Positions 1-64,000 of a DNA stretch of 64,000 nucleotides are shown here, piece after piece. This stretch comes from Micractinium sp. NFX-FRZ (taxonomy: Eukaryota; Chlorophyta; Trebouxiophyceae; Chlorellales; Chlorellaceae). The position numbers were made by a program, and so were the translations under genes. How positions within the stretch are numbered: position 1 is the stretch's first letter; the number at the start of each line of letters is the position of its first letter. The notes below the pieces were generated by a model. The model was not told the DNA's origin and ran no database searches. It was given only the letters and a program-made list of their open reading frames with translations. The DNA lies in assembly GCA_029339195.1 (NCBI GenBank), contig JAPTJF010000077.1:109198-173197 (forward strand), in the 5' to 3' direction.

Positions 1-79
1 GACCTGATGAATGTGGGAGGTGGGATTGGAGGGTTACTGTAGAGCAGGCGGCTGTCATGGGCGGGAGCGGTTTGCAGAG

Positions 80-364
80 TCGAGTACGCAAGGGGCACAT
101 GGCGGCTCACCAGCACACCCGACGGTCCGGGCCTCCCACTTGTGCCGCTCCACCGTCGACCGCCTGCCCGCGCGCTACAGTGAGCTTCTGAAGCAGCCCG
201 TGGGTCGCCGCGCCATCTGCGTGCACCAGGCTTTCAAAGACCACAGGCAAGGAGCGGGAGACTTGTGCCGCCGCCAGCAGTGGCAGAGGCGGCAGCACAA
301 CTGGCGGCACCTGTCGGTTGGCGCCGCTCATCGCCAGCTTCTATTTGAGTCTGGCACCAATTGA
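80..364 (+). CDS. possible 3'-terminal exon of a gene that begins left of the window
   Basis: An open frame ends with TGA at 362-364. Its second half reads like protein (for example LPARYSELLKQPVGRRA) and not like intron. A candidate acceptor (gtttgcag) ends at about 79. A TGTAA signal at 588-592 lies about 225 bases after the stop, a normal distance for an algal 3' end. I recognise no family. The left border is a guess, and the stretch could also be non-coding. Confidence 0.3.
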   Translation, partial: SSTQGAHGGSPAHPTVRASHLCRSTVDRLPARYSELLKQPVGRRAICVHQAFKDHRQGAGDLCRRQQWQRRQHNWRHLSVGAAHRQLLFESGTN

Positions 365-587
365 TTGGAAGGCTGAGGCTGGCCCGCTTCAGACAGCGCT
401 CTCGGCCCGTGTCAACTGTTTCGCGCCGGCGCCAGCTGTTCGTGGTGCGCAGCCCGAACCTGCTGAATGTCTTGAATTGATGGCAAATGATGGGCAGTGC
501 AGGCCCTTTGCCTTGTTATTTTTTCCAGATGCCAGCTGGTGCCAGCATGCCACTCCCCGTCCTCTCTCTGCACGCCCACCTCGTTGC

Positions 588-592
588 TGTAA
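588..592 (+). terminator. TGTAA polyadenylation signal
   Basis: TGTAA pentamer on the plus strand, about 225 bases after the stop at 364. It is the typical green-algal nuclear poly(A) signal and supports a plus-strand transcript ending here. Between here and 1180 I see no further gene; that stretch should hold the promoter and 5' UTR of the next gene. Confidence 0.4.
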
Positions 593-1179
593 AGCACGCC
601 TCCAAACGTATGAACGCCATCCCAGGCGCGAGCCGCCTGTTTTGAGGAGGGACGCTTGCAGCAGGCAGAAATGGAGCCTGCGAGCGAGCCTCTGCCCATT
701 TTGGCCATCAAACTTGCTGGTTGGAGCCAGGCGTTGGCTTTCATCGCCTTGCGGTGCGTGCCTCACTGCGTCCCGAGTGTTGGCTGACCCTCTTGTCGGC
801 CGCCTTGGGTGGCGGCAGGACCCGCCAGGCCTCGTGCGTCTTTTGGGCATAGCTTGCCTGAAGCAGCGGACGGCCGGCGAGAGCAGGCCGAAAGGGCGTG
901 GGCCTAGGTCTGAGCGGTCTCGAGCGCCGTACCTAGCACCGCCGCCTGTTGTCTGGTACAACTTGGCACATTCTCTCCATTGCCCCTAATGCTGCAGCAA
1001 TCGGCATGCCAGTAGGCTACGCTCAAACCATGCCACGGGGAGCCGCACAGGTGCGGGGCAGCGTGCCGCAACTTGCAGGTATCTGGCAGAGGCAGCTTTC
1101 TGTAGCGCCTTATTACCTGTTCAAACAATGCCTGCCTGCTTGTTTAAAACAATGCGCCCCCTTTTGCCCCGCCGTAGGC

Positions 1180-4100
1180 ATGCCTGGGGCCCTGCTCGTG
1201 TACCGCCTGCTCATGATGGGCTGGGGCGTGTTCATCGGGCTGCGCCAGCTGAGGGACAAGGGGCCCTACGTCTTTGTCTTCTTCACCGGTGAGCCTCCGC
1301 TGAGGGCAACAAGATCGCCGCAACTTTGGGATGTCTGCGTGGGCCGCCGCTGCCTGGGTGGCAGCGCTGTGCTGCGCCGACATGTCATGAGCGAGCAAGT
1401 GCGGCGCGCCGGCCGTTGTGCCTCTCTGCCTGCTTGCCCACCCGCCCGCCTGTGTCACGTGCCCATGCAGTGTGGAACTGGTGGCTGCTCACGCTCTTCT
1501 TTGCTCTGGGCAGCGCTGCCAGCCTGCGCGCCTGGGCGCGCCGCCGTGGCAGGCAGCAGCGGGACGAGCAGCAGCAGCGGGACGAGCAGCAGCAGCAGCC
1601 GCCGCCGCAGGGCGAGGAGCAGCAGCGGGGGAGGGCCCAGCAGCGGCGGCAGCAGCGGCAGCAGGAGGGGGAGGACGTGCCTGCTGATTGGCTAGATCGC
1701 GCGGTGATGGCGGCGTTTGCAATCGAGATGCCCGTGAGTGGGGGAGGGTGCAGGGAGGTGGTGCTGGGGAGGCGCGCGTCTGCCATAGTAGGGCGGCCGC
1801 TGGCGTTGCGAGGTGCGGGGAGCGGGGCGGCTGGCTGGTGGTGTGAGCATGAGGAGAGGTCATGCGTGCAGCACAGGTGGGGAATGCCTTGGGTGGGATC
1901 CCGCTGGTACGTGGGGAATCCCGTCGGCAAGGGGCAGCAACATTTGGAGGGTGACAGGCGGCAGAGCTGCCACACAGGCCGCTGCGTGCCCACAGGCATC
2001 GGGCCCCAAAGGCTGCAGGGCATCACGCAGCAGGAGGGCACAACAATGTGTGTGTCCATGAGCCACCTTATCCGCGTGCAGATTCAGCAAGTCTGTATGG
2101 GGCCACGTAGCACCCAGCCCGCCCCATATGCCAACTGCATTGGGTGGTAGATGCACCCACCTGGCCGGCGCTGATGCTTGCCTGCGGGGCTGACGCGTGG
2201 TTGTGAGGTGCAGACCGCACTGGTTGTGGATGCGCTGACCTGGCTGGTGCTGGTTCCCATCTACGAGTCCGACCCCGACCCCGCCCAGAGCGCCTTCTGG
2301 CACGCGGCGCACCACAACTTTGAGAGCTACAACGTGGGCACGCACTCCTCCCTCCTCTCTGACGTACCACCCGCCCGCCCTCCTCCGCCTTTCTCCCTCT
2401 TCCCCTCCCCCTGCCCTCCCCTCCTCTTTCGCCCCCACACGGGCCGCCCACTCATGCACTGCACCAGGCCCTCACCGCTGCCCGCCCGCCTGCCCCGCCT
2501 GCCCGCCCCCGCCCGCCCACCTGGCCCGCAGATGACGCTAGCCATAGACTTCCTGACCTGGACTGTGCTGGTGCCCATGCTCATGTCCGACCCCCGGGCC
2601 CAGCACGTGGCCTTCTGGGAGTCGCGCCTGTACTGCTTTGAGAGCTACAACGTGAGGGCGGGCCCCTGGGGCTGCCGCGCACCCCGGCCCTGCCCGCCGG
2701 CTGGCCGCCCACCCAATAGATGCATGCATGCATCGTGCTGCTCCCGGTGCCACGATGCCTCCTGGCATGCTAGCGTCCCTGCCCCCCTGCATCTGCACCC
2801 CTTGCATCGGCTGCCCATGCCGCTCCTCTGGCTCACCGCTGCACCACGCCTGCTGCCTGCCTGGGCCCTCTGCTTGCCTGCCTGCAGCAACACGGCTTCA
2901 ATGCTGCCATGATGCTGGGCGACCTGCTGCTCAACAACATCCCAGGTGGGCGCACCTGCAGTACCATTGAGTGGGCGCACACGCAGTGCCATCGAGTGCA
3001 CGCACTTGCAGCACCAGCCCTGTGTGCCGGTGCTGCGCGGAGTGGGCGCATACGCAGCACCAGCCCTGTGCACCTGTCTGCAGGGAGTGGGTGCCCGCAC
3101 TGCCATTGAGTGCACGCACTTGCAGTTGCATCGCCGGCTGTCGGCAGCGCAGCGGTGACATGATGTGCCGCAGGCACGCCACAGCCCGGGCCGCCCTTCC
3201 AGCCTGCGGAGCAGCGTGTGTGATGTTCCCTCGGCACGCGCCAGCCCCAGCAACCATTCCTTATGTGCATCCCCTCCCATCCCATCCCATTCCCCCGGGT
3301 GCCGCTGTGCCTGCAGTGACAGTTTACGACTCTGGCTGGCTGGCCCTCTGGGGCAGCCTGTTTGGGGTGTGGTCGGGGTTCTACCACCGGCGCACGGGGC
3401 GCTTCATCTACCCCTTCCTGGGTGAGCACGCCAATTAAATATTGTTTACGTGATTATGTTCTGTCGTACAAATTCGCCGACTAAAAACCGCTGGGCAGCG
3501 TGCGGGGCCCTCACGCAAGCACTGTTGCGTGGGATGTGATGGGGGAGGATTGAAGCGGCAGGGATGGTGCTGTGGGTGTTGTGCATGTCTGTGCCGTGCC
3601 CTTGGCCGCCGTTGGCTGCCGTTGTGCAGCTGGCGCTGCTGCCCTGGCTGCCGCTGTGCTTGCTCCAAGCTGTGCCTGGTCCTGCCGCCCCTTTGCTGCG
3701 CCTCCGACGGCGGTTTGGGGGACGTGTGCGTGCGCTGCGGGGCCAGCTGCCCCACCCTGCCTCCCCACCACCCTTGCGCCCTGGCCCCCCCGTTTGGACG
3801 ATTTTGACTGAAACTGTCATACAATTGTCCGGTTTTGGTTGACCGCGCTGCGCCGCCTCCCTGTGCGCAGATGTGACCAAGCCGTACTCGTGGGCCGCCT
3901 ACCTGGGCATCTTTGGGGTGATGTGGGCTGCCTACCTGCTGGTCATGGGCCTCGTCAGGTGGGCGGGGTGCAGAGCAGAGGGGAGAGCGGAGGGGGTGGG
4001 CGGGGTGCAGGGCGAGGGGGTGGGCGGGGAGAGCGGAGGGTGTGGGTGGGGATGCAGGGCGGCGAGGGTGGGCGGGGTGCAGCGTGGAGGGGGTGGGCGG

Positions 4101-4473
4101 GGTGCAGGGCGAGGCAGGGCCAGGCGGGGTGCAGGGCGAGGCCGGGTGGGCGCAATGCAGAAGGAAGCGGGGTGGCGCAGGGTGCTGCCTGGAGCTGCGG
4201 CGGGGCAAAGTGTGGGGCACTGTGAACTGCTGCTGCTGCTCCTGCTCCTGCTGCCCCTGTGCTCTCAAAGCAAACTCCTGGGCGCTGCCCTTGTGTCATG
4301 CCCCATGCTGCAGGGCCAAAGCCTGGCTGGCGCTGCTGAGCGCTGGCAGGAGCGGCAAGCTGGGTGGGGAGGTTCAGGCCGGCGAGCGCTCGCCGCCCAG
4401 CAGCAGCAGGATGGTTCAGAATCTCGTGGACTCCCACGTACCGCTTCTAAGCGACAAAGTGAAGATGGGTTAA
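1180..4473 (+). CDS. multi-pass membrane protein of the FAR-17a/AIG1-like (rolling-stone-like) plant family
   Basis: Exons 1180-1288, 1471-1733, 2214-2333 or 2532-2651, 2888-2945, 3317-3421, 3871-3958 and 4314-4473 give 300 residues with one copy of exon 3, or 340 with both. Membrane segments are visible at GALLVYRLLMMGWGVFIGL, in NWWLLTLFFALGS, in exon 3, at MMLGDLLLNN and in the YDSGWLALWGSLFGVW and SWAAYLGIFGVMW regions. The order (W-rich segment, TW-xx-VP segment, LLGDLLLN, W-xx-FYHRRTGRFIYPFL) matches plant membrane proteins annotated as FAR-17a/AIG1-like, whose biochemical role I do not know. Exon 2 also has a Gln/Arg-rich cytosolic-type loop. The start is uncertain: the frame stays open upstream to an ATG near 1005, and an earlier exon is possible. 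The polyadenylation signal is at 5292-5296. Confidence 0.72.
2214..2333 (+). repeat. exon 3A of the membrane protein gene, one of two tandem exon copies
   Basis: Flanked by an acceptor (gtgcag) and a donor (gtgggc). It is 120 bases long, phase 0 at both ends, and encodes 40 residues ending FESYN. It has a near copy at 2532-2651. Confidence 0.8.
2532..2651 (+). repeat. exon 3B of the membrane protein gene, second tandem exon copy
   Basis: Flanked by an acceptor (ccgcag) and a donor (gtgagg). It is also 120 bases and phase 0, and encodes 40 residues sharing LTW, LVP, SDP, AFW and the final FESYN with exon 3A. The 198 bases between the copies contain no in-frame stop, so inclusion of both, or retention, would also keep the frame. 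Confidence 0.8.
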
Positions 4474-5291
4474 CACGCCGCGGCAGCGATGCGCGAGCCA
4501 GCTGTCAAGGGGCAGCCAGGCCCTGCTTGCCGCTTCCGCCCAATGTGCGCGTGCTCGACGGCATGCTGCTTGCACAGCCACGTCGCCACCGCACCGGACT
4601 GCTCACCCCAGCACCACTCGGTGCAGCCCCTCATGCCCCGCTGAGCATGACTCTTTGCTGTTCTTTCCACAAGACTCTTTGTTTCTTTTCGTTTCTTCTT
4701 GTTTGTTTTACAACTGCATCTTCATGGCCCTCGTTTTTCACCACCCACCCAAACAACACTCATGCAAGGCACCAATTCGTTCCCCACATCCGCTTACATT
4801 TTCCCACCCCATCCATTCAAACCTCGCCGGGTCGGCTCCACACTGCACCGCCCCCTGCCCGAAACATCAAACGCATGCGCCTCCCGCAACACCCCTCCCC
4901 ATGACGTCCCACATGCTCTTGCTGCTCCCACTTTAGCCTCCTCTCGTGCCCAGGAGGCACTGCACAACACAGCCCGCGTCGGTGCAAAGCCGGGCCCACT
5001 GCCGGGCCCCTGCCGCCGCATCTGCTGCCATCTGCATGACTCCCTTTCTCTCTCTGTTGCGTGCGCTCATGCACGCCCTGCCCCCAGCCACCCCTCCGTT
5101 CAGGCCAGCGCCTGCCGACATCCATCCCCTGGGCGCGACCTGCTCGGAGCACCATCGCTGCCCCTTCCCTGATTGCCTGACGTTGCATGCACCCATTGGA
5201 CACCAGCTGCCTGGTGCAAGCCCTGCCTGCCCTCTGTTGCACAGCCAGCTCCGCCCGACCCCTGCGCGCGTGCGCTTGCACCGCTTGCAGC

Positions 5292-5296
5292 TGTAA
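5292..5296 (+). terminator. TGTAA polyadenylation signal, membrane protein gene
   Basis: TGTAA on the plus strand, 819 bases after the stop at 4473. It implies a long 3' UTR. Confidence 0.55.
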
Positions 5297-5327
5297 ATTT
5301 TCACAGGGCTGCTGACTCCGGCCGGCA

Positions 5328-5332
5328 TTACA
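5328..5332 (-). terminator. TGTAA polyadenylation signal, HLB1-like gene
   Basis: TTACA on the plus strand reads TGTAA on the minus strand, 96 bases after the stop at 5428. It is the nearest such signal for the minus gene. Confidence 0.5.
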
Positions 5333-5427
5333 GCCAGCCTTTGGGAAGCATCGGTTGATGGAATTCAAGGGAAGGCCAGTTCAGTTCGGAAGCCAGCTGA
5401 GGGGGCGCTGTCGCAAGCGCGTCAGCG

Positions 5428-8400
5428 TCAGCGCCGCACCGCCAGAGCCGCACGCACGCCGCCGACCTCCCCCGCTCGCAGCAGGTGGCACAGCAGCAGC
5501 AGCGCGTCCACCCACCCCTCTGCGTCGTCCTGGTCGGCCGCAATCAGGTACATGCCGCTGCGCAGGCGGCAAGCAGGTGGTGGGGTGGCGGAGGTGGAGG
5601 CGGGGGGATTGAAAGGGGTGTGGTAAGGAATCGGTGTGTGGCAGGAAACAAGGGCACATTCTGTGAAGTGACACGAGCCAGGTTGGAAGGTGAACCCCTG
5701 CTGAGGCTGCCCCACACATCTGATCTCCCCAACTGCCCACCTGCACGCCTTGTCACACACGCCCCCACAGCACGGGCCCTCACCTGGGCTGGCTGTGCAG
5801 CGATATCCAGAGGGCGGCGCCAGCTGGCAGGCTGGGGTCTGACGCCAGCCTGGCATCCGCCACGTCAGCTAGATCATACGCGATTGGCAGGGGGGCAGAA
5901 GACAGCGCCCCCTGTGCCCCCTGCCCGTGCCCCGCGCCATGCCCCGCTGCCGCAGCCGCCGCAGCCAATGCAGCGGCAGCGGCTGACTGCTGCTGCCCCG
6001 CCAGTGCCGCTGGCGGGCGCACCGCTGCCAGGCGCTGATGGTCCACCGCAAACCAGCAGCTCACCCAGTCCTCTGCCGGGGTGCCCGCTGTGCCGGGGCG
6101 CACCGCCAGCAGCGGGCCGGAGCGCAGGTAGGGCAGGGGCAGGAGGCGCTGCACCGCTGCCAGGCTGTCGGCATACACCTGCTTGCCCGGCTGCATAGCG
6201 TACGCCAGCACGATGTACTGCACGGCATGGCAGGGCGCAGCACAGCACGGCACGTCACAGCACGGAGGCATGTACGAGATGTCTTGGTTTTGGTGAGCGG
6301 ATGGGTGCAGGGAGGCGACAACAGGTGCAAGCAGCCAGCATCAACTGGCGTTTGCACCACATGACATGTCACGCACGGGGCAGCCCAGCACTGAGCAGCC
6401 TGCCAGCGACACAAGGCAGTACAACTGGGCAGGCGGAGCACAAAGGTGCACCGGAGGAGTACCCCTGCTCCCCTGCTTCCCAGCTAGGGTGCCCCCACAC
6501 CTGCGCCGCGTGTGCAAAGGTGGCCTGGATGGCTCTCTCAGACAGTGCCCGCTCGCCTCCCCCACCGCCTCCAGCCGCATGGGCCGCCGCCGCCGCCGCC
6601 GCCATGACAGGGCTGCTGCTGCCCATGCTGCCGCTGCGCTGCGCAGAGCTGCCCGCCAGCGCTGCCGCCTCGGCTGCCTCTTGGCTGGCTAGCAAGGCCT
6701 CTTGCAGGGAGCATGCGTGCGAGTAGAGCACGGTGCCTGCGGGGTGGCAAGGCGGGCGGCAAGGTGGCAGGCAAGGAGGGGGAGGGTCAGCGGATGGGAG
6801 GGCAGCGGGGCAGTCTGGCAGCTGCTGCCTGCCCAGGCTGGCGCAGGGATGCCCAAAGCTCTGGCTGGGAAACAGCACTCCCCTGCCACCCTCTCTGCCC
6901 TAACATGCCCCCTTCCCTTTAAACTTCAGCCCCACCCAGCGCACCCAGCCACTCACCCTCCCAGGTTGCAGGAACGCGGGGGAGAGTGCCCTGGGGCTGA
7001 GGGTGCCCCCAACCTGCAGCCCAGCCACCCACAAACCACACAGCCCCACCCACTGACCCAGGTTGTAGCAGGCCCGGTCAAAGCCGGGGCGCAGCCGGAT
7101 GGCCCGCCTGAACTTTTGGAGCGAGTGGTGCAGGTAGGCAAAGCGCTCGGTGGGCGGGCGCATGGACGACAGGTCCTGCAGCACCAGGCCCCTGCACGAG
7201 AAAGCAGGCAGGCAGGCAGGCAGGAGGGCAGCACCCAGCAGTTGGCAGAACAGCGAGCGCAGCCACGGATTGGCGGCTGCCTGCAGCATGCCTGCATTCG
7301 TTGCCCACAGCAGGAAGACGCATATCACAACGCCTCCCTCCCGGCACCTCCCTCCCAAAGCAGGCCACAGCACCCACCAGTTGTTGCAGGCCTGAGGGTT
7401 GTCTGGGTGCACCGCCAGCGACTGGGCATACTTGCTGGCGGCGGCTGTCAGGCATTCGTACGCCTCGTCCGGCTGCTGGGCCCGCACCAGGCGGGCAATG
7501 TCTGTCAGCGCCACCGCCCAGTTGTCTGCGGCAGGGGGTGCAGAAGGGGGTGGAGTGATGGGCAAGGGGTGCAGAAGGGGGTGGAGTGATGGGCGGGGGG
7601 ATGGGCGGGGGTGTCCACATCCAACCGCGGTATGTAGCACTGTGGTGGGGTGGGGCCTGAAGGATCCGTCCAGCGCACGGCGTTCCAAGCATGGGCGGGA
7701 GCTGGGTGCAGGAGCCAGCATGCAAAGCTCTGCGCAGCACATTGCAAAGAGCAGTCATGTGACACCGCGTCCCACTCACACAGCGCCGCAGCGTGGCGCC
7801 CCGCCTGCAGACGCGAGGCCTCCAGGTACACTTCCGCCGCCTGGTGCAGCAGCGACAGCTGGTCGGCCGGCTGCTGGGACAGCTTGCTCGCCAGCTCCTG
7901 CGGCACGAGCAGCAGTAACAATGGGCGGGAGGGACGGGTCTGTGAGAGGTGGCGGTGCAAAGGGTGAGAACACTGCTCAGCTGAGAGTGCAGGGCATCCG
8001 TGGTGCTTCCACACAGGCTCCGCTCCGTCCCTGCTGCGCCTGCTTTCCTTCTGCCTGCCGGCCCTTCTGGCCCCACACCCCTGCAGCTTCGAGCCCCTAG
8101 CCAGCACCCCAGCACCCGCCCTGCCCCTCCTCTCTTCTAAAGCGCCTCTTTATTACACCCCATCAGTGCAGCACCCCAGAACAGCCAGCACCCACCTGCA
8201 GAGTGAGCCCATACCGGTACACCTTCTCAAAATCGTCCGGGTGGTTGACTGCCTCTATGCTGCAGTCGTGCGCCGCAAACGCCGTGGCCCGCACCGCCGG
8301 CAGGCGCAGCAGGTGCGGCGGCACATACCAGTTGCTGTGCGCTCCCAGCGCAGCAGGGCTCAGCGGCTTGGGGGTGGTGGGTGTGGCGGTCGATGTGGGG

Positions 8401-8444
8401 CCGGTGCCGGCCAACGCCGCCAGCGCGGCAGCCAGTTCCGCCAT
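5428..8444 (-). CDS. HLB1: HLB1-like tetratricopeptide repeat protein
   Basis: Seven exons (8444-8196, 7897-7780, 7525-7378, 7191-7058, 6736-6501, 6217-5784, 5557-5428) give 482 residues. The core matches plant HLB1 (hypersensitive to latrunculin B 1), a TPR protein of the trans-Golgi/early endosome linked to actin: YNWAVALTDIARL, then a gap, then NNWGLVLQDLS, FRRAIRLRPGFDRACYNLGTV, and later LLPLPYLRSGPLL. The C-terminus (SGMYLIAADQDDAEGWVDAL) aligns with the HLB1 tail. TPR units lie roughly at residues 85-220. An Ala-rich run near residue 350 and a Gly run near 230 are lineage-specific inserts. The start is the first ATG of the open frame. The gene is divergent from the peptidase gene. Family assignment is from recalled conservation; function here is inferred. 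Confidence 0.8.
7533..7598. repeat. short tandem repeat in an HLB1-like intron
   Basis: A G-rich unit of about 30 bases with the core gggggtggagtgatgggc occurs twice back to back in the intron between exons 2 and 3. Nothing else was recognised in it. Confidence 0.7.
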
Positions 8445-8606
8445 TGAGGCCGCTGCGCTGTGCTGCTTGTGAAAGGCGGCCTGCTAGACAGCAGCTCTGC
8501 CTTGTGTATTGTAATAATACCTGCAGCAGGCATAAAATGGCACACACGCTCAGCAGGCGCCGGGCAAACGGCTTCACCGGCAGGACCGCTGCACAGGTGC
8601 GGCAGT

Positions 8607-8637
<31 letters not shown>

Positions 8638-9203
8638 AAGTGCCGCCACGCCGCGAAATGACGTGCGCGCGTGCGGGATCCGACTCACAGCGTCTTGCTC
8701 AGCCTGCTGAAGGCTGCGAGGCCGCTGCGCTCGCACCTCAGGGATTGGCACCACTAGTGCTCGTGCGCGATCGCAGGTGTGAGCTCAATTCCGTCAGCGA
8801 TCGGAGGCACTGGGCGCTTCTGAAATGCAGTGAGCATTGAGCAAAGCGTGCACATGTGAAGAAACGACGATGCCAGCCTGTCCTTGTCCCCCATGACGTC
8901 TGGGCTTTCACAGTGGCTGATTTGACAGCGTCCCGCATTAAGCGTACAACACTAATGCTGCGTGCAGCTGGCTCGGGCGTGTGCAAGAGCCTCCTCGCCG
9001 ACTGCCAGCGAACGGCCTTTGCGCTCCGGCGCCCCTCCTCACGGTGAGGCGTTACCAGCAGGCCAGACTTGAATATGGAGCAATGGGACATTGCCTGATC
9101 ACTTTGATGGGCGCCCACCTTCTGCAGGCACCCCCGCCACTCCAGCGCCTTGCCGCCCGCGGCCGCCCCGCCCCGCCCCACACGCTCCTCGCTGCCTGCC
9201 GCC
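8445..9203. promoter_or_regulatory. divergent promoter region, HLB1-like and acylaminoacyl-peptidase genes
   Basis: Both genes start outward from this 759-base gap, so it must hold two promoters and 5' UTRs. It contains a pure GGC/GCC microsatellite at about 8606-8631. No TATA box or named element stands out. Confidence 0.5.
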
Positions 9204-12200
9204 ATGGCCGCCGCCGCGCCTGCGGCTGCCAACAGCAGCGCGCCCAAGCCCCGGGAGGAGCCCCCTGGCATGGAGGAGGAGGCACGCCTGCTGGAGGCGT
9301 TTTCGCAGCTGCCATCGGTGGGCCGCGGCTGGGCGGCGCCTGCCGCCGGCGGGCATGGCGTGAAGCTCACGCTTCAGCTGTCGCAGCGCAACCTGCCAGC
9401 CAACTCGCAGCGCAAATTCCTCTCCACACTGCTGCTCAACGAGGCTGTGCTGGAGGCGGGGGAGGTGGATGCAAGCCCCCCGCTGGAGCAGACGGGGGTG
9501 CTGCTCTATGCGCCCTCCCCCTCCGGCCGCCGTGCCCTCGTTGTGCGCGCAGGCAGCGGCGAGTCGAGTGCAGGTAGGGGAAGGGGAGGCGGACCCTGGG
9601 GCAGGGGTATCAGAGTGCATGGCAGCGCTGGTGCCATGTGGAAAGGGTGGGGTGCAGCCACAGCACAGGAGCTGCGGGGCAAGGGACACCGCCAAGTGAT
9701 CCACTCTTTAAGAGATGCACTCGTCACCCAGAAGGCTGCACCCCTGCCCGCGCCCTGCCCGCGCGTGTGACTGTTCGCCGCGCTACACACCCTGCCCCTG
9801 TCCAGTGGTGGAGGTCTGGGACCGCAGCCGGCTGTGCTGCACATGCCTTGGCAGTACCAAGACGTCCTGCCATGCTTCTTGCCTTTACCATCTGTTGCAG
9901 TGTCGGAGATTTCTGACCGCAGCCGTGTGCTGCATATGCCCTTGACAGTACAATACGTCGTGTGATGCTTCTTTCCTTACTTGCCATCTTGAAACATGCC
10001 ATTTGTATGCTATTTGGCTTACAATTGGTTGCAGTGCTGGAGATCTGGGACCGCAGCCGGGTGCTGCGGGAGCTGGCGGTGCCCAAGGCGCTGCATGGGG
10101 CCATCTACAACGACGGCTGGTTTGGCACCGGTGCGCACGGGTGGGGCGAGCATCTGGATATGGGTCCACAGAGTCCGGGATTTGTACTGTTACTTACCGA
10201 AAGCTGCTGTCCACCACTGCACGTGTTGAATGCGCAGGCGCCGCCTGGTCGCCAGATGAGACCCGTGTTGCCTACGTGGCCGAGGCCCCGCCCCCTAGCA
10301 AGACCCCCGAGTGGGGCGCCCTGCCCCCCGGGCCCGACGGCAAGAAGGCGGAGGGAGCGGCGCCCAAGGGGTGGAGGGGCCAGGGGGAGTGGAGCGAGGA
10401 CTGGGGAGAGCTCAACACGGGTGCGTGGCTGGGGGCGGGTGAGAGTGAGGCAGGGTGCTTGCTTACGGTACCGCAGTGTACACTTGGAAGAGCGGCACAG
10501 GTTTGAGAAGGAGCGGGGTCTGGCGACCGATCAACACAGGTGCAAGGCGGTGGAGAGGAGTGAAGGATGGTGGGGCAGGGCGCCCCGCCCGGTGCACAGG
10601 GCAGGGCAGGCGGGGCGCTGAGAGGGGGGTCTCATGCGCGGCTGTATCTGGGCATCTGGAGTGAGGGAGGAGGAAGGACTTCATAATAATGCACAGGGGC
10701 TTCTGGGTACAGCCTGCTGGCAGTTCTTCCGTTGTGCCACTGCCATCCGTACCTGATGCATCACTAGTCGCAAGTATTTGTTGCTGCAGGCAAGAAGCCG
10801 CCCACCCTGTTTGTTCTGAGCACCCCATCCAAGGCTACTCTCGTGCTCTTTCGCAACACGTTCCCTGCCTTCCTGTGACAATGCAGGCAAGAAGCCGCCC
10901 ACCCTGTTTGTTCTGGACACCGAGGCGTGGGCTGTGCAGCGCGTGGCGGGACTGCCAGAGGACTCCAGCTGCGGCCAGCCGGTGTGGGCACCACAAGGTG
11001 TGGAAGGGGCGGGGGGCAGGGAAAGGGGTGGCAATGCTGGCAGAGGCGAACAACAGGGGTAGAGGAGGCAGCAGACAGGGGGCTATTGGGCAGAGCAGGG
11101 TAGGGCAGGGCATGCATACCTTGCAACACCTACCAACGCGACTCACTCGTGCATCCCGCTCTCACGCGATGCGCGGCTGTTTGCGTGCCGTTGCACCTTC
11201 GCCCTACCGCCGCCTGCGCCTGCGTTTCTGCAATGCACAGGTTGGTTGGTTCCTCACTCACCTCTGTGGCCTCTCCCCTGCCCCGCAGGCGACGCGCTGC
11301 TGTTTGTGTGCTGGGAGCACCAGAGCGAGCTGGCCAGCGCGCACTTCCCCCAGCGCCTGGGCGTCGTCTTCTGCTTCAACCGGCCCTGCAGCCTGCAGGC
11401 CGTGGCCTGGCCGCAGCCGCCAGGTGGCGAGGGAGACGGGCAGGCACCCCAGGCGGTGTGCCTCACCCGCTCCCTGGGCAGCGCTTTCTCCCCCCGCTTC
11501 TCCCCAGATGGTAGCACCCTGGTTTTCCTCAGCCAGCAGAATGCGATCACCAGCGGTGTGCACAACGCCACTGCCACGCTGCACAGTCTGAGCTGGCGGG
11601 ACGCAGCGGCAGCGCTCAGCGGCGGCATGGCGCCGCCGCCGCGCACAGGTGTGCCCGCTGCCCTCGTGGGCAGTGTGTTCTGCTTTGCTGTTCTCATTTG
11701 AAGGCTCTTTTCAAGGCCTTACTAGCGGCACGGTGGCCGTGTCCACTCCTATGCTTGTTGGGTGCAGTACACCCCGTGGCAAGCCTGGTGCTCCCCTGCC
11801 CACAGGTTTGGTATGCTTCCTCATCATCCCCCCCTGTGATTGGCTGCAGTGGTGGACACCGTGTGGAACCCGGCCAGCCCCGAGGACTTCCTAGGCCTCT
11901 ACTGCGCCTCCCTGCCAGAGCAGCCCTTCCTGCCCGGCAGCAGCACCCTGCTGCTCACCACGCAGTGGCGCAGGTGCGCGGGGCCGGGAGCGATGGGGGG
12001 CGTTGGAGCGCTGGTGGGTGCGGGGGCGGGATGCAGGGAGCACGCCCTGCTGTGGATTACGCAGTGGCGAAGTTCATGGCCTGGACCCACTGCCCAGCTG
12101 CACTTACGTGATGCATGGGCGGGACATATGGTGGGGTCATATGCCCGGCCCACCTGCCCAGTCATATGCCCGGCCCACCTGCCCAGCTGTCCTTGCTGCT

Positions 12201-15200
12201 GGCAGTCCTTGCTGCTCATCCCATGCCATGTGGTCTCACCTGTTTCACCCCTCTCACCCAACTCGCCATGCCATGTGGTCTCACCTGTTTCACCCCTCTC
12301 ACCCAACTCACCCTCTGTGCCCTGCAGCTTGGCGGCTGTGGTGGCTGTAGATCTCGGAAGCGGACAGGTGACCCGCGTGACCCCAGCCAACGGCGCCAGC
12401 TGGTCCCTGGTGGCCATGAGCAGCGGTGAGCGGGAGGGCAGGGAGGATGGGCAGGCGGGCAGGGCAGGCGGGCAGGAGTTGAGCAGGCACACTCACCACA
12501 TGCGCTGCTGGGAGTAGCGGTCACCCTGCTGCTCCGGCTGAAAGGGTCCCTCCCACCCCACCTGTGTGCCTGAGGCCGGCACGCTGGTGGTGGAGAGTAA
12601 GGTTCATCTGCATAGCAACTTCTCGCTCACCTGCTCGCCCACCCACCTACCAGCCTGCCCGCCTGCCCGCCGCTCCCTGCAGGCTGGGTGATAGCATCCG
12701 AGAGCCGCCCCAGCCAGCCCTTTGCGCTGTTCGCCTCCCACATCCCCGAGTCTGAGCGGTCAGCCCCCACCGCCGCTGCATGGGGCTGGTCCGCTCTGCC
12801 GCTTCCCGACACAGAGCCTGCCAGCTGGCCAGCAGCGGTGCGGGAAGCACTGCAAGATGTGGCGGCGACGACGCTGCAGGTGCAGCCGACGACGGCGCCC
12901 ACCAACGTCGCCTGCGAGGCAGTTGTGCTGCACAGGTGGCGGGGGATGGAGGGAGGGATGGCAGGGGTGAAGGGGGGTGAAGGGGCTGACAGGGGGCAGG
13001 CAAGAAGGGGATGCGCAGCAGCGGGCTGGCAAGCTGGCGGGCCGGAAGGTCTCAAGAGTCACATTGCTGCCCTGATCCCGACTCTACCCCTGGCTGCGCT
13101 GAGCGTGCCCCGCTTCCCCCTCCCCAGCATCTCACGCATGTCTGCACCCGACTGCCCACTGCCAACTGCCAACTGCAGCCGCTCAGCCACCGGCCCCCGC
13201 CCCACCATCATCACCCCCCACGGAGGCCCCCACAGCGCCTACCTGGCGCAGTACTTCATGCCACTGTCCTACCTGGTCTCCATAGGTGTGTGCTGGTGCC
13301 AGGGTTGCCGGGTATGATCTGACTCTGATTTGTGTGCTGCCCCACTGCTACTCCCCTCCCCGTTTTGCTTGCCACATGTTCGGCTAGAACATGGTGCTGC
13401 TCAGCTAACCCACCCCCCACCCTGCCCCACCCTGCACCCTTGTGCTCCCCCTCATCAGCCTACAATGCTGTGCTGCTCAACTACCCCCTGCAACCCCGTC
13501 TCCCTATGCACATTACACTTCAGGCTACAATGTGGTGCTGCTCAACTACCGCGGCTCCTGGGGCTTTGGCGAAGCCTCCATCCAGTCGCTGCCCGGCAAC
13601 ATTGGGGTGAACGACGTGGCAGACTGCCTGGACTCCCTGCAGGCAGCCGTGGATGCAGGTGGGAAGGGGCAGGGTGGGGCCAGCTCGGGGCCAGTGTGGG
13701 GCGGGCAGCCTGGCTTCGCTGCAGGCTGCTCGTAGAATCAGCAATTGATGGCGTGAGGAACAGTTGGGGAATGGGAGGGCTCACAACGCCGGTGGGGTAA
13801 ACAGCAGGCCGGTGCCCATATGCTTACCTGCCCACCTGTCCCGTTCTGCCAGCCTGCCTGTCCCCTTATGTAACGACTCTGCCCCTCCTGCTGCCCCTCC
13901 CCATCCCATCGGCAGGCCTGGCGGATCCCGAGCGTGTGGCCGTCATCGGCGGGTCGCACGGCGGCTTCCTCACAGGTGCCGCTGGCTGCTTGCTGGTTGA
14001 TGCATGCATGCATGCTGGCAGCTGCCGCTGGCTGCCTGCTGCATGCATGTGTGCTTACAGGTGCTGTTGGATGCTTGCCACGCACGCATGCATGCTTGAT
14101 TGCCAGGGTGGCATGAGGTCACAGGCCTGGATACATGGCACCCCTTGTGAGGCCACACTGCCGTCTAGCGTGCCTGGCCACCTCCCTCCTGCGGATCGCC
14201 GTATCCAGCGTCTCAGATTGCCCTGCCGAGTGGCTGTATAGGCCACGGCCAGATGAAGCCACTTGCATGCCACAACCCTCCCTCCCTCCCTCCCCACCCT
14301 CGGCAGGCCACCTGCTGGGGCCACAGAATGGTCAAAACAGCCCTCGCTCCCCATTTTGGCTAAATTTATGCTCCTCCCTCATAACTCACTGTGCCCTCCC
14401 CCCGCCTCCCCCCGCAGGCCACCTGGTGGGCCAGCACCCCGACCGCTTCAAGTGCGCGGTGCTGCGCAACCCAGTCTGCGACATCTCCCTCATGATCCAC
14501 GGTGAGCCCCCCAGCCTTGCCAGCCCAGCCTTGCCACCTGGCATGGGGCCTGTTGCAGCCAGGTTGCTTAAACGAGCAGCAAGCACCACCTGTCTGCGAC
14601 ATGCCCCTTATGTTACACGGTGACCACCTGCTTGCCAGCGCGTAGCTTTGGGGTGCACTCCTTGCATTGCCCACTCATGAGGCGCTTCAGAAAGTGAGCG
14701 GCATCCTGGGCTGGTGCCACTGTGAAGCCACGCCCCCTTGTTGTCGACTGAAGTCTCGTGGTCACTCACATCTCGCCTGCAGTGAGTGACATCCCGGACT
14801 GGTGCTACTGCGAGGCGTGGGGCACTGAGGAGGCGCGGCGCCGCATGGGGGCGCGGCCCACCGCGGAGGACATCCAACGCTTCTGGTCGGTGTCGCCCAT
14901 TGCACACGTGGACAAGGTGAGTGGGTGGTGTGGTTTGGGGAGCAAAAGAAGAAGATCACAGCCCGAATACTTGGGGTTGGGGAGCAGCCAACAGGAAATC
15001 AAGGCACTAGCCAGCTACCCGGTGTGGCGGGGCGCTGGTGCGCCTCCACATGTTGTGGGACACAGCATGTGCCGGCACTTCAAGGCTTTACCCTTGTACT
15101 TGACACCCGCCCCACCCCCCGCATGTCCAGCTGTCATGTTCGTTGAGCACCCTGCCAATCATGCCTCTCCACGCCTACCTCTCTTCCCTGCTGCCTCCGG

Positions 15201-15871
15201 TGGTTTGCCTTGCGGCAAGTTCCCCCTCCCTCCCCTGTTCGTGCTGCTGGGCGCCAAGGGCCGGCAGGTGCTGCGTATCCCTGGCTCCACTGTTCCTCAT
15301 GCCTGCCCGCCTTCCCCTTTCTGCCTTGCTGCAGGTGAAGGCCCCCCTGTTCTTCATGCTGGGCGCCAAGGACCGGCGGGTGCCCATGGAAGATGCCAAG
15401 CAGTACATCAACGCCGTCAGGTGCGGGGACTGGCACATGTCTGCTACTGTGCAGCTCCCGATGATCGACCCACCTTGGCCGATCTTTTGCTCCATCGGAC
15501 ATACACAGGCGGCGGCGCGACCCCGTCGGTGCCTTTCCCCAAAAAAAACCTACGCCCTCAACCGCCTGCTGCTACTGTCGTATCAATTGTTTGATCGATC
15601 CATCCCCTCTGCATAGGCGGCGGCGCTACCCCCCGAAGCGCCCGTCGTTATGTTCCCCAAGAACCCCCATGCCCTGCCCTTGGCCCCTTGCTGCTGGCAC
15701 CACTGTTGTATCAATCGGTTTTTCGACCCGACCCCTCTGCACAGGCGGCGGCGCGACGCCCCCGAGACGCGCGTCATCGTCTTCCCAGAAGACTCCCACG
15801 CCCTGGACAAGCCTCAGACCGAGTTTGAGCAGTGGATCAACGCGGCCTGGTGGCTCAAGCGCTTTATGTGA
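9204..15871 (+). CDS. AARE: acylaminoacyl-peptidase (acylamino-acid-releasing enzyme), prolyl oligopeptidase family S9C
   Basis: Fifteen exons: 9204-9573, 10035-10130, 10238-10420, 10887-10997, 11289-11648, 11850-11973, 12328-12425, 12683-12935, 13178-13285, 13524-13658, 13916-13975, 14418-14501, 14783-14915, 15335-15420, 15745-15871. They give 775 residues; plant AARE is about 764. The enzyme removes N-acylated residues from peptides and degrades oxidised protein in cytosol or plastid. The N-terminal beta-propeller includes [11 protein letters not shown] and [16 protein letters not shown]. The C-terminal alpha/beta hydrolase has [17 protein letters not shown], the nucleophile motif GGSHGG (exon 11), the acid in LGAKDRRVP (exon 14) and the histidine in [10 protein letters not shown] (exon 15). 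All catalytic residues are present. No transit peptide is obvious. The introns are full of decayed copies of exon edges, listed separately. Confidence 0.93.
9806..9945 (+). repeat. two decayed copies of the AARE exon 2 acceptor and 5' edge
   Basis: Copies start at 9806 and 9901, each right after a ...cag acceptor, and match the exon 2 start at 10035 (core ctgggaccgcagccgg). Neither has a usable donor in frame. The 95-base unit includes intron sequence. Confidence 0.85.
10797..10834 (+). repeat. copy of the AARE exon 4 acceptor and 5' edge
   Basis: The acceptor cag plus the next 29 bases are identical to the start of exon 4 at 10887, then the copy diverges. Its frame ends in a stop, so it looks non-functional. 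Confidence 0.88.
12136..12310 (+). repeat. two perfect tandem repeats in an AARE intron
   Basis: A 25-base unit (gtcatatgcccggcccacct...) occurs at 12136 and 12161. A 45-base unit (starting ccatgccatgtggtctcacc) occurs at 12221 and 12266, nearly perfect. Both lie in the intron before exon 7. The stretch 12046-12075 further resembles the exon 6 donor edge (acgcagtggcg). Confidence 0.85.
13381..13490 (+). repeat. two decayed copies of the AARE exon 10 5' edge
   Basis: Copies at 13381-13410 and 13456-13484 resemble the start of exon 10 (cag-GCTACAATGTGGTGCTGC at 13521). The second still has an acceptor-like cag. Confidence 0.85.
14586..14735 (+). repeat. copy of the AARE exon 12 3' edge with donor, then copy of the exon 13 5' edge
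   Basis: 14589-14622 resembles the end of exon 12 including its ggtga donor (real site 14501/14502). 14694-14732 resembles the start of exon 13 (real start 14783). Both sit in the intron between these two exons, in the same order as the real edges. Confidence 0.8.
15225..15280 (+). repeat. decayed copy of the AARE exon 14 5' part
   Basis: The core ctgctgggcgccaagggccgg resembles exon 14 (LGAKDRR region at about 15358). It lies about 115 bases upstream, inside the intron. Confidence 0.75.
15506..15680 (+). repeat. two decayed copies of the AARE exon 15 acceptor and 5' edge
   Basis: Copies at about 15508 and 15615, both opening with an ag-gcggcggcgc edge like the real exon start at 15745. Each continues with degenerate TTCCCC-type codons and a GCCCT end matching FPEDSHAL. 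Confidence 0.85.
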
Positions 15872-16533
15872 AGGGCGGATCCGAGCGGACATGCTCGAGC
15901 GACTGGGCTGTGCCAGACTAGGCACATAATGAGCGATCGTGCAGCGCATGGAGCGGCGTACATCCATTCACCCCCAAAGACTGCACGCGCTCCTCCTTCA
16001 CCTGCCCATTCCCATTTCAGCTGTGCGGCGCTTCCCTGCTCTCTTTGTGCCTGCGCAGCCCTGCACACTGCTACTGTATCCTGCCTTGCAAGCACTGTGC
16101 ATCTCATCATTGCCATCGTTTTCTGCAACCAGCATGCCTCGCTAAACTCTGAAGTAGGCCATCATGCCCGTGCTTGGTTTGCGGGAACCTGTGTGGCTTC
16201 CTTGAGCGCACGTCCGCCAGTGTCGGTTGGCCGGCATTGCTGGGGCACGTGGGTGCTGGCCAACATTCCAGCCCCGGCTCCAAGAATACCTCCTGATCCG
16301 AGACTTCCGTAATTTAAGTTCGGCCCTCAGGACCTAGGCTGAACACAGCTCCGCTTGCGGCCGCAACTGGCGATGTGGCGGCGCCAGCGGGCGGGCACCC
16401 AACTGCAGCTAAGCCCACGTTTCCGGGCATGTCGGCGGGATATCCATTCGAACTTGCACCGTTGCCGTGAATTGTGTGCACCACCGAGGGCGACAGCGGC
16501 CGCAATCCGCAGGGCGCGCACTGCGAGGCAGCA
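15872..16533. other. intergenic: AARE 3' UTR and OTU gene promoter
   Basis: No gene recognised. The two genes are in tandem. I found no TGTAA downstream of the AARE stop in this stretch, so the end of that transcript is not marked. Confidence 0.4.
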
Positions 16534-19500
16534 ATGTGGAGAGGACTAACAAACCAAGATGTCCTAGAGACGATCAACAGCTACACAGATGCCCGCCCGG
16601 TGAGAAAGAGAGCTCCCAACGGAATACCGTAGGGCGCTGGAGCTGTCTTCGACGAGCGCTTCACCTCTTTCCCTGCTGTCGCTTCAGGACGATACGCCTT
16701 CAGCACCGAAGCCAGCGGCGGTCGAGGCAAGCGGCGAGCTGACAGTGGTGGGTCCACTGCTGCCGCCGCCGCCGCTGCCGCCTCCCGCCTTGCTGCTGCA
16801 CTGGCCTTGCGTGCCCATCTGTACTTCCTCCCTTTGCTGCTTTGCCCTCCCCGACCCCACCATCTCTTGTCATTCCTCCATCCCTCTCCGTTGCTCTCTC
16901 TCTTAGCAGACCCCCAGCGCCGACCCGGAGCTATGGGCGGCCATCATGGCCAGCCTGGACCAGCAGGACAAGCAGCAGCGGCGGCAGCTCAGCAGGCACC
17001 TCTCCGACGTGGCGCCTGAAGTGGCGGACCGCCTGTGAGTGCTGACTGCAGGCTGAGGTTGGGTCCTTGAAGCCGAAGTCGGTGTGAACTTGCAGGCAGG
17101 GGCACCTGCATGGCTGGGAGGTCGACCTCATGCACGGTTGTGTAGGCAGACATCCGCCTGAAGCTGGCCGAACCGGTGTGCTGCCTGACCTGCAGGCGTG
17201 CCAACCGGCACGAGGCGGTGCGCTGCTCGCAAGAGGGGGTCACGTACTTCAACTGGGGAGCTGCCGAGGACTGCAGCAGCAGCGCGGGCAGCCCTGGCAG
17301 CGGGCAGCGGGGCCAGCAGGCCAGCGATGCCGGCCGCCCCGCCGCTGCCGACTGCGGCCTGGTGCTGCCCTCGTTCACAAGCTACCCGCCGGCGGTGCGG
17401 GAGGCGGTGCTGAGCCAGCTGTGCAACGAGTACCTGCAGAGCGAGGCAGACGGGGTGAGGTGGGGCCGGGGGGCTGCACGCGGGCGTGGGGTGTGCGGTT
17501 GTGGTTGGCGGGGCGGGTTGTTGGGCGGTTGGGGTGGCAGGCAGCTGTGGTGCTCTGCGCGCTGCCTGAGGTAATCTTGTACTGTGACATGTTCCGGCCT
17601 CTTGGTCCTCGCCCTGCCCTGCTAGCAGAAGGGCATCATTGATTGACTACCCTGGGCGCCAGTAAAGCAATGGCAACCGCAACCTGTGCCTGTCCCTTTC
17701 CCGCGTTGAAACAGCAATGGCAACCTGACACCCGCCCATGTCCCTCTCCCATTTCTGGCAGGAGGGCATCATCAACGGGGTGCCCGGGTGCACGCCGCAG
17801 CTGGTGCTGACGACGCTGGGGGACGGCAACTGCCTGAGCCACTCGTGCTCGCTGGGGGTGTGGGGCATACACGACAGGGATGGACGCCTCAGGTGCACTG
17901 CCGTGGCCAGCGTGACGGGCTGGCCAGGCTGGCTGGCTGGTGGCTGGCTGGTTCTGCTTTGGGCACCAGCTCGCACCTGTGCCAGGATGTCTTAATGTTG
18001 ACTGGTGATCTACATGTCTGCTTTTTTACTTTCCGACTTGCTTTATGGCCCTTCATCTGCCCCTGTGCAAGCTGCAGCCGAAACTTTGCCAGCTGCTGAT
18101 GCATTCACTCGCACCCTCTGCAGGAGCGCCATCCAGGCAACAATGGCGCACCCGCTGGCAGGGCAGCAGATACGCGCGCGCTTCGAGCGCCAGCTGGCGG
18201 CCAGCGGCATCCCAGAGGTGCGACCGGCACGGGGAGGGTAGCATGCCGTTGTGTTGATGCTGGGGACACTGGTAGGCTGGGCAGGCTGGGCAGGCGTTGG
18301 GCCTGGGACTAGGGCAGGCACCGGCCTGCCCTGTGGAGCTGTGCAGCACCCCGGGTTGCACAGCATCACGCAGCATGGCACGGCAATGCATCTCCTGGCC
18401 TACCATGTGCTCCCCTTGCCCGCGTGCCAGCCGTGGGAGCGGCGCCGCCGGCGTAAAGCGTGCCCTGCGCTGCCTGCCGCAGGAGGACTGGGATGCCGAG
18501 TGGGGGCGCGAGCAGGCGGCGTTTGGCAGCAGCGGCACATACCTCTCCGACGTGCACGCGTGAGTGGGCAAGCAAGCGGTGGTTGTGTGAGCTGGCCAGG
18601 GGGGTTGCATTTTGTGGGGGGAGGCCCATGCATGCAGAGCAGGGCTGAGAAGTGCAGGGTTGGGGCAAGCAGGGCGGAGCTGGCAGCGGCGTGGCAGCTG
18701 CCAGTGAGGGCAATGTGTCACCACCCTGGCCCCGATCCTGGCTGGCCGGAACTGTGTAGGAGGTGAGGTGCATTCCGTCACCACACCACGCCTAGTCCCC
18801 ACCTCCCAAGTGCAGCTACACACACACACACACACACATGTCAGATTGACTTGCCACATGCACCCCCACATCACAGCACAGCAAAACACGCCTCCTCCCC
18901 CTGCCCACCCCACCTCTGCAGCTACACGCTGGCCAACGTGCTGCGCCGGCCCCTGCTGATCTATGGAAACGAGCAGGCGGCGGCGGCAGCGCTGGCGGGC
19001 ATCTACCTGCCCTCCCTCTGGCCCTCCCCGCAGGCGCACTGCTCGCGGCAGCCGCTGGTGAGGCAGTGGCTGGCCGGCTCCTCTGGGGCCAGCTGCGCTG
19101 TGCTGTGCCCCTAATGGCAGCGATGTGCTACAACAGGATATGTTGTGCTGCCCTCTGCTGGCTGGGGGATGCAGTAAGGCAGGACAACAGGCGCTGCCGC
19201 TTGTCGATCTGGCTGCCTGGGACTCACCTGCTGCCCTGTGTTCTCTCCCTGCTGCGCCTCCTGCCTGCCTGCCCCCAGGCTGTTCTCTTTGGATGGTCCC
19301 ACTTCAGCCTGCTGGCAACCGTGCAAGGCAAGGGGGCTTGAGTTGCGGGCGTCCAGCTGCCTCTGCAGCCTGCCAGGGCCTCTGCCGGCTGAATGCATCT
19401 GCACATACACTCCACTCCACTTGCCTGCCGTCCAACTTACCCTGCCGCCAAGCCTCTCTCTGTGCCCTCTCTGCCTTTGCAGGCGAGGGCCCCGCCAGCC

Positions 19501-20058
19501 CACCGCTGCTGCCGCTGTGCACGCGAGACGGTCCCCTGCAGCTGCGCTTCTTGAGCGCAGCAGAGGCGCAGCAGGCGGAGGGCGGCAGCGCGCGCCAGCT
19601 GGCGCTCCTGCGGCGGTACATGGACGCCGAAAAGCTGGTGCTGCACGGCCGGCTGGGGGTGCGGCTGTCGGGTGAGCCTCTTCTGAGGGGAGAGGGGCTC
19701 AGCTGGCCTTGCATGCATGCCGCATGGGGCCTGCTGTTGAGCCGGCCACCAGCTCTGCTCGTGTGCGTGGGGCGGGACGCGTTGCGTCAAGCTGAGCGTG
19801 GGGCGCGGCTGCTGGGCCGCTGCAGCTGCTGCTGCTGGGCACCCGGTGCACAACGTGTTGGCAGGGAGTTGGGAGCACATGCACCCAGGCTGGACTGCCC
19901 TGCTCCGCCCCAACAAAGGCGCTCAGGACCGTGCTAAACCCTCTGTGTCTGCAGAAGCGCCGCGGCCGCATGTGCTTGTGTCTCTTCTTGGCAGCCTCTA
20001 CCTCAGGCAGGCGGCAGAGCAGCAGCAGAAAGAGGAGCAGGAGCAAATAATGGCATAG
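16534..20058 (+). CDS. OTU-domain deubiquitinating cysteine protease (TRABID/OTUD7/A20-like type)
   Basis: Eleven exons (16534-16599, 16688-16747, 16910-17034, 17196-17454, 17762-17892, 18124-18217, 18483-18559, 18922-19057, 19279-19327, 19483-19671, 19955-20058) give 429 residues. The OTU core has [17 protein letters not shown] with the catalytic Cys, the following HDRDGRLR, the [15 protein letters not shown] segment, the GIYLPSLWP segment and [10 protein letters not shown] with the catalytic His. This order (VLRRP, GIYLP, WSHF) is that of A20-type OTU enzymes, which cut polyubiquitin chains. The N-terminal 130 residues include a polar linker and [18 protein letters not shown], whose role I cannot name. 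Exon 9 ends at a GC donor. The start is the first ATG in frame; no exon was found upstream. Confidence 0.85.
17629..17661 (+). repeat. decayed copy of the OTU exon 5 acceptor edge
   Basis: Resembles the start of exon 5 at 17759 (gcag-GAGGGCATCATCAACG). It carries an in-frame TGA and lies about 130 bases upstream in the intron. Confidence 0.75.
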
Positions 20059-21134
20059 CAGCAGGAGCAGGTTCAGGCGCAGCAGCAGCAGCAGCAGCAG
20101 GAGGCGATGTCCAACTGGTGCGAAGCGAAGCAACACCTTGTCACAACAGCAGCCCTCCTGTCCAAACCTTCTCAGCAGCACTGCGTATCGGCTCTAATGT
20201 GGCTGGTGCTTGGGGGGATTTTAAAGATTACCTTCCAGCTATCGGATGGGGATACCGCGCGGCTGGTTGGAAAGGGTAGGGGCGGGCCCACTGGATGGGC
20301 TGAGTAGAGGGAAATGGGGGCGGGGCGGGGGCGGTGTCATGGCAGTCTGTGCAGGCAGGGAGTCAGTGCATCAGGGATGGAGGCCCCACACGGAAACAAC
20401 AAGGAAGGCCGGAACCACACAAATGGGGGCAACGGACGGTGCGAGGAAGGTACTGCGATGTCTGCTGGAAAGAGTTGGGAAGGGGGGTTGACGTCGACAG
20501 CGGTACTGGCACTGCGTGTGAGGGGGGTTGAGTGAATAGGGGGGCGTCCGTCACGGAGGAGCAGGTCACTCGGGGGGGGGAGGGGGCGGGTCGCTTGGGG
20601 CAAATCACACACAGCGGCAGCAACTGTGAACAGGCGAGCGAGCGAACAAAGGAACAGGGAGGCGAGGAGGTCAACAGGTGCTGCGGCACCAAACAACAGC
20701 AAAGATCATGAAAGCGGGATGGGTAAAGGGGGTGGGTTCAACGGCGGCCGGGTCGGCGGGCAATTGCCTCGGGCCAGGCGGGGCACGCGCTAAATAAGGC
20801 AAGCTATGCAAATACGTACGTTCCTTCAACGGTGGGGTGGGCAAAACAAAACCGGGGGGCTGACAAAACGGGAGGGGGGCGTCATTGCTGCGAGGGCCGC
20901 TGGCAGGGGGGCGGGTGCTGCATGGGTTAGCCGGTGCCGTGCGCAGGGCGGGGCAGCGCTGGGAACAGGGGCAGCGGAGGGCCGGGGCGGAAACAACACC
21001 GGGTGGGGTCAAGTGTCCTTCAGTGCGCCATCAATTTTCTGTCAGCAGTGCTAGGGTTGTTGGGCTGGTGCGGGGAGGGTGGACAGCAAGGGCACAAGGG
21101 GCTTTGGTTTGACGGGGCCAGGCAGGCCGGCACA
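20059..21134. other. convergent 3' region between the OTU and GATA genes
   Basis: No gene recognised in 1,076 bases. It begins with a CAG run just after the OTU stop (about 20076-20100). The middle is unusually purine-rich on the plus strand. No TGTAA was seen on either strand, so the two transcript ends are unmarked. Confidence 0.4.
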
Positions 21135-23701
21135 TCACGCGGCCACCTCAAAGGGCGATGCCGCCAGCTGCTGCTGCTGCTGCTCCGCCTTGACCGCTGC
21201 AGCTCCAACGCTGGCTGCTGCTGCCTCAGGCTGCGCCTCGTCCGCTGCTGCCTGCTGCGCCGGCGCTGGCCGGAACAGGGCAGGTGGCTGCTGCGCCTGC
21301 TGCTGCGCAGACGCAAAGAATCCCCAGGGGCCGAGCACCGGCGATGCCATTGCGCCCACGCCAGCAAACATGTGTGGTGCCGCCTGCAGGGCCGCCGCCG
21401 CCGCCGCCGCCGCTGCCGCCGGGTCGATGCTTCCAAACACCGCCGCCGGGCCGAAGGCCAGGCTGGGGTTGAACGGCAGCGCGCCCGGTGGGAGGAACGC
21501 GGGGACTGCGGTTTGCAGCGGCGCCGGCATGGGCAGCTGCAGGCTGCCGTGCTGGCTGAACAGAGCGGCGGGGTCCTCGCTGTCTGACCGCCCCTCGGCG
21601 GACCCATCGCTGCTGAGCGTGGGGTGTGCCAGGGGCACGGCCGCCGCCAGCTGGTGGTGGTGATGCATCTGCGCCGCGGGCAGCGGGGGCTGCCCCGCTG
21701 CGCCTGCTGCGGAGCCCGCTGCTGCCTTGCCCTTGGCTGCGGGCTTGGGCTTGTTCTTGTAGCGCAGGCCACGCCGGGGCTGCAGCAGGCATGAGTCAGG
21801 CACACAGGCAAGGCATGAGTCAGGCACAAACAGATGCAACTCCAGCTGCAGCAACGCCACACAAGCCACATCAGCAGCAGCCAGCAGCAGCCAGCAGCAG
21901 CAGCACCAGCAGCAGCAGCGTGCTAGTGAGGGAAGCAGCAGCCAGCAGTGCTAGGGGCAGTAGCAACCGACTCACCACAAGAGGCTTCAGCGTGCCGTTG
22001 CGCAGCCAGCGCGTGCCGCAGGCGTTGCAGAGCACGGGGAACTGGGGCGGCCCCTTGCGCCACTGCGGCGAGTCATGCGGGTGCTCGCACTCGGGGTTCT
22101 GGCAGGGCCCAGAGATCAGCTGCTTTGGCTCGCCGCCCCAGCGGCCCCCACGGGCCGGTGCCGGCGCCGGCGCTGGCGGTGCGGGTGCCGCCACGTCGCT
22201 GACCGCGGCTGCGGCGCCTGCGGCAGCGGCCGCCATGCCGCGTGCCGACGCGCGCTGCGCCCGTGTGCTGGTGCGCGCAGGCCGGCCGCTGGGCTGGTAG
22301 TCTGCATCGACGTCCGCCCCGCTGCCCGCCTCATAGTCGCTGCCTGCCTCTGGCACATAGTCTGCGTCCTGCTCGGCCGCCTCCCGAGCCAGCAGGCGCC
22401 GGCTGACGGGGCGCCTCGCTGGCGCCAGCACAGGCGAGGCCTCGGCAGAGGCGGCGCCTGCATAGCCGTAGCGCGCCTGCCGCTGCACCTTGTTGGGCGT
22501 CCCCTCAACGGTGACGGTCGCCGATGCCGAAGCCAGGCCCCGCTTCACGGGGGTGGGCAGCGCGGCAGCGTGCGCGGCCGCACTGCAGGCAGGGCAAGGC
22601 AGGGGCATGATGGAATAGAGGGGTCAGCCGGGCAGCAGGTGCAGGGCACTTTGGCACGACGTGCTCGACCATGCACGTCCGCTGCTGCAGGCAGCAGGCA
22701 AGACGGGCAGGCGCTCTTGCATGATGCACAGACAGCTGGAGTGGCCACAGCCAGACGCCCGGCCGGCACAGGCTGCATGCACCCCACCCCCAATCTCTGC
22801 ATACACCAGGTGAGCCCAGCAACACGTGCACCCACTTGGCGGCATGCGGGTCCAACATTTCGCAGGCCCGCAGCAGAAAGTCCAGGCCAGAGGCGCTGTC
22901 CAGGTCCGTGCCCGCCTCATCCCCAGATTCCAGTGCCTCCTCCCCATCCTCCTCCGCCCACACGGCGCGAGCGCGCTGCGCCGCGATGCGCTGCCGCCCC
23001 GGCGTCCCCTCCCGGCTGCTGCGCTGGCTCTTGCTGAAGCCCTGGCTGCTGGTGTGGGAGTCCTGGTCAAGGTCAAGTCCATCCAGGTCAGCAGAGGAGA
23101 GCGGGCGCTTGAGGGAGGGAGAGGCAGAGGCGGAGGCTGGTGGGTGCTGCGCCACCTCGGGTGCGCCGCCGCTCACGGTGCCGGCGCTGCGCTGGCTGGA
23201 GGCCGCGGGCTTGGCAGGGAGCAGCAGCGGGGAGCAGGCCGCCGCGGAGCTGTCCCTGCACAGGAGGAGAGGAGGAGGGAGCGTCGGCGGCGGGCGGGCG
23301 GGGCGACGACGAGGCACAGCCGGCGGCGAGTGTTCAGGCCGTGCCCAACCGTCTGCTTGCCGCGCGAGGTCGCCTGCAAGCGGTACCACATCTCAACCCA
23401 GAGCGAATGCAGGCGACTGGAGGCTGCATGCACTCACTGCCTGGCAAAAACCCGGAGGTGGTCCGCGCCAAGCTCGACCGCCTTGAGCGCCGCAGCCTGC
23501 AAGCAAGAAACGTCACACACGGTCAATTGGGCCGAATGAGGGTCAGCAGGGGCCAAGCGCAGCCGCCGGCTGCAACCCACAAGGCGCTATCCGGGAGCCA
23601 GGTGCACCGGCGGGGCCCCTTCTCACCTCCACTGAATCGAGCGCCGCCCCCAAAGCCTGCTCGGGGCGCCTCAGCTCGGCGCACACCTCAAGGCCGGACA
23701 T
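21135..23701 (-). CDS. GATA-type zinc finger transcription factor
   Basis: Five exons (23701-23627, 23496-23438, 23255-22836, 22582-21976, 21779-21135) give 601 residues. The finger spans the join of exons 4 and 5: C-x4-C, then SPQWRKGP, then LCNACGTRWLRNGTLKPLV, followed by RRGLRYKNKPK, the basic tail that contacts DNA in GATA factors. The protein should be nuclear and bind GATA sites. The N-terminus is acidic and Ser-rich (SSADLDGLDLDQDSHTSSQ). The C-terminal 200 residues are Ala/Gln/Pro-rich, like an activation region. The first Cys pair is spaced by four residues, not two. The exon 3 donor (AA before gtgggt) was chosen because it restores the frame of the finger; a small extra exon there cannot be excluded. 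Confidence 0.8.
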
Positions 23702-24633
23702 GGGAGTGATCGGTTGAGGAGCCCCGACCAGCACGCCCCCAGACACCGCCGGCGACTGCACGAAGCAGGCCAAAAGAGGGCTTCCCAGTTAGGGCGCGCG
23801 AGGGTGACCCGCTGACCTGGCCGGTGCTCTGAGAGCGCCGCCGGCCCTGGAAGACGGCCAACTACGGGATGGGTCGGGCCCGGCGAATTACACGATGGGT
23901 CAGGCCCACCATGCTGCAGATCTCTTCCCTGCGGCGCGGAGCAAGCCCAGGCATCCATGCAGGTGCATCGCTTGCACCGCTTGCATCGCGGTGCCCTCGG
24001 CTGCCATTTGCGTCCCGAAGCTGCAGGAACCCCTCAAAGCCCACCCACCTGCTGTAAAAACCACAGCTGCTGGCGAATCTCGCCGATCGTGCAGACTTTT
24101 TTGGCGTCTCTCGCAGTGTCTGCCTAGAGCCCAGCTCACAATGTCTTGCGGTCTTCGCACGCCAATGTCGCGCAAAGGCTGCAAGCATGCAGTCGTGAGT
24201 CGTTGTGCCCTGCTGGCTCCAGGCTGGCGAAGTGTGATGTCGACCTTCTTGGCAGTCGACCTTCTTGGCAGTCACCGTATCAAGGCTGAACGCCACACAA
24301 CCCAAGGATCCAGCTAGAGTTCGCCTGCTCTGAACCCCTCCACGGCCTGCGCCTGCTGCTTCACACCGCCCACACGCCTGCCGCCATTTTGTGCCGCCCC
24401 CCCCCAGCGTTGAGGTCCAATTGGCCAGGGGGCCATGAGCCCTGAGGCAGGGCACTTCTAAACCGCCACCTTGCAGTGTTGCTGGCCTTCGGGGCTGCCC
24501 CTTCTGACAGAGCTGCCAGGAGAGGGGCGGCTCTGTTCGGCCGGCACTGTTCACAGGGCGCCGTAAACAACACCCAGTTAGCACACAGGCATGCCAAGCA
24601 GGCCATTGCAAATGGCATGCGCAGAAAGAGGCC
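23702..24633. other. intergenic: GATA promoter and ASNSD1-like 3' UTR
   Basis: No gene recognised. It holds a 19-base perfect tandem duplication (gtcgaccttcttggca unit) at about 24239-24276 and a diverged repeat (gatgggtc-ggcccg/ggccca) at 23869-23908. Confidence 0.4.
23888..23892 (-). terminator. TGTAA polyadenylation signal, probably of the ASNSD1-like gene
   Basis: TTACA on the plus strand, 742 bases beyond the stop at 24634. It is the only such signal in the gap, so the pairing is plausible but not certain. Confidence 0.35.
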
Positions 24634-26316
24634 TCAAGCCTGGGGCGGCACCCCACGTGCAGCTGCTGCACCGACTGCAGCCACCTCGGGCATGCCATCA
24701 GCCGCGGCAGCAGCAGCAGCCCCAGCCGCGGTGGCAGCCACGTCTGGCACGTCAGCCAGCCGCACCGACCCCGCATTCCTCAGGTTGGCACGCCGCACGC
24801 TCCCAAACGCCGCTGTGTTAGCCTTGGCCGCCAGCCGGCTGCCAAACTGTATGGCACGCTTTGCACGCCCTGCTGCCCGGTGCAGCCCCAGACGGTGCAG
24901 GCAGGCGCGCAGCACCCGCTTGTCGCCGGTGCCAGGTGGCAGGCGCAGGTCTGCCAGGTGGTGCAGCGGCGCCGCCAGCACAGCACCCACCACGCCCTCG
25001 TCCAGAAAGGGGTGCCGCGCCTCCCTGCGGCGCAGCAGGCGTGAGCAGGTGTGGTGGGTGCCAGGAGGGGTGAGGCAACGGGCAGGCAGGCAGGCAGGCG
25101 GGATGTGCTGGCTTAGCTGAGGCAATTGCCTTTAATTGCTGTTGAAGGACAGCAAGGCACTCACTCATGCAAGCGCCTTTAAGACCAGCCCACCCAATCA
25201 ACCACTCAATCCACCTGGCCAACAGCACGGCGCACCTGCCGTGGTCTGAGACCAGCCGGTCATCTCTCCCCAAGTTCCTCAGCCAGATGCGCCTCAAATC
25301 CAGCTCCAGTTCAGCCCCCAGCCCCGCCCAGCTGCGCGCCCGGAAGGCGGTGCGGTGCCGCCCGTACCCGCCGCACAGCTCGTCTGCGCCATGCCCTAGC
25401 AGCACCACCCGTGCGGCGGAGCGGCACAAGGAGGCATCGGAATGCTGCAACTGCTGCTGCTGCTGCTGCTGCGCCTGCTCCCCCTGCTGTGGCCGCAAGG
25501 CTGGGGTCCCCGCCTGCTGCCCCTCCGCCTGCCCCGCCTGCTCTGCCTGCCCCGCCGCCCCTCCTGCCGGCAGCTTGCCATCTGGCCGTTGCAGCAGCAG
25601 GCGGCCCGCCCCGCGCGCCGCCAGCCAGAGGGCGGCGCCGATGTTTAGGTCCATGACTGTGTCAGCCGGCGCCAGCAGGCGCAGCAGGCGGGCACGGCTG
25701 GCTTCTACATCTGCCAGGGTGCAGTCCACCTGGTCGGGTGCAGGGTGGGGAGGATGGGAGGGCAGCGAGTGGAAGGGTGTGGAGACGTGACGTGGGGGGA
25801 AGAACTCATCGCCACGTCATCGTGACATTGTGAGAGGGGATGGGGGAGAGCAGATGTATGGGTACAGTGGGCAGCAGGGAGGCGCGAGCCCCAGGCTGGG
25901 CTGAAGCGACGCCTGCAGTCCATTGCAGTGCTGGCCAGGCGGCCAACAGTCTGGTTTGTGCAGCGCGACTGCAGCGGCCGGCCACGTGCACAGCTCACAA
26001 CTTGACTGCATGTGCGTCCCAAGCCAACCCCTCATCACCCCTTCAACCCCCCTCCCTCACACCTGAATGAGCCGCCACTCCCTGCCGGGCGCCAGCTGGC
26101 GGAGCTCTTGCAGCGCATCCAGAGCTGACTGCCGGTCAGGTGAGGCCCCGGCATCAAAGCACACAGAGGCTAGGTCAATGGGCACCCCAGGGGGCAAGGC
26201 CTCATGTGCTAGGGCGGCCAGTAGGGTGGAGTCCACCCCTCCGCTGAACAGCACGAGGACGGGCGCCGGCGGCAGCAACAGCCGTGCGGCCTGCGTGCAC
26301 TGCTGCTGCCCCTGCC

Positions 26317-26349
<33 letters not shown>

Positions 26350-27895
26350 GCCCAAGATGCTGCTGCTGCCGAAGATGCTGCTGCTGCTGCTGCTGCTGCC
26401 CCTGGTCCCGCTGCTGCTGTTCCGGCTCTTGGGTGGCTCCTGCCGCAGACAGGCAGGCGCAGCCATCCTGCTGCCCTGCCCTGCATGCCGTCGTCTGCGC
26501 CTGGCTGCCAATGACTAACTGCTGCTCTAACCGCTGCTCTAGCTGCTGCTGCCCTGGCTGCTGCGTGGGCTCATCTATGCAGCGGCAGCGCGTGGTGACA
26601 GCATGCCGCAGGGCGGCCATCACCGCATCAACTGTGGCCTCAAAACCCGACTCCTCTGCTGTTCCTGCTTTGCCTGCTGCCCCTGCCGCTGCTGCCGCCG
26701 GCCCTGATGCTTCTCCAGCTGCTGCTAGCATTGCCGCTGTGGGCGCTGCCCTGCTGCTGCCTTGTGCTGCCTCCTGTCCTGCCGGTGGATCTGCCTCTGG
26801 GAAGCCTGGAGGAGGCTCTATTAGCTTTGGGTCCCGCCAGAACGCTGCCAGCCACTGCACAGCAGGATCCGCCCACTCGTGCTGAGCGTAGCTGGCACGC
26901 AGCTTGGCACCTGAGGTCAGGCTGCCAGGCCGTGGGGCAGTGCTGCCAGCATCCTCACCCCCTGCTGCTGCTGCTGCTGTGGGCGGCTGCAGGGCAAGGC
27001 TGTAGAGGCCCGGTGGCAGCTCAGACCAGCCACAGAAGGGCACAGATGGGTCCAGAGGGGCCGAGGAGCTCAAAATGAAGCGGCCATCCTCGCCGCGGGG
27101 CAGGTGCACCAGCAGGCTCCGGCGGCCTGCGCAGCACAGGTGCAGGGTGGGGGCGGCCAAGGGAGAGAATCAGTGTGCAGGAGCGTGGCCAAAGTGGAGG
27201 AGCACGCGCTGTGAAACCCTGCAGCTGCCATTCAGATGCAGCGGTGAGTGCGCTATACGGCTTGTTTGGTCAACGCTCCATCTACCCTCCGCAACACACC
27301 CTTCAGTTCACTCGCTCACCAATTGCGTCGCGCCCAAACCACAGCGTGCGCGTCGCGGCCTGCCAGTAGGCCAGTGCCCACGGCCCCTGCAGGCCCGTCA
27401 GTACCGCTGGTACCTCAGCCCCCGGAGCTGCCAGAGCTTGCAGCAGCAGCTGTGCGTCGCTGCAGCCAGGTGGCACTGACAGGCTGCCTCCAAAGACTTG
27501 GCCATTGAAGAGGAGCACGTTGCCGGCAGCATCGGACAGCGGGCTGCAGCTGGGCGCGTGCCCCCGCAGCTGCAGCAGCGAGCCGTGGAGGTGCAGCTGC
27601 GCAGGTCCGCATGCTATCTGCGGGCGGGGGGCCAAGGTGGGGAGCATGAGACCGCGAGTGGCAAAAGCAGAGCAAAGGGTGTTGGCAAGGCGGGGGGCGG
27701 CCAGGAGGCGGCACCGAGTGGCGGAGCCAGCCGCCCAGCCCTGCACACCGTGTGGCAGCCCTGGGAGTCGGGGCCTCTGCACGCCAGGCCCTCCGCAAAA
27801 TCGACTGCCGCCGGAGAGAGGGCCTCCGGGCCGCTGTGCGTCTCAGTCCCGCATGCCACTTCCAGCCCGCTTGCTATTAGGAGTATGCCACACAT
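24634..27895 (-). CDS. ASNSD1: asparagine synthetase domain-containing protein 1-like (ASNSD1 family)
   Basis: Five exons (27895-27749, 27617-27320, 27126-26063, 25729-25236, 25024-24634) give 797 residues. The N-terminal class II glutamine amidotransferase domain starts MCGILL with Cys2 as nucleophile and has FNGQVFGG and GPWALAYW. The synthetase domain has the PP-loop LFSGGVDSTLLAALA, CFDAG, MDLNIGAALWLAARG, LLGHGADELCGGY and REARHPFLDEGVV. Order and motifs match ASNSD1, a relative of asparagine synthetase with unclear substrate, and not the longer canonical AS-B enzymes. Between the domains lies an insert of about 200 residues with long Gln runs coded by CAG (plus-strand CTG runs at 26320-26400). 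The C-terminus is an Ala-rich tail. It shares a 229-base divergent promoter with the mannosidase gene. Confidence 0.87.
26318..26425. repeat. CTG/CAG trinucleotide runs inside the ASNSD1-like coding sequence
   Basis: Several interrupted (CTG)n blocks on the plus strand encode polyglutamine on the minus strand, in the linker between the two enzyme domains. They are likely length-variable. Confidence 0.85.
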
Positions 27896-28124
27896 TGATC
27901 GCGTTCTGACATAGGAGCAGCGAGCATGAGTGCGGAGGAAACCGGCTGTGATCCACTCTTGGCTCTCTGCCACCCCTCCGCGCGCTGCCACCGCCAGGCT
28001 GGAAGAATAGAGTTTGTTCAGCCTGTTGCAGGCCACCTGATTGGCTTGAAACCGGCGCATCTCACTGTCGGCTTGGTATTGATTCATTCAGTAATAACCA
28101 ACCTCTCGAAAGCACCCGCCAGCG
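27896..28124. promoter_or_regulatory. short divergent promoter, ASNSD1-like and GH99 genes
   Basis: Only 229 bases separate the two start codons, so the promoters must be shared or overlapping. No TATA box is obvious. Confidence 0.55.
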
Positions 28125-30987
28125 ATGGCTCGATTGGGGCTTCGCTTCCTTGCCGGGTTTCTGGCGCTGCAGCTGCTGGAATTGAGCTCAGCGAGCGCCA
28201 ATATCGCCCCAGTACCACTAGTGCACGCCTTCTACTACCTCTGGTGCGGACTCCGCTGCCGCCTGCTGCTGCTACCACCGCGCCACCACTACCAGTCCTG
28301 CTTCCCCCAGCTGCTGCGCCCTGCAAATACCCACTGTACATGCTGCCGTCCAGCTTGCAGGTATGGTACGCCCGAGATCAATGGCCGGTGGCAGCATTGG
28401 GACCACGAGGTCCTGCCCCACTGGACCCCGTCTGTGACAGCTCAGTACCCGCAGGCAAGCAAGTGTGTGCCGTGACCCTGCACATGGCACGCACCTGCCC
28501 TCCCTCTTACCCGCAGCGCATAGGGTGGATCTTGCGTGTGATAACGGCAGCAGCTGCACGGCACCATAAGGCAATGCTCATCATCATCATCTGCTTTGAG
28601 CTGCTGCACAGCATGCTGATGCGCGGCACCGCCTCCTGCCGAGGTCCCACGCACATGCGCAGGTGGGCACCCGGTTCAAGCCGCCACACCAGCTGCACTG
28701 CCCCTTCTACCCGCTGGGAGGCCCCTACAGCAGCAGCGATCCTGCCGTGATGCGCCGCCACTTCCGAGAGCTGCGGGCGGCGGGGGTGGGAGTGGCGGCG
28801 GTCAGCTGGTGGGGGCCAGAGTGGCGGCAGGGCACAACTGACACGCAGGCAAGGGGTGGGCCAAGGGGTGGGCCTTGGGTTGGTCGAGAGAGGAGAGGGG
28901 CTGGAGTGGGTGTGGTGGCGGTCAGCTGGTGGTGTGGAGTGGCTGCAGGGTGCGACGGGCACGCAAGTGAGAGGCATGGACTGGAGGTGGGAGGACTCCA
29001 TGTCCCGTGATTTGCGGCGGGGCTGCCATCCCGCATCGTCTCTGGCACCGTCATCTGCTGTTGTGCCAGGCGCCAGCGTCCACACCAGTTCTCCTCCACG
29101 CTGCCTCCACCCACACCCCAGCACACACCGCGCCTGCTGCCCCTGTGCTGCCCCCTGGTGCTGCAGGGCGTGTCTACTGATGCGCTGCTGCCTGCGCTGC
29201 TGGAGGCCGCCGAGGAGGAGGGCCTGGCCGTGGCTTTCCACTTGGAACCCTACCCAGGCCGCAACGCCAGCAGCACCAGGGAAGACCTGCTCTATCTCAT
29301 GAAGAGGGTGGGCAAGTCCCCGGCCGTACTGCGCCTGCACAGGCACGGCTCCCGCCTCGCCAGCGCCGGTGCCGGCGGTGGCGCCAGCTCAGCAGGGCTT
29401 CCTCTGTTTTATATCTACGACTCGTATCACATACCGCCGGCGGACTGGGCCCAGCTGCTGCAGCCGGGGGGCGAGCTGAGCCTGCGGGGCACGGAGGCCG
29501 ACGGTGAGAGCCTGCCGGGTGGAGGGTGCATGCAGGAAGATGGGCGGGCGCAGGCGGGTGGGAAGTGCCACATGCACAGGGAACACTTGCTCCTGCTTGC
29601 TTGGTGGCTCCTGTCTTGACGCCAGCATAAGCGCTGCTTTCTTTTTGAACATGCGTCATCCCACCTGCAGGCATCTTTGTGGGCTTGTGGCTGAACCAAG
29701 GCGATGGAGACATGCAGCTGCTCCCCGGAGGCTTTGACGGTGCGCCCAGCTGGCGGCAGCTTGGGGGTGGGGTGCGCCAAAGGGCGGGCTAGCTGCATAC
29801 CTTGCAAATTGCAGCCGAGGCTTCTTCGCATCTCCACGCCTGCCTTGCTGGGCCAATATATAATATTGCAATATATAATTGCTGGGCCAATATACAACAT
29901 AAGTCCGTTGCAAGTCTCCTGAACCGCCCCCCACCCGGCTCCTGCCGCTCCCCCACCCCATCCCGACCCCACCCCTCTGCCCCCCAGGCTTCTACACTTA
30001 CTTCAGTAGCGAGGCAGTGTCTTACGGCGCCAACCCTGCCAACTGGCCCGCCCTCAGCAGGTGGCCCTCCTGCGCGCTGCACATACACAAACATGCCAAT
30101 GCCGCTCTGTCGGTGCACGCTGTCCTGCCATGCCCTGCGCCGCGTCCTCCTCTCCTCTGGTGTTCCCGCACTGAAGCTCCCGCAGGCCAACCCCCCTGCC
30201 CTGCCCCTGCCATGAAACCTTGGCCCCTTTCTCCAATCGCTTCCCTTTCTGCAGCTGGGCACAGCAGCACGGCAAGCTCTTCATCCCTAGCGTGGGCCCA
30301 GGCTACGACGATTCGAGGATCCGGCCCTGGAACGCGGGCGCCACGCGGGCGCGTGACGGTGGCGCACGATATCGCCGCTGGTGGGACTCGGCCCTGGCGG
30401 CAGCGCCCGCAGCCGTCAGCATCACCTCTTACAATGAATGGGTGAGGACGGGAGCGTGAATGGGTGGGTGCACATAGTGGCGTGCAGCTCATTACCGTCG
30501 CATCCTTCAATGCATGGGCATGTGTATGGGCATGTGTATGGCAGGGGGCCAGGTAGTGCACAGTTTTAGCCAGCGGAGAAAGGGTGTGCCCGGCAGGTTG
30601 CGGCGCAGCATTGCTGTTGGTGTGTGCTGGGCTGCATGCTGCCAGCAGCAAGCACCACTCACCACTCACCACCCGCCTGCCCACCTCTGCCTCCTGCCAC
30701 CTGGCCACGCCCCTCTGCAGGGCGAGGGCACGCAGATTGAGGCAGCCCGGGTGTTTGCTGAAGGCAGCAGCAGCACTCCTGCTGGCCCTGCCGGCGGCAG
30801 CAGCGATGCAGCGGTACAGTACGAGAATTACGGCGGTACCGCTGGGCGGGACGAGTGGATGTACATGAACATCACGGCAGAGTATGCAGAGCGCGTGCAG
30901 CAGGGAGCACAGCAGGCGCAGCAGCAGCGGCATGGGCAGGCGGCGGCGGATGGTGCGGAAAGCACCAGTGGCCATTCGGAGCTCTGA
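28125..30987 (+). CDS. glycoprotein endo-alpha-1,2-mannosidase-like, glycoside hydrolase family 99
   Basis: Eight exons (28125-28243, 28361-28454, 28663-28848, 29167-29503, 29671-29739, 29988-30060, 30255-30441, 30721-30987) give 443 residues. A signal peptide or anchor is clear at residues 2-25 (LGLRFLAGFLALQLLELSSA). GH99 landmarks follow in order: FYYLWYGTPEINGRWQHWDH, GPYSSSDPAVM, FHLEPYPGR, LFYIYDSYHIPP, GFDGFYTYF, FIPSVGPGYDDSRIRPWN and SYNEWGEGTQIE. The last holds both conserved glutamates and is split by an intron after NEW. Animal homologues (MANEA) trim glucosylated mannose branches in the Golgi. The role in an alga is inferred. Exons 2 and 3 both end at GC donors. The C-terminus is Gln-rich. 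Confidence 0.88.
28897..28972 (+). repeat. tandem copy of the GH99 exon 3 3' edge with donor
   Basis: Resembles 28778-28850 over about 70 bases, with the shared core ggcggtcagctggtgg. The copy of the GC donor region reads cacgcaagtgag, which contains a GT-type donor. Confidence 0.85.
29851..29902. repeat. AT-rich palindromic island in a GH99 intron
   Basis: gctgggccaatata occurs twice, flanking an AT-only stretch centred on the perfect 12-base palindrome atattgcaatat. It is very unlike the GC-rich surroundings. Confidence 0.75.
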
Positions 30988-31516
30988 AGCAGCGTGCTGC
31001 AGCCTGTTTCCTGCATTCAAAGCAGGCCCCCCATTGCTCCTGGTCTGCTGCCAATATCCTGCTTGCCATTACTTAAAACACACGAATGGAGGAGGCATGT
31101 CACGGGTGCTGTGCACGCTGGGAACGCTGCGCCGTAATCATGCATGGCATCATTGTGGGAGGGCACCCCAAATGCAGGGGCCCATGGCAGCAAAAGGAGC
31201 CGGTGGGGATGGGTAGTCGCGGGGGCTTGAAAACGGGCAAGTGTTGGCGGGACAAGAAAAGCGGCAAAGTGGTAACAGTGCTGGGGCGTGGGGGTGCACA
31301 CGCATGGTGCAGAGCGTGGGCGGGGCGCTGGGGCAGGCTGAGCAGTCTGCTGGCAAGTCTGCTGGTCAGGTTTTGCTGCGCGGAAGAAAAGGTGCCCTAT
31401 TGTTTGCTGCTCGCGCAAGCCCGGTGGCCCCATTTGGTGCTGACCGGCCCGCGGTATGTGGTGGCCAGCTGGCCAGCCCTGCCAGCTGTCCAGCTGGCAT
31501 CCTCGCTGGCAGGCGT
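30988..31516. other. convergent 3' region, GH99 and OB-fold genes
   Basis: No gene recognised. Short imperfect ccagctgg-type repeats occur at 31464-31525 up to the minus-strand stop. No TGTAA was seen on either strand. Confidence 0.4.
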
Positions 31517-33356
31517 CTAGCTGGCAGCCTCCATCGGCGAGTCAGCAGCCTCAAAGCTGGCCTCCTCACCCCCAGCAGCTGCTGCCTCCTCCTCCGCGGC
31601 GTCGCCGTTGGCGGCGGGAGCGTCTGCCTCCGCCTCGGCGGGCGCTGCATCCTGGGCCGCCACAGGCGCCGCCGCTTGCTGGGGCACCTGCAGGGCGGGC
31701 AGGGCGGGGCGTCGAGGGTCGTAAGAACAAGCTCCCAGAAGCGTACAATCTGCCGGCACCAGCTCGAATCCGTTCTGGCTAGGCCTTCCAGCTAGGCCTC
31801 AGATCAGCTGGTTGGGCTCAACCCGAGCAAACATCTCTTCCCAGGCATGCCACCAACGAAAGTGTGGAGACAACAAAACTCACCGGCACGAGCTCATACT
31901 CCACGAGGGAGAGGTTGTGGTCTGTGCGCGGCTTGAAGGACGCCCCGCTGGCGGCCTCCATCTTGCCCCACTGTGGGTGGGCAGGGAAGCAGACGGGAAC
32001 AGTTTGTGGCAGGCATGGGTGCTGGCAGGCATGGGGTTTTGATGCTGCCAGGCTCCAGCTCACCCCTATGCACGGAGGCAGGCGGGCAGGCAGGCAGGCG
32101 GGCAGGCAAGGAGACAGACAGGCGCACTTGCTCGCACGCAGCACCCACATGCATAGCTGGTTGGCAGATGAAGCACGCCGCCCCATGCAGCAGCTCAGCC
32201 TGCAGCACCCACTGCTAGCTGGGTGCACGGCATGCCCTGCAGCCCCCATCGCTGAATAGGTGTGCAGCGTGCCCCGTAGCCAGCACCCACCTGGTTGACC
32301 GCCAGCCGCATGCTGCCGCGGAACATGTCGATCTTGGCGTTGCGCAGCGTCACATAAGACCCCGGCTTCATCAGCTCCACTGCAGGCAGAGCGGCGTGGA
32401 TTGGCAGTCAATGTGGTGTGTTCATTGACGTCGTGCGGCGTCGTGTAGGCATCAGGCTGCGTCAGACTTCGGCCCGGGAGGCATTCGCTGCATGATGTTC
32501 ATGTGCAGTCATATGTATGTGCACGCTTTCTGCACGCTTTTCTTTTTTTTCACTGCTTGCGCAGCGTGAGGAAGCTCCCAAATTCACCAGCTTCACTTCC
32601 TCACACGTTGCTGAACTAGGAAACGCATGCATGGCAGCGAGCATACGGGGCCAGAAGCGGCGGGCGATGTGGACAGGCGGGCGCAAGGCTGAGCAGGCAG
32701 GCGAGGCGCAAGGGAGGCGGAGCACACAATTTGGCGGGTGCGCATGCAAGGCAGGCAGGCGCACAGGCAGCTTGCTTCCCGGATTGCACTGAAGTCTCGC
32801 TGCGGAGACGCACGCACCCTGCTCATTGCGCGCCGTCAGCAGGATGCAGCCGCTCTCGTCGCCCACCGTGCACTCAGCCACGCGCTGCGGCTTGAGTGCG
32901 CCACGCGCCGGCTTGTCCACTACTATCTTGGCATCAATCACCTGTTGGCACAATAGAATGCAAGAGGTGAGACAAACCGCCGCTGTCGCGTGGCTTGTGA
33001 TGCATCAAAGACACGCAATTGGGGCGGGCACCCAAAGAACTGAGCAGGGGCGGCGCCGCCGCCGTCCCGCTGCCCACCTCCTCCCACCCGTGTCCACACT
33101 GCCCCCTGCGTCGCCCCAACAGGCATGCTGCTACAAAGACGCCATGCCACACGCCGCCCGCGCTGCCCCACTACTCTTGCGCCCCATGGGGAGGCGCACG
33201 CCGCAGGGGCACACGATCGCGACTGAGCGGGGGCCCAACCCCAATGGCAAGGCGTTCCGTGCACACCTGCACCACCAGGTTGTGCCCCGAAGTGTCCGGT
33301 CGGAGCGAGTCCACAGTGGTGAAGACCGGTGCTCTAAGGGCAGGCTTCTCGGCCAT
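31517..33356 (-). CDS. OB-fold nucleic-acid-binding protein, Arabidopsis At4g28440-like
   Basis: Five exons (33356-33267, 32941-32818, 32379-32291, 31970-31884, 31687-31517) give 186 residues. Residues 1-130 follow the plant single-domain OB proteins: LRPDTSGHNLVVQV, VAECTVGDESGCILLTARNEQ, MKPGSYVTLRNAKIDMFRG, MRLAVNQWGK and a closing NLSLVEYELV. These relate to archaeal replication protein A/SSB OB folds and are thought to bind single-stranded nucleic acid. The last exon adds an acidic Ala/Glu-rich tail of about 56 residues, of the kind that docks partners in SSB proteins; this role is inferred. There is no targeting peptide, so it is probably cytosolic or nuclear. Confidence 0.85.
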
Positions 33357-34749
33357 CTTGAGCTTGTGGTTGGGCTGAGCAGGGAGGGGAGGGCAAAGCG
33401 GAGGGTGCGCAGCCAATCCCAAACTGGATGGGACGCAGCGCAGCGCTGTGCTGCGCTGCCGCCGCAAAGGGCGCCAGGGACCATTCTGCCTGCTTCTTCA
33501 CGCTTCGGTTCATTGCACGCTCCAACATGTCCTGTCTTGCCCTGCCCTCAAACACATGGCACCAATGCAGTTGAGAATCACTGACCGGTATGTAGATACG
33601 CAGCGGGTGTGGATGTACTTGCCCAACTTTGCACGGACACATCCACCTTGCATGCGCACATTGCCTTCCCCTCCCTTGCTCCTCCCACATCGTCCTGCTC
33701 CCCTTTTGTCACATGTCAGGTTTCCTGTCTTACATCATCCAGGCTCAGCAACTAGGAAAAGCAGAGGCTAGGCGGCCCCCGCGCACTGCTGCGCGCCGGC
33801 GGCTCTGAGAAAACTGCGGCGGGCGGCGCAGCACTGACAGCGGGGCGGCCTGGCGTGACAAGTCGGCGGACAGACGGGAGGAGAAATGCAGTGCGCAGCG
33901 TGTGCATGCATTGTGTGTGTACAAGCCCAGGGAGCCGTCAGGGGAGAGGGCACGCAGGGGCGGCAGCGCTGCCCATCACACCAGCTGGCAGCTGCTAGGC
34001 GGGGAGCAACAGACAGCGGCGAGGATGGGTGGCAGGGGTGGGCAGCGCGGCTGTGGTGAGTAGTAGCGGGAGGCGGGGGCGGGCGAAAGGAAAACTGGGG
34101 GGGTTGAGATTGGGGGAGGAGGGGCAGGCCCAGCAGGCGTGGGTGGGGGCCCCGCACAATGAAATAGGGTTGATTTCACACTGTCTAGCAGAAGGGGGGG
34201 GGGGCTGACCGATTAGGGAGGGGAGAAGAGGTGAGGGGGCTTCAGACCCACGGGGGCGCGCTGCACTGGGCGGCCCAGGGCTCTGGCACATTCCTAGGAA
34301 CTGGGGTGGGGGTTGGGACGACACGTTTCTTGATGCGGTGCTGAGAAAGGGCAGTAGAACGGTGCGGGGGTAGCATGCCGGGCAGGCACGTGCGGGCGGG
34401 CAAGCGGCCGCAATGTGCGGCTGCACCGGCTGCTGCGCCGAGCGGTGGGCCTGCTGGCTGGGCTGGGCCGGTGGGGCAGGGTGCAGGGATGAGGGGGACA
34501 GGAGCCGACTGAATGCGAAAAGAAGACGAGGGAAGGGCACACGGGCGTGGCGGCGGCACGGCTGCTGCCGCATGCGCACGCCGGGACGCAAAGAATGAGC
34601 GTGCGGGGTGAGTGAGGGTGAGGGGGACATGCAGCCGTAAAAGTGCGATTGGGGGTTGGAGGTTGTGTGGCCTGCCTGCACACGCGTCCCGGCCTGGCCC
34701 AGCTGTGCTCAGCCAGAGGCTTCAGGCTGAGCTGTCGGAGCACACCCGC
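33357..34749. other. intergenic: OB-fold promoter and long sigma-factor 3' UTR
   Basis: No gene recognised. Both flanking genes are on the minus strand. A minus TGTAA at 33730-33734 would give the sigma-factor transcript a 3' UTR of about 1 kb. A G run lies at 34192-34204. Confidence 0.4.
33730..33734 (-). terminator. TGTAA polyadenylation signal, sigma-factor gene
   Basis: TTACA on the plus strand, 1,016 bases past the stop at 34750. It is the only minus-strand signal seen in the gap. Confidence 0.4.
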
Positions 34750-37700
34750 TCAGTAAGTCACCAGCTGCCCCACACGGGAGGGGGAGCGGAGCTTGCGGAT
34801 GGCCTTGGCCTCAATCTGGCGGATGCGCTCGCGCGTGACCTGCACGCAGCACAGCAGGCACAGCACGGCACGGCAGGTCAGAAGCGGATGCAGGGCGCGC
34901 TGGTGGCAGGAAGCAGCAGGGAGCAAGAAGACCAGGGAGTGGAGGGGAGGGAAGGTGCCCGCAGCAGGCAGCTGGCTGGGGCAAAAGGAAGGGGATGATG
35001 TGGGGAACAGGGGTAGGATGTGGGCCAAGTATACATGGCGCCGGGGGTGGGAAGCCCGCCGGCGCATCTCAAAACAGCGGCCACAATGGCTGTGGGCGGG
35101 GTCCGACTAGACTGCTGGCCGGGGAAGGGCGCGGCAGCCTGTGTATATCCCGCCAGTGCATGCACGCAAGCGCAGGGCACGAGGCAGGGAGACATGGTGC
35201 TGCATCACTCCAAACTGCTGCAAACAGGCTCATCCTCCCCCCGGCACCCCCCACAGCCTCGCAACAAGAGCCCCACCACCCTGCTTCCCCTGTGCCTCAC
35301 ATTGAATGCCCGCCCCACTTCCTCCAGCGTCTTCTCCTCCCCGTCGTCCAGCCCGTAGCGCATCTTGATGATGCCGCACTCCCGCTCCGTCAGCGTCAGC
35401 AGCACGTGGTTCAGGTCCTCCTTCATCATGCGGTGGTGGGCAGCCTCCGCCGGGTCCTCCTGCAGGCAGGCAACGGGTTACGGATGGCAGAGGGGCGGTG
35501 AGAAAAGTGAGGCAAGCGCAAATGGAGATGGGTTGAGGAGGGCGGGTGGGTGCGGGGAGGCGGCGGCAGGGCAGGGCCCGGCTGATCCCGCAGGCCTGCC
35601 CTCTTCGGCAGCCCTGCCCACCTCTCTAGCTCAAGCAGGCCTCCAGCAAGAGGTCACCCCGCCCCTTCCTCACCCCCTGCACCCAGCTGCACCCCCCAGG
35701 CCCCAACCCTAAGCCCAAAACTCACGTCATCCATGACCTCCTCCACCCACTGCTCGCCCGTCCCCTTGTCGTCGCTGTCCGTGGCGCCCAGCGGCCCCGC
35801 GTCGCGGCTGGTGGGCGAGCGGAACGCCTTGTACAGTTGCATGAGCTTGGAGTAGGAGAGGCCCACGCGGTCGGCCACAGCCTGGGGGCTGGGCATCGAC
35901 CCGTGCTCCTCAAACAGCGCCTGCTCCGTGCGCCGCACCTATGGACAAGGAGAAAGCGAGGGGATGTGATGAGTTCGATGCGCTGGGAGGAGGCTGGCCT
36001 ATGTGGCACCAGGCAGGGAGGGCGCCGCATGCATTGCGTGGCAGGCAGCGCAGGCTGCCCTCCGTGGCAGGGTGACCAGTAACCCCTCTGCTAGCCCTGA
36101 TCTGCACATCTGAGGCTGTCTTGGGATGCCTTTTCCCTGCCCAGCCCAGCAGAGGTCATCCTCCAGCCCAGACACTCAGCCCCCCCAGCGCTCACCCGCC
36201 CCATCGCCTCGTGCAGGTGCACCGGCAGGCGCACGACGCGGGCCTGGTCTGAGATGGAGCGCGTGACGGCCTGCCGGATCCACCAGTGCGCATAGGTGGA
36301 GAACTTGAAGCCCTTGGAGGCGTCAAACTTGTCCACGCCGCGCTGCAGGCCCACCATGCCCTCAGCCACCAGGTCCTGTGGATGGAACAAGGGGAAGAGT
36401 GCGAGGGGTGGAGGTGAGGCATGGGGCAGACGTCGGGTGCAGGGGGGAGCAGCAGGGCAGGGCAGGGCAGGGCAGGAGCTGTTAGAGGGCGGCGCAGGCA
36501 CTGCCAGGATGCGAGCTTGCTGCCGGCACTGGCAGCACGCGTGCTGCCCTGCCCGTGCATGCCGCCTGCCCTGTCCCCAGGGACCCACAGAGCACCAAAC
36601 ACCGAGAACACACAGAGCGCATTTCACCCACGTAGCATCACCATGCCAGAAAGGCGTGCGCCCAGCAAACCAGCACCCAGCACCCAGCACGCCCAGCGCA
36701 CGCACCTGCAGCGCCAGCCCGCGCCCCAGGTACTTCTTGGCAATCGACACCACCAGCCGCATGTTGCAGTTGACCATGTGCTCCCGCGCCTGCAGGCCCA
36801 GCGCCAGGCGGCGCCGCACCTCGCCGCCGTCGCTGACGCCCGCCACCGCGGCCCACTCGGCCTCGCTGGGCGGGCGGGCATGGGTGCGGCGGAAGCGCTG
36901 CGCCGCCTCAATCAGCTGCTGCCGCTCCTGGACAAAGCCAGCCAGCCGCCGCTCCTGCTCGGTCGTGAGCAGCTGGTTCTTCCCAATCTCACGCATGAAG
37001 GTGAGCGGGTCAGCCTCCAGGCTGGCAGCTGCCGCCGCGCGCTTGCTCAGCCCGCCGCGCCCCGTCTTGGCCACGGGGACGGCGCGGCCCCAGGAGCGCG
37101 CGCGGCTCGTGCGCGCCGCCGAGCGCAGCGCCGCGCTGCTGTCGGCGCCGCTGGTGCTGGCGTTGGCGCCGCTGGCCGCACGGCTGCTAATGGTGGGCAG
37201 CTCGGCGGCCGCCGCCGCAGCAGCAGCGCGCACGCTGGGGCCGGCCGCCGCGCCGGGTGCGGCGCGCCCGCTGCTGATGCTGCTGATGCTGCTGCCGGCT
37301 GCGGCGGTGCTGCTGCTGTTGGTGCCGCGGGAGGCGCGGGTGGAGCTGGTGGTGCCGCGCGCTTTGACCCGCTTTGCCCGCGCCCGCAGCTCCGCCGCCG
37401 CCCGCCGCTCCTCCTGCTTGCGCCGCTGCTCGTCCAGCCGCGCACGGTCCGCTTCCTGCAGAGGATCCAGGGGCGAGGCGTACACGCAAGAGGAGGAAGC
37501 AGGGTGGTGAGCACTCACCACTAGCGCAGGCTGAACTTGGACCAGCAGGCATGGCAGGTGGCATGATGCGGCAGCCGGCACATGCGGCGGCAAGCTGCCT
37601 GCCTTGCACGCCCGGCATTCCAGACATGCCGCCTTCTTGCTCGCTCCCGCAGACCCAGGCCCCTCCTCAGCTTTCAGTGTCTCCCAGCATCCCAATGCCT

Positions 37701-38273
37701 GCTGCCTCTGCCTCGACCTGGCCCATACAATGCCCTGCCTCCATCTCCCCTCGGTCTCACCGTGAAGTCGGACAGCTCGCTGCTGCTCTCCAGCGACGTG
37801 TCTAGGTCAGCTGTCAGGCTCTCCATGTCGCTCAGCATGGTCATGAAGTCGTCCAGGTAGTTTTCTGCGTCCAGCGACGCGGGTGCTTCCGCCTCTGCGT
37901 CTGCTGCTGCCAGCGCGTCCGACGCGAGCGCGTCGGCGGGCACCGCCGCCGGCGGGCTGAGGCTGTACACGGTCTCCAGCTGCTGCTGCAGCTGCGCCAG
38001 CTCGCCTGGCCGCCGCACCACGTTATTCTGGAAGCCATGCTGCTGCTGTGCGGGGTGCTGCGGCACTGGCACGCCAGCAGCTGCCGCAGCATGCGGCGCC
38101 GCCAGGGCGGTGGCCGCCACCGTAGCAGGCAGTGCAGAGGCCGGCGGGACAATGGGCTTGCGCCCGGCGTCTCCCCCGCCCAGTGCCAGTCGTGCTACCG
38201 TGAGGCGCCGTGCCGAGGCCAGCGGGCGGGCCGCCAGACTGGCCGGCACGCCCAGTCCCAGTGGCTGGCTCAT
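34750..38273 (-). CDS. SIG: plastid RNA polymerase sigma-70 factor
   Basis: Six exons (38273-37761, 37455-36706, 36375-36196, 35938-35726, 35459-35301, 34839-34750) give 634 residues. It directs the plastid-encoded RNA polymerase to -35/-10 promoters. The N-terminus ([19 protein letters not shown], then many R and S) fits a chloroplast transit peptide. Residues 170-330 are low-complexity and Ser/Ala-rich. Region 1.2-like [20 protein letters not shown] is followed by region 2 ([47 protein letters not shown]), region 3 ([12 protein letters not shown]) and region 4 ([39 protein letters not shown]). All core regions are intact. The intron before exon 4 uses a tag acceptor. Confidence 0.92.
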
Positions 38274-39204
38274 TGGCTTGCTGCCTCCCAAATATGTATA
38301 TGCACACTCTGTTTGTGGCGGTCTGTGCTGCTGCAGCCGCTCGCGGTGGTGGTGGCTGTCGCAAGAGGGTGTCGTCGCTGTTGTCGCCCTGCGCTGCCAG
38401 CCGCCAACGTCCAACACCACAGCCACGCAACTCAGCGTTGCGAGAGAGGGCGAGCGTGGCGGGCGCTGCGGCAAGGGCTGCCCTGCGTGAGGCGTGCTCC
38501 GCACCTCGGGGTCCTGAGACCCAGTCTCACACACCCTGAAGTGCCCTGTGCACACAACACCTCACACAGTGCGTGCTTTGCAAACCGACGCCATACGCAT
38601 GCGTATGCATTTGCAGCCACTAGCGACTTTCGCCCCTTCCAAGAACCCCAGTGCTGGGCGGCGGCAGGCGGCCAGCTGGTTGCTGCAGGGGCTGAGGGCA
38701 AGGTCTGCAGCAGCACCCTGCACACCCCACACCACCTCCTGGCCCCACATTGCCTTCCCCGCACTCTGTGGCAAACTTCTCCAGCAGGTCCACCGCCGCT
38801 GCCAGCGCAGCCACCCTTGCCGCAGGCTTGTCAAGCTTTACAACAAGTGTTGGAGTTTGGCTGCCGCAGGCAGCAAGATGGCAGGGATCGTGTCGAAAAT
38901 TGGTACAAGGTGTGCTCAGGGCACGCGTGGGGCGGCAGAGCAGGTAGGCCTCAGGCCTCAAGCATGCATGCCAAGCCCCAAGGCCCTGGTCGGCCCGGGT
39001 GATGAAGCAAGGAGGGGAGGGAAAGAACGAGGAGACAGGGCAGCAGCCAAGGTAGGAAGAGGGCCGGGGAGGAGGGGATGGTATTTTGTGGAGAGTCCGC
39101 TGTGACGCTGCGCGACTGCTCACAGCCTGGCAGCAGCAGCGCTGGGTCCAGCGCCAGGTCAGCACAGCACTGCAGTGCCGTCTTGGGCCATGCTCGCTTC
39201 CCGC
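38274..39204. other. intergenic: sigma-factor promoter and complex I subunit 3' UTR
   Basis: No firm gene. On the minus strand, at about 38752-38855, a short open stretch (LDKPAARVAALAAAVDLLEK) looks protein-like, but I could not connect it to either neighb our by splice phase. A minus TGTAA is at 38838-38842. Confidence 0.35.
38838..38842 (-). terminator. TGTAA polyadenylation signal, complex I subunit gene
   Basis: TTACA on the plus strand, 363 bases past the stop at 39205. Confidence 0.45.
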
Positions 39205-40282
39205 TCAGTGCTCCTTGTGCTCTCCGCCGTGCTCCTCCTCGTGCAGCTCGTGCTCCAGGTGGGCAGCAGGACCGTACTGCAAAAACAAAGCAGTACAATC
39301 GGCGGGAGCGGGCAGGCAGTGTGCAGGGTGGGGGCATGCCAGGCTCTCAAAGCAAGTGACACTTCGGGGGACGGGATTCCATGCTGACAGGACAGGGTCA
39401 CCATGTGCAGAAGCCAATGCTGCTTGGGCCACCGGCATTGCGAAATAAAGCTCATCAAGCAGCACTGCACGCGTACTGGCAGGGGCTGCTCACAAAGACA
39501 GCTACGAGGGCCTGGCTGCAGCCGACCTCTGCAAGCAACCTGCCAAGGGCGGTGTTGCACACATCCGCAACAGCAGGGACAAGTAGAGGACTCACTACGA
39601 AGTGGTCAAAGTCGTGGTAGAAGCGGTAGAACACCCAGAACCTGCAGGGAGGGGCAGGCAGATGATGAAGGCACACCGTGAGCAATGCGCGCCAGAGCAC
39701 GCAGCCATGTGCAGCGCACGCAAAGAGCGCGCAAGGCATCAACAGCACCTTTGCAACGTGAGCAGCCAGCCCTGCGAGGGCGGCTGCCTGATCGCTCGCA
39801 CCGGTATATAGCACTCAGTGGAGAGCCACCACGCCAGGAAACATCCCTGCACAGCTGCAGCACGTGCCAACGGGGCACCCTGCAGTCCGCCGGCAACACA
39901 GTGCGTGCACTCACCACATGAGGCCCGCAAACCCCTGGCCAGCGTACACGTGCCAGCTCGCCGCCTTGTGGATGGTCAGCCCCGCGTGCGTCACGCTGTC
40001 ATGGTGCCCATGGCCGCCTGCAAAGCAGGCAGCAAGGAGGGAAGAGGCAACGGTGGCAACCACTGCCGCTCCGCTCGCGCCACCCGCCCTGCCGCGCCGC
40101 CGGTCGCCCTCCTGCGCCATGCTGCACACCGTCCCCCCAATGCGTTCCCAAAGCCCCAGAGGCTCACCTGCCGCAAAGCTGCGCGTCTGCTGGCCGGCCT
40201 GCTGCGCTGCCCGCGCCAGCGAGCCCTCTTGCCGCGCCAGCAGGCCCGCCACCCGGGTGGCCGCCCTGGCAGCGAAGGACAT
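39205..40282 (-). CDS. NDUFB2: mitochondrial complex I subunit, NDUFB2-like (beta subcomplex subunit 2)
   Basis: Four exons (40282-40168, 40017-39915, 39641-39596, 39276-39205) give 111 residues. An Arg/Ala-rich N-terminus (MSFAARAATRVAGLLARQ) is a good mitochondrial presequence. Then come GGHGHHDSVTHAGLTIHKA, a single membrane helix around GLMWFWVFYRFYHDFD, and a His/Glu-rich tail (LEHELHEEEHGGEHKEH). Plant At1g76200-type subunits share the GGHGHG-x-TYKG-x-T-x-H start, the MWFW-x-YR helix and a His-rich end. The algal protein is longer because of the presequence. It is an accessory subunit of the inner-membrane arm. It is divergent from prefoldin subunit 1. Confidence 0.78.
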
Positions 40283-40673
40283 GCCTGATGCCGCTTTTAG
40301 GGGCTCGCTTGGCTGCCCGGCTGCGCCCTACGCTCGGTCCCGCGCTGCTGCCTCGGCTGGGAGGCCCCAAAGCGTGTGTTGTGTGCGGGGACGGTGTCAG
40401 GTGTGATCGTGGAGCTCGCCAGGCCTTCGGGTGCGCGCGATCGCCACAGTTAGGCGGGCCATGCGGCCACGTCAGCTGAATGGAAGGCCGCGAGTCAATT
40501 GGGGCCTCTGTGCATACGATAACGCATGGCAAGCTGTTTATCAACGTTGAGGACATCCTCCACAGCTGCTAGACACCTGAGAGCACACCCCCGATCACCG
40601 CTTGCCCGCCTGCTGCACATTCCGGCTTGCGGTTCATTCCAAACTATCCCGCAAATCCTGCACAGCTAGCAGC
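40283..40673. promoter_or_regulatory. divergent promoter, NDUFB2-like and prefoldin subunit 1 genes
   Basis: 391 bases between two outward start codons, with no gene inside. No TATA box seen. Confidence 0.5.
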
Positions 40674-41792
40674 ATGGCAGACGAGGAGAAGCACCAGCTC
40701 ATCAGGAGCCTCAAGCGGGAGTTTGACGCGAAGCAGTCCCAGCTGCGAAACGTGCGCTGCTGCATGGTCTTTGATCACGAACCGACGCATCGACACGCTG
40801 GCGCGTGCCAGAAAGCGGTGGCATTGCCCCAGCACTGCCGCCGCTGACACCGCTGCCGCCTGCCGCCGCCCCTTGGCCTCCCCGCCGGCCCCTGCGCCTC
40901 TGCCTCATCCAGCGAGCTTTGCGGCTCTCCATTGCATGCAGGTGGAGCAGCAGAGGCGGACAGTGGAGGCACAGCTGCGGCGGGCGGCGTACACGGCAGC
41001 GCAGCTGGACGAGCTGCCGGACAGCGTGCAGACGTACCGCTCGGTTGGCAAAGCGTGAGTGCGCTGCCCCGGCTGGCTGGCAGGCTGTATGCAGCTGTCG
41101 ATGTGCACATCAGTGCAATGTGCATGGCGTCGTGCCCTGCTGGTGCTGCTGGATTCACAGCCTGACAGTGCCTTTTGCTGCCATGCTTCCCTGCCGACTC
41201 GGCTCGCACCTGCCTGTGCGTCTCGGGGCTTGAGCCTGCTTGCTGTGGGCATGAGCAACAGTGGGTCCGTCTGATGCTCACTGTGAACACTTCAGTCCGA
41301 TACTTTTTCCGCACCTCCTTGCACGCTGCGAAGCCTGCCTACATGCTTGCCTCCCCTCCCAACCATCCACTCTATGTGTGCCCAGAGGGCGGATGCACTC
41401 CCAGACCATGCCCCGCCACTCATCCTGTCCTCACCATACCCTGCACCTACTTCCTCCAGCCTAGGCCTGCCATCGTGGGACACCTGGGCGAAGCTGTGAC
41501 CACCTCAACTCCCTCCCTGACCCATTTCAGCCCTATCTCTCCCCTCCCTTCCCTGCTCATCCGCTGCCCCCGTCCTGCTCACTTGCCGTCCCGTCCTGCT
41601 CACTCCCCTATCCCTCCCTGCAGCTACTTCCTGCTGCCCAAGCCCACCATCATGGGGCACCTGGAGGAGGCGGTGAAGGGGAGCGACGGCGAGCTGAAGA
41701 AGCTGTCGGGAAGCCGGGAGGCGCTGGCCAAGTCAGCAGAGGGGCTGCGGGGCGAGCTGAACGAACTCATCACCTCGCTGCGCCGGGGATAG
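40674..41792 (+). CDS. PFD1: prefoldin subunit 1-like
   Basis: Three exons (40674-40751, 40942-41054, 41624-41792) give 119 residues, the usual size of a beta-type prefoldin. Two coiled-coil arms (residues about 5-45 and 80-119) flank the beta hairpin segment QTYRSVGKAYFLLPKPTIMGHLEE, which matches eukaryotic subunit 1 (TYRSVGKMF-xxxP). Prefoldin hands unfolded actin and tubulin to the TRiC chaperonin in the cytosol. The second intron (570 bases) contains decayed copies of the exon 3 start. Confidence 0.88.
41447..41510 (+). repeat. decayed copy of the PFD1 exon 3 5' edge
   Basis: Matches the start of exon 3 at 41624 (ctacttcct, then ccatcatggggcacctgg) for about 60 bases with several changes. 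A weaker third copy may start at 41298 (atactttttcc). Confidence 0.8.
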
Positions 41793-42590
41793 ATGGATGG
41801 AGAGCATCTCATGTAGACTTTGACTTGCTTGATGCTGGGCGGCTGGGCTGACTGGTGGCATAGATGGCATGGCAGCGGCTCTGGCGCTGCATGTGGCGAC
41901 GGCGCTGCTGCCAGTGTGTGGGCGTATGCCACATCCCGCGCTCAATTGTGCACTGGCCGCCTGCTCAGCCTTGCCCCGTCTCTTGCTCCTTCCGCTGCTT
42001 GCCCCCTTCGCGAAGCTCCTGACACAGACTGACCACTTGACCGCCGCTGACTCAAGTTCCACCCCTCCTTTCCTGTTCCCCTTGCTTGCTGCTTCTTGCT
42101 CAACGACACACTTTGCTCGTTTACATTTACATTCACAACTGTCACACATGCTGAGAGTAGGGGACGTGTGTGCAATGCAGCCGGCAAAATGGCTGCGGGA
42201 GGCTGAGGAGGGCGGCGGCCAGCCGGCTGGGTGGCTGGGGCGGAGCCCAGGAATGAATGGGGGGCCACTGGTGTATGCTGTGAGCATGCAAATGCTGGGA
42301 TACTAAGCGATGCACGAAAGAAAGAATGGCTGCTGAAATGGGTGGTGGTGGGCAGGGTGCATGAGGCAACAGGCTGCAAGCAGGCTACCGGCAGGGCGGA
42401 AGTGCGGTGAGATGAGAGGAGTGTGCGGCAGGTGGAGGAATACAAGTGCGCAAGGGGACAGGCTGCTGTCATGGAGTGCAGTGAGTGTCTGGGGTGGGCC
42501 AGGCAATGAAGGCGGATCAGCGGGGGCGGGGGGCTGCACCGTGCTTGTGAAGCCCTAAGCAGGGGGCTACACCTTGCCCCGTGTAACCGG
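41793..42590. other. convergent 3' region, PFD1 and small membrane protein genes
   Basis: No gene recognised. Two overlapping-range minus TGTAA signals (42121-42125 and 42127-42131) lie about 460 bases beyond the minus stop. No plus TGTAA was found for PFD1. Confidence 0.45.
42121..42131 (-). terminator. double TGTAA polyadenylation signal, small membrane protein gene
   Basis: Two TTACA pentamers six bases apart on the plus strand, read as TGTAA twice on the minus strand. Confidence 0.5.
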
Positions 42591-44211
42591 TTAGCTGCCT
42601 GGCGCGGCAGGCTTGCCCCGGCACGAGTCATCCTGGAAAGCCGGCTGGGTGGCATGGGTGCCGCCTGCTCCCTCTCCAGCAGCAGCAGCAGCAGCGGTGG
42701 CAGCAGGGGCCTCGGCTGGGTCAGCCGCTGAGTCCACCTCTCCCTTGCCGGAAGACCCTGCATCCAAAGAGTCAACCTTCCCCTCCCCCCCATCCTTCAG
42801 GCTTGCGCTGGGCGCTCCATCCAGGGCCCCCTCTTCTGCAGCTGCGGCGGCGGCAGCCGCAGCCGCCACCGCCGCCGCGCGTGCCTCGCGCATCGCGTTG
42901 ATCCGCTTCTTCTTCTTGCGCAGGACGATGATGGTGACCAAGAAGACGATCTGGGCGGCCAGGGCGGCCAGGCACATCAGCACGATGGCCCACGTGGGCA
43001 GCTCGTCGTCGGGCTGCAGGGTGTGTGTGTGAGGGCAGCGGGGGAGAGCAAGGTGTGGTTGAGGAAAGAGGGGGTCCTGAAATGGAGTGGGAGAGTGCGG
43101 AGGTGTGGTTTAGGAAAGAGGGGTCTTGACATGGAGTGGGACCATGCAAGATGTGGTAAGGAGAGAGGAGGTCGTGAGTGCGCCACTGTATTGGCAAAAG
43201 GAGGGAGGGCGTGGTGGGCAGCTGTACGCAGTTGCCCGTCGTGCCACCCGACGGCTGCAGGTGTGGGGTGAGGTGAAGAGCGTGCAGCCTGTGGGATGGT
43301 TGCTCAACTGCCAACAGGTGGCAGGCAAGCTGAACAGTAACAAGACACAAACAAAAGCCGTCGCAAAAAGGTGTTCAACAATGGGGCAATGTTCAACGAT
43401 GGGGCGATTTTCAACGATGCGCGCTGGTGCCAGCAATGTCGCGTGCCACGCAAGTGTGGCCCCCATCGAAAAGCATTGCAGTATGACGCATACAATAATG
43501 TCAAAGTTATGCTCATTCACTATTTGCGCTTGAAACAATATGCCGGAAGGGAGCAACCAGGCAGCAGCGAGGCGAAGCCTCCGATCCCCTGCGCCACTAA
43601 TTCACCATCTGCCACTGCTGCCTGCTTTGCACCCCCGTTCTCCATGCCAGCGCCAGCAGTAACGCTGCCACCCCGCCCCACCTATGCAGGCTGCAAGGAT
43701 GCAGCCCTCCTTGCCTGGTGGTACATGAGCAGCACAGAGCCAACTTGCTCGGTGATGCCGCTCATCTCGTGCGGTGGCGGCGGCGAGGGCAGTGCAGCCG
43801 CCTCTGGGGCAGGCGCCGGCGCGGTCTGGGCCAATGCTCCTACCGCCTGCGAGGGTAGGGCAGCAGTGTTAGGAAGCAGTTCAAGCCCTGCAGGACCCAG
43901 AGGATGGTCCGAGACAGCTACACAAAACCTGGGCAAAAGAAGGGAGGCGCAGCGGCAGGGTGTGGCGGCGGCGGCGGCGGCGGTGTGTAGTTTTGGAGCG
44001 GACTCAAGGCACTGCGCCCAGCGCGCACGCATCTGCCTTCCCCCATTATGCTTGCATTACAGCAGCTTTGGCACACCGCCAGGGGGACAATTGCAAGTGA
44101 GCCCTCCCAGTCAAGGGTGGGCCCAACCCCGCAGCAGCGCACCTGGCAAGCTGCCGTCGCCAGCGCCGCCATGCACACGGCATATGGCCGCGCAGAAGTT
44201 GTTCCAGCCAT
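42591..44211 (-). CDS. putative type I single-pass membrane protein, unknown family
   Basis: Three exons (44211-44143, 43846-43715, 43013-42591) give 207 residues. An N-terminal signal-like stretch (RPYAVCMAALATAAC) is followed by a Pro/Ala-rich segment with EMSGITEQVGSVLLMYHQ. One strong membrane helix comes next (WAIVLMCLAALAAQIVFLVT). It is followed at once by RKKKKR, which sets the C-terminus in the cytosol. The tail is Ala/Glu-rich. I do not recognise the family. Exon 2 is best ended at a GC donor (CAG before gcaagg); reading on to the next GT would meet a TAG first. Exon borders are supported by phase, but homologues are needed to confirm them. Confidence 0.6.
43372..43424. repeat. short tandem repeat in the intron of the membrane protein gene
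   Basis: A unit of about 18 bases (gttcaacgatggggcgat type) occurs three times with small changes, in a long low-information intron. Confidence 0.7.
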
Positions 44212-45055
44212 GCTGTAGCCGCTGCTGAGACGATGTAAGGGCGGCCGCTGGACGGCCGGGCAAGTGGCTGTGCCAAGGGAGCTGGGAAGGGACGATGGGG
44301 ACAAGTGAATGCGCTCAAATGATGCCAGTTGCGCACCGTTCCACTCAATGATGGGGCAGTACCCGCCCAGCGCAGCGTGCGGCGGCAGCTGTGCTTGGCG
44401 ACGGGGGACCCGACATTGCAGGATTATCCATGCCCTGTGTGTTTCCGCAAGGTGCGAGTGCGAGGGGAACACAAGAATCGCGAATCCCAAATGGCGATCG
44501 CAGACCAAAGGGATTGCCAGCCAAACCTGCCACCAGCGGAGCCTCCCGGCGCAGCAAGCCAGCCGTGAACAGCCCTCAATCTGAACCTAAATGCATGGGA
44601 GGCCCGAGCCACACTGAAGAACAGTAGCGTTCAGCGTGATGTACAGTCAACATGAAGTGGTCACCTCATGCATGCATAAGGCATCGTGGCTCGCTACACG
44701 GCAGTGGGAGCCCATCGGGCACTGGGACAGGCGGGTCATTCATGCTCGCTCCCTCCTCTGCCTCTTGCCTACAGCGGGAGCCAGCCGCGGCACCAGTGCG
44801 CCCCGGTGGCTGCCAAAGACTAGGGCTTGCTCTCCTGACGCCACGCCGCATCTGTGGCCTCACTGCTTGCCCAACCCGGCACCCCGCTCCCGCTCGATGT
44901 GGATGACGCTTCTGGTGTCTGAGTGGAGGGGTGCTGGGAATTGGCCACTGATGCCCGCAGCGTCCATGTCCCTCCCTCTGCTGCAGAGCTCCTCAGATCC
45001 TGGGCGCCGTGTTTGCTTGGCTGAGAGGCAGGCGATAGAGACCCATTGCCACATT

Positions 45056-45110
45056 CAGCAGCAGCAGCAGCAGCAGCAGCAGCACCAGCAGCACCACCAC
45101 CACCACCGGT
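45056..45110. repeat. CAG/CAC trinucleotide microsatellite
   Basis: About ten CAG units followed by CCA/CAC units, between genes. Confidence 0.85.
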
Positions 45111-45335
45111 AGCAGCAGGGAGGAAAGGGGTGGCGCAGCGGGGGATGGCGGCGGCAGGGGCGGAGCAGCGGCAGCGGCAGCAGCACGCGGGATGCAGTGG
45201 TGGCGGACAGAATTTATTCCTCATCTTTGCCGACATATGAACATGGCACCACACAGTCGCCAGGTTTGCTGAGGCAGAAATGCGTGGCTGTATTACCCAG
45301 CCAGCCATTCTGAAGCCAGCACGCTGAAGCCAGCA

Positions 45336-45366
45336 CGCTAACTCACCGCTACCAGGTGAGTTAGCG
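45336..45366. repeat. perfect inverted repeat, 12-bp stem with 7-base loop
   Basis: cgctaactcacc, loop gctacca, then ggtgagttagcg. It is preceded by a direct repeat tgaagccagcacgct (two copies, 45311-45340). It is a possible hairpin in RNA or DNA, 195 bases upstream of the HIG1 start. Confidence 0.85.
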
Positions 45367-45560
45367 GCGGCCACAGCGCAGCGTGACCGCTGCCCCAGCC
45401 AGGCCCAACGTCATGCCTCTTGTGGCATTTCGTAAAATTCTGCCTTTCGCATTATAGGCCCCACACCTCTACATCAGCAGCTCGGCAGCCGCCCAAGCGA
45501 CGGGCCAGCACTCGTTTGCCCTCGCCTGGTACTCCAACGGCCCAGCTCGCAGTCACGACA

Positions 45561-46587
45561 ATGCAGCAAGAACACGATGTCATCCCGATGAGGCGCAAGC
45601 GGAACCCGTGGGTGAGTACCAGCGCTGTCGCTGGCGAGCCCTGTAAGCCTTCGACTGCCCCCATGGCTGTGGCAGCACGCCATAGTGCGACTGTGTGGCG
45701 CAGAGCTGCCGGCACAGGGCCCTGCGCCAGGGTTTGCCCACCGCCCGCTGCCCGCCTGCCTCTTGGCCCGCCCCGTCACGTCGCTGCCGTCTCACAGCCT
45801 TCCTTCTCCCCTGACCCCTCACCCCTTTCCCCTGCCTCATTCACCTTCCCTCGATCACCACACACACGCACACCAGGTTCTCGTGGGTGAGTGCCAGCAT
45901 GCTCAGTGCCTGCCAAGTACAGGGGCCATGTGCCTGGGCACCCCCTCACACGCGTCGCATCCCTCGCTCGCCTGTCCGTCGTTGCTGGCGGCCCGCCCCC
46001 GCTCCCGCCTCTTCTCAAACCCCCCTCCTGCCCCCCCCTGCCCCCTTGCCCCGTGCCACAGGCGCCTGTGCCACGGCGGGAGTGCTGTTTGGCGGCCTGC
46101 TTGCCTTCAAGAACGGGAAGAGCGCTTTGGCCCAGCAGTTCATGCGGGCGCGTGTGGCGGTGCAGGGCGTGACTGTGGCCATCATGCTGGGCTCCGGCGG
46201 GTGAGCTCACGCTGCGCTGGGAAGGGTGGGGCGGTGCTCATCAAGGTGTACTGGGGAGAGGGGCAGCGTGAGGCGCCTGCTTGCGGTGGGATTGCTTTGT
46301 GCTCCAGTGCGCTGCCCTGGTCTGCCTGGCTCGCAGCGCCCCTGTGGCCCACTTGCTTGCCCAGGCAAACCTGCATTCACCTAATCACTGACGTGTGCGC
46401 CTTCTAATAAGACTTGAACATTCCTCTGCGCTGTGCCTGCTGCGCCATGGCACCTTGGGCCCCACTCCTTGAGCCATCACCCCGCCTGTGCGCCCCTCAC
46501 TCCCGCCCCCCCGGCCTGTCCTCCTGCAGGTACCTTGCGTTGGACGCCGCCCAGCAACGTGCAGTGTATGCCAAGGGCCAGGAGTGA
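45561..46587 (+). CDS. HIG1-domain mitochondrial inner-membrane protein
   Basis: Four exons (45561-45611, 45877-45886, 46062-46200, 46530-46587) give 85 residues, the normal size for this family. The HIG1 signature is clear: RKRNPWVLVGACATAGVL, LLAFKNGKSALAQQFMRARV and AVQGVTVAIML. These make two membrane helices in an N-out, C-out hairpin. HIG1 proteins (Rcf1/HIGD type) assist respiratory complex III-IV assembly. Exon 2 is only 10 bases (GTTCTCGTGG); skipping it would shift the frame and remove VLV at the head of helix 1. The start is the only ATG before the conserved segment. Confidence 0.85.
45877..45886 (+). other. 10-nucleotide micro-exon of the HIG1 gene
   Basis: Bounded by an acceptor (caccag) and a donor (gtgagt). 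It supplies V-L-V and the first base of a Gly codon, which are needed to join NPW to GACATAG in the HIG1 motif. Confidence 0.8.
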
Positions 46588-47214
46588 GGCTGCCAGGCCC
46601 AGACCACACGTGGGAGCGCATGGGCTGAGCCCCCATCGGCCGGCGTCCCCGCCCGTCCCCCGCCCCCGGTCGGCCTGTTGCTTGTTGCTCCCCGCTCCGC
46701 TGTTTGCTTTGCTTTGCTTTGCTTTGCCTGCTGCCCCTGCTGTTCCCCGCCACATCCACCACCCCTGTATCCCTCTCCATGTCACCGCACCCAATGGTTT
46801 TCCGCCCCTGGGGCTCCTGCTGCACGTGTTTCCTTACATGTGGGCACAACCAAACCAACAACTACTGCCTTTTCGACCGGCCATAGCTCCCCCGACCGCT
46901 CCCCTCCTTGCTACAACCACCACATGCTGTCAAGTGCCCGTCACGTCACGCCGCCGCACACCTGTCACTCGGCCAGCCCCTGTTGGTGGCTGGGCTGCCC
47001 ACTGAATGCGGCTGGTCTGCCCCAACAGAACTCAGAGCTGAGCTCAAGCTCCACAGCGTGCACAGCACCCACAGCTGTGTCCCTGCCTGCCCCGCTTCAG
47101 CCCGGGAAGCACGCTCCCTGAGCACACAGCCCAGGCTGCGCACGCGCGCCACATCAGCCTAGGAGAGTGAAGCTGCTCTAGCTCCACAAGCCACGCTGCG
47201 TACGCTATGCAGCC
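46588..47214. other. convergent 3' region, HIG1 and DIxG-motif genes
   Basis: No gene recognised. It contains a (TTTGC)n run at about 46705-46730 and a minus TGTAA. Confidence 0.45.
46834..46838 (-). terminator. TGTAA polyadenylation signal, DIxG-motif gene
   Basis: TTACA on the plus strand, 377 bases beyond the stop at 47215. Confidence 0.5.
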
Positions 47215-48663
47215 TCACTCCAGGCTGCGCACGAGCGCCACCTCAGCGCTGCCCGCCACGCGCGCCGCCCGCTCCGCCGCCAGCAGCGGGCTGCCCGCCT
47301 TCCTGCAGCCGGCACGCGCGCACGAGCAGAGGGGTGGGGTGGCGCGCCTCAGGAGCCAGCACTAGGCACAGGAGGGTGCATGCTCACGAGTTGTGGGTGC
47401 CAGCAAAGCCGTGCCCCTGCCATATGCACCTCCACCTCACAGAGCCTGCCATGCCTGCTGTGCTGCGCCCCCCGGCCAAGCTGCCTTGCTGGCGAGGTGA
47501 CCCCACAGGCAAGCAGCCTCCCTCCCTCTGGCAAGCTCCCGCACCTGTGCATGATTGTAAAGTTGGTGGGGGCTGTGACGCTGCCTGCCTGGGCCTGCAC
47601 CTGCGCCTGTGCTCCCCCGCCCGTCAAGTGGGCTGGCGTGGGCGGCAGGGAGGTGGCGCCTGCGCTGCCGCCCGGGGCGCGCGTCTGCTTGGAGGGCCGG
47701 TTCTCTCGGCGCATCGCCCACGCGTGCTGCGGGTTCTTGCTGGCACGCCACTGCAGCGCGGCCTGCAGAGGGCGAAAGCAACAGAGGGGAGGGCACGGGT
47801 TGCAGCAGCTTGCCAAGTGGGCTACCGTGCAGTTGGACAGACAGGGGCATTGATTTAATCATTGATTCAGTTGGGGAGGGCCACCTTTGCGGCGCATTCA
47901 CACCTACACACACCTGGCCTGCATCAGGCGCCTGCCTAACAGCCACTGCCATAAGCACCAAACCGGCATGGGAAAGCCACCACCCAGCACTCGACCCCTG
48001 CCGCTCACCACCACCACCGCCCACTGCATGGGCACCCACCCACCTGTGCTGCCGCCTGCTCATCCCCCTGACTGAAGGAGAGCACCTCAGTGAACTCCTC
48101 CTGCCGCTCAAACACGCGTTTGGAGAAGGGCTTGGTGTTGGGCAGCCGCCAGGGCAGTGTGGCAGGCAGCTGCGCCACCTCGGCTGCCTCCGCCGCCAGC
48201 GCCTCGGGCTGCTGGTTCAGCGCCAGTGCGACATGCGTCTGCAGGCGGCGCTGCCGGGCAGCAACAAACTGGGGCATGCTGCCCTGCCCGCTGTGGTTGC
48301 CGCCGGCGCCGGCAGCACCGCCAGCGCCGCAGCTAGCCGTGGGAGCAGCCGTCTCCGTGTGCTGCTGCAAGCGGCTCCACATTTTGGACACAAAGGGGCG
48401 CCACTCCACGCTGCCGTGCGAGTCTCTCACGCTCGTCACCAGCTGCGCCACCTCACCCTGAGACAGCTGCAGCCCGCTGCGCTGCAGGGCGGAAGCCAGC
48501 TCGGACGCCTGCGCGGGCAAAGGGGGCGGGGGTTGAGGGAAGGCGGCAGGGGAGCTTGGAGCCCACATCTTATCTGAAGTGCAAGGTGCACAATGGCGGG
48601 TGGGATCCTGCACGAGGTGCGAGGCGGGGTGTGTTGCTGAGACGAGGCCGGCACAGCAGCCAA

Positions 48664-48705
<42 letters not shown>

Positions 48706-50464
48706 CCTGCCGTACCCCGCCGTACCTCCCCCGATGCCTTCCGCCACCACCCTGCCTGGCCGTGCCCCATTTCAATCTCATGTACCTGGCCCGGCCCGGA
48801 CCCATGCCTCTCACATGCACACAGCAAAAGTCATACAGATGCATCCAATCCCTCTCACCTCCTGCACCTGGCCCTGCTCAGGCTCCCCGCCCTGCCTGAA
48901 CCTGGCCTCACCTGCACCCTCCCCGTGTGGTCCCTGTCACACGTCTTCAGATTCTTCAACACACCAGCCAGCCCGCCACAGCTGCTGCTGCTGCCGCCGT
49001 CGCACAGCGCGCCCGCAGGCGCGCGCGCAGCCACAGCAGCAGCGGCCGTTGCAATGGCCTCGTCGGCAGCGGCGCGCGCCTGCCTCGCAACTCCCGCCTC
49101 TGCCATTTTGGCCCCCAGCCGCTGCTTGTGCCAGTCAGCAGTGAAGGCCACCCCACACTCTGGCACCTGCTGCCCGGCCTGCTGCGTGCCGCTGGTGATG
49201 CCAACGCTGCCCTGCCCTGCCGCCCCGCTGCGTGCAGCCGGCGTGAGGCCCGGTGGCGGCCCGCGCTCCTGCTGCGGCAGGCGGTGCGTGCGGCCAAAGG
49301 GCGCGGAGGCCTGGCAGGCCGTGCTGCCGTCGCCCAGCATGCCGCCTGCTGTGCCTGCTGCGCCTCCGTTGGACAGCTGGCGCTGCAGCTGTTGCAGCTG
49401 CTTCTCTTTGTGGGTGGGCAGCGCAGCGCAGATGTCGGAAACTTTGAGGGTGTCGCGCGGCTCGGCAAACAGCTTGTGGGCCTTCCAGCCTGGCCGTGTG
49501 CCCTCAATGTCATCTGCCGCCATGGTGCTCGGAAAGCCGTTGTTGTGGCTGCGTGCTGAGCGCAGCGCAGCAGGCTCCGCCTGCGCCGGGGTGAGAGAGA
49601 GCGCACGGCAGGGTGAGGGGACAGGCGGGCGGGGCAGGGCAGCAGGTGAGGCATGCGGCGTGGGAGGGAGGCGGGCGGGCACGCGTCCTGCCAACCCTGC
49701 CTGCCTCATTGACCCCACACCCCGCCCCAACCCCGGCATCAATTCCTGCATCAATTCCTGCACCCGCTAGGATTCCCTTTATTCCGAGCATGTAGCCACC
49801 AGCTACCAAATGGTGGCGTCATCCCACTGCTGACCACTCACACCCCACAAGTTCCAAACTCGCACCTTGGGCCCCACAATGTCTGAGACATCCAGCGTGT
49901 CCCGCACAAACTTGGGGGGCGGGGCGTGCTCCTCCTTCAGGGGCAGCCACTGGTAGGCCGGCTCCAGCGGGTTGAGGGGCTGGGCGCGGGGGCGCAGCCA
50001 GTCGGAGTGGCCCGCACGCGTGCCGGGGATGTCAGCGACGTACAGCGTGTCTGGCTGCGGGGAGTTGCGCTGCCGGGTTGTCCGTGTCGGCTGCATGCCC
50101 GGGTCCAGAGGCGGCTGCACGGGCAACAAAGGCGGGTGCATGTGAGACAGGTGAGGGACAGGAGGGAGGCAAACAAGACGCGGGCGGGCGGGCGGGGCGT
50201 TGACAGTGGGCACAGGCTGCGGTGCCGCTGCGCTGCACACAAGTTGCAACAGCATCCATGGCTGAGGAGCCTCACTGAGGGACATACGTGTGGGGTGGTG
50301 CGGGCTGGCTTGCACAGGGTCCTGGGGCGTGCCCCATCGATGTCTGCTACCGACAGCGTGCCGTGGCAGGGCCCTGCGGTGACGCCGCCGCCAGCGGGCC
50401 CCCAGGCGCCCATCCCAGGCACCGCTCCGCTATGCCGCGGAGGAGTGTCGACCGAGTCGAACAT
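47215..50464 (-). CDS. protein with repeated DIxGxxP motifs, possibly cilium-associated type
   Basis: Six exons (50464-50288, 50114-49866, 49580-48912, 48508-48044, 47762-47545, 47302-47215) give 621 residues. Four similar motifs are visible: TLSVADIDGARPRTLCKP, TLYVADIPGTRAGHSDW, TLDVSDIVGPK and MAADDIEGTRPGW, then TLKVSDICAA. Similar short DI-x-G-(A/T)-x-P motifs occur in proteins of flagellated protists, sometimes with EF hands; that link is from memory and weak. The middle (SELASALQRSGLQLSQGEV, VTSVRDSHGSVEW) resembles a degenerate EF-hand pair. The C-terminus is basic (WRASKNPQHAWAMRREN). No targeting signal is seen. Exon joins are supported by phase; the last exon was picked to fit a phase-2 donor. 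Confidence 0.62.
48666..48703. repeat. (TGCC)n tetranucleotide microsatellite
   Basis: About nine perfect TGCC units inside the intron between exons 3 and 4 of the DIxG-motif gene. Confidence 0.9.
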
Positions 50465-50722
50465 TGTAAAAAGGCAGTCTCGCGAAGCGCGGGCTCAGTC
50501 AGGCCGCGGGAAGGGGCGTGGCAGGCGCCCGCCGGAACGGCTTGGCTGGGTGTGGGCTACAGCCTGGAAGGTAGAATTCGAACCCACAATTTCAGGGCGC
50601 GAATCCCAGACCCACAGCTCAAGAGCAACAAGTGAAGGGGAGCTGCTGTGCCACGCTGTGCCGGTGGCCATCAACCGCCCTGCTACCGTGTTCATTCCTT
50701 AGTTGTATGGACATGTACTTGT
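50465..50722. other. intergenic stretch between two minus-strand genes
   Basis: Promoter and 5' UTR of the DIxG-motif gene. It includes a minus-strand B-box-like segment (gggttcgaattctac at about 50573-50587), but no complete tRNA can be folded around it. Confidence 0.35.
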
Positions 50723-50727
50723 TTACA
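50723..50727 (-). terminator. TGTAA polyadenylation signal, unknown minus gene
   Basis: TTACA on the plus strand. It sets the likely 3' end of the transcript that starts at 52213. Confidence 0.45.
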
Positions 50728-50914
50728 AAGTGGATGTGGCATTGCAATAGTGATTGTCAGGTTGGTTGCGGGAAAGAAATAGTTGAGCTTGTTGCTGCCC
50801 ACAGTCGTCTGCTGTGCCGCCGCTAGACGGTTTGCCGCTTCACTGCGCCAGCACACCAAAGCATTGATTGGCTCCTGCAGCACAGCAGACAAAGCCAGCG
50901 CAGCAACAATCAGT

Positions 50915-52213
50915 ACCGACGGTATGAAAGCATTGCACATATGTGTGTGTGTGTTAACATATGGTGTGTCGCGGCTGGCGGGGCGGGCCGGCGGGCGCAG
51001 GGCCCAGCGCGACCGCGACGGCAGCTGGCGCTGCCGCAGCCCTGCCATGCAGCATGCCTCTCTGCGCAAACGTATGGGCCAAGCAGGAATGCAGCCCGGG
51101 GGCCATCCTGTTTGGTATGGAAGTGTTGCGTGTGGCCGGGCTACGGCGGCATGCGGGCGGGCGGCCGGCGCTGGCGGGCAAAATATCAAGTTGGGTGCTC
51201 ACTCACCAAGGGGGACGGGCGCTGGGTGCACAGCTTCTGGGGATGGCACGGATTCCGGGGTGGAGGTGACGACCAGGGACTTGAATCCTACAAGCAAAGC
51301 ACGTGCAAAGGGAGGATACGGTGAGTGCGTGCAACAGATGAGATGAGGATTGAAACAGGCAGAAGGTTCAAGAGGAGAACGGGGTGGGGTGGGGTGATGT
51401 GGAATGTATGAATTTTTCTTCAGAGGAGCACAGGATGATTCACCCACTGAATAGGAAATTCTTCTGGTGTGCCATGACTTGAGTGAGCCCGGAAGCAGGG
51501 ATCTGCTGCCAACGAGCGCTGGATGCCTGGCGTGCACGCGGCGGCGCGGCAAGGGGCACAGGGGCGTGCAGGCGGGTGCAGCAGGCACGGAGGACGGCAA
51601 AGGCGGGGGCTCCCCAAACGGCGTGGCACTACCGGCAATAAGCGGAAAAGAACCATCACTCTCCGTAAGGAGTATGTTCGCATTGTTCTCGTCATCGTGC
51701 ACAGCTAGGTGTTTGGGGGAGCCGCAGCAAGGAAGCGACGGCGGCGGCGGCGGCGGCGGGGCGCCAGCAGAGGCAGCAACAAAGTTGTGCAGCCCGCCCA
51801 TAACTCTCCCAGACAGTCTGAGGCATCACTGACACTCGCAGGCCTCGACAGAAGATTGAGGGGCTTGTTGAGGTCGGGCATGCATAGTAAAATAATAGTG
51901 ATGCATGCAGCGACGGCAGGAGCTTGTTAACAGCAGCTCTCCGAGCTCACCTGTGATGTAGAACGCGACTTCAATGGGACGGGAGGGATGGGTCGCAGCA
52001 CAAGCTCGCCGTCAGCGGCGCCCAGCCGCACGCTGCCCCTGCAGCAGGCAGCACTCAATAGCTAATGTGCCGAGTGCTGCCTGCCGCTGCAATGCGCAAG
52101 CAAGATAAGAATAGTCGGCAGCGGCGAGGGAGCGGAAGAAGAGCCCTGGGCCCTCACCTTCTTCCTGTAAATGCAGGGGCAGTCCCAAGGCGCGCCCCCC
52201 AGCCTCTAGACAT
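50915..52213 (-). CDS. uncharacterised small protein, 3' end unresolved
   Basis: Five exons join with matching phases: 52213-52158 (starts MSRGWGARLGTAPAFTG), 52038-51951 (GSVRLGAADGELVLRPIPP), 51863-51830, 51704-51633 (HDDENNANILLTESDGSFPL) and 51287-51207 (GFKSLVVTSTPESVPS). Together they encode about 110 residues. After 51207 a sixth exon is needed; two acceptors (ending 51180s and about 51070) are possible and give different tails, with stops at about 50915-50955, before the TGTAA at 50723-50727. No family recognised. The intron before exon 4 holds a GCC microsatellite. The start codon overlaps an ATG on the other strand, see VTE2. Exon 3 (34 bases) uses a weak acceptor. Confidence 0.45.
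51739..51763. repeat. GGC/GCC microsatellite
   Basis: Eight or so GGC units in an intron of the unknown minus gene. Confidence 0.85.
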
Positions 52214-52316
52214 GCGCAGTGTTCCGTGGGTGTGTGCAAGATATCAGCTGGCCGCCCAGCCCACCCATCGCTCCTGCGATCGCCACGCCACTTCTCGGTC
52301 TTGGAGAGGGCGCACC

Positions 52317-55103
52317 ATGGGTGCTGGGCAATTCATCAGGTCAGATCACGCATGGATCGATGATTCATCGCCTGCAAGGCGCCTGCGACAGGCACGGGTC
52401 CTCAACCCTGCTCCTGCCCTTCGGTTGTCCCTGCAGGCACCTCGCCCTGGCGTCTGGGGCGTCGTCTCAGCGATCAAGGCTGCCAGGTATTGCGCCGATG
52501 CTTGTTGGCAGCCTCTGAAGTTGGGCTGCCGTCACCTGCCGCTGCCCGCCCGCCTGCCGCGCTCGGTGTGTGCAACAGCAGCCCCACCCTCTGTGTGCTC
52601 ATCTGCAGGCGCCTGTGCCCAGCCTTGCGGCACACAGACGCAGCGGCGCCCGCAGCAGCATCACCTGCAGCATCACTGGCAGCAGCAGCAGCTACAACAG
52701 CAGCAGCAGCCACGGCCGCGGCGGCGCACGGCACCGTCCCCGCTGCGCGCCGCTGCTGACAATGCTGCTGCGGGGAGCACCAGCGGCGGCGGCGGCAGCG
52801 CGGGGCTGCCCATAGAGCACGCGGCTGGAGGTCTGGCAGCAGCAGCGGCCTGGTGGGATGCCCTGTTCCGCTTCAGCAGGCCTCACACCATGGTGGGCAC
52901 AGCAGTGAGCGTGTGCAGCGTCTCAGCGCTAGCGCTGGGTCCGGGGCAGCTGGGCGCGCAGGCGGCAGTGGCGCTCTTGCAGGCCCTCTCCTCAGCGCTG
53001 CTCATGAACATTTGCATTGTGGGGATCAACCAGGTGTGCGGGTGGGCTGACGTTCAGGGTGGTCAGCGCGTGGGTGGGCCAGCGCTTGTGTTGCTGGCAG
53101 TGTGTGCTGCTACCTCGGGTGTGGGCGGGCCGCACCCCTTGCTGCTGCTGTTGTTATGTGTGGCTGCCTCACTGCTGCCGTCCCATGCGCTCCTGCAGTC
53201 CCCTTTGCTGCCCCCACCTGCACTCCTTGCTGCTGCTGCACTTGCCTTCATCTATCGCGCGCTGCAGCTGTGCCGTTGAGACCGGCTGCACAAGCCTGAT
53301 CACCACCTTGCCTGCGCGCCTCTTGCCTGCGCCGCTCTTTTACCTTCGCCTTCCCACTGCCACCCACACACCCTGTTGTGTTGCAGCTGTACGACATTGA
53401 GATAGATCAAGTGAACAAGCCCTACCTCCCCCTTGCCTGCGGCGACTTTTCGGTGGGGCAAGGGCGCGCCATTGTGGCCGCCACAGGCGCCGCCTCGCTG
53501 GCCATCGGCGCCGCCAGCGCCTCGCAGCCCCTGCTGGCCACGCTGGGCGGCAGCCTGGCGCTGGGCATAGCTTACTCCACAGACCTGCCCTTCCTGCGCT
53601 GGAAGCGGAGCCCCATGCTGGCGGCGGCATGCATCTTGGCTGTCAGGTGGGCGGGGGGGCGGGGGGGCTGGCTGGGGAGGGAGGCAGGGAGGCAGGCTGG
53701 CTGGGCCGTGAGGTCGGGAGGCAGGCGGGCATGGGAGGGAAGCGGGGCCCGGGCAGGCCGAGGAGGAAGGTGGGGGAGGCAGGGGGCTGGCTAACTGAGG
53801 CCTGGAGGCAGGCAGACTGGCAGGGAGTTGAGGAGGCAGGCAAGCAGGCTGGGCAAACTGCTGAGGGTCTCCTCCTCACCCCGGACTGCTCAGCTGGCCC
53901 ACTTTGGCACTCCTGGATCCTTGCCCCTCCCACATGAATAAACCCATGCCTGCCTGTGCAGGGCAGGGCTGCTGTTGTGGCGGTGCAGCTGGGCATCTCC
54001 CTTTCCCCACTTTGAACTGCCAGCAAAACACCCTGTTCTGCCTTCTTCTCCTGTCCTGTCTGCAGGGCCATCCTGGTGCAGCTGGGCTTCTCCCCTGTCC
54101 CACACACAACCCTATAAACACACCCTGTTCTTTCCTCTCTCCTGTCCTGTCTGCAGGGCCATCCTGGTGCAGCTGGGCTTCTTCTTCCACATGCAGCTAG
54201 CCATGGGGTCGGCGGCCCCCGCCGTCACCCGCCCCATCGCCTTTGCCACCGCCTTCATGCTGCTCTTCTCAGTCGTCATTGCTCTGTTCAAAGACGTGCC
54301 TGACGTGGCGGGAGACAGCAAGGTGGGTGGGGCAGGAAGGCTGGGAGGGTGGGGCTGGGAGGGTGAGGCCTGGAGGGCTGGGGTGTTGGAGACGTGCCAA
54401 AGGCGCGTGTGGAAGCCGCGACATGGGCGGCGGCATGCCAGAATGATGGTCAGCAAACTGGCGCTCGCGCCCCAGCTGGCGTAGCTCCTCTCACCTGGCC
54501 GCCTCCCCCCGCTGCCTGCCCTGCAGGCGGGTGTGCGCACGCTGAGCGTCCGGCTGGGCCCCAAGCGCGTGTTCTGGGCGTGCATAGCCATACTAGAGGC
54601 AGCGTATGCAGGTGGGCGGGGGGCGGGGCGGGTGGGGCGGGGCGGTCGGCAGGCAGGCAGGCGCTGCCCAAATGCAACAGCAGAGAGCGAGTGAATGCGT
54701 TGCATCCCGTGATGTACCACAGCTGCACACTGAACGGGACGGATGGGTGCTGTTGGGCGGGGCGGGTGCCTGGCCGCCTTCCCCGTACTACAAGGGCGCC
54801 CCGGCCGTCCGTTGCAGCAGCGGCGGTACGTACATGCTCCCTCCCTCCCACCCAGCCTTGCCCCGCCTCTCTCCGGCTGCCCCACTCCCTGCCTATCTTG
54901 CAGGAGCCATTTTGGTGGGCCTGCAATCGGAGCTGGTGTGGAGCCGGGTGGCCACCACCGCTGCGCACGCTGCGCTGGGCGCGCTGCTGATGTGGCGCGC
55001 GCGCCGCACCGACCTCTCCAGCCCCAAGTCCCTCGCCAGCTGCTACATGTTCACCTGGGGCCTCTTCTATGCCGAATACCTGCTGCTGCCCCTCTTCCGC
55101 TGA
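52317..55103 (+). CDS. VTE2: homogentisate phytyltransferase (tocopherol biosynthesis), plastid UbiA family
   Basis: Seven exons (52317-52339, 52437-52486, 52609-53033, 53387-53646, 54157-54322, 54527-54611, 54904-55103) give 402 residues. It joins homogentisate and phytyl diphosphate in the plastid envelope, the first committed step to vitamin E. The first 110 residues are Gln/Arg/Ala-rich and serve as transit peptide. Then come FSRPHTMVGTAVS, the prenyl-diphosphate motif NQLYDIEIDQVNKPYLPLA, LPFLRWKRSPML, VIALFKDVPDVAGD (second Asp motif), VRTLSVRLGPKRVFW and SCYMFTWGLFYAEYLLLPLF. The match to plant VTE2 is close along the whole length. An in-frame ATG at 52212 would add 35 residues, but it overlaps the start of the divergent minus gene, so 52317 is preferred. 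Confidence 0.9.
53961..54096 (+). repeat. two copies of the VTE2 exon 5 acceptor and 5' edge
   Basis: The copy at 54050-54096 is almost identical to the real site over about 45 bases (upstream pyrimidine tract, cag, then GGCCATCCTGGTGCAGCTGG; real start 54157). The copy at 53961-54002 is more decayed. Confidence 0.9.
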
Positions 55104-55276
55104 TCCGGCCAGCCTCCTACAGAACACCTTGGGCTGCCCCTTGATCGCCGGTCCGGCCGGCCTCCAACAGAACACCTGCTGCTGCCCCTCTATCGCTGGT
55201 CTGACTGGTTCCGAGGAGAGCACCTTGGGCTGCCCCTTGATCGCCAGTCCGGTCGCTTCTGAGAAGCGGGCAGAGG
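55085..55276 (+). repeat. 48-bp tandem repeat (4 units) starting in the last VTE2 codons
   Basis: gctgcccc recurs at 55085, 55133, 55181 and 55229, exactly 48 bases apart. The first unit contains the final codons and stop of VTE2; the others lie in the 3' UTR. Confidence 0.9.
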
Positions 55277-56208
55277 AGCTGACATGGTGCCCGCGCCGCC
55301 ACGTCTGATACGCACGCCAGTGACCATTTGCCGCTTGGCTGGTTGAAGTTGTGTCCAAGGCGCTTCTGTTGGCCCCCCTGCATCCTCTCCCTGCCCACGA
55401 GTACGTCTGATCCCTGTATATATTCGAGCGCCCGAGCGGCTGCGCACACTGGCCGCATACTGTGTTAACTGCTCCCCTCCCGGCTTTCGGCCACGATTCG
55501 TCCCCCCCCATGCGCCTGCCAACTAGAGTGCACACTGCAGTTGCCCCCTGCGCTCCCCTCATTTTGCATCTTGCTAGGACTCACCCCTGCGTATTGTGCT
55601 GCCACTTCCCTGCTGTCGCCCCGCTTGCCAGTTCTCCCTTCTTCTTTCCAGCTTCTCAGCACCCCTTTGCCGCTCTTTTCCCTGCGCTCTGCTCTCTGAC
55701 GCTTCGGCATTTTGCAGCGCTGTTCCCGCTGACTGATTGTTGGTACACTGTACGGTGTCGGAAACTCACACACTTGTGCTGTATGAGTGGCTGGGGCTTG
55801 ACAGCGCACGGCGTGCTGGAGGCGGCATAAGGGAGAGGGAAACAAAGGGGGGCAGAGCGCGAGGGGGCAGCGCGTCACGTCATGCGCACAGCGGGCATAG
55901 CGCTGTGCTCCTCAAATGGGGTGGGCAGAGTGGAAAGAAGGGCAGTTCTCCACTCCAAGTGCAGTACAAAGGGTGCCTTGCGGTGGCGGGCGGCACGGAA
56001 TGGGATGGTGGCGTGTGGGGGGCATGGGCAGCCAGGGAGCAGCGCCGACATGGTGGGGGCGGAGCCTGTGAAGCCTCGTGTCTGTGGGTGGCGGTGGGGT
56101 GGAGGGTGCCGAGGGCCATGCTGCAGAGCTGGCAAGCACTGCCCGCACCGCCGGTTCCTGGCAGGTGCACAGCGGGGGTGATGCAGAGCTCGGCTTGCGT
56201 CAGTGCGC
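55104..56208. other. convergent 3' region, VTE2 and PAM71-like genes
   Basis: Beyond the 48-bp repeat, the stretch 55480-55740 is pyrimidine-rich on the plus strand and 55800-56200 is purine-rich. No gene and no TGTAA recognised. Confidence 0.4.
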
Positions 56209-59200
56209 TCAGTGCGCCCCGACAGCAAGGTCGTACACCGAGGCGGCGGCAAACACCTGGAGGCACGGGGAGGAACAAGCGGACAGGGTCAGTCTCAGGA
56301 CAGGCCTTCCGAACGCTTGCAAACCAATACATTCGCCTCGTACATACTCACCGTGGAAGAGGGAGCATCCCCCTGTGCTGCCCCACCCTCTCATCCCTCC
56401 GCTACCCTCCCCCCAGCCACCATCCCCATGCTCCACGCCAACCCACCGACTCACCAAAGAACAGAATGCCTCCCACGTGCCGCCCCACCTTCTCATCTCA
56501 ACCCCGCCCTCCCCTCCAGGCCTCAGCCCCACACCCCACGTCTCTCCACCGACCGGCTCACCAGGAACAGGGAGCCTCCCACGTACTGCACCACCTTCTC
56601 GTCGAGATACTTGCCCAGGAAGGAGCCCCCCAGCACAGCGATGACGGTGGCTACGGCGTGACCCACAACCGCGCCCGCCACCACGCCTGCAGAGGTGGGG
56701 AGGGGGGAGGCGCGATGGTGTGAAGGGCAGAGGGGAGGAGGCAGTCGCGGCGTCATGCAGCGCTGACCTGGCGGCATGCTGCGCACACATCTATGCAGCA
56801 AGGCCCCCAGGCACATTCAGCCAAGCCTTTAAAGAAATCGATGGTCAAGGCATATTTGCACCACAGTCCCCATTTGGCAGCGGTGCACTCACCGACGGGG
56901 GAGGAGGCTGCTGCCAGCGCGATGGTGGCCAGGAAGGACTTGTCCCCCCACTCGGCAGCGAACACGAGGGTGAAGGTGGAGGCAACCATGGAGAGGGCGG
57001 CAGCGCCTGTAGGCATAGGGGGGGGGGTGGGGCAGACGGCAGGTGTGGGGTGTGGAGTGCGAAAAATTGAGCTCGCGAAGAAGAGGGGGAGAGGTGTGCG
57101 TGAGGTGGAGGCGAGTATGGAGGTGGCGGCGGCGCCTGCATGCATTGGGGTGTGTGTGGGGCGGCAGACAGGCGTGGGGATATGAAGTAGCCAGGTTTGG
57201 AGTGAGGAGTACAAAGCGTCAAGCTTGCAAAGGGGAGGGGCAAGGTGGTGTGCAAAATGTGCTCACACCACTCAGGAGTGCAGCATGCCGCTCACCGCTC
57301 CCAAAGCTGCCCACCGCCTGCAGCGCCTCCTCCTCTGCCTGTCTGTTGCCCAGCACTCCCCAACGCCCTTTCCCCTTCCTCCCACAACGCCAGGACTTCC
57401 GCCCGCCCATTCCTCACCGCTCCCAAAGCTGTCCACCACTTCCTGCGCCTCCTCCTTCTCCTCTGCCGCTTTGTCGTCGGCGGTGCTGGCGTTGCGCAGG
57501 GTCTGCACGCCAAACCACACCAGCAGCACCACCGCCAGAATGTCGTCCAGCGGCAGGCCTGCGGTGGGCACCACCTGCGGCGGGGAAGGGGAGGGGAGGG
57601 GAGGGAGGGACAGTGAGGAGAGGGGATTGAGCGGGGGAGGGGGAAATCAGCATCAACAACGCCTTGCGAAAGGCAGGCATCTGGCTTCTGTTGGGCACCA
57701 CTTGCAGCTGCAGCAGCGTGGGGTGGAGAGTGGGGGTAGGATGGGGCAGCGAGGGGAGGAGAGTGAGCGAGCGAGGCTCCACCTGGTCCTGCCCTGGCCA
57801 GCCCTGTCCTGCCCTCCCCAGCACACGGGCCAGACCCAATGAGACATCTGGGCACCTCCTGCCCTATCATTCTCTGCTTCTCCCATAGGCCTCGTCCGGC
57901 GGGGGCAGGGCAGCAGGCAAGGTGCTCCCACCTCTTGGCTCCCCCGGTCCATCGCCGGCCCACCCTCGCCACACACACACACACACACCTCGCCCAGTAG
58001 GGTGCAAGCGGCGGCTAGGAGCCCACCGAGAGATGGTCATGATGCCCAGCCACCCGGCCCCCTTCTGCGCTGCCTGTACTACCTCTCCTATTCTCAAAAC
58101 CAGCGCCACCCATCTCGCCCAGGATGTGGGGGAAGCAGCTCACTGGGGTGTTGCTTCCCCTGTGGACACTGCCCTGTTTCCCTTGGCAAAGCTGCTTTGC
58201 CTGCTCATTGCGCTGCACCCACCTCGTCCAGGATGTGCAGGAAGCGGCCCAGCCCGACGGAGATGACGGTCATGATGCCCAGCGCGCCAAAGGTGCCCGC
58301 AAACACCAGCCCCTTGGGCTGCTGCAGGGCCAGCAGCAGCGCGATGAAGAATGTCTTGTCGCCGATTTCGGAGAAGAAGATGAGGAGGAGGGCCTGGATG
58401 AAGCCCTCCCTGCAGCGGGATGGCCAGTAGGGGGGGCAGGGAGGGGGGCAGGGGGGAGGTGCAGAGAGAAGTAAACAGAACAGCCAATCAGGGGGCAGGG
58501 GGGAGGGAAGGAGGGGGTGCAAACGGGCGTCAACAAACTGGACAGGAGGAGGTGTTTTGATGGGGGGGCAAATGGGAAGCAATAACCTCGACAGGTGGGA
58601 TGTCCTTCGCACGAGCCGCCCTTGGGCAGCCTGCCCTTGAATGCCCAATGAAAGCCTGGCTTACCCAACACAGCACAGCAGGGGAATGCAAAGGAAGGGC
58701 GCGGCCCCCATCACACACTGACCTGACGGGGTCGTCTCCCACGATGCCGGGGATGAAGGCGCCCGCCTGCACCGCCGCGCCGCTCAGCAGCTCTCCCGCC
58801 GCCGCCGGCCCCGCCGCTGCCAGCAGGCCGCCGAGGGCCACAGCTGCTGCTGCCGCTGCAGCTGCGTAGCCCGGAGAGGAGGCGGCAGGCAGGGAGGCCT
58901 GCGGTGTGGGGCCAGAAGAGGGCTATGAGATTGCACGCTAAGCTGCAATTGCACAAGGCAAGCCAAGAAGGACAGCGCTGTGAGGGTGGGCAGCCCCACG
59001 GAGGCCCGACGAGAAAGCAACAGCCTGCATGGCACGGGCTCTGCTCCCAGGCCCGCCCCGCCGCCGCGACGCACCTGCAGTTGCTGCCAAACGCTGCCAA
59101 GCTGATGCTGCTGCTGCACGTTGAGCTGCTGTTGCTGCTGCCCGACGCTGCTGAGGCTGGTGCGCTCCAAGGTGGCGGGCGCGAGCGCTGCGCCTCGCCG

Positions 59201-59323
59201 CCGCTGGGTGGGCAGCGCCGCCGCTGGCCTGACGGAGGCCTGCACCCGGCCCAGCGGGCGACTCTGCCGGCAGCAGAGCTGCATAAACTGCGGCTGCGCT
59301 GTGCAACTGGCTGTGCCCGTCAT
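56209..59323 (-). CDS. PAM71: chloroplast PAM71-like cation transporter (UPF0016/GDT1 family)
   Basis: Seven exons (59323-59075, 58898-58723, 58409-58223, 57574-57418, 57006-56893, 56686-56562, 56256-56209) give 351 residues. Both family signature motifs are present: FFSEIGDKTFFIA (first E-x-GD-K-T) and FAAEWGDKSFLATIALAAASS (second). Six membrane helices are visible, with DDILAVVLLVWFGVQTL between the two halves and VLGGSFLGKYLDEK near the end. The Gln-rich N-terminus (about 85 residues) is a plastid transit peptide. Plant PAM71/CMT1 move manganese (and calcium) across thylakoid or inner envelope membranes for photosystem II. Which of the two paralogue types this is cannot be told here. The introns hold at least four exon-edge copies. 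Divergent from PSRP-3, another plastid protein. Confidence 0.88.
56447..56505 (-). repeat. decayed copy of the PAM71-like exon 6 3' edge with donor
   Basis: Resembles 56555-56610 (gcctcccacgt, ccaccttctc), about 107 bases away, and keeps the ctcacc donor complement. Confidence 0.8.
57105..57170 (-). repeat. decayed copy of the PAM71-like exon 5 5' edge with acceptor
   Basis: Resembles 56978-57043 in the same order (ggaggc, atgga, ggcggc, gcgcctg, then G-rich), 127 bases apart. Confidence 0.75.
57289..57350 (-). repeat. copy of the PAM71-like exon 4 3' edge with donor
   Basis: caccgctcccaaagctg is shared exactly with the real edge at 57416; downstream cctcctcctctg also matches. Confidence 0.85.
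58111..58145 (-). repeat. decayed copy of the PAM71-like exon 3 3' edge with donor
   Basis: ctcgcccaggatgtggggga resembles ctcgtccaggatgtgcagga at 58223-58242. Confidence 0.75.
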
Positions 59324-59597
59324 TTTTGTAGAGGCTCAGCTCACAGCTCACACAAAGCCCCCGCTGGGTGTCGGCAGGCTCTGCTGCCGGCCTCAACCGA
59401 TCCCAAATCTCCTCCAGACACAATGTCTCAGGCTGCAAGTGCTCGAGGGGCCTGCAGAGGCAAAAGCCCTGTCACCCCATCCTGCTGTGCACGGCAGGCT
59501 GGCCTTCCACCACTCTGGCCACCACACATTGCGCCCACAACGCCGCCCACACCTCCCCCGCAACCTCCCGCATATACAGAAGCAGCAGCAGACCAGT
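59324..59597. promoter_or_regulatory. divergent promoter, PAM71-like and PSRP-3 genes
   Basis: 274 bases between two outward-facing start codons of plastid-protein genes, so shared light control is possible. That is inference; no named element is seen. Confidence 0.5.
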
Positions 59598-61934
59598 ATG
59601 TCGACCATGCTGGTTATGGCTCGCGCGGCCGCCCGGCCGGTGCAGGTGCGCAACGCTCCGCAAGCGGCTGGTGTAGTTGCAAACGACAGCACAATGACGC
59701 CCCAGAACCCTCTGCACTACCCCACCCATGCAGGCATCACGCTGCAGCAGCAGGCCTCAGGCCCGGCAAGCCTTCCGGGCGCCCGCGCGGTCCATGTACT
59801 TCCACACCCGGCAGTCCATCATCGCAGCGGCCGCCGAGGTGCGGGACTGACGGCGCACATACATGCGGCGCCGCTGCCGCCGCTGCCACCGCCCACCTCG
59901 CGCTTGCCCGCCCACCCACGGCGCTCCCCTTGTGGTTACAATGCAGGCTGAGGAGGCTGTGGAGGAGGTGGTTGAGGAGGAGTTTGAGGACGAGGTGGAG
60001 ATGGCGCCCGCCTCGGTAAGGGTGACGGCTTGCTCGAGTCGGTTAGCCAGGGGGCTGCAAACGTATGCGGCGGCATGTTGTTGAGAGAGGGCAAGCAGCG
60101 GGGGTGCGCTGCGCGGCCAGCATGACCGAACCTGCAAGCAGCACCGAGCAGCTGATCGTTTCGCGCTGCCACCGGCGCGCCACACCACGTGCGATGCGCA
60201 CCTAGCGAGCGGGCCAGCATGCTTGCACGCACATCCCCTCCCTCACCCTCTTTTGTCCACCCCGCCGTCTCCCCGCCCCGCCGTTCGTGCCCGCAGACCT
60301 TTGCCGAGAAGCTGGCCAAGCTGCAGGCTGCCGAGGGCGTCCCCGCCGCCCCCGCCGAGTTCTCCCTCAACTTCCTTTGGCTGGACAAGAACATTGCCGT
60401 GGCGGTGGACCAGGTGTTCAACCAGGTGCGCCCATGCACATGAATCCAGTACATAAGCATGGGGATGACATGTGCTGCGTACACGGTGCACTACATGACA
60501 TGAGGGTGACGGTGGACCACGTGTGCCTCCTGCGCTGGAGGTGCACAAGAAAAGGGGAAGAGGAACAGGCGTCTGGAAGCGGTCTCCACTTGTTCCATGC
60601 TGCAGCTGAGTGCACCTCTCACTCTGCTGTGGCCTACGAATGCACTGCTCCTGACCCCTCCGTTTCATTGTGCTTTGTTTTGTCGACCTGTGCAGGGCCA
60701 GCGCAGCCCCGTGACCGAGTACTTCTTCTGGCCGCGCAAGGATGCCTGGGAGGAGCTCAAGGCGGCGCTGGACGCGATGAGCTGGATTGGGGAGCGCGAG
60801 AAGGTGCTGCTGCTGAACCAGTGCACAGAGGTGAGTCGAGGCGGGCACATCTGGGGCTGGGGGGCGTGACAGGGTGTGCTGCTGCTGAAGCAGTGCACAG
60901 TGGTGAGGGGGGGGGGGCACATCTGGGGCTGGGGAGCGTGACAGGGTGTGCTGCTGCTGAAGCAGTGCACAGTGGTGAGGGGAGGGTCGAGCGCAGCAGT
61001 CAAGAGGGCAAAGGGAGGCAGCAGGGGAGGCGGGGCAGGCGGGGGCGGTTGCGAGGCAGCGCGCAGAGGTGGCAAGCGATAGGTCGGTGCCGGGGCGGAA
61101 GCTTGCGGCGGTGGCAGGCACGCGTGGCTGTGAGGCGGTGCTGCTGCTGCTGCTCTGGTGGCATGAGCTGAGCAAGGAGGGGGTGAGATGTAATTGCCGG
61201 CGGGCAGTGGGTGTTCTGGGCGTCCCCTCGGCTTGCTGCCCGCCGGCGTGTATGCATGGTGCTCTCCGGGGCGCGTGCCGTCGCGAGGGGCTGTGTACTC
61301 GGCACCTGCCCTCAGGCGCTGGCGCTGGCACGACCTGCTAGTTAAAATTATACTTTGTTTCCGGCTGTTGTCAACTGGCAGGACGCGGGCAAGCACTGCC
61401 TGGTCATCTCCTTTCCTTGTGTAACGCCGACTGATTTCGATTGTTGATTGTCCCACGCGCCCCGTGTTCCGCCGCCGCAGGTCATCAACTACTGGCAGGA
61501 CGAGAACAAGCACTCCCTGGATGAGGCGCGCACCAAGTTCACCAACGCCAAGTTCCAGGTGAGTGAGCACGAATGAATGAGCGGTAACCAACTGCCGTTA
61601 GCTGCAGCTCTCACAGCTTGCTACCGGGGGGTTGATCCCGGCTGCAATCGCACGACCTGCAACCCCCAGAGTGGAGGAAGCAGGAGGGCAGAGAGTGAAC
61701 AGCCTGTGGGCGTCGCCAGCGGAACAGAGCCTTTGTGTGCCAGGCCTCTCATGCTCGTCCCTCCCTCACAGCAAGGCCGCAACCCCGACTTGGGGAGGGC
61801 TTATCCGCCTGCCGCCTGCCGCACGGATTGCCACGGGAAGGGGGGGGTTTAGGCAGTACTCTCTCCCTGTGGCCCAGCACTGCCATGACTGCCCACTCCT
61901 GCCAATCGTTCCCGTGCCAATGCAGGGGTCCTAA
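59598..61934 (+). CDS. PSRP3: plastid-specific ribosomal protein 3 (Ycf65-like), small subunit
   Basis: Exons 59598-59645, 59734-59838, 59947-60015, 60297-60425, 60696-60830, 61481-61558 and 61926-61934 give 190 residues. A basic, Ser/Arg-rich N-terminus (PQARQAFRAPARSMYFHTRQ) is the transit peptide and an acidic stretch follows (EEAVEEVVEEEFEDE). The conserved Ycf65 core reads FLWLDKNIAVAVDQV, GQRSPVTEYFFWPRKDAWEE, WIGEREKVLLLNQCTEVINY. It belongs to the 30S subunit of plastid ribosomes and is plastid-coded in some algae. The last exon codes only G-S-stop; if the intron were kept, translation would end at VSEHE (stop at 61575-61577). The TGTAA at 62107-62111 favours the spliced end. Confidence 0.85.
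60804..61019 (+). repeat. 72-bp tandem repeat spanning the PSRP3 exon 5 donor (3 units)
   Basis: gtgctgctgctgaa starts at 60804 (real exon), 60876 and 60948, exactly 72 bases apart. Each unit contains the exon end, a GT donor and the start of the intron (cacatctggggctgggg); the third unit fades after its donor. Confidence 0.92.
61367..61407 (+). repeat. decayed copy of the PSRP3 exon 6 5' edge
   Basis: Resembles the exon start at 61481 (tcaac, tggcaggacg, aagcact-cctgg) over about 40 bases. Its acceptor is lost. Confidence 0.8.
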
Positions 61935-63139
61935 TTTTCCGCCAAGGCTGAAGCGTGTCCAGCTTTTTTCCTTCCAGCCAGCCTCCAGCCCAGCCCACGC
62001 AGCCCTGCTCTGTCACCCCCGCGGCTGCGCCGAGAGCTTGCCGGGCCCCACATCTGAGGCTGCTTTCCCGCTCTTCCTCCTCTCTGCTCCCCTCTCCCTG
62101 TCAGCTTGTAACGCCCACATTGCTTGCAACGCAAGTGCCGTGAGTGTGAAGGCAAGGTGTGCAGTGGGGCATGTGAGCTGGATACGCACGGGTGGCTCCC
62201 AGGTGGCCCGGGCTGGGGCAGCAGCGGCTTGTCGATTGCTGGTAGGCCTGCTCGGCTGGGACACCTAGTGGCGAAGTACTGGTAGGAGGGGTGCTCGGAG
62301 CCTGCTTTTGATAGTGGATTCACTAGATGCGCAGTGCTTGGGCGGGCCCTGCTGAGCACGGCCTTCAAGGGAGGCTTCACACCTCCATGGATATACCCTG
62401 CCCTCTCTTGCTGTACCACCGCCACAGCCCTGCGCTTCCCGCTGGCAGGCAGGGTGGGAGCTGTGCCAGCGATCAGGGATGGTGCCAGCATCTTTTGATG
62501 CCATTCCCGATTCCCCTTTTTCTCATGAAGATGTCAGGCATGCTTGGCAATGGACGCGGGCCCAGCTGCTGCGGGAGGCATGCCAGCCGCCCTGGCGGCA
62601 GCCACCTTGACGCCAGCAGCAGCACGTGGGTGGCACCCGCCACTGTTGCATGCAGTCGGATAGAGACGAGTGCTACTTCACCAACAAGCATTACGAGGCC
62701 CCACATGCAGTTCGTCTGGCGTTGCAAGCCAATGCTTGGTAGCCAGCAACACAGCTGAGATCCCCTCAGTCACCACCAGATCACCACCGAGGCGGAGGGA
62801 GGTGGGAGGGCTCTTAATGGCGGGCGGCGCTGACGGCCCGTCGGCTGCATTGCGCAATCTGCGACGTTGTTTTCAATTTGCGCGTTGGCGATAGAGGGAC
62901 GCAAGGAGAGGGCAACGCGTGGAAGCGGGCGGTTAAAACGTACCCTCACTTTCCAGCCGCCCGCCCGCCTTGGACAGCGGACCGGAGCTCGCCCTCCCTG
63001 CCAATCCAATCGAGGGTTCCCAGTTCCAGTTGGTTTCTATCATGCGCGTACCCCCCAACGAGCCGCAAAAAGGGGTGCCGAGGCCGGCCGCTGACGCGCC
63101 ACCGCAGCGTGCCTGATCGCTTTTGGCAAGCTAAAACGA
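61935..63139. other. intergenic: PSRP3 3' UTR and promoter of the proline-rich protein gene
   Basis: No convincing gene. Short minus frames at 62265-62727 lack splice partners and family signals. Plus TGTAA at 62107-62111. Confidence 0.4.
62107..62111 (+). terminator. TGTAA polyadenylation signal, PSRP3
   Basis: TGTAA 173 bases after the stop at 61934. It is a normal distance and supports the spliced terminal exon. Confidence 0.55.
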
Positions 63140-64000
63140 ATGTTTAGAGTATGTCCTAGGCGACAGCTGCGGCGGGCGGCGCTCCTGCTCCTGCTGGCAG
63201 CGGCCCACCTTGTCGCGGCGCACGAGCCGCCCACGGGCGGCGCGGGCCGCCGGCGCAGGAAGCTGCGAAGCACCCTGCGGGTGAGGCCCTTAAACAAACA
63301 CGAGTTCCAAGTCTTCGTTTGTTGGTGCTTGCGCTGGATATATAACAGTTGAAGCGCTGATCCCTACATGGGTGCAGGCCCAGGAGGGCGATGACGAGTT
63401 AAACGTGGGTGCGGATGTGGGTGCTGACACCCTGCACGGCAGCGAGCGGGAGCTGCAGCAGTACGGGTATTACAAGCCACCGCCCATGCCGCCACGTCCA
63501 CCGTTTCCGCCCCCATCGCCGCCGTCGCCGCCGTTTTGGGACCGCCCGCCGCCATCCCCTAGCCCGCCGCCATCCCCCAACCCGCCCCCGCTGCCACCCA
63601 GGCCGCCCCCGCGGCCATCCCCACCGCCGTCTCCACCCAGCCCACCGCCGCAACCACCCAGCCCGCCACCCCCACCCAGCCCGCCCCCACTTCCACCCTC
63701 ACCCTCTCCTAAGCCTCCACGGCCCCCACCCCCACCGAGGCCACAACCTCCCCCCAGCCCTCCGCCCCTGCCCCCATCACCGCCACCCCCTCCACCCAAG
63801 CCTTCGCCACCCCCGCCGCCTCCCAGCCCCGCACCTCCCCCGCCGCCACCGAAGCCTTCACCACCGCCGCCCCCGCCCAGCCCATCACCACCCCCGCCGC
63901 CTCCCAGCCCCGCACCTCCCCCGCCGCCACCGAAGCCTTCACCGCCCCCGCCCCCGCCCAGCCCATCACCACCCCCGCCGCCACCCAGCCCACCCCCGCC
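63140..64000 (+). CDS. proline-rich extracellular glycoprotein (pherophorin/extensin-like), cut by the window edge
   Basis: Two exons (63140-63280 and 63378 to beyond 64000) give at least 254 residues. A signal peptide is clear: MFRVCPRRQLRRA, then LLLLLAAAHLVAAH. A short acidic part (EGDDELNV) precedes a long run of SPPPPP-type units, the hydroxyproline-rich rod of algal cell-wall glycoproteins such as pherophorins. The region is secreted and should be O-glycosylated on hydroxyproline. A globular domain may follow past the window, as in pherophorins; I cannot see it. The complementary strand is open as a Gly-rich frame, a shadow of the repeat. Confidence 0.8.
63804..64000 (+). repeat. 81-bp tandem repeat in the proline-rich rod
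   Basis: Units start at 63804, 63885 and 63966, 81 bases (27 residues) apart and nearly identical. It continues past the window. Confidence 0.9.

Follow-up and report, generated by a model that had tools for sequence, protein, structure and literature searches.

The closest single example of a duplication over an intron-exon border is the potato RdRp gene, for which the account of Ma, Lan and Niu (2016, PMC4974935) describes a tandem duplication that copied the intron-exon boundary together with the branch site, the pyrimidine tract and the 3' splice site, as well as an 83-bp duplication within an intron. More generally, a review (PMC3443670) describes tandem genomic duplication as prevalent and as the only proposed mechanism of intron gain that has been shown in vivo; the model goes back to Rogers 1989, Gao and Lynch 2009 and Hellsten 2011 (cited via PMC3443670 and PMC4974935). 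Here, we analysed a 64-kb stretch of DNA from a Chlorellaceae alga (G000:C77:109198-173197, the whole of which is called the window), in which a preliminary description had reported copies of exon edges, with their splice sites, in the adjacent introns. Such copies within introns are a real pattern. Among the titles and abstract beginnings searched, no account of exon-edge copies in algal introns, or of such a genome-wide pattern, was found, which is no proof of absence.

Exon-edge matches within introns

The window belongs to an assembly of 66.07 Mb in 838 contigs. A further 188 kb, taken just upstream of the window and on nine other contigs, brings the sample to 252 kb, or 0.4% of the genome. 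Genes were predicted by a splice-aware hidden Markov model seeded with 13 hand-picked exons and retrained on the 252 kb, which gave 68 genes and 398 introns, with a mean exon of 181 nt, a median intron of 265 nt, a strong splice consensus (CAG/GTGAG and TGCAG/, the slash marking the junction) and about 6% GC donors. Most tests used the 391 introns with sufficient flank; the gene models are predictions, the thresholds were our own choice, and at least one predicted donor is misplaced (AARE, 10438, where the proteins of relatives, with ELNTGKKPP, point to about 10421). Among seven window proteins scanned, Pfam matches were obtained for OTU, GH99, prefoldin, UbiA, GDT1 and PSRP-3, and none for the membrane protein. 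The AARE protein can be aligned with the proteins of relatives; its closest named match, in Micractinium tetrahymenae, stands at 82%, followed by one in Chlorella variabilis at 74%, and one metagenome protein reaches 88%, which places the alga, probably, close to Micractinium within Chlorellaceae. All 15 matches of the AARE protein in its own genome lie at the AARE locus, and an AARE search of a genome-contig collection gave three bacterial relatives and no algal relative's DNA. A predicted 411-aa protein from just upstream of the window had no relative in one viral-contig scan.

In the shuffle test, 40-base exon edges, in place of the 60-base ones first suggested, were compared with their own intron against 50 dinucleotide shuffles each, and 2% are expected to beat every shuffle. 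Such edges numbered 59/387 at donors (15.2%) and 49/385 at acceptors (12.7%) in the 252 kb, and 13/87 and 14/87, respectively, in the window alone, where 25 edge/copy pairs involve 20 edges in 16 of the 88 predicted introns. The central observation of the preliminary description is thus upheld by the shuffle comparison that it had itself proposed. When the exon edges of other genes served as the null, 53/391 donor edges (13.6%) and 41/389 acceptor edges (10.5%) lay above the 99% point, where about 1% is expected. Exon interiors (2/96 and 6/110, the latter class somewhat above 2%) and intergenic probes (7/216, a class that includes UTRs and perhaps missed introns) gave far lower rates; therefore, neither of these two classes matches at the rate of the exon edges, which would have spoken against the pattern. 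Reverse-complement controls gave 9/387 for donors and 13/385 for acceptors, the acceptor value being somewhat above 2%, and donor edges compared with the next intron in the list gave a somewhat raised 20/335. On the other hand, intron edges (5' edges only) matched the remainder of their own intron in 36/281 cases, as often as exon edges do. This implies that junctions are not privileged and that the process covers introns too.

Ungapped measures gave a related picture. At a threshold of 18, 317 ungapped repeat pairs were found at offsets of 30-400, compared to 21 at 2030-2400; the 263 de-duplicated pairs include 78 between a junction and an intron, 79 intron-intron, 64 exon-exon and 4 intergenic pairs, and four far-offset control sets combined held 50 pairs, 2 of them touching a junction. 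A more balanced picture came from 30-nt probes. Of those placed on exon edges, 2.22% (donor) and 1.62% (acceptor) had a direct match of at least 24/30 at a distance of 80-140 nt; for probes lying immediately inside the intron, the corresponding rates were 0.27 and 0.26%, and for intergenic probes 0.16%. Mid-intron probes reached 0.98%, the copies themselves being included, and mid-exon probes 0.79%, owing to coding repeats. Matches at far offsets or in inverted orientation amounted to 0.00-0.01%, the inverted ones to 0.00% for donor and acceptor exon edges alike. The ratio of exon edge to adjacent intron edge is accordingly 6-8-fold by ungapped probes and about equal by gapped probes.

Catalogue, spacing and decay of the copies

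The features of the window are collected in Table 1. Edge copies were confirmed in six of the eight genes originally named (AARE, GH99, prefoldin, VTE2-like UbiA, PAM71/GDT1 and PSRP-3). The OTU gene has no edge copy by the criterion used (8 introns, 16 edges; lowest p 0.017), nor does the membrane-protein gene belong to the set. There, the 2214/2532 copies had been taken for the intact stage of an edge copy; they are instead a conserved tandem pair of intact coding exons, a phenomenon separate from the edge copies. Among the aligned relatives, what comes after the upstream exon varies: B alone in the proteins of most, a segment of type A in a C. vulgaris model, and three in the M. tetrahymenae model. 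This distribution suggests an old pair whose members may be mutually exclusive. The remaining stages of the proposed series were recovered: identical copies (34 bases in a row at 10785/10882, and all 45 at 54047), a periodic stage of 72 bp (60804-60985) and many strongly decayed cases.

Table 1. Tandem exons and exon-edge copies in the window (offset in nt; identity to the real edge unless stated)
Feature	Position	Strand	Offset	Remarks
Exon A of tandem coding pair, membrane-protein gene	2214..2333	+		120 nt; frame intact
Exon B of tandem coding pair, membrane-protein gene	2532..2651	+		120 nt; intact coding exon
Older copy of start of AARE exon 10035-10130, including CAG	9803..9834	+	229	91% to 10032-10063
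Second copy, acceptor edge of AARE exon 10035-10130	9885..9933	+	134	82% to 10019-10067
Donor-edge copy, AARE exon 10238-c.10421	10510..10553	+	119	75%
TGCAG and first 29 bases of AARE exon 10887-10997	10785..10824	+	97	near-identical; matches 10882-10921
Weak acceptor-edge copy, AARE	11163..11188	+	123	85% over 26 nt
Acceptor-edge copy, AARE	13382..13407	+	141	85%
Acceptor-edge copy, AARE	13455..13485	+	65	90%
Acceptor-edge copy, AARE	14288..14319	+	111	81%
Donor-edge copy, AARE exon 14418-14501	14589..14628	+	118	80%
Acceptor-edge copy, AARE exon 14783-14916	14693..14728	+	88	81%; same intron as 14589..14628
Copy of +9 to +49 of AARE exon 15335-15420	15232..15271	+	112	88%
Third unit of 3-unit array, acceptor of AARE exon 15745-15871	15504..15524	+	236	95% over 21 nt
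Second unit of array at AARE acceptor 15745	15574..15676	+	128-129	82% and 72% stretches; spacer p 0.005
Donor-edge copies, GH99 gene	28885..28974	+	118-120	81% and 74%; predicted donor GC
Acceptor-edge copy, prefoldin gene	41439..41499	+	177	79% over 61 nt
Copy of exon +25 to +55, UbiA/VTE2-like gene	53287..53316	+	125	80%
Identical acceptor-edge copy, UbiA/VTE2-like gene	54047..54091	+		45/45 identical to 54138-54182
Donor-edge copy, PAM71/GDT1 gene	56459..56497	-	106	82%; spacer p 0.004
Acceptor-edge copy, PAM71/GDT1 gene	57103..57179	-	129	77 nt; 78%; spacer p 0.004
Donor-edge copy, PAM71/GDT1 gene	57291..57334	-	122	89%; GTGAG intact
Donor-edge copy, PAM71/GDT1 gene	58107..58142	-	109	83%; GT lost
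Tandem array of 72 bp over donor of PSRP-3 exon 60696-60830	60804..60985	+		TRF 72 bp, 2.5 copies, 92%
Acceptor-side copy, PSRP-3 exon +10 to +40	61374..61403	+	117	87%; AG not kept

Several of these entries show further similarity. The stretches that follow the copies at 9803 and 9885 are alike (9833-9885 and 9926-9978, 74%), the exon homology of the unit at 15504 goes on with indels, the homology of the unit at 15574 covers most of its length, and 56370-56412 resembles the donor-edge copy at 56459 at 77%. A DNA search of window positions 1-20000 against the genome gave 51 matches, mostly to a CAG-rich exon or to the repeat at 14916-15019, and also one 93-bp match at 84%.

Across the 252 kb, 93 edge/copy pairs were found (43 donor, 50 acceptor), and 67 of them lie 80-145 nt from the matched junction, usually at about 110 bases; the range is similar to the 70-130 bases first proposed and slightly wider. 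The offset peak is tied to the matched junction and not to the opposite end of the intron (36/53 and 32/41 strong matches at 80-140 nt), and intron-intron pairs occur throughout the range of 20 to about 140 nt but fall off beyond. The well-matched core mostly comprises 20-45 nt of exon, and its intron side mostly stops within about 15 nt of the junction. Several introns contain 3-5 edges at roughly equal spacing, as in L019, where donor copies lie at +97, about +182, +272 and +372. A copy at 80-145 nt occurs in 58/391 introns, and copies are clustered by gene, with 8/14 introns in AARE and 8/13 in a CTNNBL1-like gene (named by eye; permutation P 0.0005). Copies at less than about 80 nt are scarce, which suggests a minimum distance between two competing splice sites, as selection against closer copies would produce.

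These distributions bear on whether the pattern might be purely one of detection, with neutral tandem duplication occurring uniformly and exon edges being noticed merely because coding constraint freezes one of the two copies. The equal matching of intron 5' edges would follow from this explanation, as would the surplus of weak intron-intron pairs at distances of no more than about 140 nt, the slight surplus of weak intergenic pairs at 100-160 nt and, partly because the copies themselves are counted, the mid-intron probe rate. However, simulated decay yields an exon/intron ratio of only 1.6-1.8-fold, far from that of the ungapped probes, and the low intergenic rate and the clustering by gene do not fit either. 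In addition, the offsets of exon and intron edges differ: matches below 80 nt and at 80-140 nt number 8 and 68 for exon edges but 19 and 22 for intron edges (p 2e-5). A pure detection effect is therefore quite improbable.

The copies look neutral, and many ages are represented. Mismatches in their exon part are flat over codon positions 1-3 (120/735, 145/733 and 132/734), and the copied GT or AG is intact in 37/67, about as the mean identity predicts; thus, there is no sign of retention for coding or splicing. Some copies do have near-perfect edges with intact GTGAG or TGCAG where the flanks are lost, as might be expected if they were functional decoys or regulated alternative splice sites under selection, but the flat mismatches and the loss of splice dinucleotides at about the average rate make such a role very improbable. 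The further proposal that the copies seed alternative exons finds nothing in its favour beyond the separate 2214/2532 pair.

Origin of the copies

Based on the results presented above, we favour, with moderate confidence, a process of recurrent short local duplication, with units mostly of 70-140 bp, many of which would straddle splice junctions and lengthen introns. Such duplications would arise repeatedly in the introns of this alga, possibly by slippage or unequal exchange, and many units would span a junction, drawing some tens of bases from the exon and all others from the intron. After duplication, the outer splice site would stay in use and the inner one would be stranded inside the intron, which would leave the protein as it was and add one unit to the length of the intron. 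From then on, the copy left behind would decay neutrally, whereas selection would hold the real exon edge in place, and the exon part of the pair would consequently be recognisable for longest. Once at least two edge repeats are present, duplication, deletion or conversion among them could give rise to arrays of 3-5 units, and exchange or deletion within such arrays may uncouple the age of an edge from the age of its spacer.

Two young cases are plain tandem units, contiguous direct repeats on both sides of a junction: a full 91-bp unit in the UbiA/VTE2-like gene (54047-54182; about 65 bases of intron and 26 of exon; TRF period 91, 2.2 copies, 83%) and the 72-bp unit at the PSRP-3 donor (60804-60985), whose array holds two additional edge copies with GTGAG intact. 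In 21/67 pairs, where about 1.3 are expected, the copy and the real edge have homologous spacers next to them (p at most 0.02), and in 23/64 introns, compared to 7.2 expected, the adjacent intron flank matches best at the offset of the edge match. Together, these counts establish contiguous duplication for a minority of pairs and make it the simplest origin.

The simple neutral version of this process, however, fails on the divergence of the spacers. In simulations of contiguous neutral duplication and decay, cores of at least 0.9 identity and at least 25 nt had a median spacer score of 42-46, whereas the 7 corresponding real pairs scored 5.5 to 29.5, 3 of them lacking spacer homology; edge and spacer similarity are thus not comparable, the spacers being far more diverged than in the simulation. 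Among pairs of high identity (at least 0.88), no more than 5/15 have the flank at the offset of the edge. Pairs with a core identity of at least 0.9 make up 10/67 of the real set versus 37-60% of the simulated one, which does not fit plain duplication at a constant rate. The exon part has a median of 50-60 nt (gapped alignment, 52 pairs), compared to 80-90 nt under uniform unit placement. Nor does the 6-8-fold ratio of exon edges to adjacent intron edges by ungapped probes fit the 1.6-1.8-fold of the simulation, although by gapped probes the two are about equal. A similar reading of missing young pairs, taken from the identity of 30-nt edges (7/67 at 0.85 or above versus 55% simulated), was set aside because this measure is capped when fewer than 30 nt of exon are copied.

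The over-diverged spacers imply that exchange between repeats or a copying limited to the edge is probably also involved. Exchange would allow the arrangement in the L006 array (pairs at 110 and 220), in which the real edge and its spacer are closer to the copy two units away than to the nearer one. As a general explanation, edge-limited copying would mean that only the exon edge and the splice motif, about 25-45 nt, are duplicated and placed about 110 nt away with unrelated filler, by staggered-break repair or templated insertion, full units being a minority. In addition to the diverged spacers, it would account for the 10785/10882 pair, 34/34 identical with no clear flank similarity beyond, and for an L019 donor edge that is identical over 29 bases; the spacers 10819-10881 and L019:1560-1640 each occur once in the genome. 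Against it stand the homologous spacers in the 21/67 pairs, which include L019 when gaps are allowed (p 0.008), the two young complete cases, and the absence of the inverted copies that templated insertion should also yield. We regard it as rather unlikely to be the main process.

The low intergenic rate is left unexplained by a genome-wide duplication bias. It is conceivable, though unlikely, that junctions are themselves duplication hot spots with a ruler of about 110 nt and a link to splicing, to transcription or to chromatin; the exon edge would then seed arrays and refresh copies, and introns would grow from their edges in the manner of a ratchet.

Under the favoured process of recurrent local duplication, the direction of change would be lengthening, and the claim that introns are lengthened is probably correct. 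The median length is 337.5 nt for introns that have a copy at 80-145 nt and 251 nt for the others, a comparison that is inflated because longer introns offer more space for finding copies. The share with a copy climbs with intron length from 1/59 to 21/57. The companion claim, that introns are created in this way, was not borne out. There is clear tandem duplication in the vicinity of splice sites, and duplication of AGGT-containing exon sequence (the Rogers model) could give birth to introns; nevertheless, at a threshold of at least 14/20, the end of the first exon equals the intron end in 1/391 cases and the start of the second exon equals the intron start in 0/391. The absence of this signature counts against intron birth at detectable ages, for which we hold hardly any expectation, although very old births may have occurred. 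In general, then, recurrent junction duplication, as first proposed, is supported and has many ages, but not in its simple neutral form.

Comparison with known systems

Intron lengthening and the source of new intron sequence are poorly resolved, because intron DNA soon loses its history. In this alga, some of that history can still be read at about 1 in 7 edges (108/772, versus 2% by chance), because the exon edge is conserved; within one genome, such traces would allow intron growth to be quantified, placed in time and compared with splicing constraint.

Tandem exon duplication, including mutually exclusive exons, is a known class, to which the 2214/2532 pair is alike; the edge copies are unlike it, being partial and decaying. 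Introner elements are another lineage-specific intron-modifying process, and they share with the present pattern the lineage-specific modification of introns. They are, however, dispersed repeats, whereas no dispersed element was seen in the alga: three stretches searched gave one genome match each, in a search that skips very common words.

The introns of Daphnia attributed to the repair of staggered double-strand breaks, as the review describes them (PMC3443670), share direct repeats around sequence of unknown origin. In the alga, by comparison, the repeats are longer (about 20-45 nt) and lie toward one side of the intron, and some spacers are homologous. A direct repeat that flanks unrelated filler fits the 10785/10882 pair but not the pairs with homologous spacers. 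With the tandem genomic duplication model, as presented in the sources cited above, the alga shares a local duplication of splice sites that alters intron structure and leaves the protein unchanged; in that model, an intron is made inside an exon and bears a fixed signature, whereas in the alga existing introns seem to grow. Finally, in the potato RdRp gene, by the published account (PMC4974935), a single event produced both a newly spliced intron and an insertion of exon sequence, whereas in the alga such events have been numerous and have left their copies within existing introns, where they are apparently unused.

Distribution and offsets of edge copies

In the 252-kb sample (the window plus 188 kb of the same genome), edge copies, that is, decaying direct copies of an exon edge and its splice site inside the adjoining intron, are clustered per gene (permutation, P 0.0005). 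They occupy 8 of the 14 introns of AARE and 8/13 introns of a CTNNBL1-like gene at another sampled locus, named by eye, and are absent from 16 of the 37 genes with at least five introns. Across the whole sample, few exon-edge copies have an offset (distance between copies) below 80 nt, and intron-intron repeat pairs fall off sharply beyond approximately 140 nt.

Other repeats and GC donors

A DNA search of the same genome matched one stretch of an AARE intron to eight other sites at 77-86%; judged by these matches, the stretch is an interspersed repeat. The same search matched the AARE exon stretch 11409-11501 to another contig, C433 (84% over 93 bp); despite this match, a protein search of the genome found no AARE paralogue. 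In the 252-kb gene models, GC replaces GT at approximately 6% of predicted donors.

Repeats, GC donor and tandem exons in the window
Feature	Position	Location or gene	Details
Tandem coding exons	2214-2333 and 2532-2651	Conserved membrane protein	120 nt each
Interspersed repeat	14916-15019	AARE intron	Matches at eight other genomic sites
Predicted GC donor (example)	28849 (intron start)		
48-bp tandem repeat	55074-55266	Spans predicted stop of UbiA/VTE2-like gene	About four units
Long proline-type repeat array	63476-64000 (window end)		Periods include 27 and 81 bp

Tandem exon pair

The membrane protein carrying the tandem exons had no match in a Pfam scan of its predicted sequence. Since most relatives' proteins contain one exon of the pair (the M. 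tetrahymenae model contains three), the two may be mutually exclusive, an arrangement that, to our knowledge, is seldom reported from algae.
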